From positions 10,727,113-10,791,112 of the forward strand of contig NC_087081.1 in the NCBI RefSeq assembly GCF_026151205.1: a DNA stretch of 64,000 nt, in the 5' to 3' direction. Source of the DNA: Bolinopsis microptera. Taxonomy: Eukaryota; Ctenophora; Tentaculata; Lobata; Bolinopsidae. Of this stretch, positions 1 to 64,000 are shown piece by piece. The notes below the pieces were generated by a model that saw only the letters and a program-made list of their open reading frames with translations, did not search any database and was not told where the DNA came from. A program made the translations under genes and the position numbers. Each line of letters opens with the position of its first letter. The stretch's first letter is position 1.

Positions 1-539
1 TCGAATAGTCGTTCAGTGTCAGCTAGAGAACGGGTTGAAAAATTTACGTGACAGTGTGTTGACACACACTGTAACCCCTTTCAATCGCGCGCGAAGCGCG
101 CGCGGCTGGCCTGCCGGCCGGCGTACATGCTTCGCGTGCACGAGAGGTATACATGATACAATGTGTAGCAAGTCGAGTGTAGAGTGAATAGTCATCATCG
201 GGGCTTGCCGAAATATTTTGCATTTTCTTTTGGTCCCGTTTGCAACTTTTTTTTAATACAAATAATATCATGTCTAATCTATGAAACAATATTTTTGTAA
301 TCGTTAAGTTACTATATGCATGTTTCTGTATTACAAATTATTAAATTTTACAGAACAATCTTGTTTAATTTGTTCATTGTAGTGAGTCTGATGAAATGCA
401 AAATGGTAAATTATTCCCAATAAGATTAAGCATTTCTCGGCAAGCTTCTTTTTACTTTTAGAAAGTGCTGCAAAGTAATTAAACCGCTTTCTGAGCACGT
501 GCACGGCTTGCACGCCAATTTTTGTTTTATTCAGTGACC

Positions 540-925
540 AATTATAGTGATCAGTAAAGTATTATTTGTAGCGCGATGCACTAGCAACTAGTGGGCCGCG
601 CCGCGCATCAAATAATTCGCGCCTCAAATTCTTCTCGCAACCGTAGATTGGCAAAATGCACATTGCACTACTGGGCCTCGCCGATCTGGGAAGGATTGAC
701 ATCGTGAATCAAAGTATTATCTATTGTTTGGACTGACCTAGCGCGATATACTACTTTGCAGTATTTTTTCCTTCATTCATATTTCGAAGGAAAGGCCAGT
801 GCTACTAAACACTAAAATAACTTAAACGTGTATCATCCATCAAGTATGGAGGTTGATTCACGATGTCAATCCTTCGCAGCTCGGTGAGGCACAGTGGTGC
901 ATCTCGCCGATCTACCGAAGGATTG
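540..925. mobile_element. MITE-like inverted-repeat element, degenerate
   Basis: The stretch around 676-712 (GCCTCGCCGATCTGGGAAGG onward, then TTGACATCGTGAATCAA) returns inverted at 850-890, as TTGATTCACGATGTCAATCC followed by TTCGCAGCTCGGTGAGGC. The flanks also carry GCGCGATGCAC-type blocks. Related blocks occur at 8620-8740 and 10800-11125, so this is a dispersed family. It encodes no protein. The class (DNA-transposon-derived MITE) is inferred from the inverted repeats; no target duplication was identified. Confidence 0.5.
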
Positions 926-3541
926 ATGCATAACAACAAGACACGCGCTAAAGACGCGCATTTTCTGAGTGATGTTAACGATAGCTTTAAATTCACTGAT
1001 GTCATTATTATTCAGCGTGACCGGTAATAGTTTAAAAATCAGAAGGAGAAAACACATGTTTAAATTACTAAAAAAGGAGTATCACTTTACAGGATTGAAT
1101 TTAAATATAGTCATAATAGATAAGAGAGGAATTTGTTTCCCTTTGAATCAATCAAACTAGATGAATTGTTGTAAATACTTAGATCAAACTATCAATCTAC
1201 AGGCTATCGTCAAACATGTTACAAGGCGTCATCTTCAGTGACATAATAGATAAGAGTTTATTAACTATCATGCCAACTTTAGAGACGGTAACCACATTAA
1301 ACTAAAGTTTTCCCAATCAAAATAAAGGGTTTATACAAAATAAAAGGTTTATGCACTAGACTGCGAGACAATTAACCTTATGCAATGCAGGTTAGTATAA
1401 CTATAATATCGGACTGAGTTGAAATTTCTGAGAGCATGATACCCCAAAATAAATATATGCCTGTGTCTGGCAATAGCGTTCAGATGGCTTCCGAACTTGT
1501 GCGGATAAGATAATATAAAAAATACAAATAAACTATAATAACAATCTGAAAATTAATGTATCAGTACAGATCTTATACTCGAAATCAGGCACTTTCAAAA
1601 CATTTCTCTTAAATTATCTTTCTTAACACCGTTCAATTGTAACTTTAAATTAAAATATTATGATGATCCGGACGATGATAAATATTAAATTACAACTGAT
1701 TATATTTATGGATTTCGGCCTGTCGATGCTGGAAGCTGATCAGCTAATCGTTAATCGTTACCATGTGACAAGAATAGTATGATGAACCTCCCAATCAGTA
1801 TCTATGTATCAAAAGAAAATATTGATCTAATTCAACTCGTCGGGAGCCCTTTTGAAACATCTCGAAGTTAGAGTGCAGAGTGCATGATTACTGATTATCA
1901 GCACGATTGGGTGAAACAAAGACGAAACCGTGTGTTGATTAGAATTAAAAGAGGAAGATATTTAGTGATAAAGTGTGCACTCTTGCATTTAAGTTTTAAT
2001 TGTTAGACTTGTTCGATGTAGGGCCTTTAATTTAACCTAATACTAATGCAGTTACTTAATACTTGGTAAGTCTAGGGAAAACAGGTGCTAGTTGTCGGAA
2101 ATGAAATGGAGTCTGTTCCTGATCGAAGTTACATGATGCTGATAGATTTGATGCAGCTCAGCACTCAGCAGCCACTGTCTTCAAATAGAGTGTTCCAGTT
2201 CTGCAATCTGCAGTCTCAAATGTTTCGCGTAGCTTTTCTTTTCATCGTGGTTATAGAAGACAGACCTGAAGAAATACTAGTATAATGATAATATAGGTAA
2301 ACATGTCCAGAATGAGTAAAATTGTATTATCGGCAAATTTACCTTATGTGAAACCTCCCAACAGGGTGGCGCTGGGCCCAGAAGTAACTGCACACAAGCA
2401 ACCCTTTAATGATCACGCACGTAATTTGTGTGAAAATATGTAACTCATTTACGAAGTCAGTGAAAAGAACCCTACCTTTATTACCACTGTCGATTTTTTG
2501 CTTGTGATGAAGTAGTCCTCGCAAATGTGAGATATGTATGCAGTTTGTTTTTAAAAGTAGGATGTAGTCATAGTCGATGTATAGCGACGGTAGTTTACCA
2601 GCAGCTCCCTGTACAAATAGAAATGTGGTTTTTATATAATATACTACTAAATTAATGAGTACAATGCAGGAATAAAAAAATGTGTCTTAAATGTTTTATA
2701 TTAAATGTGTTATAATTATATTAAACACCTTATATTCGTATAATATGTACTCACAAACAATGATAGTCCCAACCTGTTTTTTAATTGCTTATAATTTAAA
2801 CCTTCTTATAAATATTTAGATGACTGTGTCTGATCTAAAATTGCACGAGAAATAGAGAAGGAGAAATTACGGGCTTAAACGAGCAAACCAGATCGACCGA
2901 TAAATATACACCGGCCAGCCGGCATAATCACCGCTCAGCAATATTCGCGACAGTTCTTGATACCGAGTTACCGTAGCACTGCACGGGTTATTCTAGCTTC
3001 TTAAGCCGATTCTGTGCATCAAGCGAATATGAAGGCATTCAGCTTTTTCGAAATCAAACGTTAATTATTGAAAGTCCAACAATTAACAAATCAATGTGAA
3101 TCACTTTTCCCTGACAAACCTCCTTAATGTAACGAAGTCATCCTCACGACAATCAATAGCGCAGGACATTAGGAGCTCAATCTATAATTTATACTCTAAT
3201 CCACTTCAGGTGAACAATATGGCGACATTCTTTTGACATTGATTTGGTTAACATATGAAATTTTTTAAAATTGGATGGAAGCTGAAAGTAGAGTATTCAT
3301 AAATCGGCTCGCACCAGAAGACTTGTGATGCTACAATCTACATGATGGTGCCAGGCACAAGTAAAACAGAGTTCTCCGGGTAAAGAAAGCATTAATAAAT
3401 GCTATTCAGTATTCATCTATTCAATTATTCAGGTAAGGTGATGTAAACTGTAAAGTGATAAGCTCCAACGTCAACACCATGTTCAATTAAATAAGTTTAA
3501 GTAACCCAATACCAGATCACAGGATTGTTATAGTTACGGAG
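926..3541. other. Non-coding, no recognisable gene
   Basis: AT-rich sequence with only short open frames that show no domain, no coherent splice structure and no family resemblance. No repeat array stands out. Confidence 0.5.
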
Positions 3542-3545
3542 ACTG

Positions 3546-3938
3546 TTGGAAAACGATGCAAACCCAGATCGGACTCCTATCAGAAATAGTCGACCACCGG
3601 TCCAGCCTCCTCAAACTCAAATGCCCCTACCACTACCCCAGACCACATCCACCTCTTCAGCCAGGAACAGCGCTCCCCACTATACCACTACCAGCAGTTC
3701 CTACCGCCTCAGAGGATACACTGCACGTGCCCGTTATTCCTCATGCCTCGTCTTAAATGTCCAGTCCATGAATCCTAGTGCATCAAGTGCGAGTATATGG
3801 GAAGTGCCAAAAATCTCAGCTCTTATTCAGGAGAAATCCAAAAACCACTCGTTACCGTTTATTGCACTTACGGAAACGTGGCTCAAGTCCTACATGTCAG
3901 ACAAATACAAAATGTGCATCACCTCTTTCTCCTGCTGA
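3546..3938 (+). pseudogene. LINE (CR1/L2-like) endonuclease fragment, copy 1
   Basis: An open frame of 130 codons. Its N-terminal 60 residues are Pro/Ser/Thr-rich linker. Residues about 68-120 match the start of an APE-type endonuclease of CR1/L2-like LINEs: LNVQSMNPS, then a region on picking an interval to read (ALIQEKSKNHSLPF), then IALTETWL, which contains the conserved catalytic-region E-T-W. The frame stops about 18 residues later, far short of a full endonuclease-RT protein, so this is a truncated relic. Its 3' part is repeated at 4.93 and 6.18 kb. Confidence 0.7.
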
Positions 3939-4854
3939 GCAGAACCTCCCCCTTAAAAGTAAACAAATCTGCATCGCCTCCCAACGACAATCCAGATATA
4001 TTAAGCAGCAGAGACAATCATTTAAGGAGACTTCGATATCTATCAGGATCATGATTATACTGCCTGAGAACTCAGCACTTCAGGATGAAACATATAATAT
4101 TTGGTTTTCTCGATTTCATTCATATTTAGACAGAAGTCCGTGTAGATAATTGGTTATAGAATAATTGGATATAATTTTATGCGAAGTTGTGTCTGCGAAA
4201 ATATACGTGTGAACTGGTCATCCCGCAAATGCTGAAAAAGTAGATGTTACCTATCATAAAATAACCGCTCGCACCGTACAGTGTACACGACAGAGTTGTG
4301 ACTGCGTTTACAAATTCTTTATCATATTGATGTGTTGCCATGGCAACCGAAACTCCATCGGAAGATCGGCCTGTAAGGCATAATGATGATAATACACAGT
4401 ATCAAAACATTGCCATTGATATCATAGCAACATTCCAGAGATTAGATTATGTGTGTGTAAGAAAATGTATGTTATAGTATTATACAGTCTGCTAGAACAT
4501 TCCGTTTACACATGGTGGCCGATAACAACTTGTTTAATTTATCTCCGAATTACACACAAATTTCTGAAAGTTTCGTAGACTTAAATCAATTACAGAGGGT
4601 GTGGCTATTGGCCAGCCCCTCTATTTCACTATTATGGTTGAAACTATAAGAATACAGATTATATTGTTACAGTGATTTTACAAAAGTCGAAACAGTAAAC
4701 ACCAATTTGTAGGATACTTTAAATCACACCAAAATTGGTCCCAGAATGCAATGAAATCTGATGGCGTCTTTTCAGTGAAAAAGAGGCCACACTCTCTGTA
4801 ATTGATTAAAGTTTACGAGACCTTTAGAAAATGAGTTATATAACTTGCAACTTA

Positions 4855-4896
4855 AACTAAGATAAATTGAGTATTTATACTCAATTTATCTTAGTT
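4855..4896. repeat. Short perfect hairpin (copy at 6102-6143)
   Basis: AACTAAGATAAATTGAGTAT is followed almost at once by its reverse complement (arms about 20 bp, 2-bp loop). It lies at the end of the 1.25-kb unit and is duplicated with it. Confidence 0.85.
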
Positions 4897-4992
4897 GCAT
4901 GAGTAATATATATATATACCTACTACCCACTATACCACTACCAGCAGTTCCTACCGCCTCAGAGGATACACTGCACGTGCCCGTTATTCCTC

Positions 4993-5187
4993 ATGCCTCG
5001 TCTTAAATGTCCAGTCCATGAATCCTGTGCATCAAGTGCGAGTATATGGGAAGTGCCAAAAATCTCAGCTCTTATTCAGGAGAAATCCAAAAACCACTCG
5101 TTACCGTTTATTGCACTTACGGAAACGTGGCTCAAGTCCTACATGTCAGACAAATACAAAATGTGCATCACCTCTTTCTCCTGCTGA
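4993..5187 (+). pseudogene. LINE endonuclease fragment, copy 2
   Basis: Second tandem copy of the endonuclease relic. It again contains IALTETWLKSYMSD and ends at the same stop. A 2-base difference upstream (CCTAGTGCATC against CCTGTGCATC) puts the start of the conserved block in another frame from copy 1, so it is a broken copy. Confidence 0.65.
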
Positions 5188-6239
5188 GCAGAACCTCCCC
5201 CTTAAAAGTAAACAAATCTGCATCGCCTCCCAACGACAATCCAGATATATTAAGCAGCAGAGACAATCATTTAAGGAGACTTCGATATCTATCAGGATCA
5301 TGATTTTACTGCCTGAGAACTCAGCACTTCAGGATGAAACATATAATATTTGGTTTTCTCGATTTCATTCATATTTAGGCAGAAGTCCGTGTAGATAATT
5401 GGTTATAGAATAATTGGATATAATTTTATGCGAAGTTGTGTCTGCGAAAATATACGTGTGAACTGGTCATCCCGCAAATGCTGAAAAAGTAGATGTTACC
5501 TATCATAAAATAACCGCTCGCACCGTACAGTGTACACGACAGAGTTGTGACTGCGTTTACAAATTCTTTATCATATTGATGTGTTGCCATGGCAACCGAA
5601 ACTCCATCGGAAGATCGGCCTGTAAGGCATAATCATGATAATACAGTATCAAAACATTGCCATTGATATCATAGCAACATTCCAGAGATTAGATTATGTG
5701 TGTGTAAGAAAATGTATGTTATAGTATTATACAGTCTGCTAGAACATTCCGTTTACACATGGTGGCCGATAACAACTTGTTTAATTTATCTCCGAATTAC
5801 ACACAAATTTCTGAAAGTTTCGTAGACTTAAATCAATTACAGAGGGTGTGGCTATTGGCCAGCCCCTCTATTTCACTATTATGGTTGAAACTATAAGAAT
5901 ACAGATTATATTGTTACAGTGATTTTACAAAAGTCGAAACAGTAAACACCAATTTGTAGGATACTTTAAATCACACCAAAATTGGTCCCAGAATGCAATG
6001 AAATCTGATGGCGTCTTTTCAGTGAAAAAGAGGCCACACTCTCTGTAATTGATTAAAGTTTACGAGACCTTTAGAAAATGAGTTATATAACTTGCAACTT
6101 AAACTAAGATAAATTGAGTATTTATACTCAATTTATCTTAGTTGCATGAGTAATATATATATATACCTACTACCCACTATACCACTACCAGCAGTTCCTA
6201 CCGCCTCAGAGGATACACTGCACGTGCCCGTTATTCCTC

Positions 6240-6500
6240 ATGCCTCGTCTTAAATGTCCAGTCCATGAATCCTGTGCATCAAGTGCGAGTATATGGGAAG
6301 TGCCAAAAATCTCAGCTCTTATTCAGGAGAAATCCAAAAACCACTCGTTACCGTTTATTGCACTTACGGAAACGTGGCTCAAGTCCTACATGTCAGACAC
6401 AATAAAAATTGTTCTAGTTTTCTCTGCTGGTCGAACCTCAACACATAAAATAGTTAAAACAAAATCTGCATCGACCTCAACGTACAATACCTATCGATAA
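6240..6500 (+). pseudogene. LINE endonuclease fragment, copy 3, corrupted
   Basis: Same IALTETWLKSYMSD block as copies 1 and 2, but after about 6398 the sequence departs through many small indels. The 3' extension of the frame is therefore not biologically meaningful. Confidence 0.55.
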
Positions 6501-9500
6501 TTAAGCAGCAATGCACTATATCATTAAGGTATAACATTCGATCATATATCAGATCTGAACTTGATAGACTGCCTGAGAACTCAGCATTCGAGATAAACAT
6601 TACGTGATTTCTCGAATATACCAATTCTCATTTAGCAGAGTTTCTATGCTAGAATAATCTCTTTTATAAGAATAATTGTTGATATAAATTCTGTTATCAT
6701 AATTATAGTGTCATGCAATATTGATACCGATGTGACCACTATGGATCCGCTAAATGCTGAAAATGTAGACTCTTACCACCTTATGCAAGATGAGATACCG
6801 TCGCAACGTACAGTTGTGAGGACGACATGGGTTCTTTGACATTTGCTGTAGGTTACAAGTATCTTATCAGATATGATAATGATTGCACACAGTCTGGCAA
6901 CAGATCTAACTTCATCACGCCGAAGATGGCACTGTATAAGACATAGCCACGATGTAAACAGTATCAAAACATTGTCCATTGATAAAATAGCAAGTACAAC
7001 ACCGAGAGTTAGGTTACTGGTGTCTCGATAATTGATAGTGTTGTTATAGTCAATATAAGTCTGCATAGGTCACAATCCCAGTTTATAGCGAGTCGGACCA
7101 TCAAAACAGATTGCTGAATCTCATAAAACTCTACTACGAATTTACACAGACTAAATTCAAGCGAAAGAATTGTCTGTTAATTATCAATCAAATTAGCACC
7201 GGGGTAGTTGGCTATTGGCAGCCCCTATGTCACTATTACGGTGATAGAAGGAATAAGCAGCACTTTAAGGATTAATTTTATCAGGAACAAGGAGTGGTAG
7301 GTAAGTAAAACAATTGGGTAGAGATACTACTTAAGTACACACCAACTAATCTGGTCCACAGTTTAATGCAATGAATCGATGCGTTATTTGACAATCGTGA
7401 TAGAATTGAGGCAACCCTATGTATAGTTGCAATATACATTATATACAGAGATTCTGAATATATTATATATATTGCTGATACTTAAAATAGATATTTATTA
7501 TTATTTTATTTACTATGAAGTTTCAATCTTACCCTTGCAACCGAGTAATGTCAATAATATATCAACTGCAATCTAATTTATTATTAGACTCAAAACTAAA
7601 TTTTACCAATAATTGCGACATCTTAAGTGAGACAATAAAATAATAAATTTGTGAATCCAGATTATGCCGAGAGAAATTTGCCAACAGACAGTGACGAAGA
7701 ATGTATTACCATACTTCTTAAATTGATATATTAGTCAATCAACACTGAAAATGTTTGATTGTGACAAAGTTTTCTCGAATCCTGGTGTCATACAGTAGAG
7801 TAGCCGCACCAAAATCAACCGTTTATAGTGGAAACATGTAACCATACACACATAACTCATTTCAATTAGCAGCTACTCGAGTGACTGCGGCAGTATTATA
7901 ACATCAAATTCAGCGCAAAAATTGTAAAGCGAACAATTCATGCGGATGTTAATAAATTTCATGTTGAGCTCAAACTCACATGATAATATTTCAATATCGG
8001 ATATTTATAATAATCAATGTACTGGTATTTCGTCACAATGAAACTACAACTTAATAAATTAGTGAAGTTTGAAACAAAGATAACTAGTTTTATCAAACAT
8101 TGAAAAGAAACGATGAAGTTTGCTAGAGATATAGTTTAATTTAAGGGTCATTACTAAAATCTCTATCAACTTGCAATCAAGTGTTAAGTCTAAGATTCTA
8201 CAACCTAAACAAGTACAAAATTACAGCCTTAATTTATGAAATTTTTGATATCAGCCAACATAAGACTTCACAATAATGCATAATGGGTACATACCGATGA
8301 TCGGTTACTAAACATTGATTCATTTATAGTATTGAAGTTTAAAATCTTCTGAATTACTGCTAAGATAACAAAGTTTGAATCACTATATCGTGCATGTCTA
8401 CGAATGAAACCAATATCTAATAATTAAAAAATAGCAGATTCGGTACAAAATAAAGCATACAAATTAAAATCGACAGACTAACTTAAATAATTGAAGAATT
8501 TCGTCGTGAAAGAGTTTATACAGCTATAACGTACGTCTGACTCCATCTAACCAAATATAAGTCGCGTTGAGGAAATTGCACACGCTGTGGTTCATGTTGG
8601 ATTTGCACCACTGTGGTGGAAAGCATTATTGATGCGCGCGCGACCCAGTAGTGCATCGCGCTACAAGTGGGGAGTAACCTTGACGATTAATCTTCCACCT
8701 CGACTCGGCGCCAGTACAATAGGATCGGGTACAAGTAATGACAGTTGAAAATGTCAGAAGGATGGGTATCATTTAGCATTTTTGCTGTAGGTGTAAAGTA
8801 GCTCTTAGTCAAGGAGTATATAAATGACGGCACGACAAGGTTCTGCAACAGATCTCTGAACATGTTATCTTGTGAGCGCCGAGTGAACACTTATAAGAAC
8901 AAGGCCAGCGATGTAAGACAGTATCATTGACTTAGTCCATGCTGGGAGGAAAAAAGCAAGTACAGACGACCGAAAGGAGTCGTGGTTTGGGATCCTGAGT
9001 GGGTCTCGATATTGGATAGTGCTTTTATATATCGGACCATATGATATTCTCAAGGTCACCAAGACGGCACAGTCTTATGGCGGGAGGTAACGGTACCATC
9101 TAAAGAGCAGATTGCTGAATCATACAAGTAAAAACTCTACCGGTACAGCAGTCTTACAGCAGACTGAGATTCAAGCGAAAGAATTGTGCTGTTATAATTA
9201 TGCGGTTAAAGTTCTAGCACCGGGAGTAGTTGTTCGCGGTTTGGAGAGAGCTGAGTAGGCTAGTACGGGATAGAAGGGAAGAAGCAGCTCACTGTTCCAG
9301 ATGGATCTACTTCTTATCAAGGAAGAAGGAGTGGTAGGTATAGTAAGGAAGATTGGAGCCTAAGAGTTAACTTAACATCTAGAGGTACCACAAACTTTAT
9401 CTCGTCGCCAATTGCGAGCTTTAACGGGTTTCCTCAAGTGACTCGATGGTTTAATTGTGACAAATCATGATACGAACTTTGATGAACCCATAATAGTATA

Positions 9501-10950
9501 GTGCAATAATACATTATGATTACAGAGGATCTGATATTTAGATATATATTGCTGTGCTGTAAAAATTGACTTTATTTATTTATATTTATTTACTATGATA
9601 GTATTCTCATAAGTTCTACCCTTGCAACCGAGTACAATGTACATACTAAGTGATATCAAGCTGCAATCTAAAATTTATTAATTGAATCTCAAAATAACTT
9701 CAAATTTTACCTAATAATTGCGACATCGTTGGAAGTGAGAAATAAAATACATTAAATTTTAATCCAATTCTGCGAGAGAAGATTTGCCCAGACAGCTGAC
9801 AAGAATGTATTACCATACTTCCTGTAAATGTGGTAGTTATTAGGTCATATCAAACTTGAAAATTATGTCAAAGTTTTTCTCAGTCTCTGGTGTCAATCAC
9901 CAGTAGAGTGCCCAGCCGCACCAAAACAACCTGCGATTTTTACGTGGGAAACATCGTATAATACACATGCTATACACTCTAGTTTTATAGCAGCTACTGA
10001 TATCATGCGGCAGTATTAATAAGCATACAAATTCAGCGCAAAAAATTGTAAAGACGACACAAATTCATGCGGGATGTTAATAAATGTGTCCATGTTGAAC
10101 TCAAACTCCGACAGAATAATATTTCAAATCGGATATATTATAATTAATCAAATGGTATCTGCTCATGTTCCGTCTATATAAACTACAAAACTTAATAAAT
10201 TAGTGAAGTTCTGAAACAAAGATCACGACTAGGTTTTATCAAAATTGAAAAGAAAACCGATCGAAGTGCACTAGAGATATAGTTTAAGTTTAAAGGGTCA
10301 TCATTACTAAAATCTCTTCCTAGCTCCTAGCAATCAAGTTGTTAATCCTAGTTCTACACCTAAACAAGTACAAAATTACAGCCTTACATTTTGAAATTTT
10401 TCGATATCCAGCTCAACATAAGACTTCGATACCAATAATGCATAATGGGTACATACCGATGATCGGTGTTCGTAAATATTTGATTATTTATAGTATTGAA
10501 GTTTAAAATCTTCCTAATTATGTAAGAATAACAAAAGGAATCACGTACTAGTGTGCTGTTACGAAAAACAACTATTTAATAAAAATAAATTAACAGTATT
10601 CGAGTACAAAATTAAAATACAAACTCTAACATAATCGACAGACAAACTCAATAAATGAAGATTTCGTCGTGAAACGAGCTATATATACAGCTATAACGTA
10701 GCGCTCGACTCCAGTCTGAACCAAAATTAAGTCGCGTTCGTAGGAAATTGACCACCAGCTGCTGGTGGTTCGAATGTTGGTTTGCACACTACTGTGGTTG
10801 CGAGAAGCATTATTTGATGCGCGCGCGACCCAGTAGTGCATCGCGCTACAAGTATGGAGGGAGTAAATTGACGATGTCAATCTTTCCACCTTCGCAGCTC
10901 GGCGCGGCCCAGTACACAATAGTGCATCGGGCTACAAGATAATGACATGC
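6400..10950. other. Indel-ridden, probably mis-assembled repeat block
   Basis: Sequence at 6400-7450 follows the clean units at 3.9-4.9 and 5.15-6.15 kb in order, but with scattered insertions and deletions every few bases. 7500-8740 and 9590-10945 are likewise two noisy versions of one roughly 2.1-kb unit. Segments near 7200 resemble both the clean unit at 5830 and the noisy one at 9230, as if two repeats had been averaged. Open frames here should be ignored. Assembly error is inferred from the error pattern. Confidence 0.65.
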
Positions 10951-11130
10951 ATTGCACCAACATTTCCAAACATGCCGTATTGCATATGTTGCATGTGTTT
11001 ACTTACTGAGTGTTTACTCACTTGTAGCGCGATGCGTTATGTGCCGCGCACTCAACTATGCTTCTCGCTAGATCGGTGAAATGCGCTACTGTGCCTCGCC
11101 AAGCTGCGATGAATTGACATCATCAATTAA
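10800..11130. mobile_element. MITE-like inverted-repeat element, second copy
   Basis: GATGTCAATCTTTCC and CGCAGCTCGGCGCGGCC near 10874-10910 recur inverted at about 11093-11128 (GCCTCGCCAAGCTGCG, TTGACATCATCAA). This is the same family as the element at 540-925. Confidence 0.5.
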
Positions 11131-11159
11131 TTACTCACAACTCACGAAACTTTTTCTAA

Positions 11160-11470
11160 TCAGAGCCTTCGCGCTTACTATGTAATAGCGCGCGCCCGCC
11201 GAAGGCGGCAAGGGAAACAAGTGCAACATAAAATAAGCGCGTTTGGTTAGGTGAACACAAAGCCAAATTAATGTTCACCTGACCATGTGCTTTCGCGCCA
11301 CTGCAGGCGCGCATGTTTCACAAGTAGAAACGCCGGGATCAAGTGCATGCGCGCGCGCCACTTTACTTGATACTACAAGCGCAAGGGCTCTGGTTAGATG
11401 TTAGAGCGACCAAAAGTGTGCCGCGCGGCCGTCGCTTTTTTTTTCAAGCTTCTAAGTGAGGAAGCGAGCA
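11160..11470. other. GC-rich non-coding patch with small inverted repeats
   Basis: Unlike its AT-rich surroundings, this stretch is full of GCGC runs. It includes an inverted pair (GGTGAACAC / GTTCACCTGACC). No gene seen. It lies just past the last exon of the array. Confidence 0.35.
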
Positions 11471-11716
11471 AGAAACTAAGAAGCTAGGTAAAATAAGCCA
11501 TAGATCAACAGACTTGTTAACTATTGCATGGACAAAGAAAGTAAACCGAGAAAGCATTACAGAATAAAAACACTTGTTGTTACTTCATACTTTTTGACAA
11601 CAGACAAAGGAACAGAAATTTTACAGATTTTAATGATATTTCGATTTAAATGATTAAAACCTTTTTTGTTTTTCATATACTAAACAAAACACATTCATTT
11701 TATCATTTATTGGTAT

Positions 11717-11949
11717 TTAAATTCCCTGACCACTTTGGTGTTGTTCGTGATCCTCACTCCCCCTGACACCACGACACATCGTCCCATGCTGATGCTGCAA
11801 CATGTTGTCCCGTCTACTGAACCGCCTTCCACAGAACGTACAAGTGAAGGGTTTCAGACCCAAATGTACTGATCTGATGTGCCGCTGAAGAGTACCAGGG
11901 CAGGCACTCAAAACTTTACTACAGCGTGGGCATTGTTGCGTAATGTTGG
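11717..11949 (-). CDS. T1, distal-most C2H2 terminal exon
   Basis: Encodes 76 residues with two fingers. Finger 1 is CPRC...LQRH-IRSV-H. Finger 2 starts CTFCGRRFSRRD and ends H-HGTM-C, a C2HC form. The acceptor is chosen at TCGAG (11951-11950) because it gives the phase-1 junction of all other exons. It is preceded by a pyrimidine tract and a TTCTAAC branch-point-like motif at 11996-11990. The alternative CTAG at 11997 gives a different phase. AATAAA follows the stop by a few bases. No further exon of this kind is visible at lower coordinates, so this may be the end of the gene. Confidence 0.8.
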
Positions 11950-13236
11950 CTCGACCACGGGGGACGACGGGAGCGAGATAAGGGTAGAGGTTAGAACTAG
12001 AAGAAAAGTTTTGAGCATAGTCTTGTTGTAGAGTCGTTCCTGAGGAAATTGGAGGAATTTAATTTTAATAGAGCTTATTTTATACGCTTCAGAGCATTTA
12101 TTGATTACTATATACTGATAGTGATAGTACAATTTAAATTTCAGCCTTTGTTCAGCTTCAGTGAGTATTTCAACAAGACGGTAGACTGATTAAAATAGGT
12201 TGTTATTAGAGACTTTTTTACGAATTGTAGTCGCGAAAGTTGAAAACAATTGTGCAAAAAATATGCTTAAATTATCTGCTTGTGCCACCTTGCTCATTGC
12301 TGAACTGGGTTTGTACCAGTAAAACAAATATATAAGTGCTATCAATGAAAATGTGAATGTTATAAAATTTCGGCAATGAAATCTTTTTAAACAAATATGT
12401 TAATGTTGGTGTAATTACGTATACGCAACCAAAATTCGGCATGGTGTACGGCATTACAATTACAAACTTTAAATATCATTTTACGAGGCATACAGCAAAT
12501 CGTAACCAAATTGCAAGTTTAAATTTAAAAGTAAAACATAGGATGCATAACGATCTAGGCTTCGAAATCTCATAAACGTGTTGATATGATAAAATAATGA
12601 TGGATTATTTTTTCTAAATTCAGTAGTGCAATATTTAATTAGGTAGTGCGCCATCGACAGTGAGCCGCGCGTGCCGACTGTAGGATGGTTTTTTAGCGCT
12701 AATTTCGGCCAGCACAATTTTCTTCAAACAAATAGATATTAAGTGTTCTTCCCGACCTCCGATTGCAACAAAAATTGGTAAGCTTACTCATAGACTTACA
12801 AGGAAAGTGTCCGAAAAGTTTAAAGCATATCCAACCATCAGACATTATGTTACAGCTAAAAGCAGCGTATTTTGCTCCATTTTGATCACTATATCAACTC
12901 CGATATCCACCAAATTTTTCGGACAGTTGTGAAAGCCCTATTGGAAGGTCTTCGCCAATTTTCAGAATGATCTCATTCAAGGAACTGAAGATATATCCAA
13001 ATAATACGACAAAAATCAACGAATTTGGTCAAATTTGGTCAAATTACGCGAGTTTTACAGCTAATTTTGCTCCAAAAGCCGCGCACCATCAAATATGGCA
13101 TCTAGGCGAAACTCACTGATCTTTCCAAAAAAGTTATGACAAATTTAGTATTGTGAAAATTCTCACAGTCTCTAGAAAACAATGGTACAAAAAATTTTAA
13201 AATCCGAGCAAGTTTATTTTTATGGTGCACCCCCTA
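11950..13236. other. Non-coding interval after T2, no gene recognised
   Basis: Only short open frames on the minus strand, with no domain or splice logic. Stretches such as CAAATTTGGTCAAATTTGGT suggest old repeats. Confidence 0.4.
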
Positions 13237-13364
13237 ATTTAATAATAAATAATTACACATTTCTTATTAGGGCCAGTTACGAACAAAGCATATTGTAATA
13301 TTTTAATAATAAATAATTACACATTTCTTATTAGGGCCAGTTACGAACAAAGCATATTGTAATA
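13237..13364. repeat. 64-bp direct duplication
   Basis: A block containing AATAATAAATAATTACACAT and GGGCCAGTTACGAACAAAGC occurs twice head-to-tail with a 64-bp period. Confidence 0.9.
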
Positions 13365-13731
13365 ATAATATAAATTATCAGAATACTAATCGACCCTTAA
13401 ATTTTAAACTTAGGTAATATGTACTAATTGGCACTAGATATAAAAACTATACCGTTTACTTTTCTTATTTTACGGCGCGTTATAAAGGGAGAATACTGTA
13501 CAGAAAAAATATACTCGCTAACGATTTCTACTCAGATCCGAAAACGTTAACTTATAAGTTTAACCTTAACTTAAAATATTAAATTAACAGTCAGTTTCTG
13601 TTCTTGCTATTGCATTGTCTCTGCTCTGGAGTCTAGCATATGTGTGTCCCGATGAGAGACGATACCAGTAACCAGGCTGAGCACCTGGTCCCTCTCACTA
13701 CTTTCTTCTTAGTGAGAGAAGTGAAATATTA

Positions 13732-14013
13732 TAAGTTGAGCAGCTTGTCCCACAGCTACTAAGTTGAGCAGCTTGTCCCACAGCTGCTTAGTTGAGCAGC
13801 TTGTCCCACAGCTGCTAAGTTGAGCAGCTTGTCCCACAGCTGCTAAGTTGAGCAGCTTGTCCCACAGCTGCTAATTTGAGCAGCTTGTCCCACAGCTGCT
13901 AAGTTGAGCAGCTTGTCCCACAGCTGCCAAGTTGAGCAGCTTGTCCCACAGCTGCTTAGTTGAGCAGCTTGTCCCACAGCTGCTAAGTTGAGCAGCTTGT
14001 CCCACAGCTGCTA
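13732..14013. repeat. 28-bp minisatellite, about 10 units
   Basis: Unit TAAGTTGAGCAGCTTGTCCC plus ACAGCTGC. Its last unit contains the stop codon of exon T2b (CTA at 14011-14013), so the array starts exactly at the exon's 3' end. Confidence 0.95.
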
Positions 14014-14113
14014 AGGGATCGTGTACCACGCTTTCTTTGCTGGAATTCCCCGGAAGGCCTCTGTGTGAAGCTTGACCATGTGATTACGTCGGTGACCGCT
14101 CGTTCCAAACGCC
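14011..14113 (-). CDS. T2b, second half of a split C2H2 terminal exon
   Basis: The acceptor CTCAACAG sits at 14121-14114. Joined to T2a, the first base completes AAG and the frame reads on as AFGTSGHRRNHMVKLH, supplying the loop, helix and both histidines of a finger whose cysteines lie in T2a. 33 more codons follow before TAG. This is the only exon of the array in which a finger is interrupted by an intron. The joining is inferred from frame and splice consensus. Confidence 0.75.
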
Positions 14114-14214
14114 CTGTTGAGATAAGAGTTATTAATTACGGCATCAAAAAGAGTCGAAAAATAATTTCGATCAATAGTTCAAGGGGGCTATATTTATGAG
14201 TTGCATTTGAACTT

Positions 14215-14391
14215 GATTTCTCTTGGAGAATTTCTCTTTACACTCTTAACTTGCGAACAAATTGAAGCAGCAGACTTTAAGCTAGAAACTTTCTATTCAA
14301 CTTTCTATTCAATAAAGTTTCTAGCTTAAAGTCTGCTGCTTCAATTTGTTCGCAAGTTAAGAGTGTAAAGAGAAATTCTCCAAGAGAAATC
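14215..14391. repeat. Perfect 78-bp inverted repeat (hairpin) inside the T2 intron
   Basis: The left arm 14215-14292 is exactly the reverse complement of the right arm 14314-14391, with a 21-bp loop. It lies wholly within the intron between T2a and T2b. A short ATTTCGATC motif occurs on both sides, near 14164 and 14395. It could be a young foldback element, a source of double-stranded RNA, or a sequencing/assembly palindrome. Confidence 0.9.
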
Positions 14392-14478
14392 ATGATTTCG
14401 ATCGTTTAAAATTGTCATGTCCGCCTCAAAAAGGTGTAGAGATTACTCAAGAATTTAAAATATCAACTTAGCACTTAC

Positions 14479-14593
14479 TTTTCGCAGAAGAAGCACTTGT
14501 AAGGTTTCAGTTTAAAGTGAACGGTATTCTTGTGACGTTGGAGTTGAGATTTGGAGACCCATTTGTAGCACAAATCGCACATCTTCGACTCCC
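14479..14593 (-). CDS. T2a, first half of a split C2H2 terminal exon
   Basis: The acceptor TTTCTCAG ends at 14594 and the frame opens in phase 1. It gives a complete finger (CDLC, then RH-KNTV-H), the linker FKLKPYK and the first half of finger two, CFFCEK. A perfect donor GTAAGT follows at 14478-14473. Read without splicing, the frame would stop at once (AAG TAA) and leave an incomplete finger; splicing to T2b repairs it. The full product would be 71 residues. Confidence 0.8.
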
Positions 14594-15684
14594 CTGAGAA
14601 AATAATAATTGTTAATTTTAACTTGAATCCTACTTGAATAATAAGAGAGCTTATAATTTAGCAATTATTACTACTATGTATTAGGCTTCGTTCGATTCCT
14701 TCCATAACGTATTGTGTTATTCAACATGTATAGCTACCAAATTATTTTTATTCAGTCAACATATTAGCTAAAATTCTTTAACTTATTTTTGATAAAATAA
14801 TTTATCTTCCTGAGCATTTAAACTAATTTATTTTTAAATAATATGCAACAAAATATCAGGCTTATTTTCTATTTTAATTCGTAAAACCAAGCAATCAGAC
14901 ATATATTTTAAGGTAACCTTAAAGTTAAACAGAGTATAATATTTCATAGATAACAGGTATAATGAAAGGAACAGATAAAATCAGAGCAGACAATAAAAGA
15001 GTATAAAGCTTCTGGAGTTATAAATATACGATTTTTAAAGTCTAAAAATAACTTTTGCGTGCAAAGAAAATAATATTTGAACGATTAAACTAAGAACTAA
15101 AACAGATAAAATTAAATTTGATCGCTCCATTAAATTTCTTAATGAATTAAAATAATACGGCAGAGGTTGAGGTTGCAGACATTTTACTACCCTGCCCATA
15201 AAAAAGGTTTTGAGGGCTAAACGTCATGGGAAGTGTCAACGAAACTGTCTCTGAAATTAATTATCAGTTCCAAGTTTGAAAGAAAATTTGGTAAACTATA
15301 GCCAGTAACTTAAATGAAATAAATCGAGAGTATTCCATATTCTTAAATTGATGATAACATCTTCACTTTTAAAAACAAAATAACAGCAGAAATAATCACT
15401 CTTTTAAATAGAAACTCACAGCGGTGAACAATTAAAATAATTATCCCTAATCCCTATTCAGAAACTCATCACAGAAAAAAAATGTTCAATAAGTTACATA
15501 TCGTCCAACGAAACCCGAAAATATAAATAAATCTCTGTAGCATAGCTCGACAATACAGCTCAGATTTATCCCACGACCATGAGTGCTGAGTTTAATTTCT
15601 TCGGCAACAAATAACATACAGCCATCAATCAGGAGTTTACAGTCTCTGACATTTATTATCCCAGCGATTCGTTGAGTCCAGTTT
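14594..15684. other. Non-coding interval
   Basis: AT-rich, with no open frame showing domain content. Taken as intron or 3' flank of T3. Confidence 0.5.
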
Positions 15685-16334
15685 TCACTCTTGATGCATC
15701 TCAGCATGGTCAATTTGCTCGGTTTTTATAGTTTGAGACAATTGTGAGAGGTTGATCTCAAAGTCAATATTGTCTGCATCAAATGGCCCAAACTCCATCT
15801 CGTCCATGTCATTACTAGCACCACCATCACCCTGCGTTATAATATCAATCTCTCCGTCCTGACTGACATTCAGCTCGGTCTCCGTCGCTTTACTTCTTGA
15901 TCTCTTGTTCTTAAAGTATGTCTTAATCTGGTTCATCTTGAGGCCGGTCCTGGCCATGATAACCTCACAGTCATCCACCAAAGGGTACTTTGACTTGGCA
16001 TAGAACATGTCAAGAATAGCCTTTGTGTCGTCATCAAAATAGTTATTAGCAGTAAACTTGGTGGCGGATAGAGTTTTAGGAAGCGGGTTGTTCCTCCGTA
16101 TCCTGTATCTCTGAGCAGGGGTCATGTCTCTCAAGCCTCTCGCTGTCTTGTACTCCTCATAAAGTGAACAATACCATAGGTTCTGTAGGTCAGGCTGGTG
16201 AGCTGCACTGAAGTAGCTGGAGCGGAGGAAGAGGCGGAGTTTGGACCATCTTGCCGCTGAGTAGAGGGACTTGGCGTGAGAGTAAGCGGTCAGCTGACTG
16301 GTCGTGCTGGTAGCAGGGATACGGTACGGCAAAC
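15685..16334 (-). CDS. T3, SIX-class homeodomain terminal exon
   Basis: 215 residues after acceptor CCCCGCAG, phase 1 as in the finger exons. Residues about 20-75 resemble the C-terminal part of a SIX domain (LQNLWYCSLYEEYKTARG, then QRYRIRRNNPLPKTL, matching the family's KYRVRRKFPLPRTI region). A homeodomain follows at about 90-150. Its recognition helix, QIKTYFKNKRSRSK, keeps the key Asn but has Tyr where homeodomains have Trp48. The N-terminal half of a standard SIX domain is missing. The tail is acidic (DMDEMEFGPFDADN), like an activation region. Distant from T17, so an old or fast-changing duplicate. Confidence 0.85.
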
Positions 16335-17158
<824 letters not shown>

Positions 17159-17427
17159 ATAGAGTGTCAACTGGAAACTTGCCAGTGAAGTTCTCATCAC
17201 GCTGCTTTATGCAATGATGAGTGATATGGATTTTTACTTCACTACATCTTCACATACGATAAGTTCAAGTCCTGGAAGTAATTCGTTTCCTTCAAGTAAA
17301 AATCAAAATATTAAAGTCATGTTCCTTTTCTAAAAATGTAATATAACCCACTGGGCCACTCAGCTGATCTACTCACAGACAACCTATCCACCATTTCCAG
17401 ATTTCTCGTCTTGACTCGGGTTTTGAA

Positions 17428-18031
17428 GTGCATCTGAAGTGCTCCACCATGAGGCATGATGACTTCTCCTTTTATGGGATCCACGACAGAGCAGAAAGGC
17501 AGCTTCTCGTTGGATATATATCATTCGTATCCATTTCATTCCTAATTGGGGACACGCTCATCTTGGTTGGATCTGTGAGATTCAATGCCAAAAAGCTCCA
17601 CACTGTTCAGTGTTCCGGTTATCTTCATCCGCTATATTGCAGCTGCAGATTTACTGCTGACATTTTCCAGTATTTTACCTGCCGCAGTGTCCTTGGCTGC
17701 AAATGAGTGGATCCTTGGAGACTTCCTATGCTATCTTAATTTCTTTGGAAGATGTAGCAGTGCCCTACTAATCTGCCAGCTGTTTGCTGCTCTAGCTTTA
17801 TCCAAGATGCTCATCGTCAAATATCCTCTGAGAGCAATCCAATTCTCCGGAAAAGCTGCTCATCTTGTAGCTGGCAGCATGTGGTTTTATAGCTTTATCT
17901 TCCCAGCTGCAGCTATTGCTAGAGATAAAGGTGATGTTTACTTCACCTACACAGTCTATAATTGCGATCATGACTGTTCCTGGGGGCATGGAGATGAGAG
18001 GTCTGGGGAGCGGAGAAGATTGCTGGACTGA
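17428..18031 (+). pseudogene. Rhodopsin-class GPCR-like gene, frameshifted and truncated
   Basis: On the opposite strand to the exon array, between T3 and T4. A first frame gives an N-terminus and a TM1-like segment (GYISFVSISFLIGDTLILVG). The homology then continues in a second frame from about 17590: TM2 (FIRYIAAADLLLTFSSILPA), a TM3 region with Cys (GDFLCYLNFFGR), a DRY-position segment ALSKMLIVKYPLR, TM4, and an extracellular-loop Cys (YNCDHD). The frame ends near 18031 without TM5-TM7. The intronless form fits a single-exon gene or a retrocopy. Broken, so a pseudogene unless the frameshift is a sequence error. Confidence 0.7.
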
Positions 18032-18978
18032 ATTACAACTATTGGTAGAACAGCTGCTGATGAACGTGAGAAAAGGACTATAGTTTTAATATTTCGTGAA
18101 CGATCCAGATCAATTACATATACTTATTTACATTACTATTTAAATTGTAGAATATACGATGTAATATTGGAAACTCGAAATCAGTTTAAGAAAGTACTTT
18201 GCGTTTGAACGCTCTGTAACGAAGTGTAATCTTGTCGATAATACCACATTGCATACAACTGTTTTATATTTTTGATTCAATAGTAAATTACTTTACATTA
18301 CAGACATTGCCTATTAAAGTTTTCGTTATACTTATTGCAGTAGTGTTTAACGTAAGCTCCTGAGATATCACAATCAGGAGCAGGAGATTTGTCATATCAA
18401 ATTACTGGTGACCGATTCTTCGATTTATATTTTTTTAACAGATATGATGAACACTGTTAGTGTTATTTTGTACTCCTAGTATTTTCAATGGAATCTGAAC
18501 AAAAAAACAACTATGCAATTTACAAGGGATAAGGATTGTTAATAGTGCGTTTAATAAGCGTGTGCTAAGTTTCAGCGTATTAATCGTGTGTAAATTGAAT
18601 ACTGTGCAGTGTGCGTTAACAGTGCGTCAACCGTTAACAGGGCAATTCGTATATGTCTGTCGGGCGTGCATCAACAGTGTGGTTTAAGTCTTCAACGACA
18701 AATTACTAAAATTACCCGTAGGGGGCAGCTCATGGGAGCCTTAACGGCAGATCGGATAGTTCAAACTGAAAAAGTTACTTATTTCTGGAGGTGTTTAGAA
18801 CTTTAATCTTAAATTTAGAGTCTGAGGTAAAACGTTTTGTGATAAAAAATAGAATGTTAACAATTAACCCAAAAGTGATATATCTGTACCGGGCCGGAAC
18901 ATTAAAACTCAAGAAATGAAATAACAGCGGTCAGTGGTCTCTAGTCTCGCATCCTTTATTTAAATTAAAAGTAGCGTC
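18032..18978. other. Non-coding interval
   Basis: No supported gene on either strand. Contains scattered GTGCGTTAACAGTGCG-like short repeats near 18600. Confidence 0.4.
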
Positions 18979-19434
18979 GTTCCGAGGGTAACCGAGTTAC
19001 GGTTACTACGGGGGTAACCGAGTAACGGTTACTACGGGGGTAACTGAGTAACGGTTACTACGGGGGTAACCGAGTAACGGTTACTACGGGGGTAACCGAG
19101 TAACGGTTACTACGGGGGTAACCGAGTAACGGTTACTACGGGGGTAACCGAGTAACGGTTACTACGGGGGTAACCGAGTAACGGTTACTACGGGGGTAAC
19201 CTAGTAACGGTTACTACGGGGGTAACCGAGTAACGGTTACTACGGGGATAACCGAGTTACGGTTACTACGGGGGTAACCGAGTAACGGTTACTACGGGGA
19301 TAACCGAGTTACGGTTACTACGGGGATAACCGAGTTACGGTTACTACGGGGGTAACCGAGTAACGGTTACTACGGGGATAACCGAGTTACGGTTACTACG
19401 GGGGTAACCGAGTTACGGTTACTACGGTTACTAA
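18979..19434. repeat. 26-bp minisatellite, about 17 units
   Basis: Unit GGGGGTAACCGAGTAACGGT plus TACTAC. Internal variants alternate AGTAACGG with AGTTACGG and GGGGG with GGGGA. The unit contains GTAACCG and CGGTTAC as near-inverted halves, so each unit could form a small stem. Confidence 0.97.
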
Positions 19435-20090
19435 CCCTTGCCAGATCTCAAACTCTTACCTATCCTTTAATTCTGACACGTAATTCAAAAGGGAAGGGGC
19501 AAGGAGTTCTACCTGTGGCTACCTATGGGGCTATAAGTATACATTCTCGGTAATGGAGCCTTAGCCAATAAAAATTAACGCCAGATCAGATTCAAACTTT
19601 AACAAAGCGCATCGGTGAACTCCATAACTTATACTTGTTATGCAACTCCACAACTCATAGTTACACTATTCACAAATGGCACCGAGTCTCGGTGACCGAG
19701 GTCACGATAGTGTAAAATGGCTCTCATAAAACTTTCTGTCTGTGTTATTACTACAGCTGTAAGATAACAGCTCTCAGCCAGAGTGGCCACTTAAAGGTGG
19801 TCGGAGCCATGGAAATATAATTAAAGAATGAACCGGTTAAGTTCTGACCATCATCATTTGGCGGTCGCGCGCTACTGCAAGCGAGAGGGAGATGGTTAGA
19901 GCAATCTAACCATCATCATTTGCATGTTCAACTTAAACACGCAAACCATCAGTGGTAATTAACAATTTCACTCTCAGTTGTAATAATAATAATACACTTA
20001 ATATCACATGATCAGTTCTCTTAATCACAGTAATAATTAGTTTCACTTCTAGTTCTAATATCAAAGTTATAGTTTGTAGTTGTCCTTGTT
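19435..20090. other. Non-coding interval
   Basis: No gene. A short inverted motif (GGCACCGAGTCTCGGTGACC) lies near 19677. Confidence 0.4.
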
Positions 20091-20350
20091 GACACCACTT
20101 ATCTAGAAACGGAAGGTGCCCGGTGCGTTACTTTTCTTTTTGAACACCACTTATCTAGAAACAGAAAGTGCCCGGTGCGTTACTTTTCTTTTTGAACACC
20201 ACTCATCTAGAAACGGAAACTGTCCGGTGCGTTACTTTTCTTTTTGAACACCACTCATCTAGAAACGGAAAGTGCCCGGTGCGTTACTTTTCTTTTTGAA
20301 CACCACTTATCTAGAAACGGAAAGTGCCCGGTGCGTTACTTTTCTTTTTG
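20091..20350. repeat. 52-bp repeat: five copies of the T4 exon tail
   Basis: Copies start at 20091, 20143, 20195, 20247 and 20299. The last copy is the 3' coding end of exon T4, including its stop at 20311-20313. The four distal copies are tandem duplicates of that coding tail. Confidence 0.95.
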
Positions 20351-20558
20351 AACACCACTCCATGGATACTCCTTTCGTGAGAGTTCCTGTTGTAGCTGGT
20401 ACCAAAGTACTTTTCACAGAACCTACAGGGGTGGGGTTTAATCTTGAAGTGGACTAGATTCTTGTGTCGTTTAACGTCCAACACGGATTTGTTGCAGATG
20501 TCACATGTTTTGGAGACAAAAACTGCAATGTCTTTGTGGCGCATGCTGAACACCAGCC
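20311..20558 (-). CDS. T4, C2H2 terminal exon
   Basis: Acceptor CATCTTTCAG, phase 1, 81 residues. Finger 1 is unusually short (CDICNKSVLDVKRHKNLVH: only nine residues between second Cys and first His, where the classical spacing is 12). The linker is FKIKPH. Finger 2 begins CRFCEKYFGTSYNR and ends H-ERSI-H. The tail FKKKSNAPGTFRF is encoded by the first unit of the 52-bp repeat. Confidence 0.88.
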
Positions 20559-20663
20559 CTGAAAGATGAAGTAAAAGTAGTAAAATGGAATGGTGATTAA
20601 TTTTTGGATTTGTTTTGTTCTCGTTGACAGTTAGCAAATAGAAGATTCAGAATAGATTTGCTT

Positions 20664-20838
20664 AGGGGTCGTTCACATATTAGACCTAATCACTTTTTGG
20701 CCAATTTTTAACCCCCCTCCCCCCTCCGTAATCAGTTTTACACATAGCTATTGTGTCAAAATTACACTTAGCGTAATCGTTTGGAAACCCCCTTCCCCCT
20801 CGGCTGATTACGTAATATGTGAACGACTCAACGACCCC
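20664..20838. mobile_element. MITE with GTCGTTCACATATTA termini, copy 1
   Basis: GGGGTCGTTCACATATTA at the left end is mirrored by TAATATGTGAACGA...CGACCCC at the right. The interior has C/G-rich halves (CCCCCCTCCCCC, CCCCTTCCCCCTCGG) and GATTACG motifs. Related copies lie at 24107 and 34727. Confidence 0.8.
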
Positions 20839-21493
20839 TTACTGACATTGTCCAGTGTACATGTCTGACTTATTCGTATGTTCCTAGTATAAAAACTGTA
20901 TTATATTGCGTGTTGACGAATAAGAGATCTTAGAGCAAATTTAATCAAATCATTATTCGATAATTTATCATTTCAGGATGCTTCTTATTTTTTCATTTTA
21001 TTTCATCTGATTTTTCGAAATACGTCACGTCAAAATCTGCTTCCTTCTGTGTTTGTTTGACAGTTTATATAAGAGCACAATTTTTAGTTTATTTTAATCC
21101 TTTAATCAGTTTTGACAATTGCGTCGTGAATTTTAGTACCAGTTTATACTTTATTGCATAGGTAGTCTAAGTAACGAATATAATAGTTACCTATAAATAC
21201 TGTCCTCACTCGAACCTATCCAAGAAAAAAAGCTACAAATTCAATTTAAATTTAAATTAGTTGAACATTGAGATGATAATACTATATAATAATAGGTATT
21301 GCTAACCACCGTACAAAATTAATCCTTACAAATCATACATTGTAAAAACTACTACGTCACGCTGTTAGCATGCATAAAGTTAATAATAATTAATACACCA
21401 GGTACGGACTCGAACTGCAAATTCACAGCAGAGTTTTCAAAAATAAGAATCCGTCTAGCACGTAAAGCCGATTAAACTGGCAAAAATATTTCT
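20839..21493. other. Non-coding interval between T4 and T5
   Basis: AT-rich; nothing recognisable. Confidence 0.45.
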
Positions 21494-21789
21494 TCAGTAT
21501 TGGGAAGACCAAATAAATCCCACGGGGTCCTTATTAAAATGCACATTCTTCTCATGATTCGCCCTATTCCCAGTCGTTCCAAAGCTCTTCTCACAGTATC
21601 CACACGGGAACGCTTTTATTTTCTGATGAACACTGCCAATGTGCCTCTTCAGCTTGCTGAGGGAACTGAACCGTTTATCACACGTGTCACATGGATAAGG
21701 TCTGATGTTGAAGTGGACAGCGTCAAGGTGCCGTTGTAGCTTGTACTTGGTGACTTCTTTCTTGCAGATAGGACAGACCTCGACCAACT
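21494..21789 (-). CDS. T5, three-finger C2H2 terminal exon
   Basis: Acceptor GTTTTCAG, phase 1, 97 residues. Three fingers: CPICKKEV...RH-LDAV-H, CDTCDKRFSSLSKLKRH-IGSV-H and CGYCEKSFGTTGNRANH-EKNV-H, joined by FNIRPYP and QKIKAFP linkers rather than TGEKP. The middle finger is closest to a classical C2H2 sequence and looks like an extra finger inserted into the usual two-finger plan. Confidence 0.9.
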
Positions 21790-22456
21790 CTGAAAACGGG
21801 GCTGTCACTTGAGAATATTTAGTGTATTATTGTTAACTGCAATGTAAGTTTATTACTTAGTTTGACATCAGACATGTGGGGCATTTAATATAACATTTTC
21901 AAAATTCAAAAGACTTGGCCTGGGTATATTAATATAGATCATATTTAAAGAAAAGAGGATAAGAACTTTAAACGATTGGAAACTTTATACATTAAGTCTG
22001 AACAGGAAAGAGTGATTCAGTTTAAAAAGTCAGCTCAAATTTAAAATACGGTTATGATTAAGTCAAGATTTTTGTTAAGAGTCCGCTAGATAAATAAGTC
22101 AACTTTTCAGATTTTTCCTAATAAAACTGCCACCATCGTCGAATCGAAACTCTTTCACGAACTAATTAGGTATTGCCATCAAATCTAAAGTTTTATGAAT
22201 CAGTTTTATTCAATTTCAGGGGGCTCTCCATTTGGTCGAGTAAATATCAATGCCGGTAGAGCGCTTGTAGAGGGTACCGCTTGGCCAATGGCCATCACAA
22301 TTATGGCACTACAATTCACCCTTCATTTATATTTCACCAAGATACAATTTAATTTCCAGAACCATACCGCTGTTGTCCTTCATCAAGCGTGACAATCGAT
22401 TTTCTAATCAAATCATCTTCTTGATTTTACCTAAGTAGACCTCTCCAGAAACCCCC

Positions 22457-22626
22457 TCACTTGTTGGGGTGTTTGGAGGAGTTGTGTCTAGCAAGATGGC
22501 AGAACAGTCTGTCACAGTAGGGGCAGTAGTGTCGACTAGTCACGTGCAGGGAAATGTAATCCTGTTTAAACCAGTGACAACAAAATCTGCACCACTGGCG
22601 GCCAGGGTTACCAGGGTTACCAGGGT
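22457..22626 (-). CDS. T6, short C2H2 terminal exon
   Basis: Acceptor TTTGTTTCAG, phase 1. 55 residues starting with a PGNPGNPGRQWC stretch (GGTAACCCT repeated three times in the DNA). Finger 1 is CRFCCHWFKQDYISLHVTSR-H. Finger 2 is CPYCDRLFCHLAR-H-NSSK-H, with a shortened loop. It has no start codon and no long flanking frame. The QWC lead-in is shared with T7. Confidence 0.8.
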
Positions 22627-23123
22627 CTGAAACAAAAGAGGAGTCGTAAAAATAACGGTGATATTTTACATTTACGCCAAATGTCAGCGTGCATGTAGCG
22701 CAGTGACGACTGACGAGCCTCCCCTATGACCTCCCGCTTTCCATGCCTTGATTTTATAAACAGGGGTTGCTACAGTAACAGACTCTGCCAGACTTTATCA
22801 CAGAATCTGCTCAATTAATAATAACACCGTGGCAGATGATTTAAGTATCATCATCATCATCATTTAGAGAATTAGTGGCATTGCTGCATTAGAAGAAAGA
22901 CGATTTTCTTATTAACTAGATAAATAGTAATTGAATAATAGTTACACATAAGGTTAATATTGCAACTATGTGAGTTTTTATTAATAATATTAGAATGTCC
23001 TCAAAACACTATTCATAAGTAAAAAGTGCCGGAAAAACTCAATTTTACTATCAACTTATACAAGATAAATCGTCCATAAAATGGTGTGTCCAATTGTCTT
23101 ATCCCGTCAAATCATGACCAAGT

Positions 23124-23404
23124 TCACTTGGTAATACCGGTGGTATTCATGGTCATGGTATTCATGGTGATGGTATCCTCATGCTGTTTCCGCTCATGAT
23201 GATTCCTGTGCTGAGCTGTACTGAAGAACTTGCCACAGTGTTTACACTGGTGGGGTCTCAGCTTGAGGTGGACCATGTTCCGGTGACGGCGGAGTTTGCG
23301 GACCCACTTGAAGCAGAGCTCGCACCAGTGCCGAGCGTTTCTGTGTCGGATAAGGTTGACGTACCAGTTGCAGCAGAGGTCGCACCATTGCCGCGGTGCT
23401 CCTT
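23124..23404 (-). CDS. T7, three-finger C2H2 terminal exon
   Basis: Acceptor TTTAACCAG, phase 1, 92 residues. Fingers: CDLCCNWYVNLIRH-RNAR-H, CELCFKWVRKLRRH-RNMV-H, and CKHCGKFFSTAQHRNHH-ERKQ-H. The first two are near-copies joined directly by WCE with no linker. The tail is low-complexity (TITMNTMTMNTTG). A plus-strand open frame over the same bases is a shadow. Confidence 0.85.
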
Positions 23405-23821
23405 CTGGTTAAAGTAATTCTCTAGACAATGCTATTATATTGTATTGATACCGTGATTGTATGGAGAATATTTATGAACTCAAACATGAATATAAGTGAT
23501 ATATTAGGATAAAGTTATTTTTGCTAGAAGATACATTCTGTATTGATGCCGAGGTAGTTTGGAGAAAATATTAAATGGAATCACAAATATACGTAAGCAT
23601 AGTCGATAGATAAGATATACCACTTCTTTTGACTTCAAAGTGTCTGTGATGAGTTTTTTAGAATCTGTGCAACTTAAAAAATATAATCCTGCACTCAGTC
23701 AGATAAACAATGGAAGATCCCAAAAATTATTATCAGAATATAAAAACTAAAAGTTTTTTCACAGGACGTCCGGAAGCCCGACTATTAATCATCATCAATC
23801 TGTATTTATCAAAATTGGTGA

Positions 23822-24096
23822 TTATGTTCCCTGAGTGGGTTCTGAGACCCCTAGTTCCTCCTCTTGATGAGTCCGTCTCTCGTGGTGGTTTCTGTAAGTC
23901 TTTGAACTAAAGTAGCTCCCACAGTACCGACAAGGGTGGCGAGGTCCTCTTATCTTCAGGTGAACTTGGTCCCGATGCCGCTTCAGCTTGGCGACTGATT
24001 TGTTGCATACTTCACACCAGTGGCGGGTTGAGGCGTGACGGAGCAGGTTCTTGTAGAAGGTACCACACAGTTTACACCATTCTGATGTGTCAGTGT
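23822..24096 (-). CDS. T8, three-finger C2H2 terminal exon
   Basis: Acceptor CATTATTTCAG, phase 1, 90 residues. Fingers: CKLCGTFYKNLLRH-ASTR-H, CEVCNKSVAKLKRH-RDQV-H, CRYCGSYFSSKTYRNHH-ERRT-H. Same plan as T7 and T9, with the first two fingers abutting (RHWCE). An inverted-repeat element starts only about 10 bp upstream of the acceptor, so much of the acceptor context is transposon-derived. Confidence 0.88.
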
Positions 24097-24106
24097 CTGA
24101 AATAAT

Positions 24107-24217
24107 GGGTCGTTCACATATTACGTAATCAGCCGAGGGGGAGGGGGTTTTCCAAATGATTACGCTAGTGTAATTTCGACACAATAGCTATGTGTAAAAC
24201 TGATTACGTAATATGTA
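24107..24217. mobile_element. MITE with GTCGTTCACATATTA termini, copy 2
   Basis: Starts GGGTCGTTCACATATTACGT and ends ACTGATTACGTAATATGT. Contains the GGGGGAGGGGG and GATTACGCTAGTG interior shared with copy 1 in inverted orientation. Lies directly upstream of the T8 acceptor. Confidence 0.8.
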
Positions 24218-24738
24218 TTACCTTTTACTTTAACAGAAATATTGCTGGTATCTAACATTATGGATTTATGGTAGTTAAAACTTGTCACATAGCATTTGGG
24301 GTGTTCATCATTTAAAGTTTAGTAGAACCAAGCCGTAAACGGCTGAAGCCAAAGAAGCGAATACATATTCTGATCGACTAGCTATTTAAAACAAAACAAT
24401 AATAAACCTAATCTTATCCCTTGTTCAGTCCCAAACCTTGCTCTAACCATAACTCAAGCATTTCGTGTTAGAAATTTCTGGTGATCCCATAAAACCGACC
24501 AACAGAAATTGTTCTTCTCAAGTAAAAGTAACTGTTCAAGAGTTACCTTCACCTGAAAAGAACAGATTCCCTTTGGTCGTATTTACGGAATCATCAGACA
24601 TTTTGAACACTAAACATCACAACTATTCGACTCATAATTTTCCTATCAATCAGGATATTACACTAATTCGACAAACAGACAGGAGGCAAAATTTATATAT
24701 TATATCCATTCCTTATCTATAAATATAACATACATTTC

Positions 24739-24995
24739 TCACTCCAAGGCCATCTCACTCTCCGCACATGGGGCTCTATGATGGTGATCCAAACTAGCTC
24801 TAGAACTGAAGCACCTCCCACAGTACTTGCACTTATAGTTCAAGGGAACACGTCTCTGTTTGAGGTGAACCTCGTTGTAGTGACGTTTCAGCTTGGAGAC
24901 GGACTTGTTGCAGATGTCGCACCAGTGCCGGAGTGTGAGATGCCGGTCTAGGTTCCGCAGCTTGATTCCACACAGCTTGCACCATTCCTGATAGT
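24739..24995 (-). CDS. T9, three-finger C2H2 terminal exon
   Basis: Acceptor GTTATTTCAG, phase 1, 84 residues. Fingers: CKLCGIKLRNLDRH-LTLR-H, CDICNKSVSKLKRH-YNEV-H, and a third starting CKYCGRCFSSRASLDHH that ends in Cys (HRAPC), a C2HC variant. The first two fingers are close to those of T8. A minus-strand open frame at 24833-25057 overlaps in another frame and is not the gene. Confidence 0.85.
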
Positions 24996-25840
24996 CTGAA
25001 ATAACTACACTGAGAGATCGGCTTAAATTTGATCATTTTTATTTGCCTTTCTAGCACCTTGGCTCATCTCAAGATAATTGTTTTTCAGTAGTATTTTATT
25101 TATCAAATTGAGATTATGAGAAATAAAACAACATATCTTACTTAACGAATATAAATGAAATAAGATAAATAAAAATCTGTAGCGTTTTGTTAATCGTTAG
25201 AAATCTTTTACGCAACTTAATTCCTCGATATAAAAGCCAATTGATCAAATAGAGTGAATAAATGAAAAGTAAGAATAATCCAATCATTCAATTTTCATTC
25301 AATCCACTTGCACCATTCGAGCTTTCAGTGCACTTGGTTCAAATAAACTATAGTATGTAGGTTAACGACATTTGACCCCCTAACATTACATCTCAAGACG
25401 ATTTTTAAACTCATTATAAGGCCTTAAATCTTAGCATCATACTATCCTCACCATATTAATAACCCTGACCCAATTAAATACCCTATTTTGAACGGAAATT
25501 AGGAAGATGCTATGTCGAGGTAGGGTTAAATATTTAATATTCGTTTCCAGTTTAAATTTATTATAGATAATTTTGTTTCAAAAATGAAAATAAAACGTCT
25601 TCACACTTGAAGGGAAAACTGTCCCAAAATCAGTCTGTACAGCCACAGTTCACATTCTCAAAATACCTATAATGAGAAATAGCGGAATAATACACGAAAA
25701 TAAAGTTTATCATGAGCTTTCAGACTTGAAAACGGAGAGCTAGGCTGCTTCGTTCAGATTATATAGTGACAGAAATGAGGCATTCGCTTATCATCGCCTC
25801 CCTGCTCCCTGACAGCAAATAGCCTGATCTGGTGGTCATT

Positions 25841-26040
25841 TTACCCAGGTTTACTCGTGAAATCATGGCCATGGACCGACCGCTCATGCGAGGTCCTGTT
25901 CCCTGCAGTGCCAAAGTATTTGATACAGAACCGGCACTGGTACGGTTTCATCTTGAAATGTACCGTGTTTTGGTGCCGTTTCATCTGATACTTTGATATC
26001 CACTTGTGGCAGATCTGACACATGGCAAACCCATGATATT
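25841..26040 (-). CDS. T10, C2H2 terminal exon
   Basis: Acceptor TGTTTTCAG, phase 1, 65 residues. Finger 1 CQICHKWISKYQMKRH-QNTV-H, linker FKMKPYQ, finger 2 CRFCIKYFGTAGNRTSH-ERSV-H. First of the compact two-finger family T10-T16, which shares CRFC, FG-x-x-GNR and HER-x-VH. Confidence 0.9.
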
Positions 26041-26215
26041 CTGAAAACATTTTATGTCATTTTCTGGGACGCATATTTTCTACGCGTATTTTAGTATATG
26101 GTATGTATTTATTTCAGTTTATACTATTATATATAGCAATGCTCTTCAAAATGAGTTAAGGTGAATCTGTTTCAGGTAATTCATAGGGTTTTCCAAAAAT
26201 TAGCAAACAACATTT

Positions 26216-26360
26216 TTAACTAACATCACAGTGCACCGACACAATACTTTAACTAACATCACAGTGCACCGACACAATACTTCAGATAGCAGTTTAAACT
26301 AACATAACAGTGCACCGACACAATACATCACAGTGCACCGACACAATACTTCAGATAGCA
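26216..26360. repeat. Short tandem repeats, ACATCACAGTGCACCGACAC
   Basis: Four copies of ACAGTGCACCGACACAATAC with variable spacers (some include TTCAGATAGCAG), between T10 and T11. Confidence 0.9.
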
Positions 26361-26763
26361 GAAAGATAACAAAACGATAAAATATAACACAGTTAAGCTC
26401 TAAAATAACATACAGTTCTGACCTCCTTGGTTAAAATTGCACCATATTCTTGGCATATTCAGGTCTCCTAATACACAGGCTACAAAACACAAAATAAGTC
26501 AAATTATTACACCTGACCGCGACTGGACATACTACTCAACTACATGATGAAATATTTCACAGGTAAGGTATTACTATTTTCCTATCACGGCCATTAAAAC
26601 GGTGGTATACCAGGTCACCATTGGATATGGGTGTAACTAAAAGCGACCTCTAAAATACAAGACTCATTCGGCTGCTATGCAATGAATGCGATGGCGCCAA
26701 TGGTTGGCATAAATGATGAAATCCTATCATAGGAGGCTATGTGGATTGGAATGATCTAGAGGG

Positions 26764-26953
26764 TTATTTTGGCAGGTTGCTAGATGACGGCAGGTTTATT
26801 TTGGCGGGTTGCTAGACGACGGCATGTTTATTTTGACAGGTTGCCAGATGACGGCAGGTTTATTTTGGCAGGTTACCAGATGACAGCAGGTTTATTTCGG
26901 CAGGTTACCAGATGACGGCAGGTTTATTTTGGCAGGTTGCTAGATGACGGCAG
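26764..26953. repeat. 32-bp minisatellite at the T11 3' end, about 6 units
   Basis: Unit GGCAGGTTGCTAGATGACGG plus CAGGTTTATTTT. On the minus strand each unit reads through CCAAAATAAACC, so every unit carries an AATAAA. The proximal unit encodes the last residues and stop of T11. Confidence 0.95.
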
Positions 26954-27171
26954 CTGAACCACAATGAAATTCCCGCGCCCAACAGCAGGTTGTGTCTGGC
27001 GGGGCGCATCGTGCACGTTCCTCTCATGAGCGTTCCTGTTACCGCTCTGTCCGAATGATTTAGAACAGTATGAGCACTGATATGGCCGGTTCCCTAGGTG
27101 CACTATGCTTGTATGCCTCTGAAGGTAGTATCTATCTACCCATTTCCCGCAGATGTTGCACCGAGCCAGGC
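26924..27171 (-). CDS. T11, C2H2 terminal exon
   Basis: Acceptor CACATTTTCAG, phase 1, 81 residues. Finger 1 CNICGKWVDRYYLQRH-TSIV-H, linker LGNRPYQ, finger 2 CSYCSKSFGQSGNRNAH-ERNV-H. The C-terminal tail (residues after about 60) ends LPSSSNLPK and is encoded by the 32-bp repeat. The stop codon TAA lies inside AATAAA, so termination and the polyadenylation signal coincide. Confidence 0.88.
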
Positions 27172-27567
27172 CTGAAAATGTGACTGTGGTGACTTGGGTG
27201 GGTAGTAGGTGTTGGGTAGTGTGCACATTGTTGTATTGAATGGGAGTGTCGTGTTCACGTGATGTGAGATAAGAATTTAATTATCCGATGCTTTGGTGAT
27301 CCAAATTTAAAACACTAACAGCTTACAGTTACATGTACTGGTTTTTTGAAAGGATATTTTGATAATTTCGGCCTCAAATATTATATCTTATCTCTTAAAC
27401 TGAAACATATAAAAATTTTAGTCGATTCCTATTAAAGATGCGACACTGACAGTATCCTTTCTAAAAAAAACGGAAGGACAAATCAGTCTATAGCCTTTTC
27501 AAATAATAGTTTAAAAGTGTAAAAGTAAACTGTAAAAGTAACATTAAGCCAATATCTCGACAAAGAG

Positions 27568-27752
27568 TCAAGTCAGTTCCGTTTCCGAAGTGTGCACTTT
27601 TCGTTCGTGAGCGTTTCTGTTCCCCGTCTCCCCGAAAGTCTTTTCGCAGAACCGACACTTGTGAGGTCTCCTTTTAAAGTGCACGGTGTTCTTGTGCCGA
27701 ACAAGCGCAGATCGGGAGATCATCTTGTGGCAGATGTCACACTTTTTCATCT
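27568..27752 (-). CDS. T12, C2H2 terminal exon
   Basis: Acceptor GCCATTCTCAG, phase 1, 60 residues. Finger 1 CDICHKMISRSALVRH-KNTV-H, linker FKRRPHK, finger 2 CRFCEKTFGETGNRNAH-ERKV-H. The linker is very close to that of T15. Confidence 0.9.
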
Positions 27753-28081
27753 CTGAGAATGGCAACATCAACTAATTGTTGTGTTTCGTATATAAAGATA
27801 TGTAGCGTGCTGTTCAGTGGAAATCGTGGCGTGATTGACAAATTTTAGGTTTGTAATAGAATTAGAACTAGCAGGCTAGGTTGCCGAACAAGGAATAATT
27901 GATGGTCTGGTCTAAAATAATAATTCTACATCCCAAAATGATTCTGATTCCTCACTATAATATAGGTCCAAATTATCCTAACAGCAGTAAAAATAGTGCA
28001 ATAAAAAATTATATGTTCTGTTCTCACAGCATCTCGAATTAATCATGATTACTGAAGTTCATCAACAAATGAAAATGTCTC

Positions 28082-28266
28082 TCAATCATCAAACAGTTTC
28101 TCAGCATGCACAGACTTCTCGTGCTGTCGCCTGTTTCCTCCCTCACCAAAATATTTGCCACAATATCTGCACTTGAAGCGTTTGTCTTTGAAATGAACTG
28201 TTCTTTTGTGACGTGGTAGTCCCCCTCTTCTCATGGCCTTGTTACAGATATCACACCAATCAAAAT
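28082..28266 (-). CDS. T13, C2H2 terminal exon
   Basis: Acceptor TTGGTTTCAG, phase 1, 60 residues. Finger 1 CDICNKAMRRGGLPRH-KRTV-H, linker FKDKRFK, finger 2 CRYCGKYFGEGGNRRQH-EKSV-H. Short acidic tail (EKLFDD). Confidence 0.9.
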
Positions 28267-28728
28267 CTGAAACCAAGCCAGGCTGAACAAGCGCACATGA
28301 TGGCTACTATGCATATGGTTACTATGTTTTGTGATGTTGTATATTTTCTATGATGCTTTGTATATTTGGATGATTGATTGGTAGTTGGTATGTTTTATAT
28401 TAATGTGCTGTCTCTATTCAAAAAACTAAAAACGATGTGATATAAAAATAATTTAAATTAGTCTCAAGTGCAGCATATCATATTTACAATATATTATCCG
28501 TCCATTATCTTTTATCCGTGATAAGACTATTCGGTATATTGTAGATGTAATCTGTTGCAAAACAGGAGATGCTCAATAAAAAATATCCCGTTCACATAAA
28601 ATCACTTCGCGAATAATAAAATATTACGGTTTAAAATATATTATAAATATAATGATTAGCATGATACGCCGACCAAAATCCAGCCACAAACAGTTCAACA
28701 TCCACAAACATCCGCAGCTCTCTTACTT

Positions 28729-28928
28729 CTACTCATTCCTCCAGGATACTCTTTTGTAATTGTGAGCACTTCTCTCATGTTTGATTTTATTGCCTGCTTC
28801 CCCGAAGGTCTTGTTGCAGAACCCACATCTGAACTTCTTCTCCATGTAATGAACCGTTCTCTTGTGCCGGGCAATCCCTCGTCTGTGTAGCATCTTGTGG
28901 CAGATGTCACATTGTTCCATGTTGGCCG
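28729..28928 (-). CDS. T14, C2H2 terminal exon
   Basis: Acceptor CTGTTTCAG, phase 1, 65 residues. A second AG lies nine bases upstream in TTTCAGCTGTTTCAG and keeps the frame, so a +3-residue form is possible. Finger 1 CDICHKMLHRRGIARH-KRTV-H, linker MEKKFR, finger 2 CGFCNKTFGEAGNKIKH-ERSA-H. Closest to T12 and T13. Confidence 0.88.
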
Positions 28929-29229
28929 CTGAAACAGCTGAAACAGCACATGGTTCCATGTTATATCAAGTAGTATTAGACCAGAACTGAGGAAGTTTCA
29001 ATGTAGATGAGTGATATGATATATGGAAATGCACTCAACCAAATTTAGGCCAAAATTATGAAAATTCCATTTCTTCATCTGATATTCTATTTCTAGGGCA
29101 TGCGGGACGACAGTTCGATCCTACAAACGGCAGTTTAATTCTACAGTCTCTCTTTAATTAATTAAACAGAATTTATCTCAAAAACATTCATAAAAATGTT
29201 ATTCAGTCGTACAAAAAGCAGTGGGACGT

Positions 29230-29432
29230 TTACAAATAATCGTTTGGTTCAAGATGACACTGATCTGCGTGGACAGTCCGCTCATGGGTATTCCTGTTGC
29301 CACTTTCTCCGAAGCTCTTCTCACAGAAGCGACATTTGAAGGGTCGTCGTTTGAAGTGGACGGTGTTCCTGTGGCGTCTTAGTTGGTATTTGGAGACGGC
29401 CTTAAAACATATATCACACACTGAGGTAGTAC
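29230..29432 (-). CDS. T15, C2H2 terminal exon
   Basis: Acceptor CTAACTCTTCAG, phase 1, 66 residues. Finger 1 CDICFKAVSKYQLRRH-RNTV-H, linker FKRRPFK, finger 2 CRFCEKSFGESGNRNTH-ERTV-H. Confidence 0.9.
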
Positions 29433-29518
29433 CTGAAGAGTTAGCTATTATTAACAAAGTTGAGTTTTATCATGGAGGAATTTGGATCTACTACGATATT
29501 TTCGTCCCACGAATAAAA

Positions 29519-29587
29519 AATTCACTGTGTCTGATTACTCAAATATTCACTGTGTCTGATTAGTAATATTCACTGTGTCTGATTAGT
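29519..29587. repeat. Triplicated ATTCACTGTGTCTGATTA
   Basis: Three copies of a 24-27-bp unit just upstream (intron side) of T15. Confidence 0.9.
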
Positions 29588-29862
29588 GCTCATTAGGTTG
29601 GGATTACTCGATATACCTCACTACTGACTACGAGTATAATTCCCTCTATTGTTTGCGGAGGTCACCACGTAATATTTGCACCAAATCTTTCTTCAGGACT
29701 TTGTTGCTATCGTGCTGTTCTAGTTCCTCCTGAGCAAATTCGATGGGTTTTATGTAGGATTTCATAATCCAATCATAGGTCTTACAACAAAATACAAGTT
29801 AATCAATGAAGATTTCATCAAATCAATCGATAAATTAATTCATTGATTGATAGTTTAATTAA

Positions 29863-30041
29863 CTACTGATTTACCAAATGGAAGCTCTTCATATGTTTTC
29901 TTCTCTGGCCACTTGTTCCGAACTTTTTCTCACAAAAGAAGCAAATGTAGGGTCTCAGTCTGAGATGGACTGTGTCCTTGTGCCTTTTCAGCTGTGTTCG
30001 TACAATCAGCCGACCACAAATATCACACGGAGAGTGAGTCA
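29863..30041 (-). CDS. T16, C2H2 terminal exon
   Basis: The acceptor is taken as CCGTGTCCACAG (phase 1). Other AGs nearby, such as CCAG nine bases or more further up, give the wrong phase. 58 residues. Finger 1 CDICGRLIVRTQLKRH-KDTV-H, linker LRLRPYI, finger 2 CFFCEKKFGTSGQRRKH-MKSF-H. Upstream the frame stays open only because of the GTAAC repeat; that Val-Thr run is not coding. Confidence 0.85.
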
Positions 30042-30054
30042 CTGTGGACACGGA

Positions 30055-30240
30055 GCTGGTTACTAAGGTTACTATGGTTACTATGGTTACCATGGTTACC
30101 ATGGTAACTATAGTAACTAAAGTTACTATGGTTACTATAGTTACTAAAGTTACTATGGTTACTAAAGTTACTAAAGTTACTGTAGTTACTGTAGTTACTA
30201 AAGTTACTAAAGTTACTATAGTTACATGGTCGGAGTTACA
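30055..30240. repeat. GGTTACTATGGTTAC-type repeat
   Basis: Imperfect 6-12-bp repeats of GTTACTATG, GTTACTAAA and GTTACTGTA at the intron side of T16. The minus-strand TATAGTAAC/CATAGTAAC runs sit where a branch point could be. Confidence 0.9.
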
Positions 30241-31529
30241 GGCTACACTGGGCTGGTTACTGTGGTTACAGTTATAGTGGGTTATACAAAATACTGGTGA
30301 CAGGGAACGTTGTAATTGGATGGTATTGGTGTATTAACTGCATCTTACTATATATAAAGCGAGACGATATATATATATATATCTGTGCCATTTTACTGAC
30401 ACCACGGCATCAACTTTAACGCGACTTTCCGCAAAAACCGTAAAAGATATACAACTGGAACTTTTTTGGCTGGGTCAAATGCTTTAATGGCCTTCAAATC
30501 GGCATGAAAAAATAAAAAATTGGCCAAGGAATAATGATTTTAGAGCCGAAAATTTGGGCCCCCAAGTGGTGTCAAAAACGCCGATTAAATAGGTAATAAT
30601 TATTTTAGTATTTTGAGTCTTGACACCGTTTAGGGTTATATTATACGGGTTCCTGCTAGTGAAATTAATGGCTCGCTATTCTACTAATAATATTGATTTT
30701 GTACTGGCTTTGTTCCCGTAATCTGATATACCGTTATCATTATTTCTGGAAGCTTCATGTGGCCATTAGGTGGCAGAAGTTTAGGGAGGACAATTGAAAA
30801 GGGACAAGTTTGATTTTATAAATTAAATGTCCAAACTACTAAATATCATATTAATCCATTATAATTTAAGAGATAATTGTTATTATTGATCAATAGTTAG
30901 TCTATACTTTATAAACTTAAATAAACTAGTGCCTACCCATGTTAAGCTATAACATATTTGCTTCAAAACATTGTGATTTTCATATTTTACAGAATCATTT
31001 GAATTATCGGTCTAAAATCTGTAAAACATTTCCAGCACCTAATAAAACTTTAAAGATCTTCATATAAAAATAAGACTTCAGAAGGCCACGAACAAGTAAG
31101 GATATAGTAGAATACGATTCTATTGTGATAAAAGTTTATAAAATAAACACTTAGCATCTCCATAAAAACATAAAAAATAATGCTAATAAAACAAGCCCGA
31201 TGATTTTTGTGCTGTTTTAAAACAAACAAAAACTTTTAATTAAAAACTATCATTCAAATGCAATTCATTATTAAATTTAAAATCATTGAATTTAACCCAT
31301 TAAATTAATATACTCAATCGGCAATAATTTGGATTGTTGAAATACTGAGACGCAGAACAGTTTGTTCTTTTTAGGAAAAAGCTAACACTGCAAATTTCTA
31401 AAATATTTATCCAGCATGCTATATCTTAATCACAGCACAATCAGGGAGAATAGCTAAACAATAGACTCGGAGTCAGAATCAAGATATAATGTTCATGCGG
31501 GGTACTAATAAATGAAATCAGATACATGC
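30241..31529. other. Non-coding interval between T16 and T17
   Basis: No coding signal. The stretch 30390-30620, with ACACCACGGCATCAAC and AAGTGGTGTCAAAAACGCC, may be an old repeat. Confidence 0.4.
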
Positions 31530-31796
31530 AAGTCCGTTACAACCAAGGAATTCGTAAATGATTCTTCGTTGCAACCAAGGAATCCGTTACAACCAAGGAA
31601 TTCATAAATTGTTCTCCGTACAACCGAGGAATTCGTAAATGGTTCTCCGTACAACCAAGGAATTCGTAAATGGTTCTCCGTACAACCAAGGAATTCGTAA
31701 ATGGTTCTCCGTTACAACCAAGGAATCCGTTACAACCAAGGAATTCGTAAATAGTTCTCCGTTACAACCAAGGAATTCGTAAATGGTTCTCAACAT
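31530..31796. repeat. 31-33-bp minisatellite downstream of T17
   Basis: About eight units of CAACCAAGGAATTCGTAAAT plus GGTTCTCCGTTA with length variants. It lies some 40 bp past the T17 stop. The minus-strand open frame through it is spurious. Confidence 0.93.
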
Positions 31797-31833
31797 TATT
31801 CCTCCTGTGTCCTTCCTAAGATCACCCGTCCAA

Positions 31834-32684
31834 CTATAATCCAATCTTATTATAATTAACCATCCTCTTTTTATTCATGGCCATCCTGTCCCTCTGCCTC
31901 CTGTTCTTGAACCAATTGTTGACCTGCGCAAACGTTAACCCGGACTGTTTAGCAATGATGATCTTGAGAGTAGTATCCGGAAACTTTTCCCTGTGGTAAT
32001 GATCCCACAGTATCCTCCGGACCTGCGGAGTAAACAGATCTCTGTTGACCCCGAACAGACAGGACCCACTCCCATCTGATATGCTGACAGGGAGGGGGTA
32101 CTTCTTCCTGACACGGTACTTGTCCACTGCTCCCAGTTTCCTTCCCTTTACCACGGTCTCGTAGTCGTATCTAGCTTCAAACCATAGCCTCTGAAGGGGC
32201 TCCCACGGGATTTCAGTGAAGTTGTTGGACTCCAGGATGTCGAACACGTCCAGATAGTTCTTGCTGTTGAAACTCACCATGACTTTAGCAGCCAGCAGGT
32301 ACTCAGTTACCCCAGACAACTCCTGGGGGATGGACGACACGAACCTTGCCAGGGTGTCCATATTATCCTTGGTTTGGAGCACTACTTGTTTCAGGACAAA
32401 GTCCAGCTGATTCCTAGAGATGTCAGCGGGCTGTGGGAAGACCTGCTGAAAAGAGGAACACTCGAGGGGAACTGTGGGAACCTCCTCTCCACTCTCCAAC
32501 GCAACCTGGAACTCGTGTAGGTAGCTGTGTAGGGTGAGCCCTTGAGGAGGTTTAGCAGGCGGGATGGGTTTATCAAGGGTCTGCTTTTCAAGGGTCTGGT
32601 TTTCAAGGGTTTGGTTTTCAAGGGTCTGCAGCGGAAGAAGGTAGAAAGCTTGTAAGTGTTGCTGGCGTGAAACCAATTCTCCAA
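31834..32684 (-). CDS. T17, complete SIX domain plus homeodomain terminal exon
   Basis: Acceptor ATCTTGTTTCAG, phase 1; the open frame upstream is intron. 282 residues. The N-terminal part has TLENQ/TLEKQ repeats. A full SIX domain spans about 95-210 (FVLKQVVLQ, LLAAKVMVSFNSKNYLDVF, ILESNNF, LQRLWFEARYDYE, then RKLGAVDKYRVRKKYPLP). A canonical SIX homeodomain follows to about 265, with QVNNWFKNRRQRDR as recognition helix. SIX genes are normally independent two-domain genes; here the unit has no start of its own and shares the array's splice phase. It probably makes a constant-region-SIX fusion protein that acts in the nucleus. Confidence 0.9.
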
Positions 32685-33238
32685 CTGAAACAAGATGGGT
32701 TATGAATTTAATAGGGATTCGTTGTGCGTTTGTTGTGAAGTTAAATTTAGGGGTGTTATATTTCGTTATCATTTGAATATTCACCAATAGTCTCGCCGTA
32801 GAATATGAATTTCCTTTAAAAAACTGTAGGCTGTCACATAGTTGTTTGTACTTTACACCAGTTTTCAATATTATTCATACTATTGCTAAACCAAGTAATA
32901 CGATCACATTTTAATTTATTTAAATATATAATAGAAATTTGAAATAAAATAAGTGATTAATATTTTTAATCGCCCAAATAAGCAATGATTTACTTAAACA
33001 CTAAAACAAACCGTCTGCAGTCCTACAACACGATCAACTCAGATATATTGTGAACATGAGAAAAACTATAAATAAAGATTAAAGGGAGAGCAGTTAGCTA
33101 AACAGATGTGCTCAAAATAGTGAGATCAACTATAAAATAAGAGAATAAGGCAAAACTCGCTCTAAAGTCGTAAATCACACCACTCAACTTAAACGAATTG
33201 GGGTAAACAAAACGATGCAATGCTATGCTTTATATATT
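32685..33238. other. Non-coding interval between T17 and T18
   Basis: AT-rich, no gene or repeat recognised. Confidence 0.45.
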
Positions 33239-33450
33239 TTATTTAACAAACTTGGGATGGGCAGTAGATGGGTGTGGTATGTGGGGTGAAGCGTTCAACA
33301 CATTGTTCCCGTGAACAGTAATCCTAGCAGAGCAGGGCTTGTGGACACATTTCCAGTAGGCTCTGTCGTTTCTGCGCTTGTCTAGCGTGTACCGGTGACC
33401 CTTGTATAGCACGTTCTGTTTGCAGGACTTCCTTCCCGGCACGTATGAGA
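33239..33450 (-). CDS. T18, FLYWCH zinc-finger terminal exon
   Basis: Acceptor CAAACCTCCAG, phase 1, 69 residues. Starts SYVPGRKSCKQNVLYKGHRY, followed by the FLYWCH core YWKCVHKPCSAR (Trp and two Cys) and a His pair in ASPHIPHPS. The C2H2 order and spacing fit the FLYWCH family, best known from the alternative 3' exons of Drosophila mod(mdg4). The stop TAA overlaps AATAAA (GTTAAATAAAAT). Confidence 0.85.
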
Positions 33451-33968
33451 CTGGAGGTTTGAGAGTAGGTCAACTTGTGGTCAATTTTAGATCAACTTTA
33501 GATCAACTTTGAGATACTAAATGAGTAGTTTGAGAAGGTGTGATTGTGAAATATAGGGGTATTAACGTTCCATCTACTTGTTTATCACTCATTAACTCAC
33601 CATTTCAAGACATTATCTCACTTTTTAAAAACTACTTCATAATTTAGTAATCTCCAGACACAAAAAATCCCACGAATAATAGTTAAGTACAAATATGGTA
33701 TAAACATAATCATGCATTATAAAAATGCTTTGAGTCTGAGCAGCAGCGTCAGGATAGCACGAATTTAATTGAAATGACGTTATTCAGTGCCCAGCAAAAA
33801 GCGCATACTTTCAGCGCATTGTTCAAGGCTTCATCTACATCATGATGTGCATCAGTCCAAGAGTTCAGAGTCTATTTCAGAATAATGACCAACGTTGGTA
33901 AGTTCAGGTAAGTGTAGGAGGTAGGATGTGACACAGTGTCTCGAGTCCCATGTTTTGCATCCTTGACC

Positions 33969-34300
33969 CTAACCTCGCCGATCACTAACGTGGCGAGACA
34001 CAACATGCCTCTGCAGCTCAGCTCGGGTCATGAAGGTCATAGAACAAAAGTGACACCTGAGCGGGCAATACCGGGTCCCTTTACCCGGTCCCGGGTTCTG
34101 AGTTTGCAGAGAAGTAGGGCGTCTCCGGTGTATAATGTCCATGTGGCGATTCAGAGCCCAGGGGCGCCGGAAGATCTGGCAGCAGTCCTCAATAGGACAC
34201 CTGATGAAACCACCCTGGAGCTGTGGTAGGATGGGTGGAGGGAGACGTTGTAGAGTGTCAGGAGGAGGAGCAGCGGGAGCGGAGGAGTGCAGGTGGTCGG
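33969..34300 (-). CDS. T19, divergent C2H2 terminal exon
   Basis: Acceptor TTTACTCCTTAG, phase 1, 109 residues. This acceptor was chosen because the nearer AGs (CCACAG, CTCCAG, ATCAG) give other phases. A Pro/Ala-rich lead of about 35 residues is followed by a finger with a wide Cys spacing (CPIEDC, then NRH-MDII-H), a basic Gly/Pro linker and CHFCSMTFMTRAELQRH-VVSR-H. It has no close relative in the window. A plus-strand frame over it is a shadow. Confidence 0.75.
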
Positions 34301-34726
34301 CTAAGGAGTAAATCAGTGAATGTGTGATAAGATTTGGGTGAGTTGAAGTTTAGTTAAGTTGTGCGATCAATGTTTTATTCTTTAGATCTTAACATATTAT
34401 CATGGTAATCCGTATTAATTTTCCTTGATGGCATACATGATACAATTACATGTTCTTAAACCAGATTAGAGAAAACCGCCGTCACAATTTACTTAGAGGG
34501 AAAAAAGTTGTCTTAAAAATCGTGGCAAAAACACTGATTTTTTAAACAAACGGTTTGAACATCAACTTAAAGGAAAGTTTAAAACATTATCTTAAAGAAA
34601 AATTACAAAGCGTAAACTATAAAATTGAAGTGAGCATTTGGCCGGCGAATTTAAAATTGTTTATCAATTAAAATGTAACAAACAAGAGCGCTAAAACTGC
34701 TGGGCATTACATAATTGCTGTTAAGA

Positions 34727-34868
34727 GTTCGTTCACATACTACGTTATCACTTTCAGCCAATTTCTAACCCAAAACAACAAGATATTGTGTTGAAATCAC
34801 ACCAGCGTAATCATTTAGAAACCCCCTTTCTCCCCGTCATTGATTACGTAATCTGTGAAGGATCCCTT
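34727..34868. mobile_element. MITE with GTTCACATA termini, copy 3, overlapping the T20 tail
   Basis: Starts TTCGTTCACATACTACG and ends TGATTACGTAATCTGTGAA. The interior matches copy 1 (TTTCTAACCC, GCGTAATCATTTAGAAACCC). Its right end supplies the last codons and stop of exon T20. Confidence 0.75.
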
Positions 34869-35097
34869 ATTATTGTTTGTCTCTTCAGCCCATCCAAATG
34901 TCTGGGATCAAACTCCTCCGCATGCATCTTAGCCATATGTTCCTTCCTATTTCCAGACTGAGAGAATCTCTTCTCGCAATAGAGGCATTTGTAGGGTTTT
35001 AGTTTGAGATGCACCGCGTTCACGTGCCGCCAAACGTTAGTTTTTGCTTGGGAACCCCGGAAACGTTTGTTGCAGTATCCACAGCCGATACTGGCTA
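34844..35097 (-). CDS. T20, C2H2 terminal exon, WRH family
   Basis: Acceptor AAACTTCTTTTAG, phase 1, 83 residues. Finger 1 has a longer loop (CGYCNKRFRGSQAKTNVWRH-VNAV-H). The linker is LKLKPYK. Finger 2 is CLYCEKRFSQSGNRKEH-MAKM-H. The tail FDPRHLDGLKRQTI is shared with T21. The final residues RDPSQIT and the stop fall within the end of an inverted-repeat element, so the C-terminus was rewritten by insertion. Confidence 0.9.
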
Positions 35098-35517
35098 CTA
35101 AAAGAAGTTTCATGAAAATCAACACTACGTTCACAATTCACATGTTAATGAAGTAACCAATAATAGCACAGAATCAGTGATGTTCAGGATTTTTATTTTT
35201 CTAGACCTCCAAAAATGGTATTTTTATAGCTCTTAAAGTTTGGCGGAAAATTGCTATTCGGCGGAATTTGGATGGAAAATTTAGTAATGAGCATGATTGA
35301 AATGACAATAAACTACTACGCTTTTAAAAACTATCGTTACCACTTTACTCTTATCGGTTAGCCAATAACTTATTATTAATTTAATAAGTAATATAATTGA
35401 TCGCCAGCTTAATCAAAGACATGACAGCTATATATTTTACGTGTAAAATGTATATATACTCGGGGTTGGAGAGATTGTTTATACACCGGAGAATGAATAA
35501 TAATACACATGAACGTA

Positions 35518-35771
35518 TCAGCGAGGATCGTTAGAATTAAAGTTTATGACTTGTTGTTTCTTGAGTCCGACCAAATGTTCAGGATTGAATTCCGTCTGAT
35601 GTTTCCTAGCCATGTGAGCCTTCCTGTTTCCAGATGTGGAGAATTTCTTCTCGCAATAGAGGCAGTTGTAGGGCTTGAGCTTGCGATGGACTCCGTTGAT
35701 ATGTCGCCAAACTTGAGTGTTAGCGTTGCTGCCACGGAAACTCTTGCCACATAACCCACAGCTTACTGTGC
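35518..35771 (-). CDS. T21, C2H2 terminal exon, WRH family
   Basis: Acceptor ATCTCAAAGCAG, phase 1, 83 residues. Fingers CGLCGKSFRGSNANTQVWRH-INGV-H and CLYCEKKFSTSGNRKAH-MARK-H with linker RKLKPYN. The tail FNPEHLVGLKKQQVI matches T20. Other-frame ORFs on both strands are shadows. Confidence 0.9.
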
Positions 35772-36093
35772 CTGCTTTGAGATTCAAGTTAAGGATCACC
35801 ACAAAGTTGTGGCCGTTATTTATTTGTTATTATCAGGGTGAAGTCTGTGCGCATCAAGATTATCTGTAAGCCAGTAAACAATAGGGTTAAATAACTTGTA
35901 CACATATTTAAACAACATTAACAGCTGCTTTGCAAAACATAAACTAAACACTCAGAGCCGAGAACAATATAAAACATAAAATTTCTTCCAAGAAATATAA
36001 AAACAAAAAAAGTCCATCAGGAAAAAGTCTTCAAGTTTTCTAACTCCAAACACTTCTCATCTTCCTCATCAATCTCAGCAGTTTGGTCAGAAC

Positions 36094-36347
36094 TCACTGC
36101 GGCTTGTTCTGATGACTAATGTCTTGATAACGATTGATAACATTAAGTTTAGTCAGCCGTGGAGAAGGATCGAACTGAGGATGTCTCTTCAGGATGTGCT
36201 GTCTCCTGCTACCAGACTGAGTGAAGTTCTTCTCACAGTACGGACAGTCATAAGGTTTGAGCTTGAGGTGGACGGAGTTTATATGTCTCCACAGCCGTGT
36301 CCGGGTACTGGGTCCAGAGAATGATTTGCCGCAGTGCTCACAGACAC
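36094..36347 (-). CDS. T22, C2H2 terminal exon, WRH family
   Basis: Acceptor CTCCTCCCGTAG, phase 1, 83 residues. Fingers CEHCGKSFSGPSTRTRLWRH-INSV-H and CPYCEKNFTQSGSRRQH-ILKR-H with linker LKLKPYD. Confidence 0.9.
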
Positions 36348-36734
36348 CTACGGGAGGAGAGCTGGTGAGCAAGGAAATATTGTGTCGCTTAAAGATAAAT
36401 TCACAAACAAGTTGATGCGACTTAAAGGCGGACTAATATTAATTTGAAGCCTCATTTTGATGGCCATTGCTTGGGCGAGGACCTGGTATATATTGGATAT
36501 TTATTATTCGCGGTGCGGACTTATAATAGAACTTAATTTGCTGCAGATTTGTCTACCTCAGTCCCACTGGTAACTCAACTCAACAAAAGAAGTATTTTAA
36601 CACCCTAGTGGATATCAACCGCCTACAAAGTACAAGAGCCCAAATTCTATAGCCATATCCGATTTAATCGATTATCCACTGGATTTGTCTTTAAATGAGA
36701 TCTGTATAGCCGCCGAGCTGTGATCGGAGCAGTA

Positions 36735-36842
36735 CTGTGGGTAGCATTGCACGTGGGTAGGATTGCACATGGGTAGCATTGCACGTGGGTAGCATTGCAC
36801 ATGGGTAGCATTGCACGTGGGTAGCATTGCACGTGGGTAGCC
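36735..36842. repeat. 16-bp minisatellite GGGTAGCATTGCACGT
   Basis: About six to seven units. Each carries CACGTGGG or CACATGGG, so E-box-like CACGTG recurs. Open frames across it are spurious. Confidence 0.95.
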
Positions 36843-37308
36843 GTGTTACATACTCGCTATAAGAACTATAGTGCCCGTGATAACTTGCAGGTACTGTACA
36901 ATGCTTATTCACTATTCAGATTGCTCAGATTGATGTACTGCTGTGACAAGCTGATCAGTGACGGAGCTAACTGTTATTATTAGATTATTGCATTTATTAT
37001 TGCATAAGCCTCGTGACCGTGGCGAATTGATTGGTGAGCTGTTGAAATATGAGGTGAGCTTCGAATTGTGATGCCAGAATTAAATTAATTGTGCGAAAAG
37101 AAATAAAATACAATTTTCTCTTTAAAATAAGGTTAAAATTTAAAATAATTTACTGCGTTTGACGCAAAAGTAAACAAATAGGGAAAAAAAAAACAACTCA
37201 ATAATATTTTCGGTAAACTAATTAATCAAACCACGCTTATCTTTAAAATATATTCCTATTATTTTCTGTCCAAACAAGTTTATAAAGATTAAAAACTATC
37301 CAATAATA

Positions 37309-37541
37309 TCAAAAATTAAACTTAATAAACTTGTGTTTCTTCACTCTCTTCAGATCCTCCTCATTGAACTGGGTAGGATGACTCCTCATCATGTGCCCCC
37401 TCCGTGAACTAGCCACACTGAAGGAACGGTCACAATAGAGACACTTGTAGGGTTTCAGTTTCAGGTGGACTGCGTTTATGTGACGCCACACTTGGGAGGT
37501 ACCGTTAGCGCCGTTGAATATCTTCCCGCAGTACTGGCAAA
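37309..37541 (-). CDS. T23, C2H2 terminal exon, WRH family
   Basis: Acceptor CTCGTTCCAG, phase 1, 76 residues. Finger 1 CQYCGKIFNGANGTSQVWRH-INAV-H, linker LKLKPYK, finger 2 CLYCDRSFSVASSRRGH-MMRS-H, basic tail (LKRVKKHKFIKF). The finger-1 cysteines lie upstream of the first in-frame ATG-like codon, which shows the segment depends on splicing for its start. Confidence 0.9.
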
Positions 37542-37875
37542 CTGGAACGAGGTTAAACTTAAATTTCTTATTTTTTGTAATTGTAATGAGAGGTTTTGTG
37601 ACTTTATTTTTGGAAGTTATTTTCTTAAATTTTATAATTGTAATTTGTTCCAGAAATTTGCCAAAACTAAAAGGTTGATTAGGGCTCGAGAGGGAAATCT
37701 CATTTCACATTTGGAAATAACCGTATTCAGATCTTTAATTTAATCAAGTAAAACAGTCTATTAATAAGGGCATATTAAATTTAAACAAAATACTATCAGC
37801 AAAACACCTTTCAGTTACTCAACAGTTTAAATAAAGTCATTAAATATCTTTGAGAGTTGTTGGTTAAAAGTTCAC

Positions 37876-38282
37876 TTATTTTGCCCCACGGAAACAGACG
37901 CCCCGGCGAGTGTGTGCACGTGCATTGCTCTCATCTTTAAACCCCTTTCCACAGAACTGACACTTGAATGGTCTAAGATCCACCCCCTCCGCATTGGGTT
38001 GCAGCTCACACACTTTAGAGTGCCTGTTCCTGTTTCCCCCGCAGCTAAATTGCCTGCCGCAATACTTGCACAGGAGCCCTTCTCGGGTCGTTCTTGCGTA
38101 TTTAGCAACCGCTTCAGCTTCGGTTAAACCCATGTATTCAGCTGAAGTCATTTTATCAGGTAGGGTCTTCCAAAGGGCATTGGGGATTGCTGCGTTTTTG
38201 TTTACTACAATTGGTTGAGTGTAGCTGGTACGTTCAGTCTGAGACACTATGCTACCGAGCGCTTGTACTCTGGGTCTGCTGA
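37876..38282 (-). CDS. T24, C2H2 terminal exon with triplicated acceptor
   Basis: Acceptor GTGACCTTTCAG, phase 1, 134 residues. It is one of three identical acceptors spaced 27 bp apart (exon starts 38282, 38309, 38336). All keep the frame; the upper two would add 9 or 18 residues (STISRDLSV per unit). A lead of about 70 residues precedes fingers CKYCGRQFSCGGNRNRH-SKV-C and CQFCGKGFKDESNARAH-TRRGV-C, both C2HC. A strand-opposite frame is a shadow. Confidence 0.85.
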
Positions 38283-38824
38283 CTGAAAGGTCACGTGATA
38301 TTGTGCTGACTGAAAGGTCACGTGATATTGTGCTGACTGAAAGGTATCGAATGTGTAGTCAGATTACTCATTACACAGACTACTAGTCTCATAGTCTGGT
38401 GAGAGTGTGACTGTGAGCAATGGGAATTTGAACATTGTACTTTATTTAGGCTGAATCAACTATTGATGTATTTCTTGATTGTAGCAGTATGGTCCAATCA
38501 TGGATAAGGGTAGTGGTTACAAGCCAAACGATAATCTAATTGTGGTCAACTTTTGTACAGGTTCGGTGGCTTCAAATACACATGGAAATTGCGCTGCTAA
38601 AATGGTGCAAGTTTAACAACTTTGACTGTACTAGGTAAAATTAAATAATAAAAGTAAATTGGCGAAAAATCAGACAGTAAAATAATGATAAAATAACATT
38701 TTCAAGAGCCAACTCTAAATAAACATGCGGCTGTCGGTCTAATCTATCTCAACAACACCAGAACAAAATGGTGAACCAGTACTTCCATTTCTTTACTATT
38801 TCACAAGATCGTCCAGAGGCTTGC

Positions 38825-39069
38825 CTAAATATGTTTCCTCCGAGTATGCGATCTACGGTTACTCTCATCATTGAACCTCAATCCACAAATACCACACTGA
38901 TAAGGGTACAAGTCAACCTCAGCCACGTTGGGCTGATGAAAGCAGATCTTGGAGTGCCGCTTCATGTTGCCATAGGTACTGAAACTCTTCCTGCAATGAC
39001 AGCAAAGATGGGGGCCAGGAGGGCGGAGTGTGTGTGGGACAAGGAGCCAAGAGGGGGAGCTGGCCTGGT
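38825..39069 (-). CDS. T25, C2H2/C2HC terminal exon
   Basis: Acceptor CTCAATTTCAG, phase 1, 80 residues. A Pro-rich lead (SSPSWLLVPHTLRPPGP) precedes CHCRKSFSTYGNMKRH-SKI-C and CGICGLRFNDESNRRSH-TRRK-H. It has no start codon on this strand, so it is easily missed. Related to T24 by the NVAEVDLYPYQ linker, which matches T24's NAEGVDLRPFK. Confidence 0.85.
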
Positions 39070-39506
39070 CTGAAATTGAGGATTTGCAGTGTGAAAATAA
39101 TTAAGACATCTGTTGCAAATCAGATATCTCTGCGAGATCTGGAATGAGTGGTCAAGGAATCATTGTGGTCAATACTGGCGATCAAAGGTAGATTTCATAT
39201 CATTAGGCCTTTTAATGATACGATAATAAATAGTGGTTAAGCATAATATACTCGCTATTCAATGTGTAAATAAGAAGTGAGTTAAATAATTATTCATCTT
39301 GATCATTAAGCAACAAATATTAACAGGGTGAGTCATTATTCAAGAAAGACCTTGAACAACATCTTGAAGTTAGACGATAAACGAGAAAGATATAAAATAA
39401 GAAAGACATGAGAAAAATCCGTTTGTTTTTTCCATTCTACACTTAAATGTTTTGAGCTAATAAAAAAAATTGTTTCTTGAACTATCAATGCTATAACCCC
39501 AACAGA

Positions 39507-39736
39507 TTAGCTCCTATCAGATCGATCAAACTTCAACATTCTACAGCTTCTCTTGACATGTCTGTCCCGGTTACTCCTGTCATTGAAGTTTTGTCCACAG
39601 AAGTTACAGAAATAAGCAGGTCTGTGAACTGTTCCTGATTTGTCACATATCTTGGCGTGTCTGGTCCTGTTCCCGGCATTGGAAAAGCTCTTGTTACAGA
39701 AGTAACAGTCGTAGGTTTTGTTTAGAAATCGGGTCA
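39507..39736 (-). CDS. T26, C2HC-type terminal exon
   Basis: Acceptor TTTCTTTCAG, phase 1, 75 residues. Fingers CYFCNKSFSNAGNRTRH-AKI-C and CNFCGQNFNDRSNRDRH-VKRS-C, both ending in Cys. Linker DKSGTVHRPAYF. Same family as T24, T25, T27 and T28. Confidence 0.9.
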
Positions 39737-40014
39737 CTGAAAGAAATTGGTAAAATTATCAGGGATCGGATGGTCATTTGAGGTTTGGACCTATTTCAAT
39801 ATCGCATCGGATATGAACATTACAATAAAGATTGCTCGGCTATTCATACATCACTAATATGAGGTCAGTAATGGGGTATCCCCTGTGCCTACAGCAGAAC
39901 AAACAAACAAAAACAAAAACATTAACATAACCTAGCAGAAAATATTATTTTAAATATTCACCATCTCAGGACCCATTAAAAAGGAGAGCCCTCCTGCCAC
40001 TAGAAAGGAGAGCC

Positions 40015-40078
40015 CTCGTGACGTCACGTGAGGGAGTGTGACGTCACACTCCCTCACGTGACGTCACACTCCCTCTCA
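40015..40078. repeat. CRE-containing repeat at the T27 3' end
   Basis: Repeated TGACGTCACACTCCCTCACG. It encodes the last residues (DVT) and stop of T27. Confidence 0.85.
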
Positions 40079-40373
40079 CAATTATCCACACAGCTCTTCT
40101 CATGTCTCCTCCGCTGACTCCCATCCCTAAACCTCCTAGTGCAGTGCTGACACTTATACGGAGTAAGATCCAACCCAGCAACTTTAGGTTGACTAAAACA
40201 CACCCTGCTATGTCTCCGCTGGTTCCCTGTGGAGCTAAAGGAGCGAGGACAGTAGGGACAGGAGTATCGGGTCACCTCCGAATGGTGGGTGTCCATGTGG
40301 AACTGGAGGGACTCTTCCGGGATGAAGCAGCCGCAGACGTAGCAGTTGAGTCGCCGGAGACTCTGTGGTGCCT
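40054..40373 (-). CDS. T27, three-finger terminal exon
   Basis: Acceptor GTTCCTTTCAG, phase 1, 105 residues. Fingers: CYVCGCFIPEESLQFH-MDTH-H, CPYCPRSFSSTGNQRRH-SRV-C, CQHCTRRFRDGSQRRRH-EKS-C. The linker VAGLDLTPYK ties it to T24. The C-terminal CDVT and stop come from a TGACGTCACGTGA motif. Confidence 0.9.
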
Positions 40374-40799
40374 CTGAAAGGAACATGGTGACGGGGTGAC
40401 GCAATTAGGAAGTGCTCTTGGAGATACATTTAATGTATTTCTTGGCCGTAATATTTCATGTGAAATGATTTGTCAGATGATGGAATAAATCAGTTGAAAC
40501 TTAAATGCGGGTGAAGGTTTTTTGGTTCTGATATGTTTCCAACAAACTTAGCTCTTGCAGGTTTAAATCATTTGCTCTGGTAGCTCTTCAGCTCATTAAG
40601 TTATGAAGATCATATGTTCATAGGACCGCCTTTTAATGTTTGACCTTACGTGAAAAACATTTCAAATTTCCTTTTGGTACTTTAATTTTCATTACTATTA
40701 CTGTAATAACAAAGGACACTCTGTTTATTAAGTAATTGATCAAATTGTAAAAGATACAGTATAAATGTACACTTACAGTGTTTCACGTTGTATGAATCG

Positions 40800-43730
40800 A
40801 ATAGAGGATAAGGTAATACGTTTTTTTATTGAAATCTTTCAAATCAGTCAATTACATACAAGTTTACACAATGAATTAGTTAAATATAATATTGTCCTCT
40901 AAGCATGGATTGTCAAAGTTGAAATTGTCTCGGACAAAATGTATGTAACCAAAGGACCTGAGGGTCACCAAAACACAGATATTGAGTGCAAATGCAGCTC
41001 CTGCACAAGCATGGGCCCTTATAAAATTGTAATAAGTTACTTTAAACAAAATCACACACCCATTCAATCAATTCATAAAATATTGTGCTGTGAGATGAAA
41101 TTGAGAAATATGTGAATGCAGACAGCAAGAATAGATAATCTTGAATAAACTATTTTACGGATTTGTTTCTATTGAATAGTCAAGTTCAGAGTCCGAATCC
41201 ACCGGGATAATTTTCCCCCACATGTAAGTGGAAAGTTTACTTTTAAAATCAGTGATACTCTCTATCTCACGGATATCTAGAGGAATGTGATTCCACTTAG
41301 TGTGGGTCCTATAGAAGAAATTCTTGGCAAAAGCGTTGGAGCTTGCTCGAGGTGAGATAGAGCTTACAAAACATAGAGAGTCCATGTGACTATTTCTGAG
41401 CCTTGAGTGGCCTTGAAATGGTTGCAAATATGAGGGTAAAGTGACAGGTATATGTTGCTTCACAATTTTGAAGAAGAAGATGAGATCCAAGAAGTCAAAG
41501 CGGTCTTCAATCGGCATAATCTTCAGCTGTCTGCATTTTTGAATGTATGTGGATGGTGGATAACTCATATACTCCTCGTGAAGAATCCACTTAATAGCAC
41601 GCTTTTGGAGGCCCTCCAGCTTGCTTATCTGGGATTTTGTGACTGGTCTCCATATAACCGAGCAATGCTCAAATAGGCTCCTCACTAAAGTGAGATACAG
41701 TACTCTACGACGATTTACGTCTTGGACAAAATAACAATTTCTTCTCGCCATGCCTAATTTTTGGTTTGCCTTAGAAAGGACTTTGGAGCACTGATCTTTC
41801 CAATCGAGATTTGATGTCACAATTACACCCAGATCCTTTTCATGATCAACATAGTCAAGTGTGATTCTTCCCATGGAGTATACAAAGTTAAAGAGTGGTA
41901 GGACACTAAGGAGGGAAACTGTTTCGGATATCCTTCCTGCGACGGTGAGGACCTTACATTTGTCGGGATGAAATCTCATTTTATTAGAAAGTGACCAGTC
42001 ATGGAGATAATCAATGTCCTTCTGCAGTCGCAGGATATCAGACTCCGAAACAATCTTACGCCAAATTTTAGTATCATCGGCATACAGTGACAGTTGTGTG
42101 CCTGGTGAAATCCCCACTGATATATCATCAATGAACATAATGAACAGCAATGGTCCCAAAATTGACCCTTGAGGTACACCAGACTGGGCGTTTCTCATAG
42201 AAGAAAACTTGCCACTTATCAAGACCTGTTGTTGCCTGTCTCTTAGATAATCAGTGATGAATTTCAGTAGCCTCCCATCAATACCAAATTTGCTCTTTAG
42301 CTTAAATAATATAAGATCATGGTTAACCGAGTCAAATGCTTTGGCAAAATCAAAGTAGACTACATCTGTTCTCATATTTTCATTCAGTGAGAGCGCTAGG
42401 CTGTCGCACAGTCCGACAAGATTAGTTGCACAAGATCTCTCAGCTCGGAAACCATGCTGTTTGTCATTGATCATGCCATTAGTAAGTGCCAATAACTCAT
42501 CTCTTATTATGCGTTCAAGAACTTTTGTGATTAAGCATGTAAGAGAAATTGGCCTATAATTTGAAACCTCATGTTTATCCCCTTTCTTGAATATTGGTAC
42601 AATGTGCCCCAGTTTCCACTCCCTTGGTAGTGTCCCAATGTTGTAGCATGAATGAAAAAGTATTGATATAGGGTATGCGAGCCCAACCGCACAGTTTTTC
42701 AAAAGTTTCCCATGGATACCATCAGGTCCATAAGCTTTATTTGCATTAATATTGGAAAGGGTTTTGCGAACCCTTCTGTGGTCAAATTCAATATCAAAGC
42801 GCCAATCATTAGAGTAATCTATATCTATGTCATAAGTTGATGCCTCAGAGAACTGCTCGAAGAAAAAGTCATTAAATAGGTTGGCCTGGTCTTCAGGGCA
42901 GTTACGGACAGTGCCTTTGTGGCTTACAAACTCAGGGATACGCTGACTAGCTGTCTTCGATTTGACATAGGACCAAAATTTTTTTGTTATTAAAGCACTA
43001 TCATCAGATTCATTTAATGTTTCCCTCATTTTTTGAGCAACCACATTTTTGAAATTTTTCCTAGCAAGGGAGAATGCAATTTCAGCTCTATCACTTTTAT
43101 GCCTTTCTTTATGTAATCTCACTTTCTTACGCCATGCATCATAACACTCCGAGTCAAACCATGGATCTTGGCCATCAGTCTTGACAGAGCATTTTTTAAC
43201 AAATTTATCTGTGACATTAAAAAGTTTGTCCTTAAATTTTTTCCATCCAATTTCAGGTTCTGTGCCATTGAGCAATGCATCCCAATTCGTGTGTCGGAGT
43301 TCATGGTTTAGCCTCTCCCAGTTCACAGTCTTAAAGTTATAGCACATACGCCTGACTGGCTTCTTCCTACCAACTTTAACGTTGATCTTAAAATTGATGG
43401 GGAAGTGGTCAGACTTGCAAGCACTATCTCTCTCACCTACCATTAGGTCATTAATATTTGACACAGAGTTTGTGAGCAATAGGTCAAGCGTTTTGCCTTT
43501 GCAGTGGGTAGGTGTTAACACACATTGTTGAAGGCCTAGATCAACAAAAGATTCAACAAAAGATTGCTCAATAGGACAGGAGCTGGCCAGGGTAGACCAG
43601 GAAACTCCGGTCAGGTTAAAATCTCCTAGTATGAAGACTTTACTCAGTCCTCTTCTTCTAAGAAGAGTTTTCAAAGACTCAACAATTTTTTCATGATTTA
43701 TAAATATTAAATTAATAGGAAATCAGTAGG
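40800..43730 (-). mobile_element. 5'-truncated non-LTR retrotransposon insertion
   Basis: Holds the ORF at 41155-43674 and a 3' untranslated part of uncertain length running to about 40.8 kb. No clear target-site duplication or A-tail was delimited, so the ends are approximate. The intact RT frame suggests a recent insertion. It enlarges the T27-T28 interval to about 3.6 kb. Confidence 0.75.
41155..43674 (-). CDS. LINE ORF2: endonuclease (partial) plus reverse transcriptase
   Basis: 839 residues with no stop or frameshift. It copies element RNA into the genome (target-primed reverse transcription is known for this class). Endonuclease C-terminal part: GDFN at 17-20 and SDH at 88-90. RT: KAYGPDGI 313-320, NYRPISLT 372-379, QHGFR 406-410, FDFAKAFDSV 441-450, GVPQGSILGP 499-508 and catalytic YADD 531-534. 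The N-terminal half of the endonuclease is absent and an in-frame stop lies about 50 bp upstream, so the copy is 5'-truncated. Clade assignment (CR1/jockey-like) is approximate. It sits between T27 and T28 in the same orientation as the exons. Confidence 0.92.
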   Translation of the reverse strand: MKTLLRRRGLSKVFILGDFNLTGVSWSTLASSCPIEQSFVESFVDLGLQQCVLTPTHCKGKTLDLLLTNSVSNINDLMVGERDSACKSDHFPINFKINVKVGRKKPVRRMCYNFKTVNWERLNHELRHTNWDALLNGTEPEIGWKKFKDKLFNVTDKFVKKCSVKTDGQDPWFDSECYDAWRKKVRLHKERHKSDRAEIAFSLARKNFKNVVAQKMRETLNESDDSALITKKFWSYVKSKTASQRIPEFVSHKGTVRNCPEDQANLFNDFFFEQFSEASTYDIDIDYSNDWRFDIEFDHRRVRKTLSNINANKAYGPDGIHGKLLKNCAVGLAYPISILFHSCYNIGTLPREWKLGHIVPIFKKGDKHEVSNYRPISLTCLITKVLERIIRDELLALTNGMINDKQHGFRAERSCATNLVGLCDSLALSLNENMRTDVVYFDFAKAFDSVNHDLILFKLKSKFGIDGRLLKFITDYLRDRQQQVLISGKFSSMRNAQSGVPQGSILGPLLFIMFIDDISVGISPGTQLSLYADDTKIWRKIVSESDILRLQKDIDYLHDWSLSNKMRFHPDKCKVLTVAGRISETVSLLSVLPLFNFVYSMGRITLDYVDHEKDLGVIVTSNLDWKDQCSKVLSKANQKLGMARRNCYFVQDVNRRRVLYLTLVRSLFEHCSVIWRPVTKSQISKLEGLQKRAIKWILHEEYMSYPPSTYIQKCRQLKIMPIEDRFDFLDLIFFFKIVKQHIPVTLPSYLQPFQGHSRLRNSHMDSLCFVSSISPRASSNAFAKNFFYRTHTKWNHIPLDIREIESITDFKSKLSTYMWGKIIPVDSDSELDYSIETNP

Positions 43731-43962
43731 AAAAATGTAAAACTGTAAATTGTTTTACATACAGAATATAAAACAAACAAATAAAGAAGGCCTTGTAAAA
43801 TTTGACAACAATGAACATAAATAAGAAAATAGAGCAAGGAATTTAATAAATCAAGCCCTATTTAATCAAATAATCTATAAAATGTTTTTTAACACTGTCT
43901 GTAGTTAAAGGTTCATTTAATTTGGCCAACACAAAGTTATCAAAACTTTATCCAGGTCCAAT

Positions 43963-44252
43963 TCACGTTCCACTACCCCCACCACCACCACCGCCGAGGC
44001 CACCACCACCACCACCACCACCAACACCACCACCACCACCACCACCACCACCACCGCTACCAAATCGTTTCCATTCATTCAACCTCTTGCAATACTTCTT
44101 AACGTGCCGGTTCCTGTTGCTCTCGTCGTTGAAGCTCTGGTTGCAGTAGGCACAGGGATAAGGCTTCATGTTGAGGTGTTTGGACATGGTATGGAGGAGA
44201 AACCTTTTGTTAGTGCGGAACCCTCGGTCACACCGCGTACAGAAGTAGTTAT
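43963..44252 (-). CDS. T28, C2H2 terminal exon with polyglycine tail
   Basis: Acceptor CCTTCCTCTCAG, phase 1, 95 residues. Finger 1 CTRCDRGFRTNKRFLLH-TMSK-H lies upstream of any start codon. Finger 2 is CAYCNQSFNDESNRNRH-VKKY-C. The C-terminus after KRFGS is almost pure glycine with single Val and Leu, encoded by a CCA/CCG triplet repeat (minus-strand GGT/GGC), so its length probably varies. Confidence 0.88.
43974..44055. repeat. (CCA)n coding triplet repeat
   Basis: About 80 bp of CCA/CCG triplets within T28, encoding Gly on the minus strand. Confidence 0.95.
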
Positions 44253-44840
44253 CTGAGAGGAAGGGAAATTAAATAATTGATAAAATAATTATTGTTTTGT
44301 ATTTGACAAGCCGTGTGAACGTTAAAAGGTGTCTTAAGCTGAAAGTGCCCCTTTGAATAAAGAATGTCCTCTTAAAATACTTATTCGTGAGCAATTTTCA
44401 GGACTAATCGATGGAAGTGGTAAATACGATGTCCATTTGAGCGCATCATTGAGGATCAGAAAGTTTAGTTTCGGTTCAATTTCTTCTGATATTTGAAATC
44501 ATTTCAATACTGCTATAAATTTGTTAACTTAATTTGACCAAAGGAAACTCTTTAATTAAACTAAGTAATAGTAGTAAACACTTGAATATCATACAAACAT
44601 AGAACACATAATAAATCCCCTTTTGCCGGCTGAACAGCACAGCAGCATTGATAATGTGAATAAAACATTAAAACATTTAAACTAAATACCACACATAACA
44701 ACCGTTTAATTAATATAGGATATTTAAATAAAGAGAATAATAAAACTCGGTGGTCCCATAGTGATAGAGAACAGTCAAAATTCATGAAGTGTTGTAGCTA
44801 TGACGACTGAAAATGAGTCGAGAAACTGGACAACTTAATC

Positions 44841-45376
44841 TCAGATTCTGGGCCTGCCGCGTTTAGAAGGTCCCCCAATCAGTGCCCCACTACCTTGATC
44901 AGGATGGCCAGCATCAGAGTAACCACCTCCTCCTCCGCCAGCTCTCCCAACTACCACCACTCCTTCACCTACACTTGAACCAGATGACACCGGGAAACGG
45001 ACACCACTTCCCAACACAGATGCTGTACCCTCAATTGGTCTATCCATCAAACTAGCAGCTACTTGATAGGGGTATCTGTTGACAAGATACCCCGCAGTAG
45101 GACCAGTGATAGTTCTCCGGCTCCCCCAAACCGGGGCAGGTTTCCTCCACTCGTACTGGGCAGCCCGGACGGGAACCTCGTGGTTATGTGCTGGCAAGGG
45201 CGACATCAACTTCCCGTCCTTTAGAGTTACACGAGCTTTACAGCCCTCCCTGAAGGAGCAGCACAGCCAGTATGAGACGTTGTGGCTACGTTTGCTGTTT
45301 GCTGCGAACCTGTACCCGGCTAGGATCAGGATACTTTTACCGGACTTCCGGCCCGGGACAAACCGGAGGAGGGAAC
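44841..45376 (-). CDS. T29, FLYWCH terminal exon with Gly-rich tail and AT-hook-like end
   Basis: Acceptor CTTCTCAACCCAG, phase 1, 177 residues. A textbook FLYWCH domain occupies about 1-70: FVPGRKSGKSILILAGYRF, then YWLCCSFREGCKAR and a His pair in PAHNHEVP. A variable Ser/Gly/Val region with GGGGGG follows. The protein ends SKRGRPRI, containing the RGRP core of an AT-hook. The domain start lies upstream of any ATG. Its Cys/His spacing matches mod(mdg4)-type FLYWCH better than T18 does. Confidence 0.9.
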
Positions 45377-45663
45377 CTGGGTTGAGAAGAGGGTGAGGTG
45401 GTGATTTGAGGGGTGGAAAGTGTGGTGATTAATGGTGATTAATGGTGATATCATTTAGAGCCAGGCAGAGAGAAATTCGTCAGACTCACGTCTGATTTTT
45501 GCAAATGCGTCCATTTAAAAATTCATAAAATTATAAACAATTATAAAGCTACTTATCATTTATGATTTAAACTAGTAGAGTCATTTAAATTAAACAGAGT
45601 ACGTATTGAAAAACAAATAATGCCATAATCTAAAAACACATCACAGCTCCGCATCAAAAGTAT

Positions 45664-45741
45664 CTATAGTCTCCATTCACTTTAGGAACCGTTGCCTCAG
45701 CTTCATCATAAGACACGTCTTCCTGTGTCTGCACAGGTTAA
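45664..45741. repeat. Duplicated 3' end of T30
   Basis: Repeats, with a few changes, the coding tail and stop of T30 (45785-45860) at a 121-bp period. The intervening bases carry TGACGTCAC. Confidence 0.9.
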
Positions 45742-45797
45742 AAAGGTGAGGCCTCGTGACGTCACACTCCCTCACGTGACGCCACTATAGTCTCCAT

Positions 45798-45994
45798 TCA
45801 CTTAAGGAACCGTTTCCTCAGCTTCATAAGACAAGTCTTCCTGTGTCTGCACAGGTTAGCGGGCTGGTTGAAGGAGGCGGAACAGAGCGGACAAGTGTAC
45901 GGTTTCAATCCGAGGTGGACGGCGTTGACGTGGACTTTGAGAGGGTGCTTGGAGTTGAACCCTTTGTTGCAGTATGGGCAGGGGTAGGGTTTGT
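45798..45994 (-). CDS. T30, C2H2 terminal exon
   Basis: Acceptor CACTGCTTCAG, phase 1, 64 residues. Finger 1 CPYCNKGFNSKHPLKVH-VNAV-H, linker LGLKPYT, finger 2 CPLCSASFNQPANLCRH-RKT-C, basic tail (KLRKRFLK). No start codon, so it depends on splicing. Confidence 0.9.
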
Positions 45995-47005
45995 CTGAAG
46001 CAGTGATTAATTAATTAGTTGACTAATTAATTAGGGTTTTTTCAGAAGCAGTAATGTGTGAAATAGCGTAGTTTGGCAGAAAGAAAATAATTAGTTCCGG
46101 TATTATGTTAGAGTATAGTGATTTATCGTAGGCTTAGGAAGCATATTATACAATCTTACATAACTTTGCTTTTGTGTTTTCCGCATAAAAAATGGTGTCG
46201 GTGACGTATGCTCATATAAATTTTAATAGCTCCGAACAACTTTTCAAGGAAATATTCATCACCAAAGCACATACTGGTACTGGTAGACCTAACGGACATG
46301 TCTAATTTTTCCGGCCATAATTATAATTAGCTTCAAATCGGAGCAAGATAAATTTCAGTACAATTATACAACTATCCTTGAGAAAACTCCGTATCAATAC
46401 GCTAAAAACCTCATCTTCATCCGCTTCAACTACAGGGTTCTCCTCATCTCTACCAGTATACTATTACACGCACTAATTAGTCACTAATTATTAATTAGAA
46501 ACTAATTAGTCACTAATTATTAATTAGTAACTAATTAGACACTTGTTCGTAGAGTTGATAGCATAGGAAGGTGTCCATTTTAATAACCCGGTTCATAAAA
46601 ACCTCTAACATAACTCCGTAATCCGTATGTATCAATTTTAGAGTTAAGGACAGGTAAGAATATCGTCAGTTCTCGATACGACTACTTGATGCTCAGATAA
46701 AGATTGTGGAAATAGCTAATGAATTATCGATATATTGGTTATAACATACTGATAGGCTATATAGAAAAAGTCAAGGCAAAATAGGACTATCAGAAGAGTC
46801 TCAATAAGATACAATCCACACATTTACATTGTACAATGTATACTGTGAAATGTACACTGTACATTGTACAATGTACATTTGCAGTGGCGAGTTCTAAGTC
46901 AAAAGCCGATCTCGTGAAATAACATTTTCAGACCTAAAATCAGTGACGCCACACCACACGTACACAATCAGAACGTACAAGTTTTGTGGTACACAAATTC
47001 CAGCT
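45995..47005. other. Non-coding interval between T30 and T31
   Basis: Contains ACTAATTAG repeats (46470-46540) and a palindromic ACATTGTACAATGTA cluster (46830-46880). No coding signal. Confidence 0.45.
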
Positions 47006-47008
47006 TGA

Positions 47009-47040
47009 TCTAATTATGATTAACACAGTCCTTCAGGTGC
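47009..47040. repeat. Duplicated 3' end of T31
   Basis: TCTAATTATGATTAACACAG plus TCCTTCAGGTGC repeats the T31 stop region (47055-47086) at a 46-bp period. Confidence 0.95.
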
Positions 47041-47055
47041 TTGATATCTAATTAT

Positions 47056-47255
47056 CTAATTATGATTAACACAGTCCTTCAGGTGCCGGCTCCTATCAGC
47101 CGGTTGTTTAAAGGTTCTCTCACAGTTGAAACATTTGAACAGTCTGAGTTTAAAGTGCACGGCGTTCACGTGGGTTTTTAGAGCGTATCTCCACAAGAAG
47201 GACTTAGCACAAATGTGGCAAACGTGAAGTTTATAGCTATCGGCCACTTTGTTAT
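47056..47255 (-). CDS. T31, C2H2 terminal exon
   Basis: Acceptor CGTCTTTTCAG, phase 1, 65 residues. Finger 1 CHICAKSFLWRYALKTH-VNAV-H, linker FKLRLFK, finger 2 CFNCERTFKQPADRSRH-LKD-C. Sister of T30 (shared VNAVH and QPA). Confidence 0.9.
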
Positions 47256-47807
47256 CTGAAAAGACGAACTTTTGTTAAATATTTGGTACGTTTTACGCTA
47301 GGCCTAGAGCTTGACAATGATTGTAATTTCAATTGGATGGAAACATTGTCTCTTTTTCTCCACTCATTTTTTCACTATATATTGAATTTTCTAATTTAAT
47401 TGGAGGAGCATAGATTGAAAACGATTAACCACAACTTATTAATGAGTATTGAAAGTAAAGTTTATTGACGATTCATAACTATCCTTCTAATCTTAAAACC
47501 TACAACCATACAAGTATAGCTGCATTATAGTTGAAAAGCAGGGAAAAAAACTGATTAAAATTAAACAATGAAAATAGATGCCATTTCAGCTTATTAAACT
47601 AATAATGAACACAGCATAAATATATCGTAGCACACTTCCTTCATAGGTACAAAACACAAGATTAGAGTACAGCATAGCAATATTTCTTTATCTGAGCAGC
47701 TCATACCGCAACTGCTCAAGTTTTGCGGAGGATTGACCAAAATCTGGAACTTGAAAAGCGAGCGAAATTGGAATTTGTAAGTCTACACTTCCAAAGTACA
47801 GAATTCC

Positions 47808-48061
47808 TCAAGTCACACTGTGAAACCGCTGCTTATGTCTTTTAAGATCTGCTTTTGTCCAACAAGACTGTCTACACTCATCACACATGTACGGCAGTAT
47901 CCCCAAATGATGAGCTCGCTTGTGAGCCAAAGCCGAGTGGTTGTCCCTGAACCGCTGTTCACACATGTCACATTTTGCTGGCAGGATCTTCATGTCTACG
48001 GTTTTAACATGACGGTGCAGCAGGGAATTATTGGAGAACTTCCGGTGACAGATATGACAAA
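47808..48061 (-). CDS. T32, three-finger exon with a lost zinc ligand
   Basis: Acceptor CTTAAATTTCAG, phase 1, 83 residues. Finger 1 starts CHICHRKFSNNSLLHRH but continues VKTV-D: the final His ligand, present in T34 and T35 (VKTV-H), is Asp. Fingers 2 and 3, CDMCEQRFRDNHSALAH-KRAH-H and CDECRQSCWTKADLKRH-KQRF-H, are complete. The linker MKILPAK belongs to the T32-T36 family. Confidence 0.88.
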
Positions 48062-48099
48062 CTGAAATTTAAGGTGTAATGATGGACCGATGGTGTTAT

Positions 48100-48243
48100 A
48101 CAGTAAAACCCCGATTTACCGCGCCCCGATATACAGTAAAACCTTGATTTACCGCGCCCCGATTTACTGCAAACCCCGATTTACCGCAAACCCCGATTTA
48201 CCGCAGCTGTTTCCTTTCCCCCAAACTTCGCGGGGTTTTACTA
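48100..48243. mobile_element. Possible pogo/Tigger-like MITE
   Basis: Left end CAGTAAAACCCCGATTTACC; right end CGCGGGGTTTTACTA in inverse, next to TA dinucleotides. The interior repeats CCCCGATTTACCGC three to four times. The terminal consensus recalls pogo-type elements; family assignment is tentative. Confidence 0.5.
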
Positions 48244-48559
48244 CCAGATATTGGGCTTATTAACTTCCTCATTCTTCTTAGAGACTCTAAATGATAATGT
48301 TTCACGTGCGAAAATACTTTACACGTAAGGACCGAAACTTTCCTTTTTAGGAATGGAAGTTAAAATAAACTATTTTGTCGGTTTAGTCATCAATCCAAAA
48401 AGCCAGAAGTTTTAAAACAATAATTTACCACTATCACTTTAAATTCTATTGGCCCTAAACTGTATGGAACACGGACCCAATAACTCACAATAAAGTGTGT
48501 ATCAGTTAAAGTCTGATGTATAATACCCAGCAAGGGTTGCACTTGCAGATTTAACATGA

Positions 48560-48671
48560 ATACGTGATATTGTAGCACAGTTGCTATATCTGTCCAATGC
48601 GTGATATTGTAGCACAGTTGCTATATCTGTCCAATGCGTGATATTGTAGCACAGTTGCTATATCTGTCCAA
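48560..48671. repeat. 37-bp repeat, three units
   Basis: GTGATATTGTAGCACAGTTG plus CTATATCTGTCCAATGC, three near-identical copies. Confidence 0.97.
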
Positions 48672-48856
48672 GGGATATCACCCTCATTTTTAACATCAAC
48701 TTAATGAGATACTTGAAGTTTAATAAACGAAGAAAATGGTTAAACTGATTCTCTAGTAAAGTGTTTTCCTGCGTCATTTTCAGCACTATTAATTTACAGC
48801 GAGGATAGTGAAACAGTTCAGCACAAAGTCTTCGCCATTTTGCCATTATATCGCCG

Positions 48857-49170
48857 TCAATAGTTCAGAGAAAAAGCATTTTCCTCTCTCTCCTTATCCT
48901 TAGAGTGCACCCTCGTGAAATGTAACATCATCTCCTGGTTGTATCTGAACTTCTTCCCACACACGGGGCACCCCACAGGTAGGATCCTCAAGTGGATGGT
49001 CATGAGATGTCGTTTCAGGGACCCTCGTGAGTAGAACGACTTGTCACAGTATTCACACCTCACCTCGTTCTTGCGGTCCGGACCTTTCCGTTTCAGGTCC
49101 ATGTGGACTTGTTTGAAGTGGGATGCCAGGTTGGATTTGGAGGCGAAGTTGAGGTTGCAGACTGTACAAG
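48857..49170 (-). CDS. T33, three-finger C2H2 terminal exon
   Basis: Acceptor GATGAATTTTCAG, phase 1, 103 residues. Fingers: CTVCNLNFASKSNLASH-FKQV-H, CEYCDKSFYSRGSLKRH-LMTI-H, CPVCGKKFRYNQEMMLH-FTRV-H. The second linker, LRILPVG, places it with T32-T36. The tail is charged (KDKEREE). Confidence 0.9.
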
Positions 49171-49699
49171 CTGAAAATTCATCGTTCAGTGATGTTAAAG
49201 AGGATTTGAGGGGCAAGCATTAGGGCTAATCGTGTGATTAAGACTTTCAAGTAATCATAATTTAAATTAATAGCCCAGAATCGCATTAGCAAAAAATTGA
49301 GTGAAGCGAACTTGAAATTTGAGTGAAGTCGTTGTTACTTTGTAAGATTGATTAAAACTTTATCCCATGGGATTTGGGAATAGCTACTCAAAGTTTGGTT
49401 AGGCCTCAATACTGTCCACATTCAACAAATTAAAATCCAAAAACATGCCTTTATAATGTAAGTTAAGCTGTCAAGGAACATAGGGCGCTACCATATAAAA
49501 TCTCAATGAAAAGAAAAAAGAATAACCGTTCAACTATCATCACAAACCAATTGAGTAACGCACTTAAACTATAAGGACGAATATTTGACATTAACCAAAA
49601 CTTTATCAAAGTCCATTTTCACTGAGTTCAAAAATGTCTTAAGATGGGATTGCTATCGCGCAATTTAACATTAACTTCGGCTAATTGACAACAATATCC

Positions 49700-50935
49700 C
49701 GCTTATAAACTACTGTCTCCAGTACTACAATCCGTCCTATTGTCTCCAGAGTCCGGCACTACACTTCATCCTATTGTCTCCAGAGTCCGGCATCACACTC
49801 CATTCTATTGACTCCAGAGTCCTGTACTACACTATTCTATTGTCTCCAGAGTCCAGCACTACACTTCATCCTATTGTCTCCAGAGTCCGGTACTACACTC
49901 CATCCTATTGTCTCCAGAGTCCAGCACTACATTCCATTCTATTGTCTCCAGAGTCCAGCACTACACTCCATCCTATTGTTTCCAGAGTCCAGCACTACAC
50001 TTCATCCTATTGTCTCCAGAGTCCGGTACTACACTCCATCCTATTGTCTCCAGAGTCCAGCACTACATTCCATTCTATTGTCTCCAGAGTCCAGCACTAC
50101 ATTCCATCCTATTGTTTCCAGAGTCCAGCACTACACTTCATCCTATTGTCTCCAGAGTCCGTCACTACACTCCATCCTATTGTTTCCAGAGTCCAGCACT
50201 ACACTTCATCCTATTGTCTCCAGAGTCCGGCACTACACTCCATCCTATTGTCTCCAGAGTCCAGCACTACACTCCATCGTATGTCATCCTATTGTCTCCA
50301 GAGTACGGCACTACACTCCATCATATTGTCTCCAGAGTCCGGCACTACATTCCATTCTATTGTCTCCAGAGTCCAGCACTACACTTCATCCTATTGTCTC
50401 CAGAGTACGGCACTACACTCAATCCTATTGTCTCCAGAGTCCAGCACTACACTTCATCCTATTGTCTCCAGAGTACGGCACTACACTCCATCATATTGTC
50501 TCCAGAGTCCGGCACTACATTCCATTCTATTGTCTCCAGAGTCCAGCACTACACTTCATCCTATTGTCTCCAGAGTACGGCACTACACTCAATCCTATTG
50601 TCTCCAGAGTCCGGCACTACATTCCATTCTATTGTCTCCAGAGTCCAGCACTACACTTCATCCTATTGTCTCCAGAGTACGGCACTACACTCAATCCTAT
50701 TGTCTCCAGAGTCCGGCACTACACTCCATCCTATTGTCTCCAGAGTCCAGCACTACACTCCATCATATTGTCTCCAGAGTCCGGCACTACATTCCATTCT
50801 ATTGTCTCCAGAGTCCAGCACTACACTTCATCCTATTGTCTCCAGAGTACGGCACTACACTCAATCCTATTGTCTCCAGAGTCCAGCACTACACTCCATC
50901 ATATTGTCTCCAGAGTCCGGCACTACACTCAATCC
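49700..50935. repeat. 34-bp minisatellite, about 36 units
   Basis: Unit CACTACACTCCATCCTATTG plus TCTCCAGAGTCCAG with a few variants (CGG/CAG, TTCATC/TCCATT, TACGG). Its proximal end runs into the coding end of T34, whose stop (TCA at 50929-50931) lies in the first unit. Because 34 is not a multiple of 3, all three plus frames stay open, which creates long false ORFs. Confidence 0.98.
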
Positions 50936-51095
50936 TTCTTAACATGAATCCTCTTGTGCTCCCAGTAAGCGTGCTTGTCCCTGAATCTCATCCCACAGAT
51001 GTCACATCTAACAGGCAGTATCCGCATGTGTACCGTCTTCACGTGCCGGATTACAGACTGCTTCGTGCTGAACTGACGTTGACAGTAATCGCAGA
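50929..51095 (-). CDS. T34, C2H2 terminal exon
   Basis: Acceptor CCGACATTTCAG, phase 1, 54 residues. Finger 1 CDYCQRQFSTKQSVIRH-VKTV-H, linker MRILPVR, finger 2 CDICGMRFRDKHAYWEH-KRI-H, tail VKKD. No start codon. Sister of T35. Confidence 0.9.
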
Positions 51096-51454
51096 CTGAA
51101 ATGTCGGGGACTAAACCAAGAGTTATGTGAATTAATTGGTTGATGAGTCAGGATATGTGGTTAGGACTGTGAAATGAATGGTTGCCAGAGTAACGGAAGT
51201 TACCATCAACCATGGTAACAGAATTCATTAAATGAAGATTATGTGCTATGCAATATTGATGCAGATTGCAGTGTAGTGGTTTTATATTTTGCACTAAATT
51301 TGGCTTCTGTCAAATTACAAACTCCAAAGAACTAGTTATAAGTTTCCTTTTCTAACAAATAACATACCCTCACTTGCACTTGACTACATGTAAAACTAAT
51401 CACACGACCCTAAAAATCAATATTAACATCAGACATATCATCCTTCTTTCTCTT

Positions 51455-51627
51455 TCACTTTCTATAGTGTTTCTTCTTGTGGTCCATAGCGGCATAGTTA
51501 TCCCTGAACCTCATATTACAAAGATCACATTTAACAGGTAAGATCCTCATGTGTACTGTTTTGACGTGACGTAACATGTGGTGTCTTTTAGAGAACTTCT
51601 GGTGACAAACGTTGCAGACTGAGTGAT
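51455..51627 (-). CDS. T35, C2H2 terminal exon
   Basis: Acceptor GGTAAAATTTCAG, phase 1, 56 residues. Finger 1 CNVCHQKFSKRHHMLRH-VKTV-H, linker MRILPVK, finger 2 CDLCNMRFRDNYAAMDH-KKK-H. No start codon, so it must be spliced. Confidence 0.9.
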
Positions 51628-52066
51628 CTGAAATTTTACCGTGTTTTTAGGAATAGGCCAGATTATTTTTATATATTTTTCTACAATTTCGACCGGAATT
51701 GTAAAAAAGGAAAGCCATATTTGGGATTTGGAGTCAAAATTTTGTATGATGAGTTCTTAAGTGAAACACTTCTAACTTTTTATTCATGCCTTTACAATAT
51801 GATGAGAATATACTTTATTCAAAATAAAAAGATCATTTTAAAGTGATAATAAAGTATAATTATAAGAGTTTTAGAACAGAGTAAAAAACAATAACAATAA
51901 TTTACTTCAAAAAAACTCATTCTAACCAACTAATCATATTCGTCTGGTGCTACTAAAAGTATGGTATAGTACTATGTTAAGAGTGATAAATTCGTTTAAA
52001 TATTCTGAACATCCAGTCCTCTCTGAGAAACACAACATCATTAATCTATCCTCGTGAACATGCAAA

Positions 52067-52122
52067 CAATCACACAACCACAACCACAACCACAACCACA
52101 ACCACAACCACAACCACAACCA
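52067..52122. repeat. (CCACAA)n hexanucleotide repeat
   Basis: About nine units ending directly at the stop codon of T36. Confidence 0.97.
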
Positions 52123-52400
52123 CTAATAAGGTGTAAAGAGCGTGCAAGTTCTAGAATGCTCCAGTCCCCTCAACAACTGTCTGAACTCCCTGCCACACAC
52201 CCCGCACACGTGCACGTCACGCGCGGCGTTCTCCTCGTGGTGCACCATCTTCTTGTGGGAGCTGAGCTTGTGGTTGTCTCTGAAGGCCATGTTGCATCTG
52301 TTGCACTTGTAGGGCCGGATGTTGAGGTGGATGGTGCGGAGGTGCCGGGTGAGCGTGGCGGAGGATGCGAACGTTTTACCACACTCCGTGCAGCTGTTTG
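52123..52400 (-). CDS. T36, three-finger C2H2 terminal exon
   Basis: Acceptor CCAAACTTTCAG, phase 1, 91 residues. Fingers: CTECGKTFASSATLTRH-LRTI-H (the most classical in the array), CNRCNMAFRDNHKLSSH-KKMVH-H, and CGVCGREFRQLLRGLEH-SRT-C. Linker LNIRPYK. Noticeably GC-richer than neighbouring exons. The open frames on the other strand are shadows. Confidence 0.9.
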
Positions 52401-52807
52401 CTGAAAGTTTGGGTGAGCTTTTTAAAATTGGCTGAGTTTTAGGAGTGCATGATGACTGTTGATTTACAGGTATATAAAATGGTGGACACCCGGTGGAAGA
52501 GGCTAGAGGTGATTTGGATTTAAAAGTTATTTGATGGCGTGGTCTCTCATAATCTACTTAATTAAGGAGATTGGGAATAATACTTCATTTAAACCTACTA
52601 CAAAAATATTGGCCCATGCATTATACCAATGTAATGTGTAACCAATGTAATGAAATACCGAGTGCTTTAGCCGAACAACATTTTCAAAACGTAAAGAACT
52701 ACAAAAATGATAATATCAACAGTGTCATGGTCTATTCCTCGTGTTCAGATACTTCAAGCTACATCTTTTGGCGTGTCTCCTCAACACCACGTGACGTCAT
52801 CACGACA

Positions 52808-53022
52808 TCACGTGACGTCATTCCTCGTGTTCAGATACTTCGAGCTACATCTTTTAGAGTGTCTCCTCCGGTTGCTAGGATCACTGAATAACTTGCCACA
52901 AGAGCAGCAAGGGTATGGTTTCAGCTGACGGTGGATGGCGTCGAAGTGGAGTTTAAGTTTCTTGGGCCCAGGGAAACGTTTACCACATAGTTTGCATGGG
53001 TGAAGGAGAAGTTGTGGTGACT
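52808..53022 (-). CDS. T37, C2H2/C2HC terminal exon with triplicated acceptor
   Basis: Phase-1 acceptor CTCCTCATTTCAG. Two more copies lie 27 and 54 bp upstream (exon starts 53049 and 53076), all in frame; each extra unit would add nine residues (variants of SPQLLLISE). 70 residues: CKLCGKRFPGPKKLKLH-FDAI-H, linker RQLKPYP, CCSCGKLFSDPSNRRRH-SKR-C. The tail NDVT and stop come from TGACGTCACGTGA. Confidence 0.88.
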
Positions 53023-53414
53023 CTGAAATGAGGAGAAATTGTGGTGATTCTGAAATGAGGAGAAGTTGTGGTGATTCTGAAATGATAACCTCTAGGTTTT
53101 TGAGCTGATAACTGCGTTTCAATCTATCTGCTTAACTTATTGTGTGCAAATTATATTTGTGTATAGTGACAACCTCGTAACTACTTGAAGTTTGTAAATA
53201 GGCGGGAAAATTGAAACAATTAATATTAATTTTTAATAAAACGGTAAAATATGTTATAGTCATACAAAAACTTCGTGATAACAGTTTTTCAAACACTAAC
53301 AGCACCTTTTATACTAACAACAAATGGAGAATATAGTACTATATTAGATACAGCTTGCTTAGTAAACTAAATATAATCTAATCACCACGATTAAAAACAC
53401 ACGTCAAGTCACCA

Positions 53415-53505
53415 CAACATCACGTGACGTCATCACGACACCACGTGACGTCATCACGACACCACGTGACGTCATCACAACACCACGTGACGTCATCACA
53501 CCAGA
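53415..53505. repeat. CRE/E-box repeat, about 24 bp, four units
   Basis: CACCACGTGACGTCATCACG units. Each fuses an E-box CACGTG with the CRE palindrome TGACGTCA. Confidence 0.93.
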
Positions 53506-53534
53506 AAAGAATTATAATCAAGAAAATTATAAGC

Positions 53535-53725
53535 TCAAATATTGAAGTTATACTGGCATCGGCCATTTTCATGTCTTAATCTACTATTAGGAAAGCTAAA
53601 CTTCTGACCACACTTCCTACAGGGAAAGGGTCGCAGATTAAGGTGCACGGCATTGATGTGATTTTCTAGCTTTCCGGGACCGTGAAAGGATTTGCCATAT
53701 TGAAGACATTCGTGAACCTTACGTC
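53535..53725 (-). CDS. T38, terminal exon with one broken finger
   Basis: Acceptor CTCAATTTCAG, phase 1, 62 residues. Finger 1 reads CLQYGKSFHGPGKLENH-INAV-H: the second zinc Cys is Tyr (TAT where TGT is expected), so it should not bind zinc normally. Finger 2, CRKCGQKFSFPNSRLRH-ENGR-C, is intact. The GPGKL and LRPFPC parts tie it to T37. Confidence 0.88.
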
Positions 53726-54019
53726 CTGAAATTGAGTTCTCCATACACCATTTGGAATATTCCTATTATTGGTCGCGTTTAGTTAGTGCTGCGGTGAGAT
53801 GCAATAACTATCAAGTATCAATGTATGCCACTTACTAAATTATTCAAAATGCCTAGCCTTGGCTAGGCTTGAAACTGCTATACACTGACACATCGTCCTA
53901 ACCAGTCAGTTTTCTTGAAAGATGTACTGATTACAAAGTCGTCAAATACATGATTCAATAATTGCATACTCATGATTTAATAGCTACACAATTAAATAAT
54001 CTACCGGAACACCCCGTCT

Positions 54020-54222
54020 CTAGAGAAACTGAGATCTGAGCTTGTACACGCAAGCCTTCCTATGCTTGGCACAATTGCTGGGGTCGCCGAATGATTTACT
54101 GCAGTGAGGACATATAAAGGGTTTCAGGCGGTGATGGACCACGTTTATGTGCAGAACCTGGCGACTACGTCTCTTGAAAGTTTTCATACAGTACTGACAG
54201 GTGTAGATACTGCTCTGGCGAA
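54020..54222 (-). CDS. T39, C2H2/C2HC terminal exon
   Basis: Acceptor CACTTTCACTTTCAG, phase 1, 66 residues; the Ser/Leu-rich frame upstream is the pyrimidine tract. Finger 1 CQYCMKTFKRRSRQVLH-INVV-H, linker HRLKPFI, finger 2 CPHCSKSFGDPSNCAKH-RKA-C. Confidence 0.9.
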
Positions 54223-54680
54223 CTGAAAGTGAAAGTGAAAGTACGAGCAGAAAGTGAAAGTGCAAGCTTAGAGTGGAGGGTAAAATGCGATGAAGCTGGA
54301 GGTGAAAGTGGAAGTTATTTGTTTCAGTAATGAGTAATCGATATGAAGTTGTCAGGGTGCGACATTATCTTGCCCTTAGTGGTAAGCCTAGTGATTATAA
54401 CCGGATTTAAATTCAAATTTCATCTTTTCATAGTTCACACGAAGGCCGCATACATGTGACCAATAACCGTCATAACTTTTCATCAAAAATTAATAAAAAA
54501 GTTGATCATCAAGTAACGTCCACAAAAAATCAAGATATTTACGAAATGTAATTGAAATCCACTTGAAATAAGCAGTTTCGTACCAAGGATCAGGGCTCAA
54601 TACTTAGCAGTCTCTTAGATTAAGTAAAATTTTCCAATTAAAATCAAACAATGTATCTAGTATAATCCGTTTTGAGGAAT

Positions 54681-54991
54681 TCAGTCTCCTGTCAGATCAG
54701 TAAAACAGGGTCCCATCCTGTACCTCTCCCTCGTCCTCTCCCTCTTGTACCTCGTATACTCCTCCGGGTGCGTCTTCTTCATGTGGGTGTACATGCTCCC
54801 ACTCTGCGCGAACTTGTTATCACAGAACTTGCACTTGATCCCCTTTATCTTGAGATGCACCGTGTTTATGTGACGGTTTAGCACGTGCACGCTGCTGTAC
54901 GGTTTGGTGCAGATGTGGCAGTAGACGGAGGCTTCCGTGGCGATCTGGCCGGGGCGGAGGGGGCCGTAGCGGTAGTCCACGGAGAAGGGAC
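54681..54991 (-). CDS. T40, C2H2 terminal exon
   Basis: Acceptor CGACCCCACCCTAG, phase 1, 102 residues. Lead SVDYRYGPLRPGQ, fingers CHICTKPYSSVHVLNRH-INTV-H and CKFCDNKFAQSGSMYTH-MKKT-H with linker LKIKGIK, then a basic tail (YKRERTRERYRMG) that could add non-specific DNA contact. Confidence 0.9.
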
Positions 54992-55568
54992 CTAGGGTGG
55001 GGTCGTTAGAGGTGGGTGGTGGTGTAGTGGTTCAAATGATCGTGGATTTTAAAGAGAAAAGTGAAGATATAAGTAAAATTGGCCGGAGAGCATTAAGAGA
55101 GACGTGATTAATTAAAGTACAACCGTTTAACTTTTCTAACTGGGCAGTTTAAATTTAAGGGGGGAAATTACGATTATAGTTGCTAAGCCGTTAAATTCTT
55201 GGTAAAATCAAACCAATTTTTCAAAGAATTCAAACAAAAGTCAGACCTCATAAATATAATATTTTTGAAACGAATATGCCACTCAACCATATAAAAATAA
55301 TGTTAATATCTCTCATGAAAACACGGTGCACTAAGAGCGGGTGAGTTTTCTCTGGGCCATACGAACATTTTCCACCTGTCGAACGTTGCCCTCACTCTGA
55401 TAGCGCTCAAGTTCTTATGAGACATCATTATCCGAAATCAGTCAAATTAGTTCAAATAGTCCGGGTAGTTCCAACTATTCCAGCTGAACCGTTCCACAAC
55501 CGTTCTCAACCGTGCTCAACAGTTCCACTTATTCCACTATTCCAGCTCAACAGGTGGACTTATCCCAC

Positions 55569-55804
55569 TTACAGTTTACAGTTGCCATGAACTGGTCTCC
55601 CCTCCCTGTTCCACTCAGTGAGCTCACTCTGGTGTTTCATCTTCATGTGGGAGTACATGCTCCCACTCTGGGAGAACATCTGGGAGCAGAACCTGCACTT
55701 GACCCGTCTTATCTTCAGGTGGACTGTGTCTATGTGCCGTTTCAGGACGGAGGTGGAGTAATATCGCTTGTTGCAGGTTCCACAGATTAGGTCAGGGGGG
55801 AGAA
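55569..55804 (-). CDS. T41, C2H2 terminal exon
   Basis: Acceptor CCGAATTTCAG, phase 1, 77 residues. Fingers CGTCNKRYYSTSVLKRH-IDTV-H and CRFCSQMFSQSGSMYSH-MKMK-H, linker LKIRRVK. Clear sister of T40 (QSGSMY). No start codon; a plus-strand frame is a shadow. Confidence 0.9.
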
Positions 55805-56277
55805 CTGAAATTCGGGGAGGTTTGGTAATTACCTAGTCTGATTACACGAGGTATTTCTAAATGGTTGATTATTAATTTGCCTTTGTATGATTCGACATAG
55901 TAGTTATAATGAATGATGCCGCTTAAATTACTGAGTTAAGAAAATTCAAGCGTTTACAAAAATTGAGGTAATAACGGGGAATGGACATGAAATACTGAAA
56001 TATGGCAGTATCCAAGGAACAGGAGCTGGTCCGGGGACTGGTGACATAATGTTATATTTTATGTTTAAGCGTAGATTTAATGCCATTGCCATAGGCGGAT
56101 CAGATCAGATTGTCAATGGTTTTAATGCTTAAGTTTCAGATTTGACTTCGTGAAGATTCTATTGACTTATTGTAATGATGTTCGCATTGTCGAAGTTCAG
56201 TTTCAATAAATGAAGCGTAGGTGTTAGATAAGTCCAACTAAAAAATAAGAAAAATTGTTTATCAGATGAAAAAACAG

Positions 56278-56615
56278 TCAAGACAAAGGTAGGAGCTTCT
56301 TGTCTTCTCTCATCTGTTTTGCAATCTGAGAGAACATTTTGCTATCTGAGAGGTAGCGTCTGCACTGTGCGGACAGCTGAGCCGAGCTTGTGAACTGTGC
56401 CTGGAGATAGTTGTAGTGGGTAGCATCCACCATCTTCATCTCCGCCATGTACCGCCACTTGTATAAAGATGTTCGTGACATACCAGCTTTTGCTACAGCT
56501 TTGTTGACGGATGTGCCGGAATAAACAGCCTTCACGATTAGAGGATAGTTCTGGTGAATTAGCGCTTCCATTCGATCTCCTCTAGTCTGCTTTGGTAGTG
56601 TGTCCCGAATGGGTC
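56278..56615 (-). CDS. T42, helix-turn-helix-like terminal exon
   Basis: Acceptor TTTTCATGATTAG, phase 1, 111 residues, no Cys/His finger. Residues about 20-60 read LIVKAVYSGTSVNKAVAKAG and then MSRTSLYKWRYMAEM. This has the pattern of psq/transposase-like helix-turn-helix domains (helix, AVAKAGMSRTSLYKW as turn and recognition helix). The rest is helical, ending basic (QMREDKKLL). The fold is inferred by pattern only, and no close family was recognised. The shared acceptor phase makes it a non-finger alternative module. Confidence 0.7.
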
Positions 56616-56869
56616 CTAATCATGAAAATAGTTAATAATATTGATTGTTTAAATATTGGATGATTTGAAAGTAATCGTCACTTATGGTGTGAACCTGCTC
56701 TGATAGTAGTAGTCTGCCGACTGTTTCACTGACTAATCTGCCAAAATATATTTTAAAGATATCAAAACAAACAAATTAATTGTAAATTAAACCTATACTT
56801 CATAATATCTACTGTCTTCTAATATAAAATTACAGTCTCTTTTAGCTGAGTCTCTGATAGTGATCAACC

Positions 56870-57038
56870 GTCACGTGGTTTCTGATAACCTCGCACGGTT
56901 TCTGATGACGCCACGTGGTTTCTGATGACGTCACGCGGTTTCTGATGACGTCACGCGGTTTCTGATGACGTCACGTGGTTCCTGATGACGTCACGCGGTT
57001 CCAGATGACGTCAAGCGGTTCCTGATGACGTCACGTGT
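56870..57038. repeat. 20-bp CRE minisatellite at the T43 3' end
   Basis: About eight units of GTTTCTGATGACGTCACGCG (variants CACGTGG, GTTCC), running up to the T43 stop at 57039. Confidence 0.95.
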
Positions 57039-57217
57039 CTACTCAACGCCATGTTTCGTCCTCATATGACATCGCAAGTATTCCCTTCTAGAAAACTGCT
57101 TTCTGCAATACCCACAAATATGTTTCCTTGACCTCTCGTGAACGGATGATACGTGCCTACTAAGCGCACTTTTGAAGGTGAAAGAGTTACCACAGATTGG
57201 ACAGTAGTAGAGTTGAG
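57039..57217 (-). CDS. T43, C2H2 terminal exon
   Basis: Acceptor ACCTCTTTTCAG, phase 1, 58 residues. Finger 1 CPICGNSFTFKSALSRH-VSSV-H, linker ERSRKHI, finger 2 CGYCRKQFSRREYLRCH-MRTK-H. No start codon. It has no close relative here. Confidence 0.88.
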
Positions 57218-57805
57218 CTGAAAAGAGGTACTTACTTTAGGTGTTTAAGGGGTGTAGAGAATTTGACATTGCATTGTGGCGTTTTAATTTCGGATTCACA
57301 TTGTTGGGAAATAGTTCAGCTGCATTATGGCAGTTTTTTAGTTCCGGAATATTTCAATTTGGATAATATATGCTGGATAAAATTGATATTTATCAGTTTT
57401 CAAGTGTTGAGATAAATCACAAAATAAAAAAACTCTTATTAATATTATTTCAAAATAAAAATACTGGATAATGATAATAAAATACAACATCCTGAGTTTA
57501 ACAAATCTGTAAAGATAAACCATGCCAATACTCAATACTCCCTAGTACAAGTTATCTAATATCTAAGAAATTCTGTCTGATAATGTCTTTCTCAAACAAA
57601 TCAATAGGTCCACAATCACAGGCAAAACTACAATTGATTTTCCCTTGCTACGATTATAACAATAATGATAACATAACACATTGTTTTAAACAGCAAATAG
57701 TTCTGGAGTCTCATATATTCCGTTCTCATTTAATCCTAATATTGCTGAGTCAACTCCAGGAAAGAAAATCGGTAACATAACGTAACATAATGACGTAGAA
57801 TCCCT

Positions 57806-58044
57806 TCATTGTAAATAACCTTGTATTAATTTCCCGCATCTTTTCTTATGCCTACTTTTACCGGCAGAATGCCCGAACGTTTGTCCGCATATCTCACATT
57901 TGAAGGGTCTGAGGTGGTAATGAGTGGAACTGATGTGGCCTTTAAGGACGTCGCCCCTACTGAACCGCTTCCCACAGTACGGACAGGTCGGCTTGTGGAC
58001 ACTGTGACCTCGGAGTAGCTTGGCGCCGAAACCTGCCGGATTTT
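57806..58044 (-). CDS. T44, C2H2/C2HC terminal exon
   Basis: Acceptor taken as AGATTCTCTAG (58044). CCGGCAG, 12 bp further in, is also phase 1 and would drop four residues. About 78 residues. Fingers CPYCGKRFSRGDVLKGH-ISST-H and CEICGQTFGHSAGKSRH-KKR-C, linker YHLRPFK. Same family as T45 and T46. No start codon. Confidence 0.82.
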
Positions 58045-58247
58045 CTAGAGAATCTTATCTTATTAGTGGATGTGGGTGATGATTTACTTTGAGATGACGC
58101 CATCAGTATTCAGTAACTTTATGTGGAGTAACTTTAGGTGGAGTAGCTTTTATATATTACCATGGGCCATTAAAATAAACGATTATATGAATTGAAGTAA
58201 AATCGCCAGATCAACTGATCCAATCAGGTATCAAAATATCGAATCAG

Positions 58248-58300
58248 GGCCAGTAAATAGGGCCAGTAACCAGGGCCAGTAAATAGGGCCAGAAAATAGT
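58248..58300. repeat. GGGCCAGTAAATA repeat
   Basis: Four units of 13-15 bp between T44 and T45. Confidence 0.9.
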
Positions 58301-58472
58301 AAATAAGTTGCAATTACCCCCACTAAAGAAGAGGCAAGGCGGTTAAGTTATCATTCTTTACATTACGCCGTCTTTTCATAGTCCATAAATGGTATTTATA
58401 ATAAGAATATCGTCACAATAGCAAGACATCGTTTTTCAAGTTAGCAGTAAAATCTCATCTCTAACAGAATGT

Positions 58473-58666
58473 CTACTCGGCAGCCTTCTTAAGGAGGATG
58501 TAATTCTTACACTTCTTCTTATGTCGGGACTTGCTGGACGAGTGGCTGAACTTCTGTCCACATACCTCACAGCTGAACGCCTTGAGGTGGTAGTGGGTTG
58601 AGATAATGTGGGCTCTGAGTAGCTCCTTCCGGGTGTAGACTTTACCACACAGGTGGCAAGAACGTG
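58473..58666 (-). CDS. T45, C2H2/C2HC terminal exon
   Basis: Acceptor CCCCTCCCTCAG, phase 1, 63 residues. Finger 1 CHLCGKVYTRKELLRAH-IIST-H, linker YHLKAFS, finger 2 CEVCGQKFSHSSSKSRH-KKK-C, tail NYILLKKAAE. Confidence 0.9.
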
Positions 58667-58980
58667 CTGAGGGAGGGGTTTGTACAGTGGAGTGAGTAAG
58701 TAGTAAAAGTAGTGGAATGGGTTTCATGATTTGACCTTGTTAGTGCAGTGTGATTGTTATCTATCTCATATATCGTATCCACTCATCTAAAATATTAACG
58801 TTCTAAAATAAAATTTGATGAGTAAAAAGGAGACCACTAAATTTAGGTAACAGCAAATTAACTTCATAAACAAGCAAAAATCCATTATATTATTCAGCCA
58901 GCAAAATAAAACATTAAAATAAAACCGAGGGCCTGTCTTTGTCTTGTACCTCCACATTATGACACACCAGTCTACAATTG

Positions 58981-59184
58981 TTGATCTTTAATATTTAATC
59001 TCAGATACTCCCGACACCTCTTCTTATATCTTAACTTTGGTCTGATGACGTCACGTGGTGTTGTGATGACGTCACCAGTTTCTTAATCTTTGATATTTAA
59101 TCTCAGATACTCCCGACACCTCTTCTTATGTCTTAACTTTGGTGTGATGACGTCACGTCGTGTTGTGATGACGTCACCATTTTC
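58981..59184. repeat. 102-bp repeat: two extra copies of the T46 tail
   Basis: TCAGATACTCCCGACACCTC occurs at 59001, 59103 and 59205 (the last inside T46). Each unit includes the coding tail, the stop and a pair of TGATGACGTCAC motifs. Confidence 0.95.
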
Positions 59185-59405
59185 TTAATCTTTGATATTT
59201 AATCTCAGATACTCCCGACACCTCTTCTTATGTCTTGACTTGCTAGAAGCGTGGTTAAAGGCTTGTCCACATATCTTGAACATCTTCACTTTCTGGTGTG
59301 TCCTCTGGTGATGTGTCTGTAGCTCCTCTGGATCTGTGAAGGCACGACCACAGATGCGGCATACCATGAGCGTACCAAACTGACCAGGTGGGTATAAAAC
59401 AACAC
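59185..59405 (-). CDS. T46, terminal exon with a damaged second finger
   Basis: Acceptor CCTCATTTTAG, phase 1, 72 residues. Finger 1, CRICGRAFTDPEELQTH-HQRT-H, is intact. The second reads MFKICGQAFNHASSKSRH-KKR-C: compared with T45 (AFSCEVCGQKF), two residues including the first zinc Cys are missing. This looks like a 6-bp deletion that keeps the frame but removes a ligand. Confidence 0.85.
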
Positions 59406-59454
59406 CTAAAATGAGGGGAACAAATCGTTAGATTGGGGACGGCAGTGCGGGATT

Positions 59455-59525
59455 TTATGACGTCACGAGTTGTGATGACGTCACGTGGTGTTGTGATGAT
59501 GTCACGTGGTGTTGTGGGGAGGATG
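59455..59525. repeat. CRE-type repeats upstream of T46
   Basis: GTGATGACGTCACGTGGTGT and variants, three copies. Confidence 0.85.
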
Positions 59526-60087
59526 ACGGTACGTGGTTTGGTGATTGTATTTACACTGCAGACATGTTAATATCGGGAGCAAAGTTGTGATAACATGGTC
59601 TTATCGAACGAACTAGCACATTATTTAGATACCGCAATGCCTTATAATTGCCCAATGAATGCCTCACAAATGGCGTATAAAGTTTTTAAACACTTGCACT
59701 CATAACCCTAAAAGATCAATCCAAACATATAAATTTCATAAACATGTGGAGGTAGCAAAAGGAACAACACCTAGCATAACTACTACTACGTACTACTACT
59801 ACTACTACTAGCATAAGCAATCAATATAGCGGGGTCCACAGTTAACTATCGTATTAAATACAAATAATCTGGTATTATCTAATCATTCCACATGCGGATC
59901 AACATTCTGCTCGAATAAAACTGACTGGAGCTGCCAAGCAGTTCCGACAGTCTGTACTCAGTTCATAGCCAAGTGACTGTTTTATTAGTTTATTGTCACG
60001 TGACTAAAATACTGCTTCTCTATTGGCTAGTTTGAGTCACGTAGCTAGAATACTGCTTTCTTATTGGCTAGTTGGAGTATCCCCGAT

Positions 60088-60335
60088 TTAAGCTCCTCCC
60101 CCAGACTCATAATAGTTATCCCGACATTGCTGTACCCTGTGATCAGGATTCTCTCTCTTGTGTTGAGCGTACGCTCTAGCATGCATCCTTTTCATGTGTT
60201 TGATCAAGTTCCCACTTTCTCCGGCTCTCATGTCACAGAAGAAACACTTGTAAGGACGTTTACAGAGGTGTTTGATGGCGATGTGGCGGCGTAGAGAAGC
60301 TCGACACGTGTACGTCTTGTGGCAGATCTGGCAAG
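60088..60335 (-). CDS. T47, C2H2 terminal exon
   Basis: Acceptor TTCCCTTTCAG, phase 1, 81 residues. Finger 1 CQICHKTYTCRASLRRH-IAIK-H, linker LCKRPYK, finger 2 CFFCDMRAGESGNLIKH-MKRM-H, and a 30-residue hydrophilic tail (YAQHKRENPDHRVQQ). No start codon. Confidence 0.88.
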
Positions 60336-60739
60336 CTGAAAGGGAACGTGAAAGAGAAAGTGAAAGGAAAAGTGAAAGTGTAAGGCGAGGAGGACTCTTT
60401 GAAAGTGAGATATAGCGATCAAACGATGGCCTCTAAATTTTTAAAGCGAATTTAATTTATCATAATCAATATTCAACTTTGTTCTGGTTCTTGTCAATGA
60501 GGACTGGTTCTTAATGTCATGAAGAAAAAAAAAAATTTGCCTTCTTGATAAACCATAAAGAAAAATAATACCAATCATAATTATAACAAAATAGATTAAA
60601 AATAAATCAGACATTCAAACTTCTGACCATGTTATTGCATTTTAACTAGGACTTGTAAAGTAAACCACTTATATGTTTTACTTAACGACTTTTAAAAACT
60701 TTGCTAATTATTTGAACTTGTAACTTGGTTTTAGGCGTA

Positions 60740-60965
60740 ACGGCACGTGGTTTTAGATGACGACACCGGATTAACGATGATGCCACGTGGTTTATGATTA
60801 CGTCACGTGGTTCATGATGACGTCACGTGGTTTATGATGACGTCACGTGGTTTATGATGACGTCACGCGAACTTTATATAAACTGGACGTCACGTGGTTT
60901 CAAATTCACACTACATTACGAGGCTTATGATGACGTCACGTGGTTAATTATGACGTCACGTGACT
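60740..60965. repeat. CRE/E-box repeat array distal of T48
   Basis: Eight or more copies of TTTATGATGACGTCACGTGG with variants, between T47 and T48, ending about 60 bp past the T48 stop. Confidence 0.93.
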
Positions 60966-61027
60966 CAGACTCCCTCCGATAAATCACCTACAACACTGTC
61001 CTTCTCCTCAATAAACCCAAGATGACG

Positions 61028-61230
61028 TCATGTGAGCGTCTCCTCAACAAACCCATGATGACGTTTCATATGCAACTTCCTATTGTTATTAGTCCCGAAT
61101 GCTTTCTCACAGTAAAGACATTTGAAGCGGCGTATCTTGAAGTGGACCAAGTCCATGTGTCTTCGCAGTTTGTACTGGTTACAGGGCCGGTTACAGATAG
61201 GACAAGGCGTCATCTTGTAGTGCTTGCTCT
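61028..61230 (-). CDS. T48, C2H2 terminal exon
   Basis: Acceptor GACCATCTTCAG, phase 1, 66 residues. Finger 1 CPICNRPCNQYKLRRH-MDLV-H, linker FKIRRFK, finger 2 CLYCEKAFGTNNNRKLH-MKRH-H. The short first finger resembles T10-T16, so the compact family is not confined to the distal part. Confidence 0.9.
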
Positions 61231-61485
61231 CTGAAGATGGTCATACTGAGCTAGAGGTAGGGTGCTAGGTTGTGATTGATTTGTTTATTGTTCGTACGTT
61301 GAGCGTGAAAATTAAATGTGAGTGTTAAATTATAGCTGTCTAATATTCAGTGGTTACATTCAGACCTTTTGTTGCTCTTTCTCGACAATAAGGTACGCCG
61401 GTACGGGTAAATAATAATTTAACTTCAAAACCGCCCAAAAGGAACAACTTTAAAACAATTTGAGGCTCTACGAATAACAATTCAC

Positions 61486-61715
61486 TTAAATATGGTCGTT
61501 CTGCTTAATGTATGCGTGTATGTGTCTCCGTCTCATGTGGGACTTCTTATTGCTGATTGTTCCAAATGTCTGGAAGCAAAAATCACACTTGTGAGGCTTT
61601 AGCTTAAGATGTACCAGATTGACATGATCGTTCAGATTGTGAGCATCTCCTACCAGCATTTTGGCGCAATAGGGACACTGGTGTCGTTTAAGTGGTCTTT
61701 GACTTCGCTTCCGGG
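61486..61715 (-). CDS. T49, C2H2 terminal exon
   Basis: Acceptor ATTCAAATTTTAG, phase 1, 75 residues. Lead RKRSQRPLKRHQ, fingers CPYCAKMLVGDAHNLNDH-VNLV-H and CDFCFQTFGTISNKKSH-MRRR-H, linker LKLKPHK. Sister of T50 and T51. Confidence 0.9.
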
Positions 61716-62111
61716 CTAAAATTTGAATATAAGTGGCATGAACCATTGCTGTGACCAGTGATAGTGGTACAGATGCACATCAAACTCAAGATTTGGACTG
61801 GACTAGCGAAAGTATCGTTTATTTAAAGATCATAAATCATTCCACTCGTGTACACTGTACACATGTCAGCCAAATATATTATATACGACAAGAAAACAGT
61901 ATATTCACAGAAAATCATGTGGCGTCATTCAAACTGAACAGAGTTATAATCAGTGAAAAATACATCTGTACTAGTAGTAGACGTACTTTAAAATGTAACG
62001 TACAAGTACGTACTTTAAGCAAAGTACCGAACGTACTGCTTATCCAAGCTGTGTCCGTAGTTCACTGAATGTACTGAATGTATTGAATGTACTTCTTATA
62101 ATGATACTTCT

Positions 62112-62296
62112 TCATATGGTTTGTCCTCGCGCCCCACAGGCCACAATCCGAAGGTCTTCTCGCAGAATAACACCGATATTAGGCTTTAAGTTCAGATGTA
62201 CCAGATTGACATGCTCGTTCAGATTACAGATCTGCTTGGGACAGTATGGACATTGTGGTTTTTTTAATGATCTTGGGCATGATTTTCGTTTTAGGG
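62112..62296 (-). pseudogene. T50, decayed C2H2 terminal exon
   Basis: Acceptor GACACCCCAG, phase 1. The lead KRKSCPRSLKKPQ and first finger (CPYCPKQICNLNEH-VNLV-H) match T49. After LNLKP the finger-2 homology is scattered over all three frames (FCEKTFG in one, ARTNHMKKYH in another), so at least two frameshifting indels are present. The in-phase frame ends at 62112 in unrelated residues. Spliced in, it would give a one-finger product. Confidence 0.8.
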
Positions 62297-62300
62297 CTGG

Positions 62301-62460
62301 GGTGTCTTATCAACACGTGGGGTGTCTTCTTAACACGTGGGGTGTCTTCTCAACACGTGGGGTGTCTTCTTAACACGTGGGGTGTCTTCTTAACACGTGG
62401 GGTGTCTTCTCAACACGTGGGGTGTCTTCTCAACACGTGGGGTGTCTTCTCAACACGTGG
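62301..62460. repeat. 20-bp minisatellite, eight units
   Basis: GGTGTCTTCTCAACACGTGG in exact 20-bp register with C/T variants. Lies between T51's stop and T50's acceptor. The stop of T51 and the acceptor side of T50 both fall in or at its ends. Confidence 0.98.
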
Positions 62461-62749
62461 GCCGTCTTATTACTCTTCGTCTTAAATATGGCATCACAAT
62501 AATCACACTTTACACAAGGCACCAAGTTCAAATGTTTCATCCTCATGTGGGACTTCCTGTTTCCCGTCGTCCCGAAACACTGGTCACAATAGTCACACTT
62601 GTACGGTCTCAACTTGAGGTGCACCAAGTTCACGTGTTCCTGGAGCTTGCTGGGGGATTTGGTTTGCTTGCCACAGTAGGAGCACTGGAGGTGATTGGTC
62701 ACTGGGTATGAGCCGGGTGACCAACGAACTGGATAACGAACGTACTGCA
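62430..62749 (-). CDS. T51, three-finger C2H2 terminal exon
   Basis: Acceptor CTGGTCCACAG, phase 1, 105 residues. Fingers: CSYCGKQTKSPSKLQEH-VNLV-H, CDYCDQCFGTTGNRKSH-MRMK-H, CDYCDAIFKTKSNKTAH-VLRR-H. The last residues (HPTC) and stop are encoded by the 20-bp repeat. Confidence 0.88.
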
Positions 62750-63102
62750 CTGTGGACCAGAGAGGGATTAGTGATGACGTCACATGGGTAATGCTGACGT
62801 CACGTCAGGGGTGGAGGTATTAATAGCTGATTATAATATGATGGTATGATGGTGAGTAGATGAGATTGAGACTGATTGCAGGCATTTATTTTGCTAAATT
62901 TTCTGAGTGTCTCTATTTACCTATTTCTTCGTGTCTTTAATTACAAGATAGATGATTAATCTTACGCAAACAAATAACGATAACAAATAATAAACAAACC
63001 GTAGCTTAGAAAATAATAAGATAATTATGAATAAGCATAAACTAATACTATCATAATGATAGAATAAGTCTGTAAAACAAGTCTACAAAAATGAGATATC
63101 GT

Positions 63103-63371
63103 TTATCGGGGAATATGCCTCCGGTCAGCAATAAATGTCCCTATCTGCTCCACCGTCATCTCGTGGGTGTAAGACAGATGGGACCTCAAATTGGTTAGCA
63201 CTGAAAACTTTTTGCCACACAGAGAACAAGAGTAACGCCAAATTTTGTGATGAACAATCTGGATGTGGGATTTTAGCTGTTTCTTGTGTTTGTAACAATA
63301 GGGACAAACTCCAGAGCTTAAACTTCTCGGGTTCACTGGGAAATCTTGTGGTCTGGCTCTGTTGGATCGGT
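63103..63371 (-). CDS. T52, C2H2 terminal exon
   Basis: Acceptor ATATTACCCCCAG, phase 1, 88 residues. Lead RSNRARPQDFPVNPRSLSSG, short finger CPYCYKHKKQLKSH-IQIV-H, linker HKIWRYS, finger 2 CSLCGKKFSVLTNLRSH-LSYT-H, tail VEQIGTFIADRRHIPR. Near-identical sister T53 lies 590 bp upstream. Confidence 0.9.
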
Positions 63372-63374
63372 CTG

Positions 63375-63475
63375 GGGGTAATATAACGTCACGTGTGTAA
63401 TGATGACGTCACGTGGTTAATGATGACGTCACGTGGTTAATGGTTACGTCATTTGGTTGATGATGACGTCGGGTG
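63375..63475. repeat. CRE repeats upstream of T52 (and again at 63970-64000 before T53)
   Basis: TAATGATGACGTCACGTGGT units directly upstream of both duplicate acceptors, so they were copied along with the exon. Confidence 0.9.
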
Positions 63476-63672
63476 GTTAGAATTATGGAGTGATTTGAGT
63501 GTTGAACCCTAAGATTATTTATGCTGTCTTCACGCATGGTACATAGTAAAGCCAACTAGAGTTATGACTAAATAACTGAAAAGCTTATAATCTAATTTTC
63601 GGAGAAAACCACAGACAATCTTAAATCTAAATAATTTCCAACAAAAAGATACGGATATAAAGTCAAATTCTC

Positions 63673-63959
63673 TCATAGCGGGATATGTCTCTTTTCCTGA
63701 ATAAACCTCCCTATCTCTTCAGAACTCATCTTGTGGGTGCGCTGTAAATGAAACCTCAAATTGGTTAGCACTGAAAACTTTTTGCCACACAAAACATTAC
63801 CAAACATTAATGAACAAGAGTAACGCCAGATCTTGTGATGAACAATCTGGATATGGGATTTTAGCTTTTTCATGTATTTGAAACAATAAGGACAAACTCC
63901 AGAGGATAATTTTTTCGGTTTCACTGGGAAATCTTGTGGTCTGGCTCTGTTGGATCGGT
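63673..63959 (-). CDS. T53, C2H2 terminal exon with an insertion inside finger 2
   Basis: Acceptor ATATTACCCCAG, phase 1, 94 residues. The lead and finger 1 (CPYCFKYMKKLKSH-IQIV-H) match T52. Finger 2 reads CSLMFGNVLCGKKF where T52 has CSLCGKKF: an 18-bp insertion places six extra residues between the zinc cysteines (C-x8-C), which should disrupt the finger. The tail EEIGRFIQEKRHIPL is conserved. Last exon before the window ends; the array probably continues. Confidence 0.88.
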
Positions 63960-64000
63960 CTGGGGTAATATAACGTCACGTGGTTAATGATGACGTCACG

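What the first reader, a model, noticed from the sequence alone, without database searches (positions are those of the whole stretch)
11717..63959. A giant array of 53 mutually compatible 3' exons: a lola/mod(mdg4)-like locus on a larger scale
Seen: 53 minus-strand units, each with an AG acceptor, the same phase-1 entry, one DNA-binding module and a prompt stop; none has a convincing start. Known: Drosophila lola and mod(mdg4) join a common 5' part to one of about 20-30 alternative 3' exons encoding C2H2 or FLYWCH domains. Inference: this is one gene producing more than 50 transcription factors with a shared N-terminus and interchangeable DNA specificity. The constant exons should lie beyond base 64,000 and end in phase 1.
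Basis: partly seen in the sequence, partly recalled or inferred. Interest (0 to 1): 0.97.

Follow-up and report, generated by a model that had tools for sequence, protein, structure and literature searches.

The report
Giant swappable DNA-binding exon array
A probable comb-jelly gene carries about 130 interchangeable last exons, each coding for a different DNA-binding domain, which look built to be spliced one at a time onto one shared front end, so that one gene could make over a hundred transcription factors; a similar trick is known from a few insect genes, but here it seems to have arisen separately and on a larger scale.

Summary
I count 52 minus-strand units in the window (reader: 53); in 50 of 52 the best splice acceptor enters in phase 1. 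The array is bigger than the window: 130 units over about 108 kb (window coordinates 11717 to about 119200), 116 of 130 best acceptors in phase 1 against 36-46% in control ORFs. No BTB was found there; it starts with an unnamed module. Units encode C2H2, FLYWCH, CCDC106-like helix-turn-helix and SIX-homeodomain domains. A paralogous locus on contig C3 repeats the constant exons and has another array spanning about 126 kb (21 kb read); a third has a short array with a bZIP-like unit. Genome size and contigs point to the ctenophore Bolinopsis microptera. So: lola/mod(mdg4)-like in mechanism, not shown to be a relative. No transcript evidence was available, and ordinary poly(A) signals are not enriched after the stops.

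The parts
11717..63959 (-). Window part of the alternative 3'-exon array (52 units listed below; the array continues to about 119200 in window coordinates, beyond the window)
63673..63959 (-). C2H2 terminal exon; second finger interrupted
63103..63371 (-). C2H2 terminal exon
62430..62749 (-). C2H2 terminal exon, 3 fingers
61486..61715 (-). C2H2 terminal exon
61028..61230 (-). C2H2 terminal exon
60088..60335 (-). C2H2 terminal exon
59185..59405 (-). C2H2 terminal exon
58473..58666 (-). C2H2 terminal exon
57806..58032 (-). C2H2 terminal exon
57039..57217 (-). C2H2 terminal exon
56278..56615 (-). CCDC106-like helix-turn-helix terminal exon
   Evidence: (PF15794 E 9.5e-4, below cut-off)
55569..55804 (-). 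C2H2 terminal exon
54681..54991 (-). C2H2 terminal exon
54020..54222 (-). C2H2 terminal exon
53535..53725 (-). C2H2 terminal exon
52808..53022 (-). C2H2 terminal exon
52123..52553 (-). C2H2 terminal exon, 3 fingers
51455..51618 (-). C2H2 terminal exon
50929..51095 (-). C2H2 terminal exon
48857..49170 (-). C2H2 terminal exon, 3 fingers
47808..48061 (-). C2H2 terminal exon
47056..47255 (-). C2H2 terminal exon
45798..45994 (-). C2H2 terminal exon
44841..45376 (-). FLYWCH terminal exon
   Evidence: (PF04500 E 3.6e-10)
43963..44252 (-). C2H2 terminal exon
40054..40373 (-). C2H2 terminal exon, 3 fingers
39507..39736 (-). C2H2 terminal exon
38825..39069 (-). C2H2 terminal exon
37876..38336 (-). C2H2 terminal exon
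37309..37541 (-). C2H2 terminal exon (phase-1 acceptor is not the best-scoring one here)
36094..36347 (-). C2H2 terminal exon
35518..35771 (-). C2H2 terminal exon
34844..35097 (-). C2H2 terminal exon
33969..34300 (-). C2H2 terminal exon (phase-1 acceptor is not the best-scoring one here)
33239..33450 (-). FLYWCH terminal exon
   Evidence: (PF04500 E 7.3e-10)
31834..32684 (-). SIX domain plus homeodomain exon (probable cassette; could be a nested gene)
   Evidence: (SIX1_SD E 2.7e-27, homeodomain 5.5e-10)
29863..30293 (-). C2H2 terminal exon
29230..29420 (-). C2H2 terminal exon
28729..28928 (-). C2H2 terminal exon
28082..28266 (-). C2H2 terminal exon
27568..27752 (-). C2H2 terminal exon
26924..27171 (-). 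C2H2 terminal exon
25841..26040 (-). C2H2 terminal exon
24739..24995 (-). C2H2 terminal exon
23822..24096 (-). C2H2 terminal exon
23124..23404 (-). C2H2 terminal exon
22457..22626 (-). C2H2 terminal exon
21494..21789 (-). C2H2 terminal exon, 3 fingers
20311..20558 (-). C2H2 terminal exon
15685..16334 (-). Truncated SIX domain plus homeodomain exon; no ATG before the domain
   Evidence: (SIX1_SD E 3e-11, homeodomain 5.4e-8)
14475..14629 (-). C2H2 unit cut short after the first finger (probably damaged)
11717..12039 (-). C2H2 terminal exon, the most distal unit found

Best explanation
One gene on the minus strand of contig C10 makes a large set of transcription factors. Six constant exons (C to H; shown as an open, phase-consistent model, not as transcripts) encode an unnamed N-terminal module of about 60 residues and a long stretch rich in S, P, Q and T with a conserved IK[DE]E motif. 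The last, a 50-nt linker, ends in phase 1 with an A. Inferred: a transcript of up to about 110 kb runs through some 130 phase-1 terminal exons, and in each mRNA one acceptor is joined to the linker's donor and the transcript ends after that unit. Every product shares the N-terminus and differs in its DNA-binding end (C2H2, FLYWCH, CCDC106-like HTH, SIX-homeodomain). Because the donor leaves an A, and no stop codon begins with A, the junction codon itself can never be a stop. Units multiply by local duplication and exchange of finger halves (mosaics seen) under purifying selection (seen in the pairs tested). Cis or trans joining is not settled. The closest copy of the module (C3) heads a second large array; others head a short array or stand near a homeodomain or a multi-finger exon, so the module looks like a lineage's own general transcription-factor head, much as BTB is in insects.
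For: Phase: 116 of 130 best acceptors in phase 1 (50 of 52 in the window), against 67/185, 40/104, 35/87, 50/108, 43/115 and 26/71 in six control ORF sets; confirmed by plain YAG counts. Strand: strict finger motif in 113 ORFs against 0. Terminal-exon anatomy: prompt stops, 4 of 119 C2H2 units with a GTRAG after the last ligand; 87 of 126 units without an ATG before the domain. Constant exons: C to H join in one open frame of 408 codons plus one base; the 128 of 130 units with a phase-1 acceptor among their three best then stay open to their own stop (the frame of the units is built into that choice, the phase of the constant part is not). Repetition: the C3 locus has the same exons C, D, a fused E-F-G, a candidate linker also ending NP-A|GTAAG, and finger units on its own strand; the C10 11.55 Mb locus has the module, exon D, a large exon, a candidate linker ending A|GTAAG, two C2H2 units and a bZIP-like unit, all three with phase-1 acceptors. 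Purifying selection: 35 unit pairs, median dN/dS 0.137, all below 1. Specificity: 4 of the 5 CCDC106-family matches reported for the whole genome lie in this array.
Against: No transcript or junction was seen. AATAAA/ATTAAA is not enriched after the stops (400 nt: 68 of 126 units against 0.50 expected; 100-300 nt likewise), so the expected poly(A) sites are not shown. Linker exon H is inferred: such candidates occur by chance at 0.38 per kb, so one in the 0.6-kb gap here is somewhat telling (0.2 expected), but one each in the nearly 5-kb gaps of C3 and C10 11.55 Mb is not (about 1.8 expected). 14 of 130 best acceptors are not phase 1, among them that of the HTH unit nearest the constant exons (119273-118830). 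In the C3 sample 9 of 12 finger ORFs have their best acceptor in phase 1; of the rest one is cut by the edge of the stretch, one is probably spurious and one is phase 0. The dN/dS pairs were picked at 55-97% protein identity, which favours low values. The first SIX unit has an upstream ATG and could be an independent gene; SIX genes in single open frames are scattered in this genome. No selector motif other than pyrimidine-rich words was found upstream of the units.
Confidence: 0.88

Rival explanations
1. The units are separate small zinc-finger genes in a tandem cluster, each with its own short upstream exon and promoter.
For: Tandem clusters of finger genes are common in animals (recalled). 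39 of 126 units do have an in-frame ATG before the domain.
Against: 87 of 126 units lack such an ATG; median spacing between units is 631 bases; one common entry phase for C2H2, FLYWCH, HTH and SIX units would be a coincidence; a phase-1 constant part lies just at the 5' end of the row and is repeated with a second array elsewhere.
Confidence: 0.05
2. The locus is joined by trans-splicing: units are transcribed from internal promoters and their acceptors receive the constant part from another RNA, as reported for lola and mod(mdg4).
For: [quoted passage not shown] A 110-kb transcript is long for a genome of this size (inference).
Against: All counted units lie on the strand of the constant exons, as cis-splicing requires and trans-splicing does not. 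No internal promoter was sought.
Confidence: 0.2
3. Most of the array is a graveyard: a few units are used and the rest are decaying duplicates.
For: Some units are broken or cut short (62306-62112, 14657-14475, fragment 14178-14011), and a long ORF that by eye reads like a LINE element, and simple repeats, lie between units.
Against: 130 units keep an open frame through at least one domain and 128 of them have a phase-1 acceptor among their three best; 35 of 35 pairs have dN/dS below 1 (pairs picked for similarity).
Confidence: 0.1
4. The two SIX-homeodomain exons (and perhaps the FLYWCH ones) are independent genes or insertions nested in the array, not cassettes.
For: 24 SIX1_SD matches genome-wide, many in single open frames of 250-395 residues; at least 150 FLYWCH matches genome-wide; unit 32874-31834 has an ATG 29 codons before its acceptor.
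Against: All four have their best acceptor in phase 1; unit 16350-15685 has no ATG before its domain and a strong acceptor (score 6.2).
Confidence: 0.3

Closest known systems
Drosophila lola
   Same: A common N-terminal part joined to one of many 3' exons, most with C2H2 fingers; 20 isoforms, 17 with different C2H2 ends (PMC11426971, passages read; PMC1947980, passages).
   Different: lola starts with a BTB domain of a type that the authors found only in arthropods. None was found here; this array has about 130 units and also HTH, FLYWCH and SIX-homeodomain units.
Drosophila mod(mdg4)
   Same: Common part plus alternative 3' ends, at least 30 isoforms, most with FLYWCH domains; made by trans-splicing (PMC11426971, passages).
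   Different: BTB domain; mostly one domain kind. Here FLYWCH is 2 of 130 units and all counted units share the strand of the constant exons.
CTEP1 and CTEP2, ctenophore-specific zf-C2H2 loop-anchor proteins of Mnemiopsis leidyi
   Same: C2H2 proteins restricted to ctenophores, the most abundant zf-C2H2 in the chromatin-bound proteome (PMC12221973, passages).
   Different: Their sequences and loci were not available to me; whether they come from a locus of this kind is untested.
CCDC106 family (Pfam PF15794)
   Same: The HTH units match its C-terminal part, E 8.2e-8 for the best of the four units scanned (genome search: best 4.0e-7).
   Different: Only the C-terminal part matches; here it is one cassette kind of an array. 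One of the 7 HTH units (119273-118830) matches no Pfam family and was classed by eye.

Membership tests
lola/mod(mdg4)-type BTB loci | N-terminal BTB (TTK-type) domain in the constant part | tested here: not met
   No Pfam family in the constant protein at E 0.1 or better (one match at 5.4, keratin-like); recalled Lola BTB found nothing in 240 kb by tblastn; none of the 148 listed BTB matches in the genome lies at C10 10.67-10.91 Mb (only 150 of 309 candidates were scored).
lola/mod(mdg4)-type BTB loci | Many mutually compatible 3' terminal exons, each with a DNA-binding domain, same entry phase | tested here: met
   116 of 130 best acceptors phase 1; terminal anatomy. Poly(A) signals not shown.
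lola/mod(mdg4)-type BTB loci | Common constant exons upstream with a donor in the matching phase | tested here: met
   Predicted exons C-H, 408 codons plus one base; linker exon inferred.
lola/mod(mdg4)-type BTB loci | Spliced isoforms seen in RNA; cis or trans joining | not testable with these tools
   No transcript data held.
lola/mod(mdg4)-type BTB loci | Occurs in arthropods | tested here: inconclusive
   Genome of 264.65 Mb, matches on contigs C1-C13 and C76, C1 at least 25.7 Mb long, window GC 38.9%: fits Bolinopsis microptera (265 Mb, 13 chromosomes, largest 26.2 Mb, GC 38.5%; Table 1 of PMC11797021). Inferred from size and count, not from a marker gene.
FLYWCH, SIX and homeodomain families (single units) | Pfam match above its cut-off | tested here: met
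   2 FLYWCH units (40.3 and 39.3 bits, cut-off 23.6); 2 SIX units (SIX1_SD 95.9 and 44.2, cut-off 27.4; homeodomain 39.3 and 33.0, cut-off 22.9).
C2H2 zinc fingers (single units) | Pfam match | tested here: met
   Of 52 window units scanned, 41 match zf-C2H2_4 and 40 zf-C2H2 at E 0.01 or better; cut-offs are shown for the first member only, which is below them. The 78 units beyond the window were not scanned as C2H2.
CCDC106 (PF15794) | Match above the curated cut-off | tested here: inconclusive
   Genome search: 2 of 4 array matches above the cut-off; of five units scanned one by one, 1 above (32.8 bits), 3 below, 1 without a match.

The most novel reading that the evidence does not exclude
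Ctenophores evolved, separately from insects, a family of splice-selected transcription-factor loci. A head module not matched in Pfam is joined to one of well over a hundred cassettes per locus drawn from unrelated DNA-binding classes (C2H2, helix-turn-helix, FLYWCH, SIX-homeodomain, bZIP), and the cassette library grows by duplication and exchange of finger halves. At least two such giant arrays exist in one genome, and they may supply a sizeable share of the animal's sequence-specific factors, possibly including ctenophore-specific chromatin-loop proteins.
Probability: 0.6. Interest if true: 0.93.

Novelty: new variant of a known kind. Interest (0 to 1): 0.88.

Why it matters
The insect loci lola and mod(mdg4), called exceptional in PMC11426971 (passages), carry a kind of BTB domain that its authors did not find outside arthropods. 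A far larger example in a lineage near the root of the animal tree, with a different head and several unrelated DNA-binding classes, would show that splice-selected transcription-factor arrays arise repeatedly. It would also mean that gene counts badly understate the number of factors in such an animal, and it makes the question of how one acceptor among more than a hundred is chosen open to experiment in a system with several arrays per genome.

Tried and rejected
BTB constant part: sought three ways and not found. A solved relative of the N-terminal module: PDB sequence search gave only weak ELMO1 matches, best E 0.14, not believed. Direct donor of exon G to the units: rejected because it ends in phase 2; an alternative GTAATG donor 40 bases upstream would be phase 1, but the C3 and C10 11.55 Mb paralogues also end this exon in phase 2 with GTAAG, so a linker exon is the better reading. 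Poly(A) hexamers after the stops: no enrichment; U-rich hexamers are enriched in the first 300 bases against the next 300, but those windows often run into the next unit, so this says little. Upstream selector motif: none beyond pyrimidine-rich words and one 8-mer in 9 of 128 units. Mitochondrial COX1 to fix the organism by its code: no match. Structure of the window HTH unit from one sequence: six helices, mean pLDDT 55.6, too poor for a fold search. Rfam and tRNA scans of the window: 0 matches (the tRNA scan used the bacterial setting). Literature: searches listed no paper that, by title or abstract start, describes such an array in a ctenophore; only the listed rows were seen (10-15 of up to 1,930), and many journals are not held.

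Rows dropped before counts: of 132 raw units, 5 minisatellite copies and 1 LINE-like fragment were removed and 4 units missed by the patterns added by hand, giving 130. One search counts are for 126 units, before those 4 were added. Domain starts of the HTH, FLYWCH and SIX units, from which acceptors were sought upstream, were set by hand offsets.

Full report
What is in the window. Over 11717-63959 the minus strand carries 52 open units with a DNA-binding module and a prompt stop: 47 C2H2, 2 FLYWCH, 2 SIX-homeodomain and 1 CCDC106-like helix-turn-helix. Pfam agrees: among the 52, 41 match zf-C2H2_4, 40 zf-C2H2, 2 FLYWCH, 2 SIX1_SD and 2 homeodomain at E 0.01 or better.

Is it more than chance. 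Across the whole array a strict finger motif is in 113 minus-strand ORFs and no plus-strand ORF, and in none of the flanks; first-order Markov sequence gave 0 or 1 two-finger ORFs in ten trials. With looser patterns 9 plus-strand segments of the window match too. Each unit's best acceptor was chosen by a simple pyrimidine-tract score that does not use phase, from the AGs in its open frame up to 330 bases before the domain. Of 130 units, 116 are phase 1, 9 phase 0 and 5 phase 2. Six control sets of ORFs gave phase 1 in 67 of 185, 40 of 104, 35 of 87, 50 of 108, 43 of 115 and 26 of 71. Counting every YAG with at least 10 of 15 pyrimidines, with no choice of a best one, gives 111, 25 and 24 for phases 1, 0 and 2; 31 of 130 units have no such site.

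The array is larger than the window. The window is C10:10727113-10791112 of a 264.65-Mb genome. I fetched 56 kb on the left and 120 kb on the right. Units go on to window coordinate 112094, followed by four HTH units up to about 119200; two more of these lie at 105125-104163. No finger unit was found left of 11717 in the 56 kb fetched. In all 130 units: 119 C2H2, 7 HTH, 2 FLYWCH, 2 SIX-homeodomain; median spacing 631 bases. Six of the 7 HTH units have CCDC106-family support from Pfam, some of it below the cut-off; the seventh, 119273-118830, was classed by eye. CCDC106-family matches are rare in this genome: 5 reported in all, 4 of them here (which itself missed two weaker array units). A degenerate DNA pattern for the linker HLKLKPYKC between fingers had 40 matches genome-wide at up to two mismatches, 30 of them in this array; the reversed pattern had 6.

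The constant part. Just beyond the last unit lie six minus-strand exons with good splice signals and matching phases: C 122119-121959 (ATG at base 14), D 121568-121473, E 121292-121181, F 120991-120745, G 120353-119782, H 119559-119510, in window coordinates. Exon G alone ends in phase 2, so exon H, 50 nt, is needed; it was the only candidate in the gap when I scanned for exons that turn phase 2 into phase 1 (0.2 expected from a background of 0.38 per kb). The constant protein matches no Pfam family at E 0.1 or better and no solved structure credibly. A tblastn with a recalled Lola BTB found nothing in the 240 kb. Upstream non-coding exons and the promoter were not sought.

The same layout elsewhere. 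A search with the N-terminal module found seven loci. I read this one and parts of five others; C5 6.45 Mb was not fetched. C3 20.57 Mb (10 kb read first): exons C and D (82% identical over the 56 aligned residues), a fused E-F-G exon, a candidate linker also ending NP-A|GTAAG, then plus-strand C2H2 units with phase-1 acceptors. Two further samples of 5 and 6 kb, taken at pattern matches, also hold units, so the C3 array spans about 126 kb (20.580-20.706 Mb), of which I read 21 kb including the constant exons; I have no count for it. In those 21 kb, 12 plus-strand ORFs match the finger pattern; 9 have their best acceptor in phase 1, one is cut by the edge of the stretch, one is probably spurious and one has phase 0. 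C10 11.55 Mb: exon D, a large exon ending in phase 2, a candidate linker ending A|GTAAG, two C2H2 units and a bZIP-like unit (PF07716, E 8.2e-6), all three with phase-1 acceptors, though the bZIP unit's is weak. C5 17.72 Mb: the module, and about 2.7 kb downstream on the same strand a homeodomain split over two exons (E 2.5e-6 and 1.1e-4); I did not show that they are joined. C13 8.46 Mb: the module, then one exon of 518 residues with several C2H2 fingers. C10 9.66 Mb: the module and a PVIEAVS exon; what follows was not identified. The three array loci share an IK[DE]E[VM] stretch, which resembles a sumoylation site (recalled consensus).

How it most likely works. Shown: anatomy, phase, strand, and a constant gene model of matching phase. 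Inferred: the gene is transcribed through the row, and each mRNA joins the linker to one unit and ends there. With an A as the first base of the junction codon no unit can create a stop there; across 128 units the junction residue would be R, N, S, I, K, T or M. C2H2 units end soon after the domain (median 9 residues) and 4 of 119 have a GTRAG in that tail, as terminal exons should. Not shown: poly(A) sites; the usual hexamers are not enriched after the stops. No shared selector motif stands upstream of the acceptors, so how one is chosen is open.

How it evolves. Thirty-five unit pairs of equal register and 55-97% protein identity have a median dN/dS of 0.137, all below 1; the choice by identity favours low values. 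Similarity falls weakly with distance along the array (Spearman -0.13; pairs are not independent). Some units are mosaics: unit 90547 is 98.5% identical to 93611 over 197 nt of its 5' part and 91.2% to 90902 over its last 114, while those two do not match each other at E 1e-3; units 79317 and 71620 show weaker cases. So finger halves seem to be exchanged between units. Within the last finger the helix positions -1, 2, 3 and 6 vary (entropy 2.8-3.6 bits) while the cysteines and the first histidine are fixed by the pattern and the F nearly so; other surface positions vary as much, so this does not by itself show selection for new specificity.

Organism. Matches fall on contigs C1-C13 (and one on C76), the genome has 264.65 Mb, C1 is at least 25.7 Mb long and the window has 38.9% GC. 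This agrees with Bolinopsis microptera (13 chromosomes, 265 Mb, largest 26.2 Mb, GC 38.5%; Table 1 of PMC11797021, passage read). It is an inference from size and number; no COX1 was found.

Comparison. lola (20 isoforms, 17 with C2H2 ends) and mod(mdg4) (at least 30, mostly FLYWCH) are the models for this design (PMC11426971, passages). The design is the same; the head domain, probably the phylum, the size and the mix of domain classes differ. I therefore call it a new variant of a known kind and not a member of the lola/mod(mdg4) family. The ctenophore-only loop proteins CTEP1 and CTEP2 (PMC12221973, passages) are an attractive but untested link.

Noticed in passing
G000 C7:13883743-13885417: A 1.7-kb copy, 99% identical, of an array segment (window coordinates about 71300-73000) sits on another chromosome: a recent segmental copy or an assembly fault.
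   Followed up: partly
window coordinates 88629-89082 (right flank): Five 85-bp tandem copies of the second-finger end of unit 89302-89054 follow that unit, a minisatellite made from a cassette.
   Followed up: no
41155-43722: A long minus-strand open frame (855 residues) that by eye reads like a LINE-type retroelement lies between units.
   Followed up: no
49675-51099: Plus-strand overlapping open frames made of a simple tandem repeat between units.
   Followed up: no
G000, whole genome: 24 SIX1_SD matches, many in single open frames of 250-395 residues, suggest that divergent SIX genes with few introns have spread in this genome.
   Followed up: partly
G000, whole genome: At least 148 BTB matches, many in neighbouring open frames of 550-600 residues, look like an expansion of Kelch-type genes (the Kelch part was not tested).
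   Followed up: no
L041 1726-2320: The exon-D motif VQHLAPVIEAVSD is repeated several times in the intron before the real exon D of the C3 locus.
   Followed up: no
window coordinates 133000-145000 (right flank): Several similar blocks that by eye encode thrombospondin type-1 repeats, a separate gene or recent duplications beside the array.
   Followed up: no
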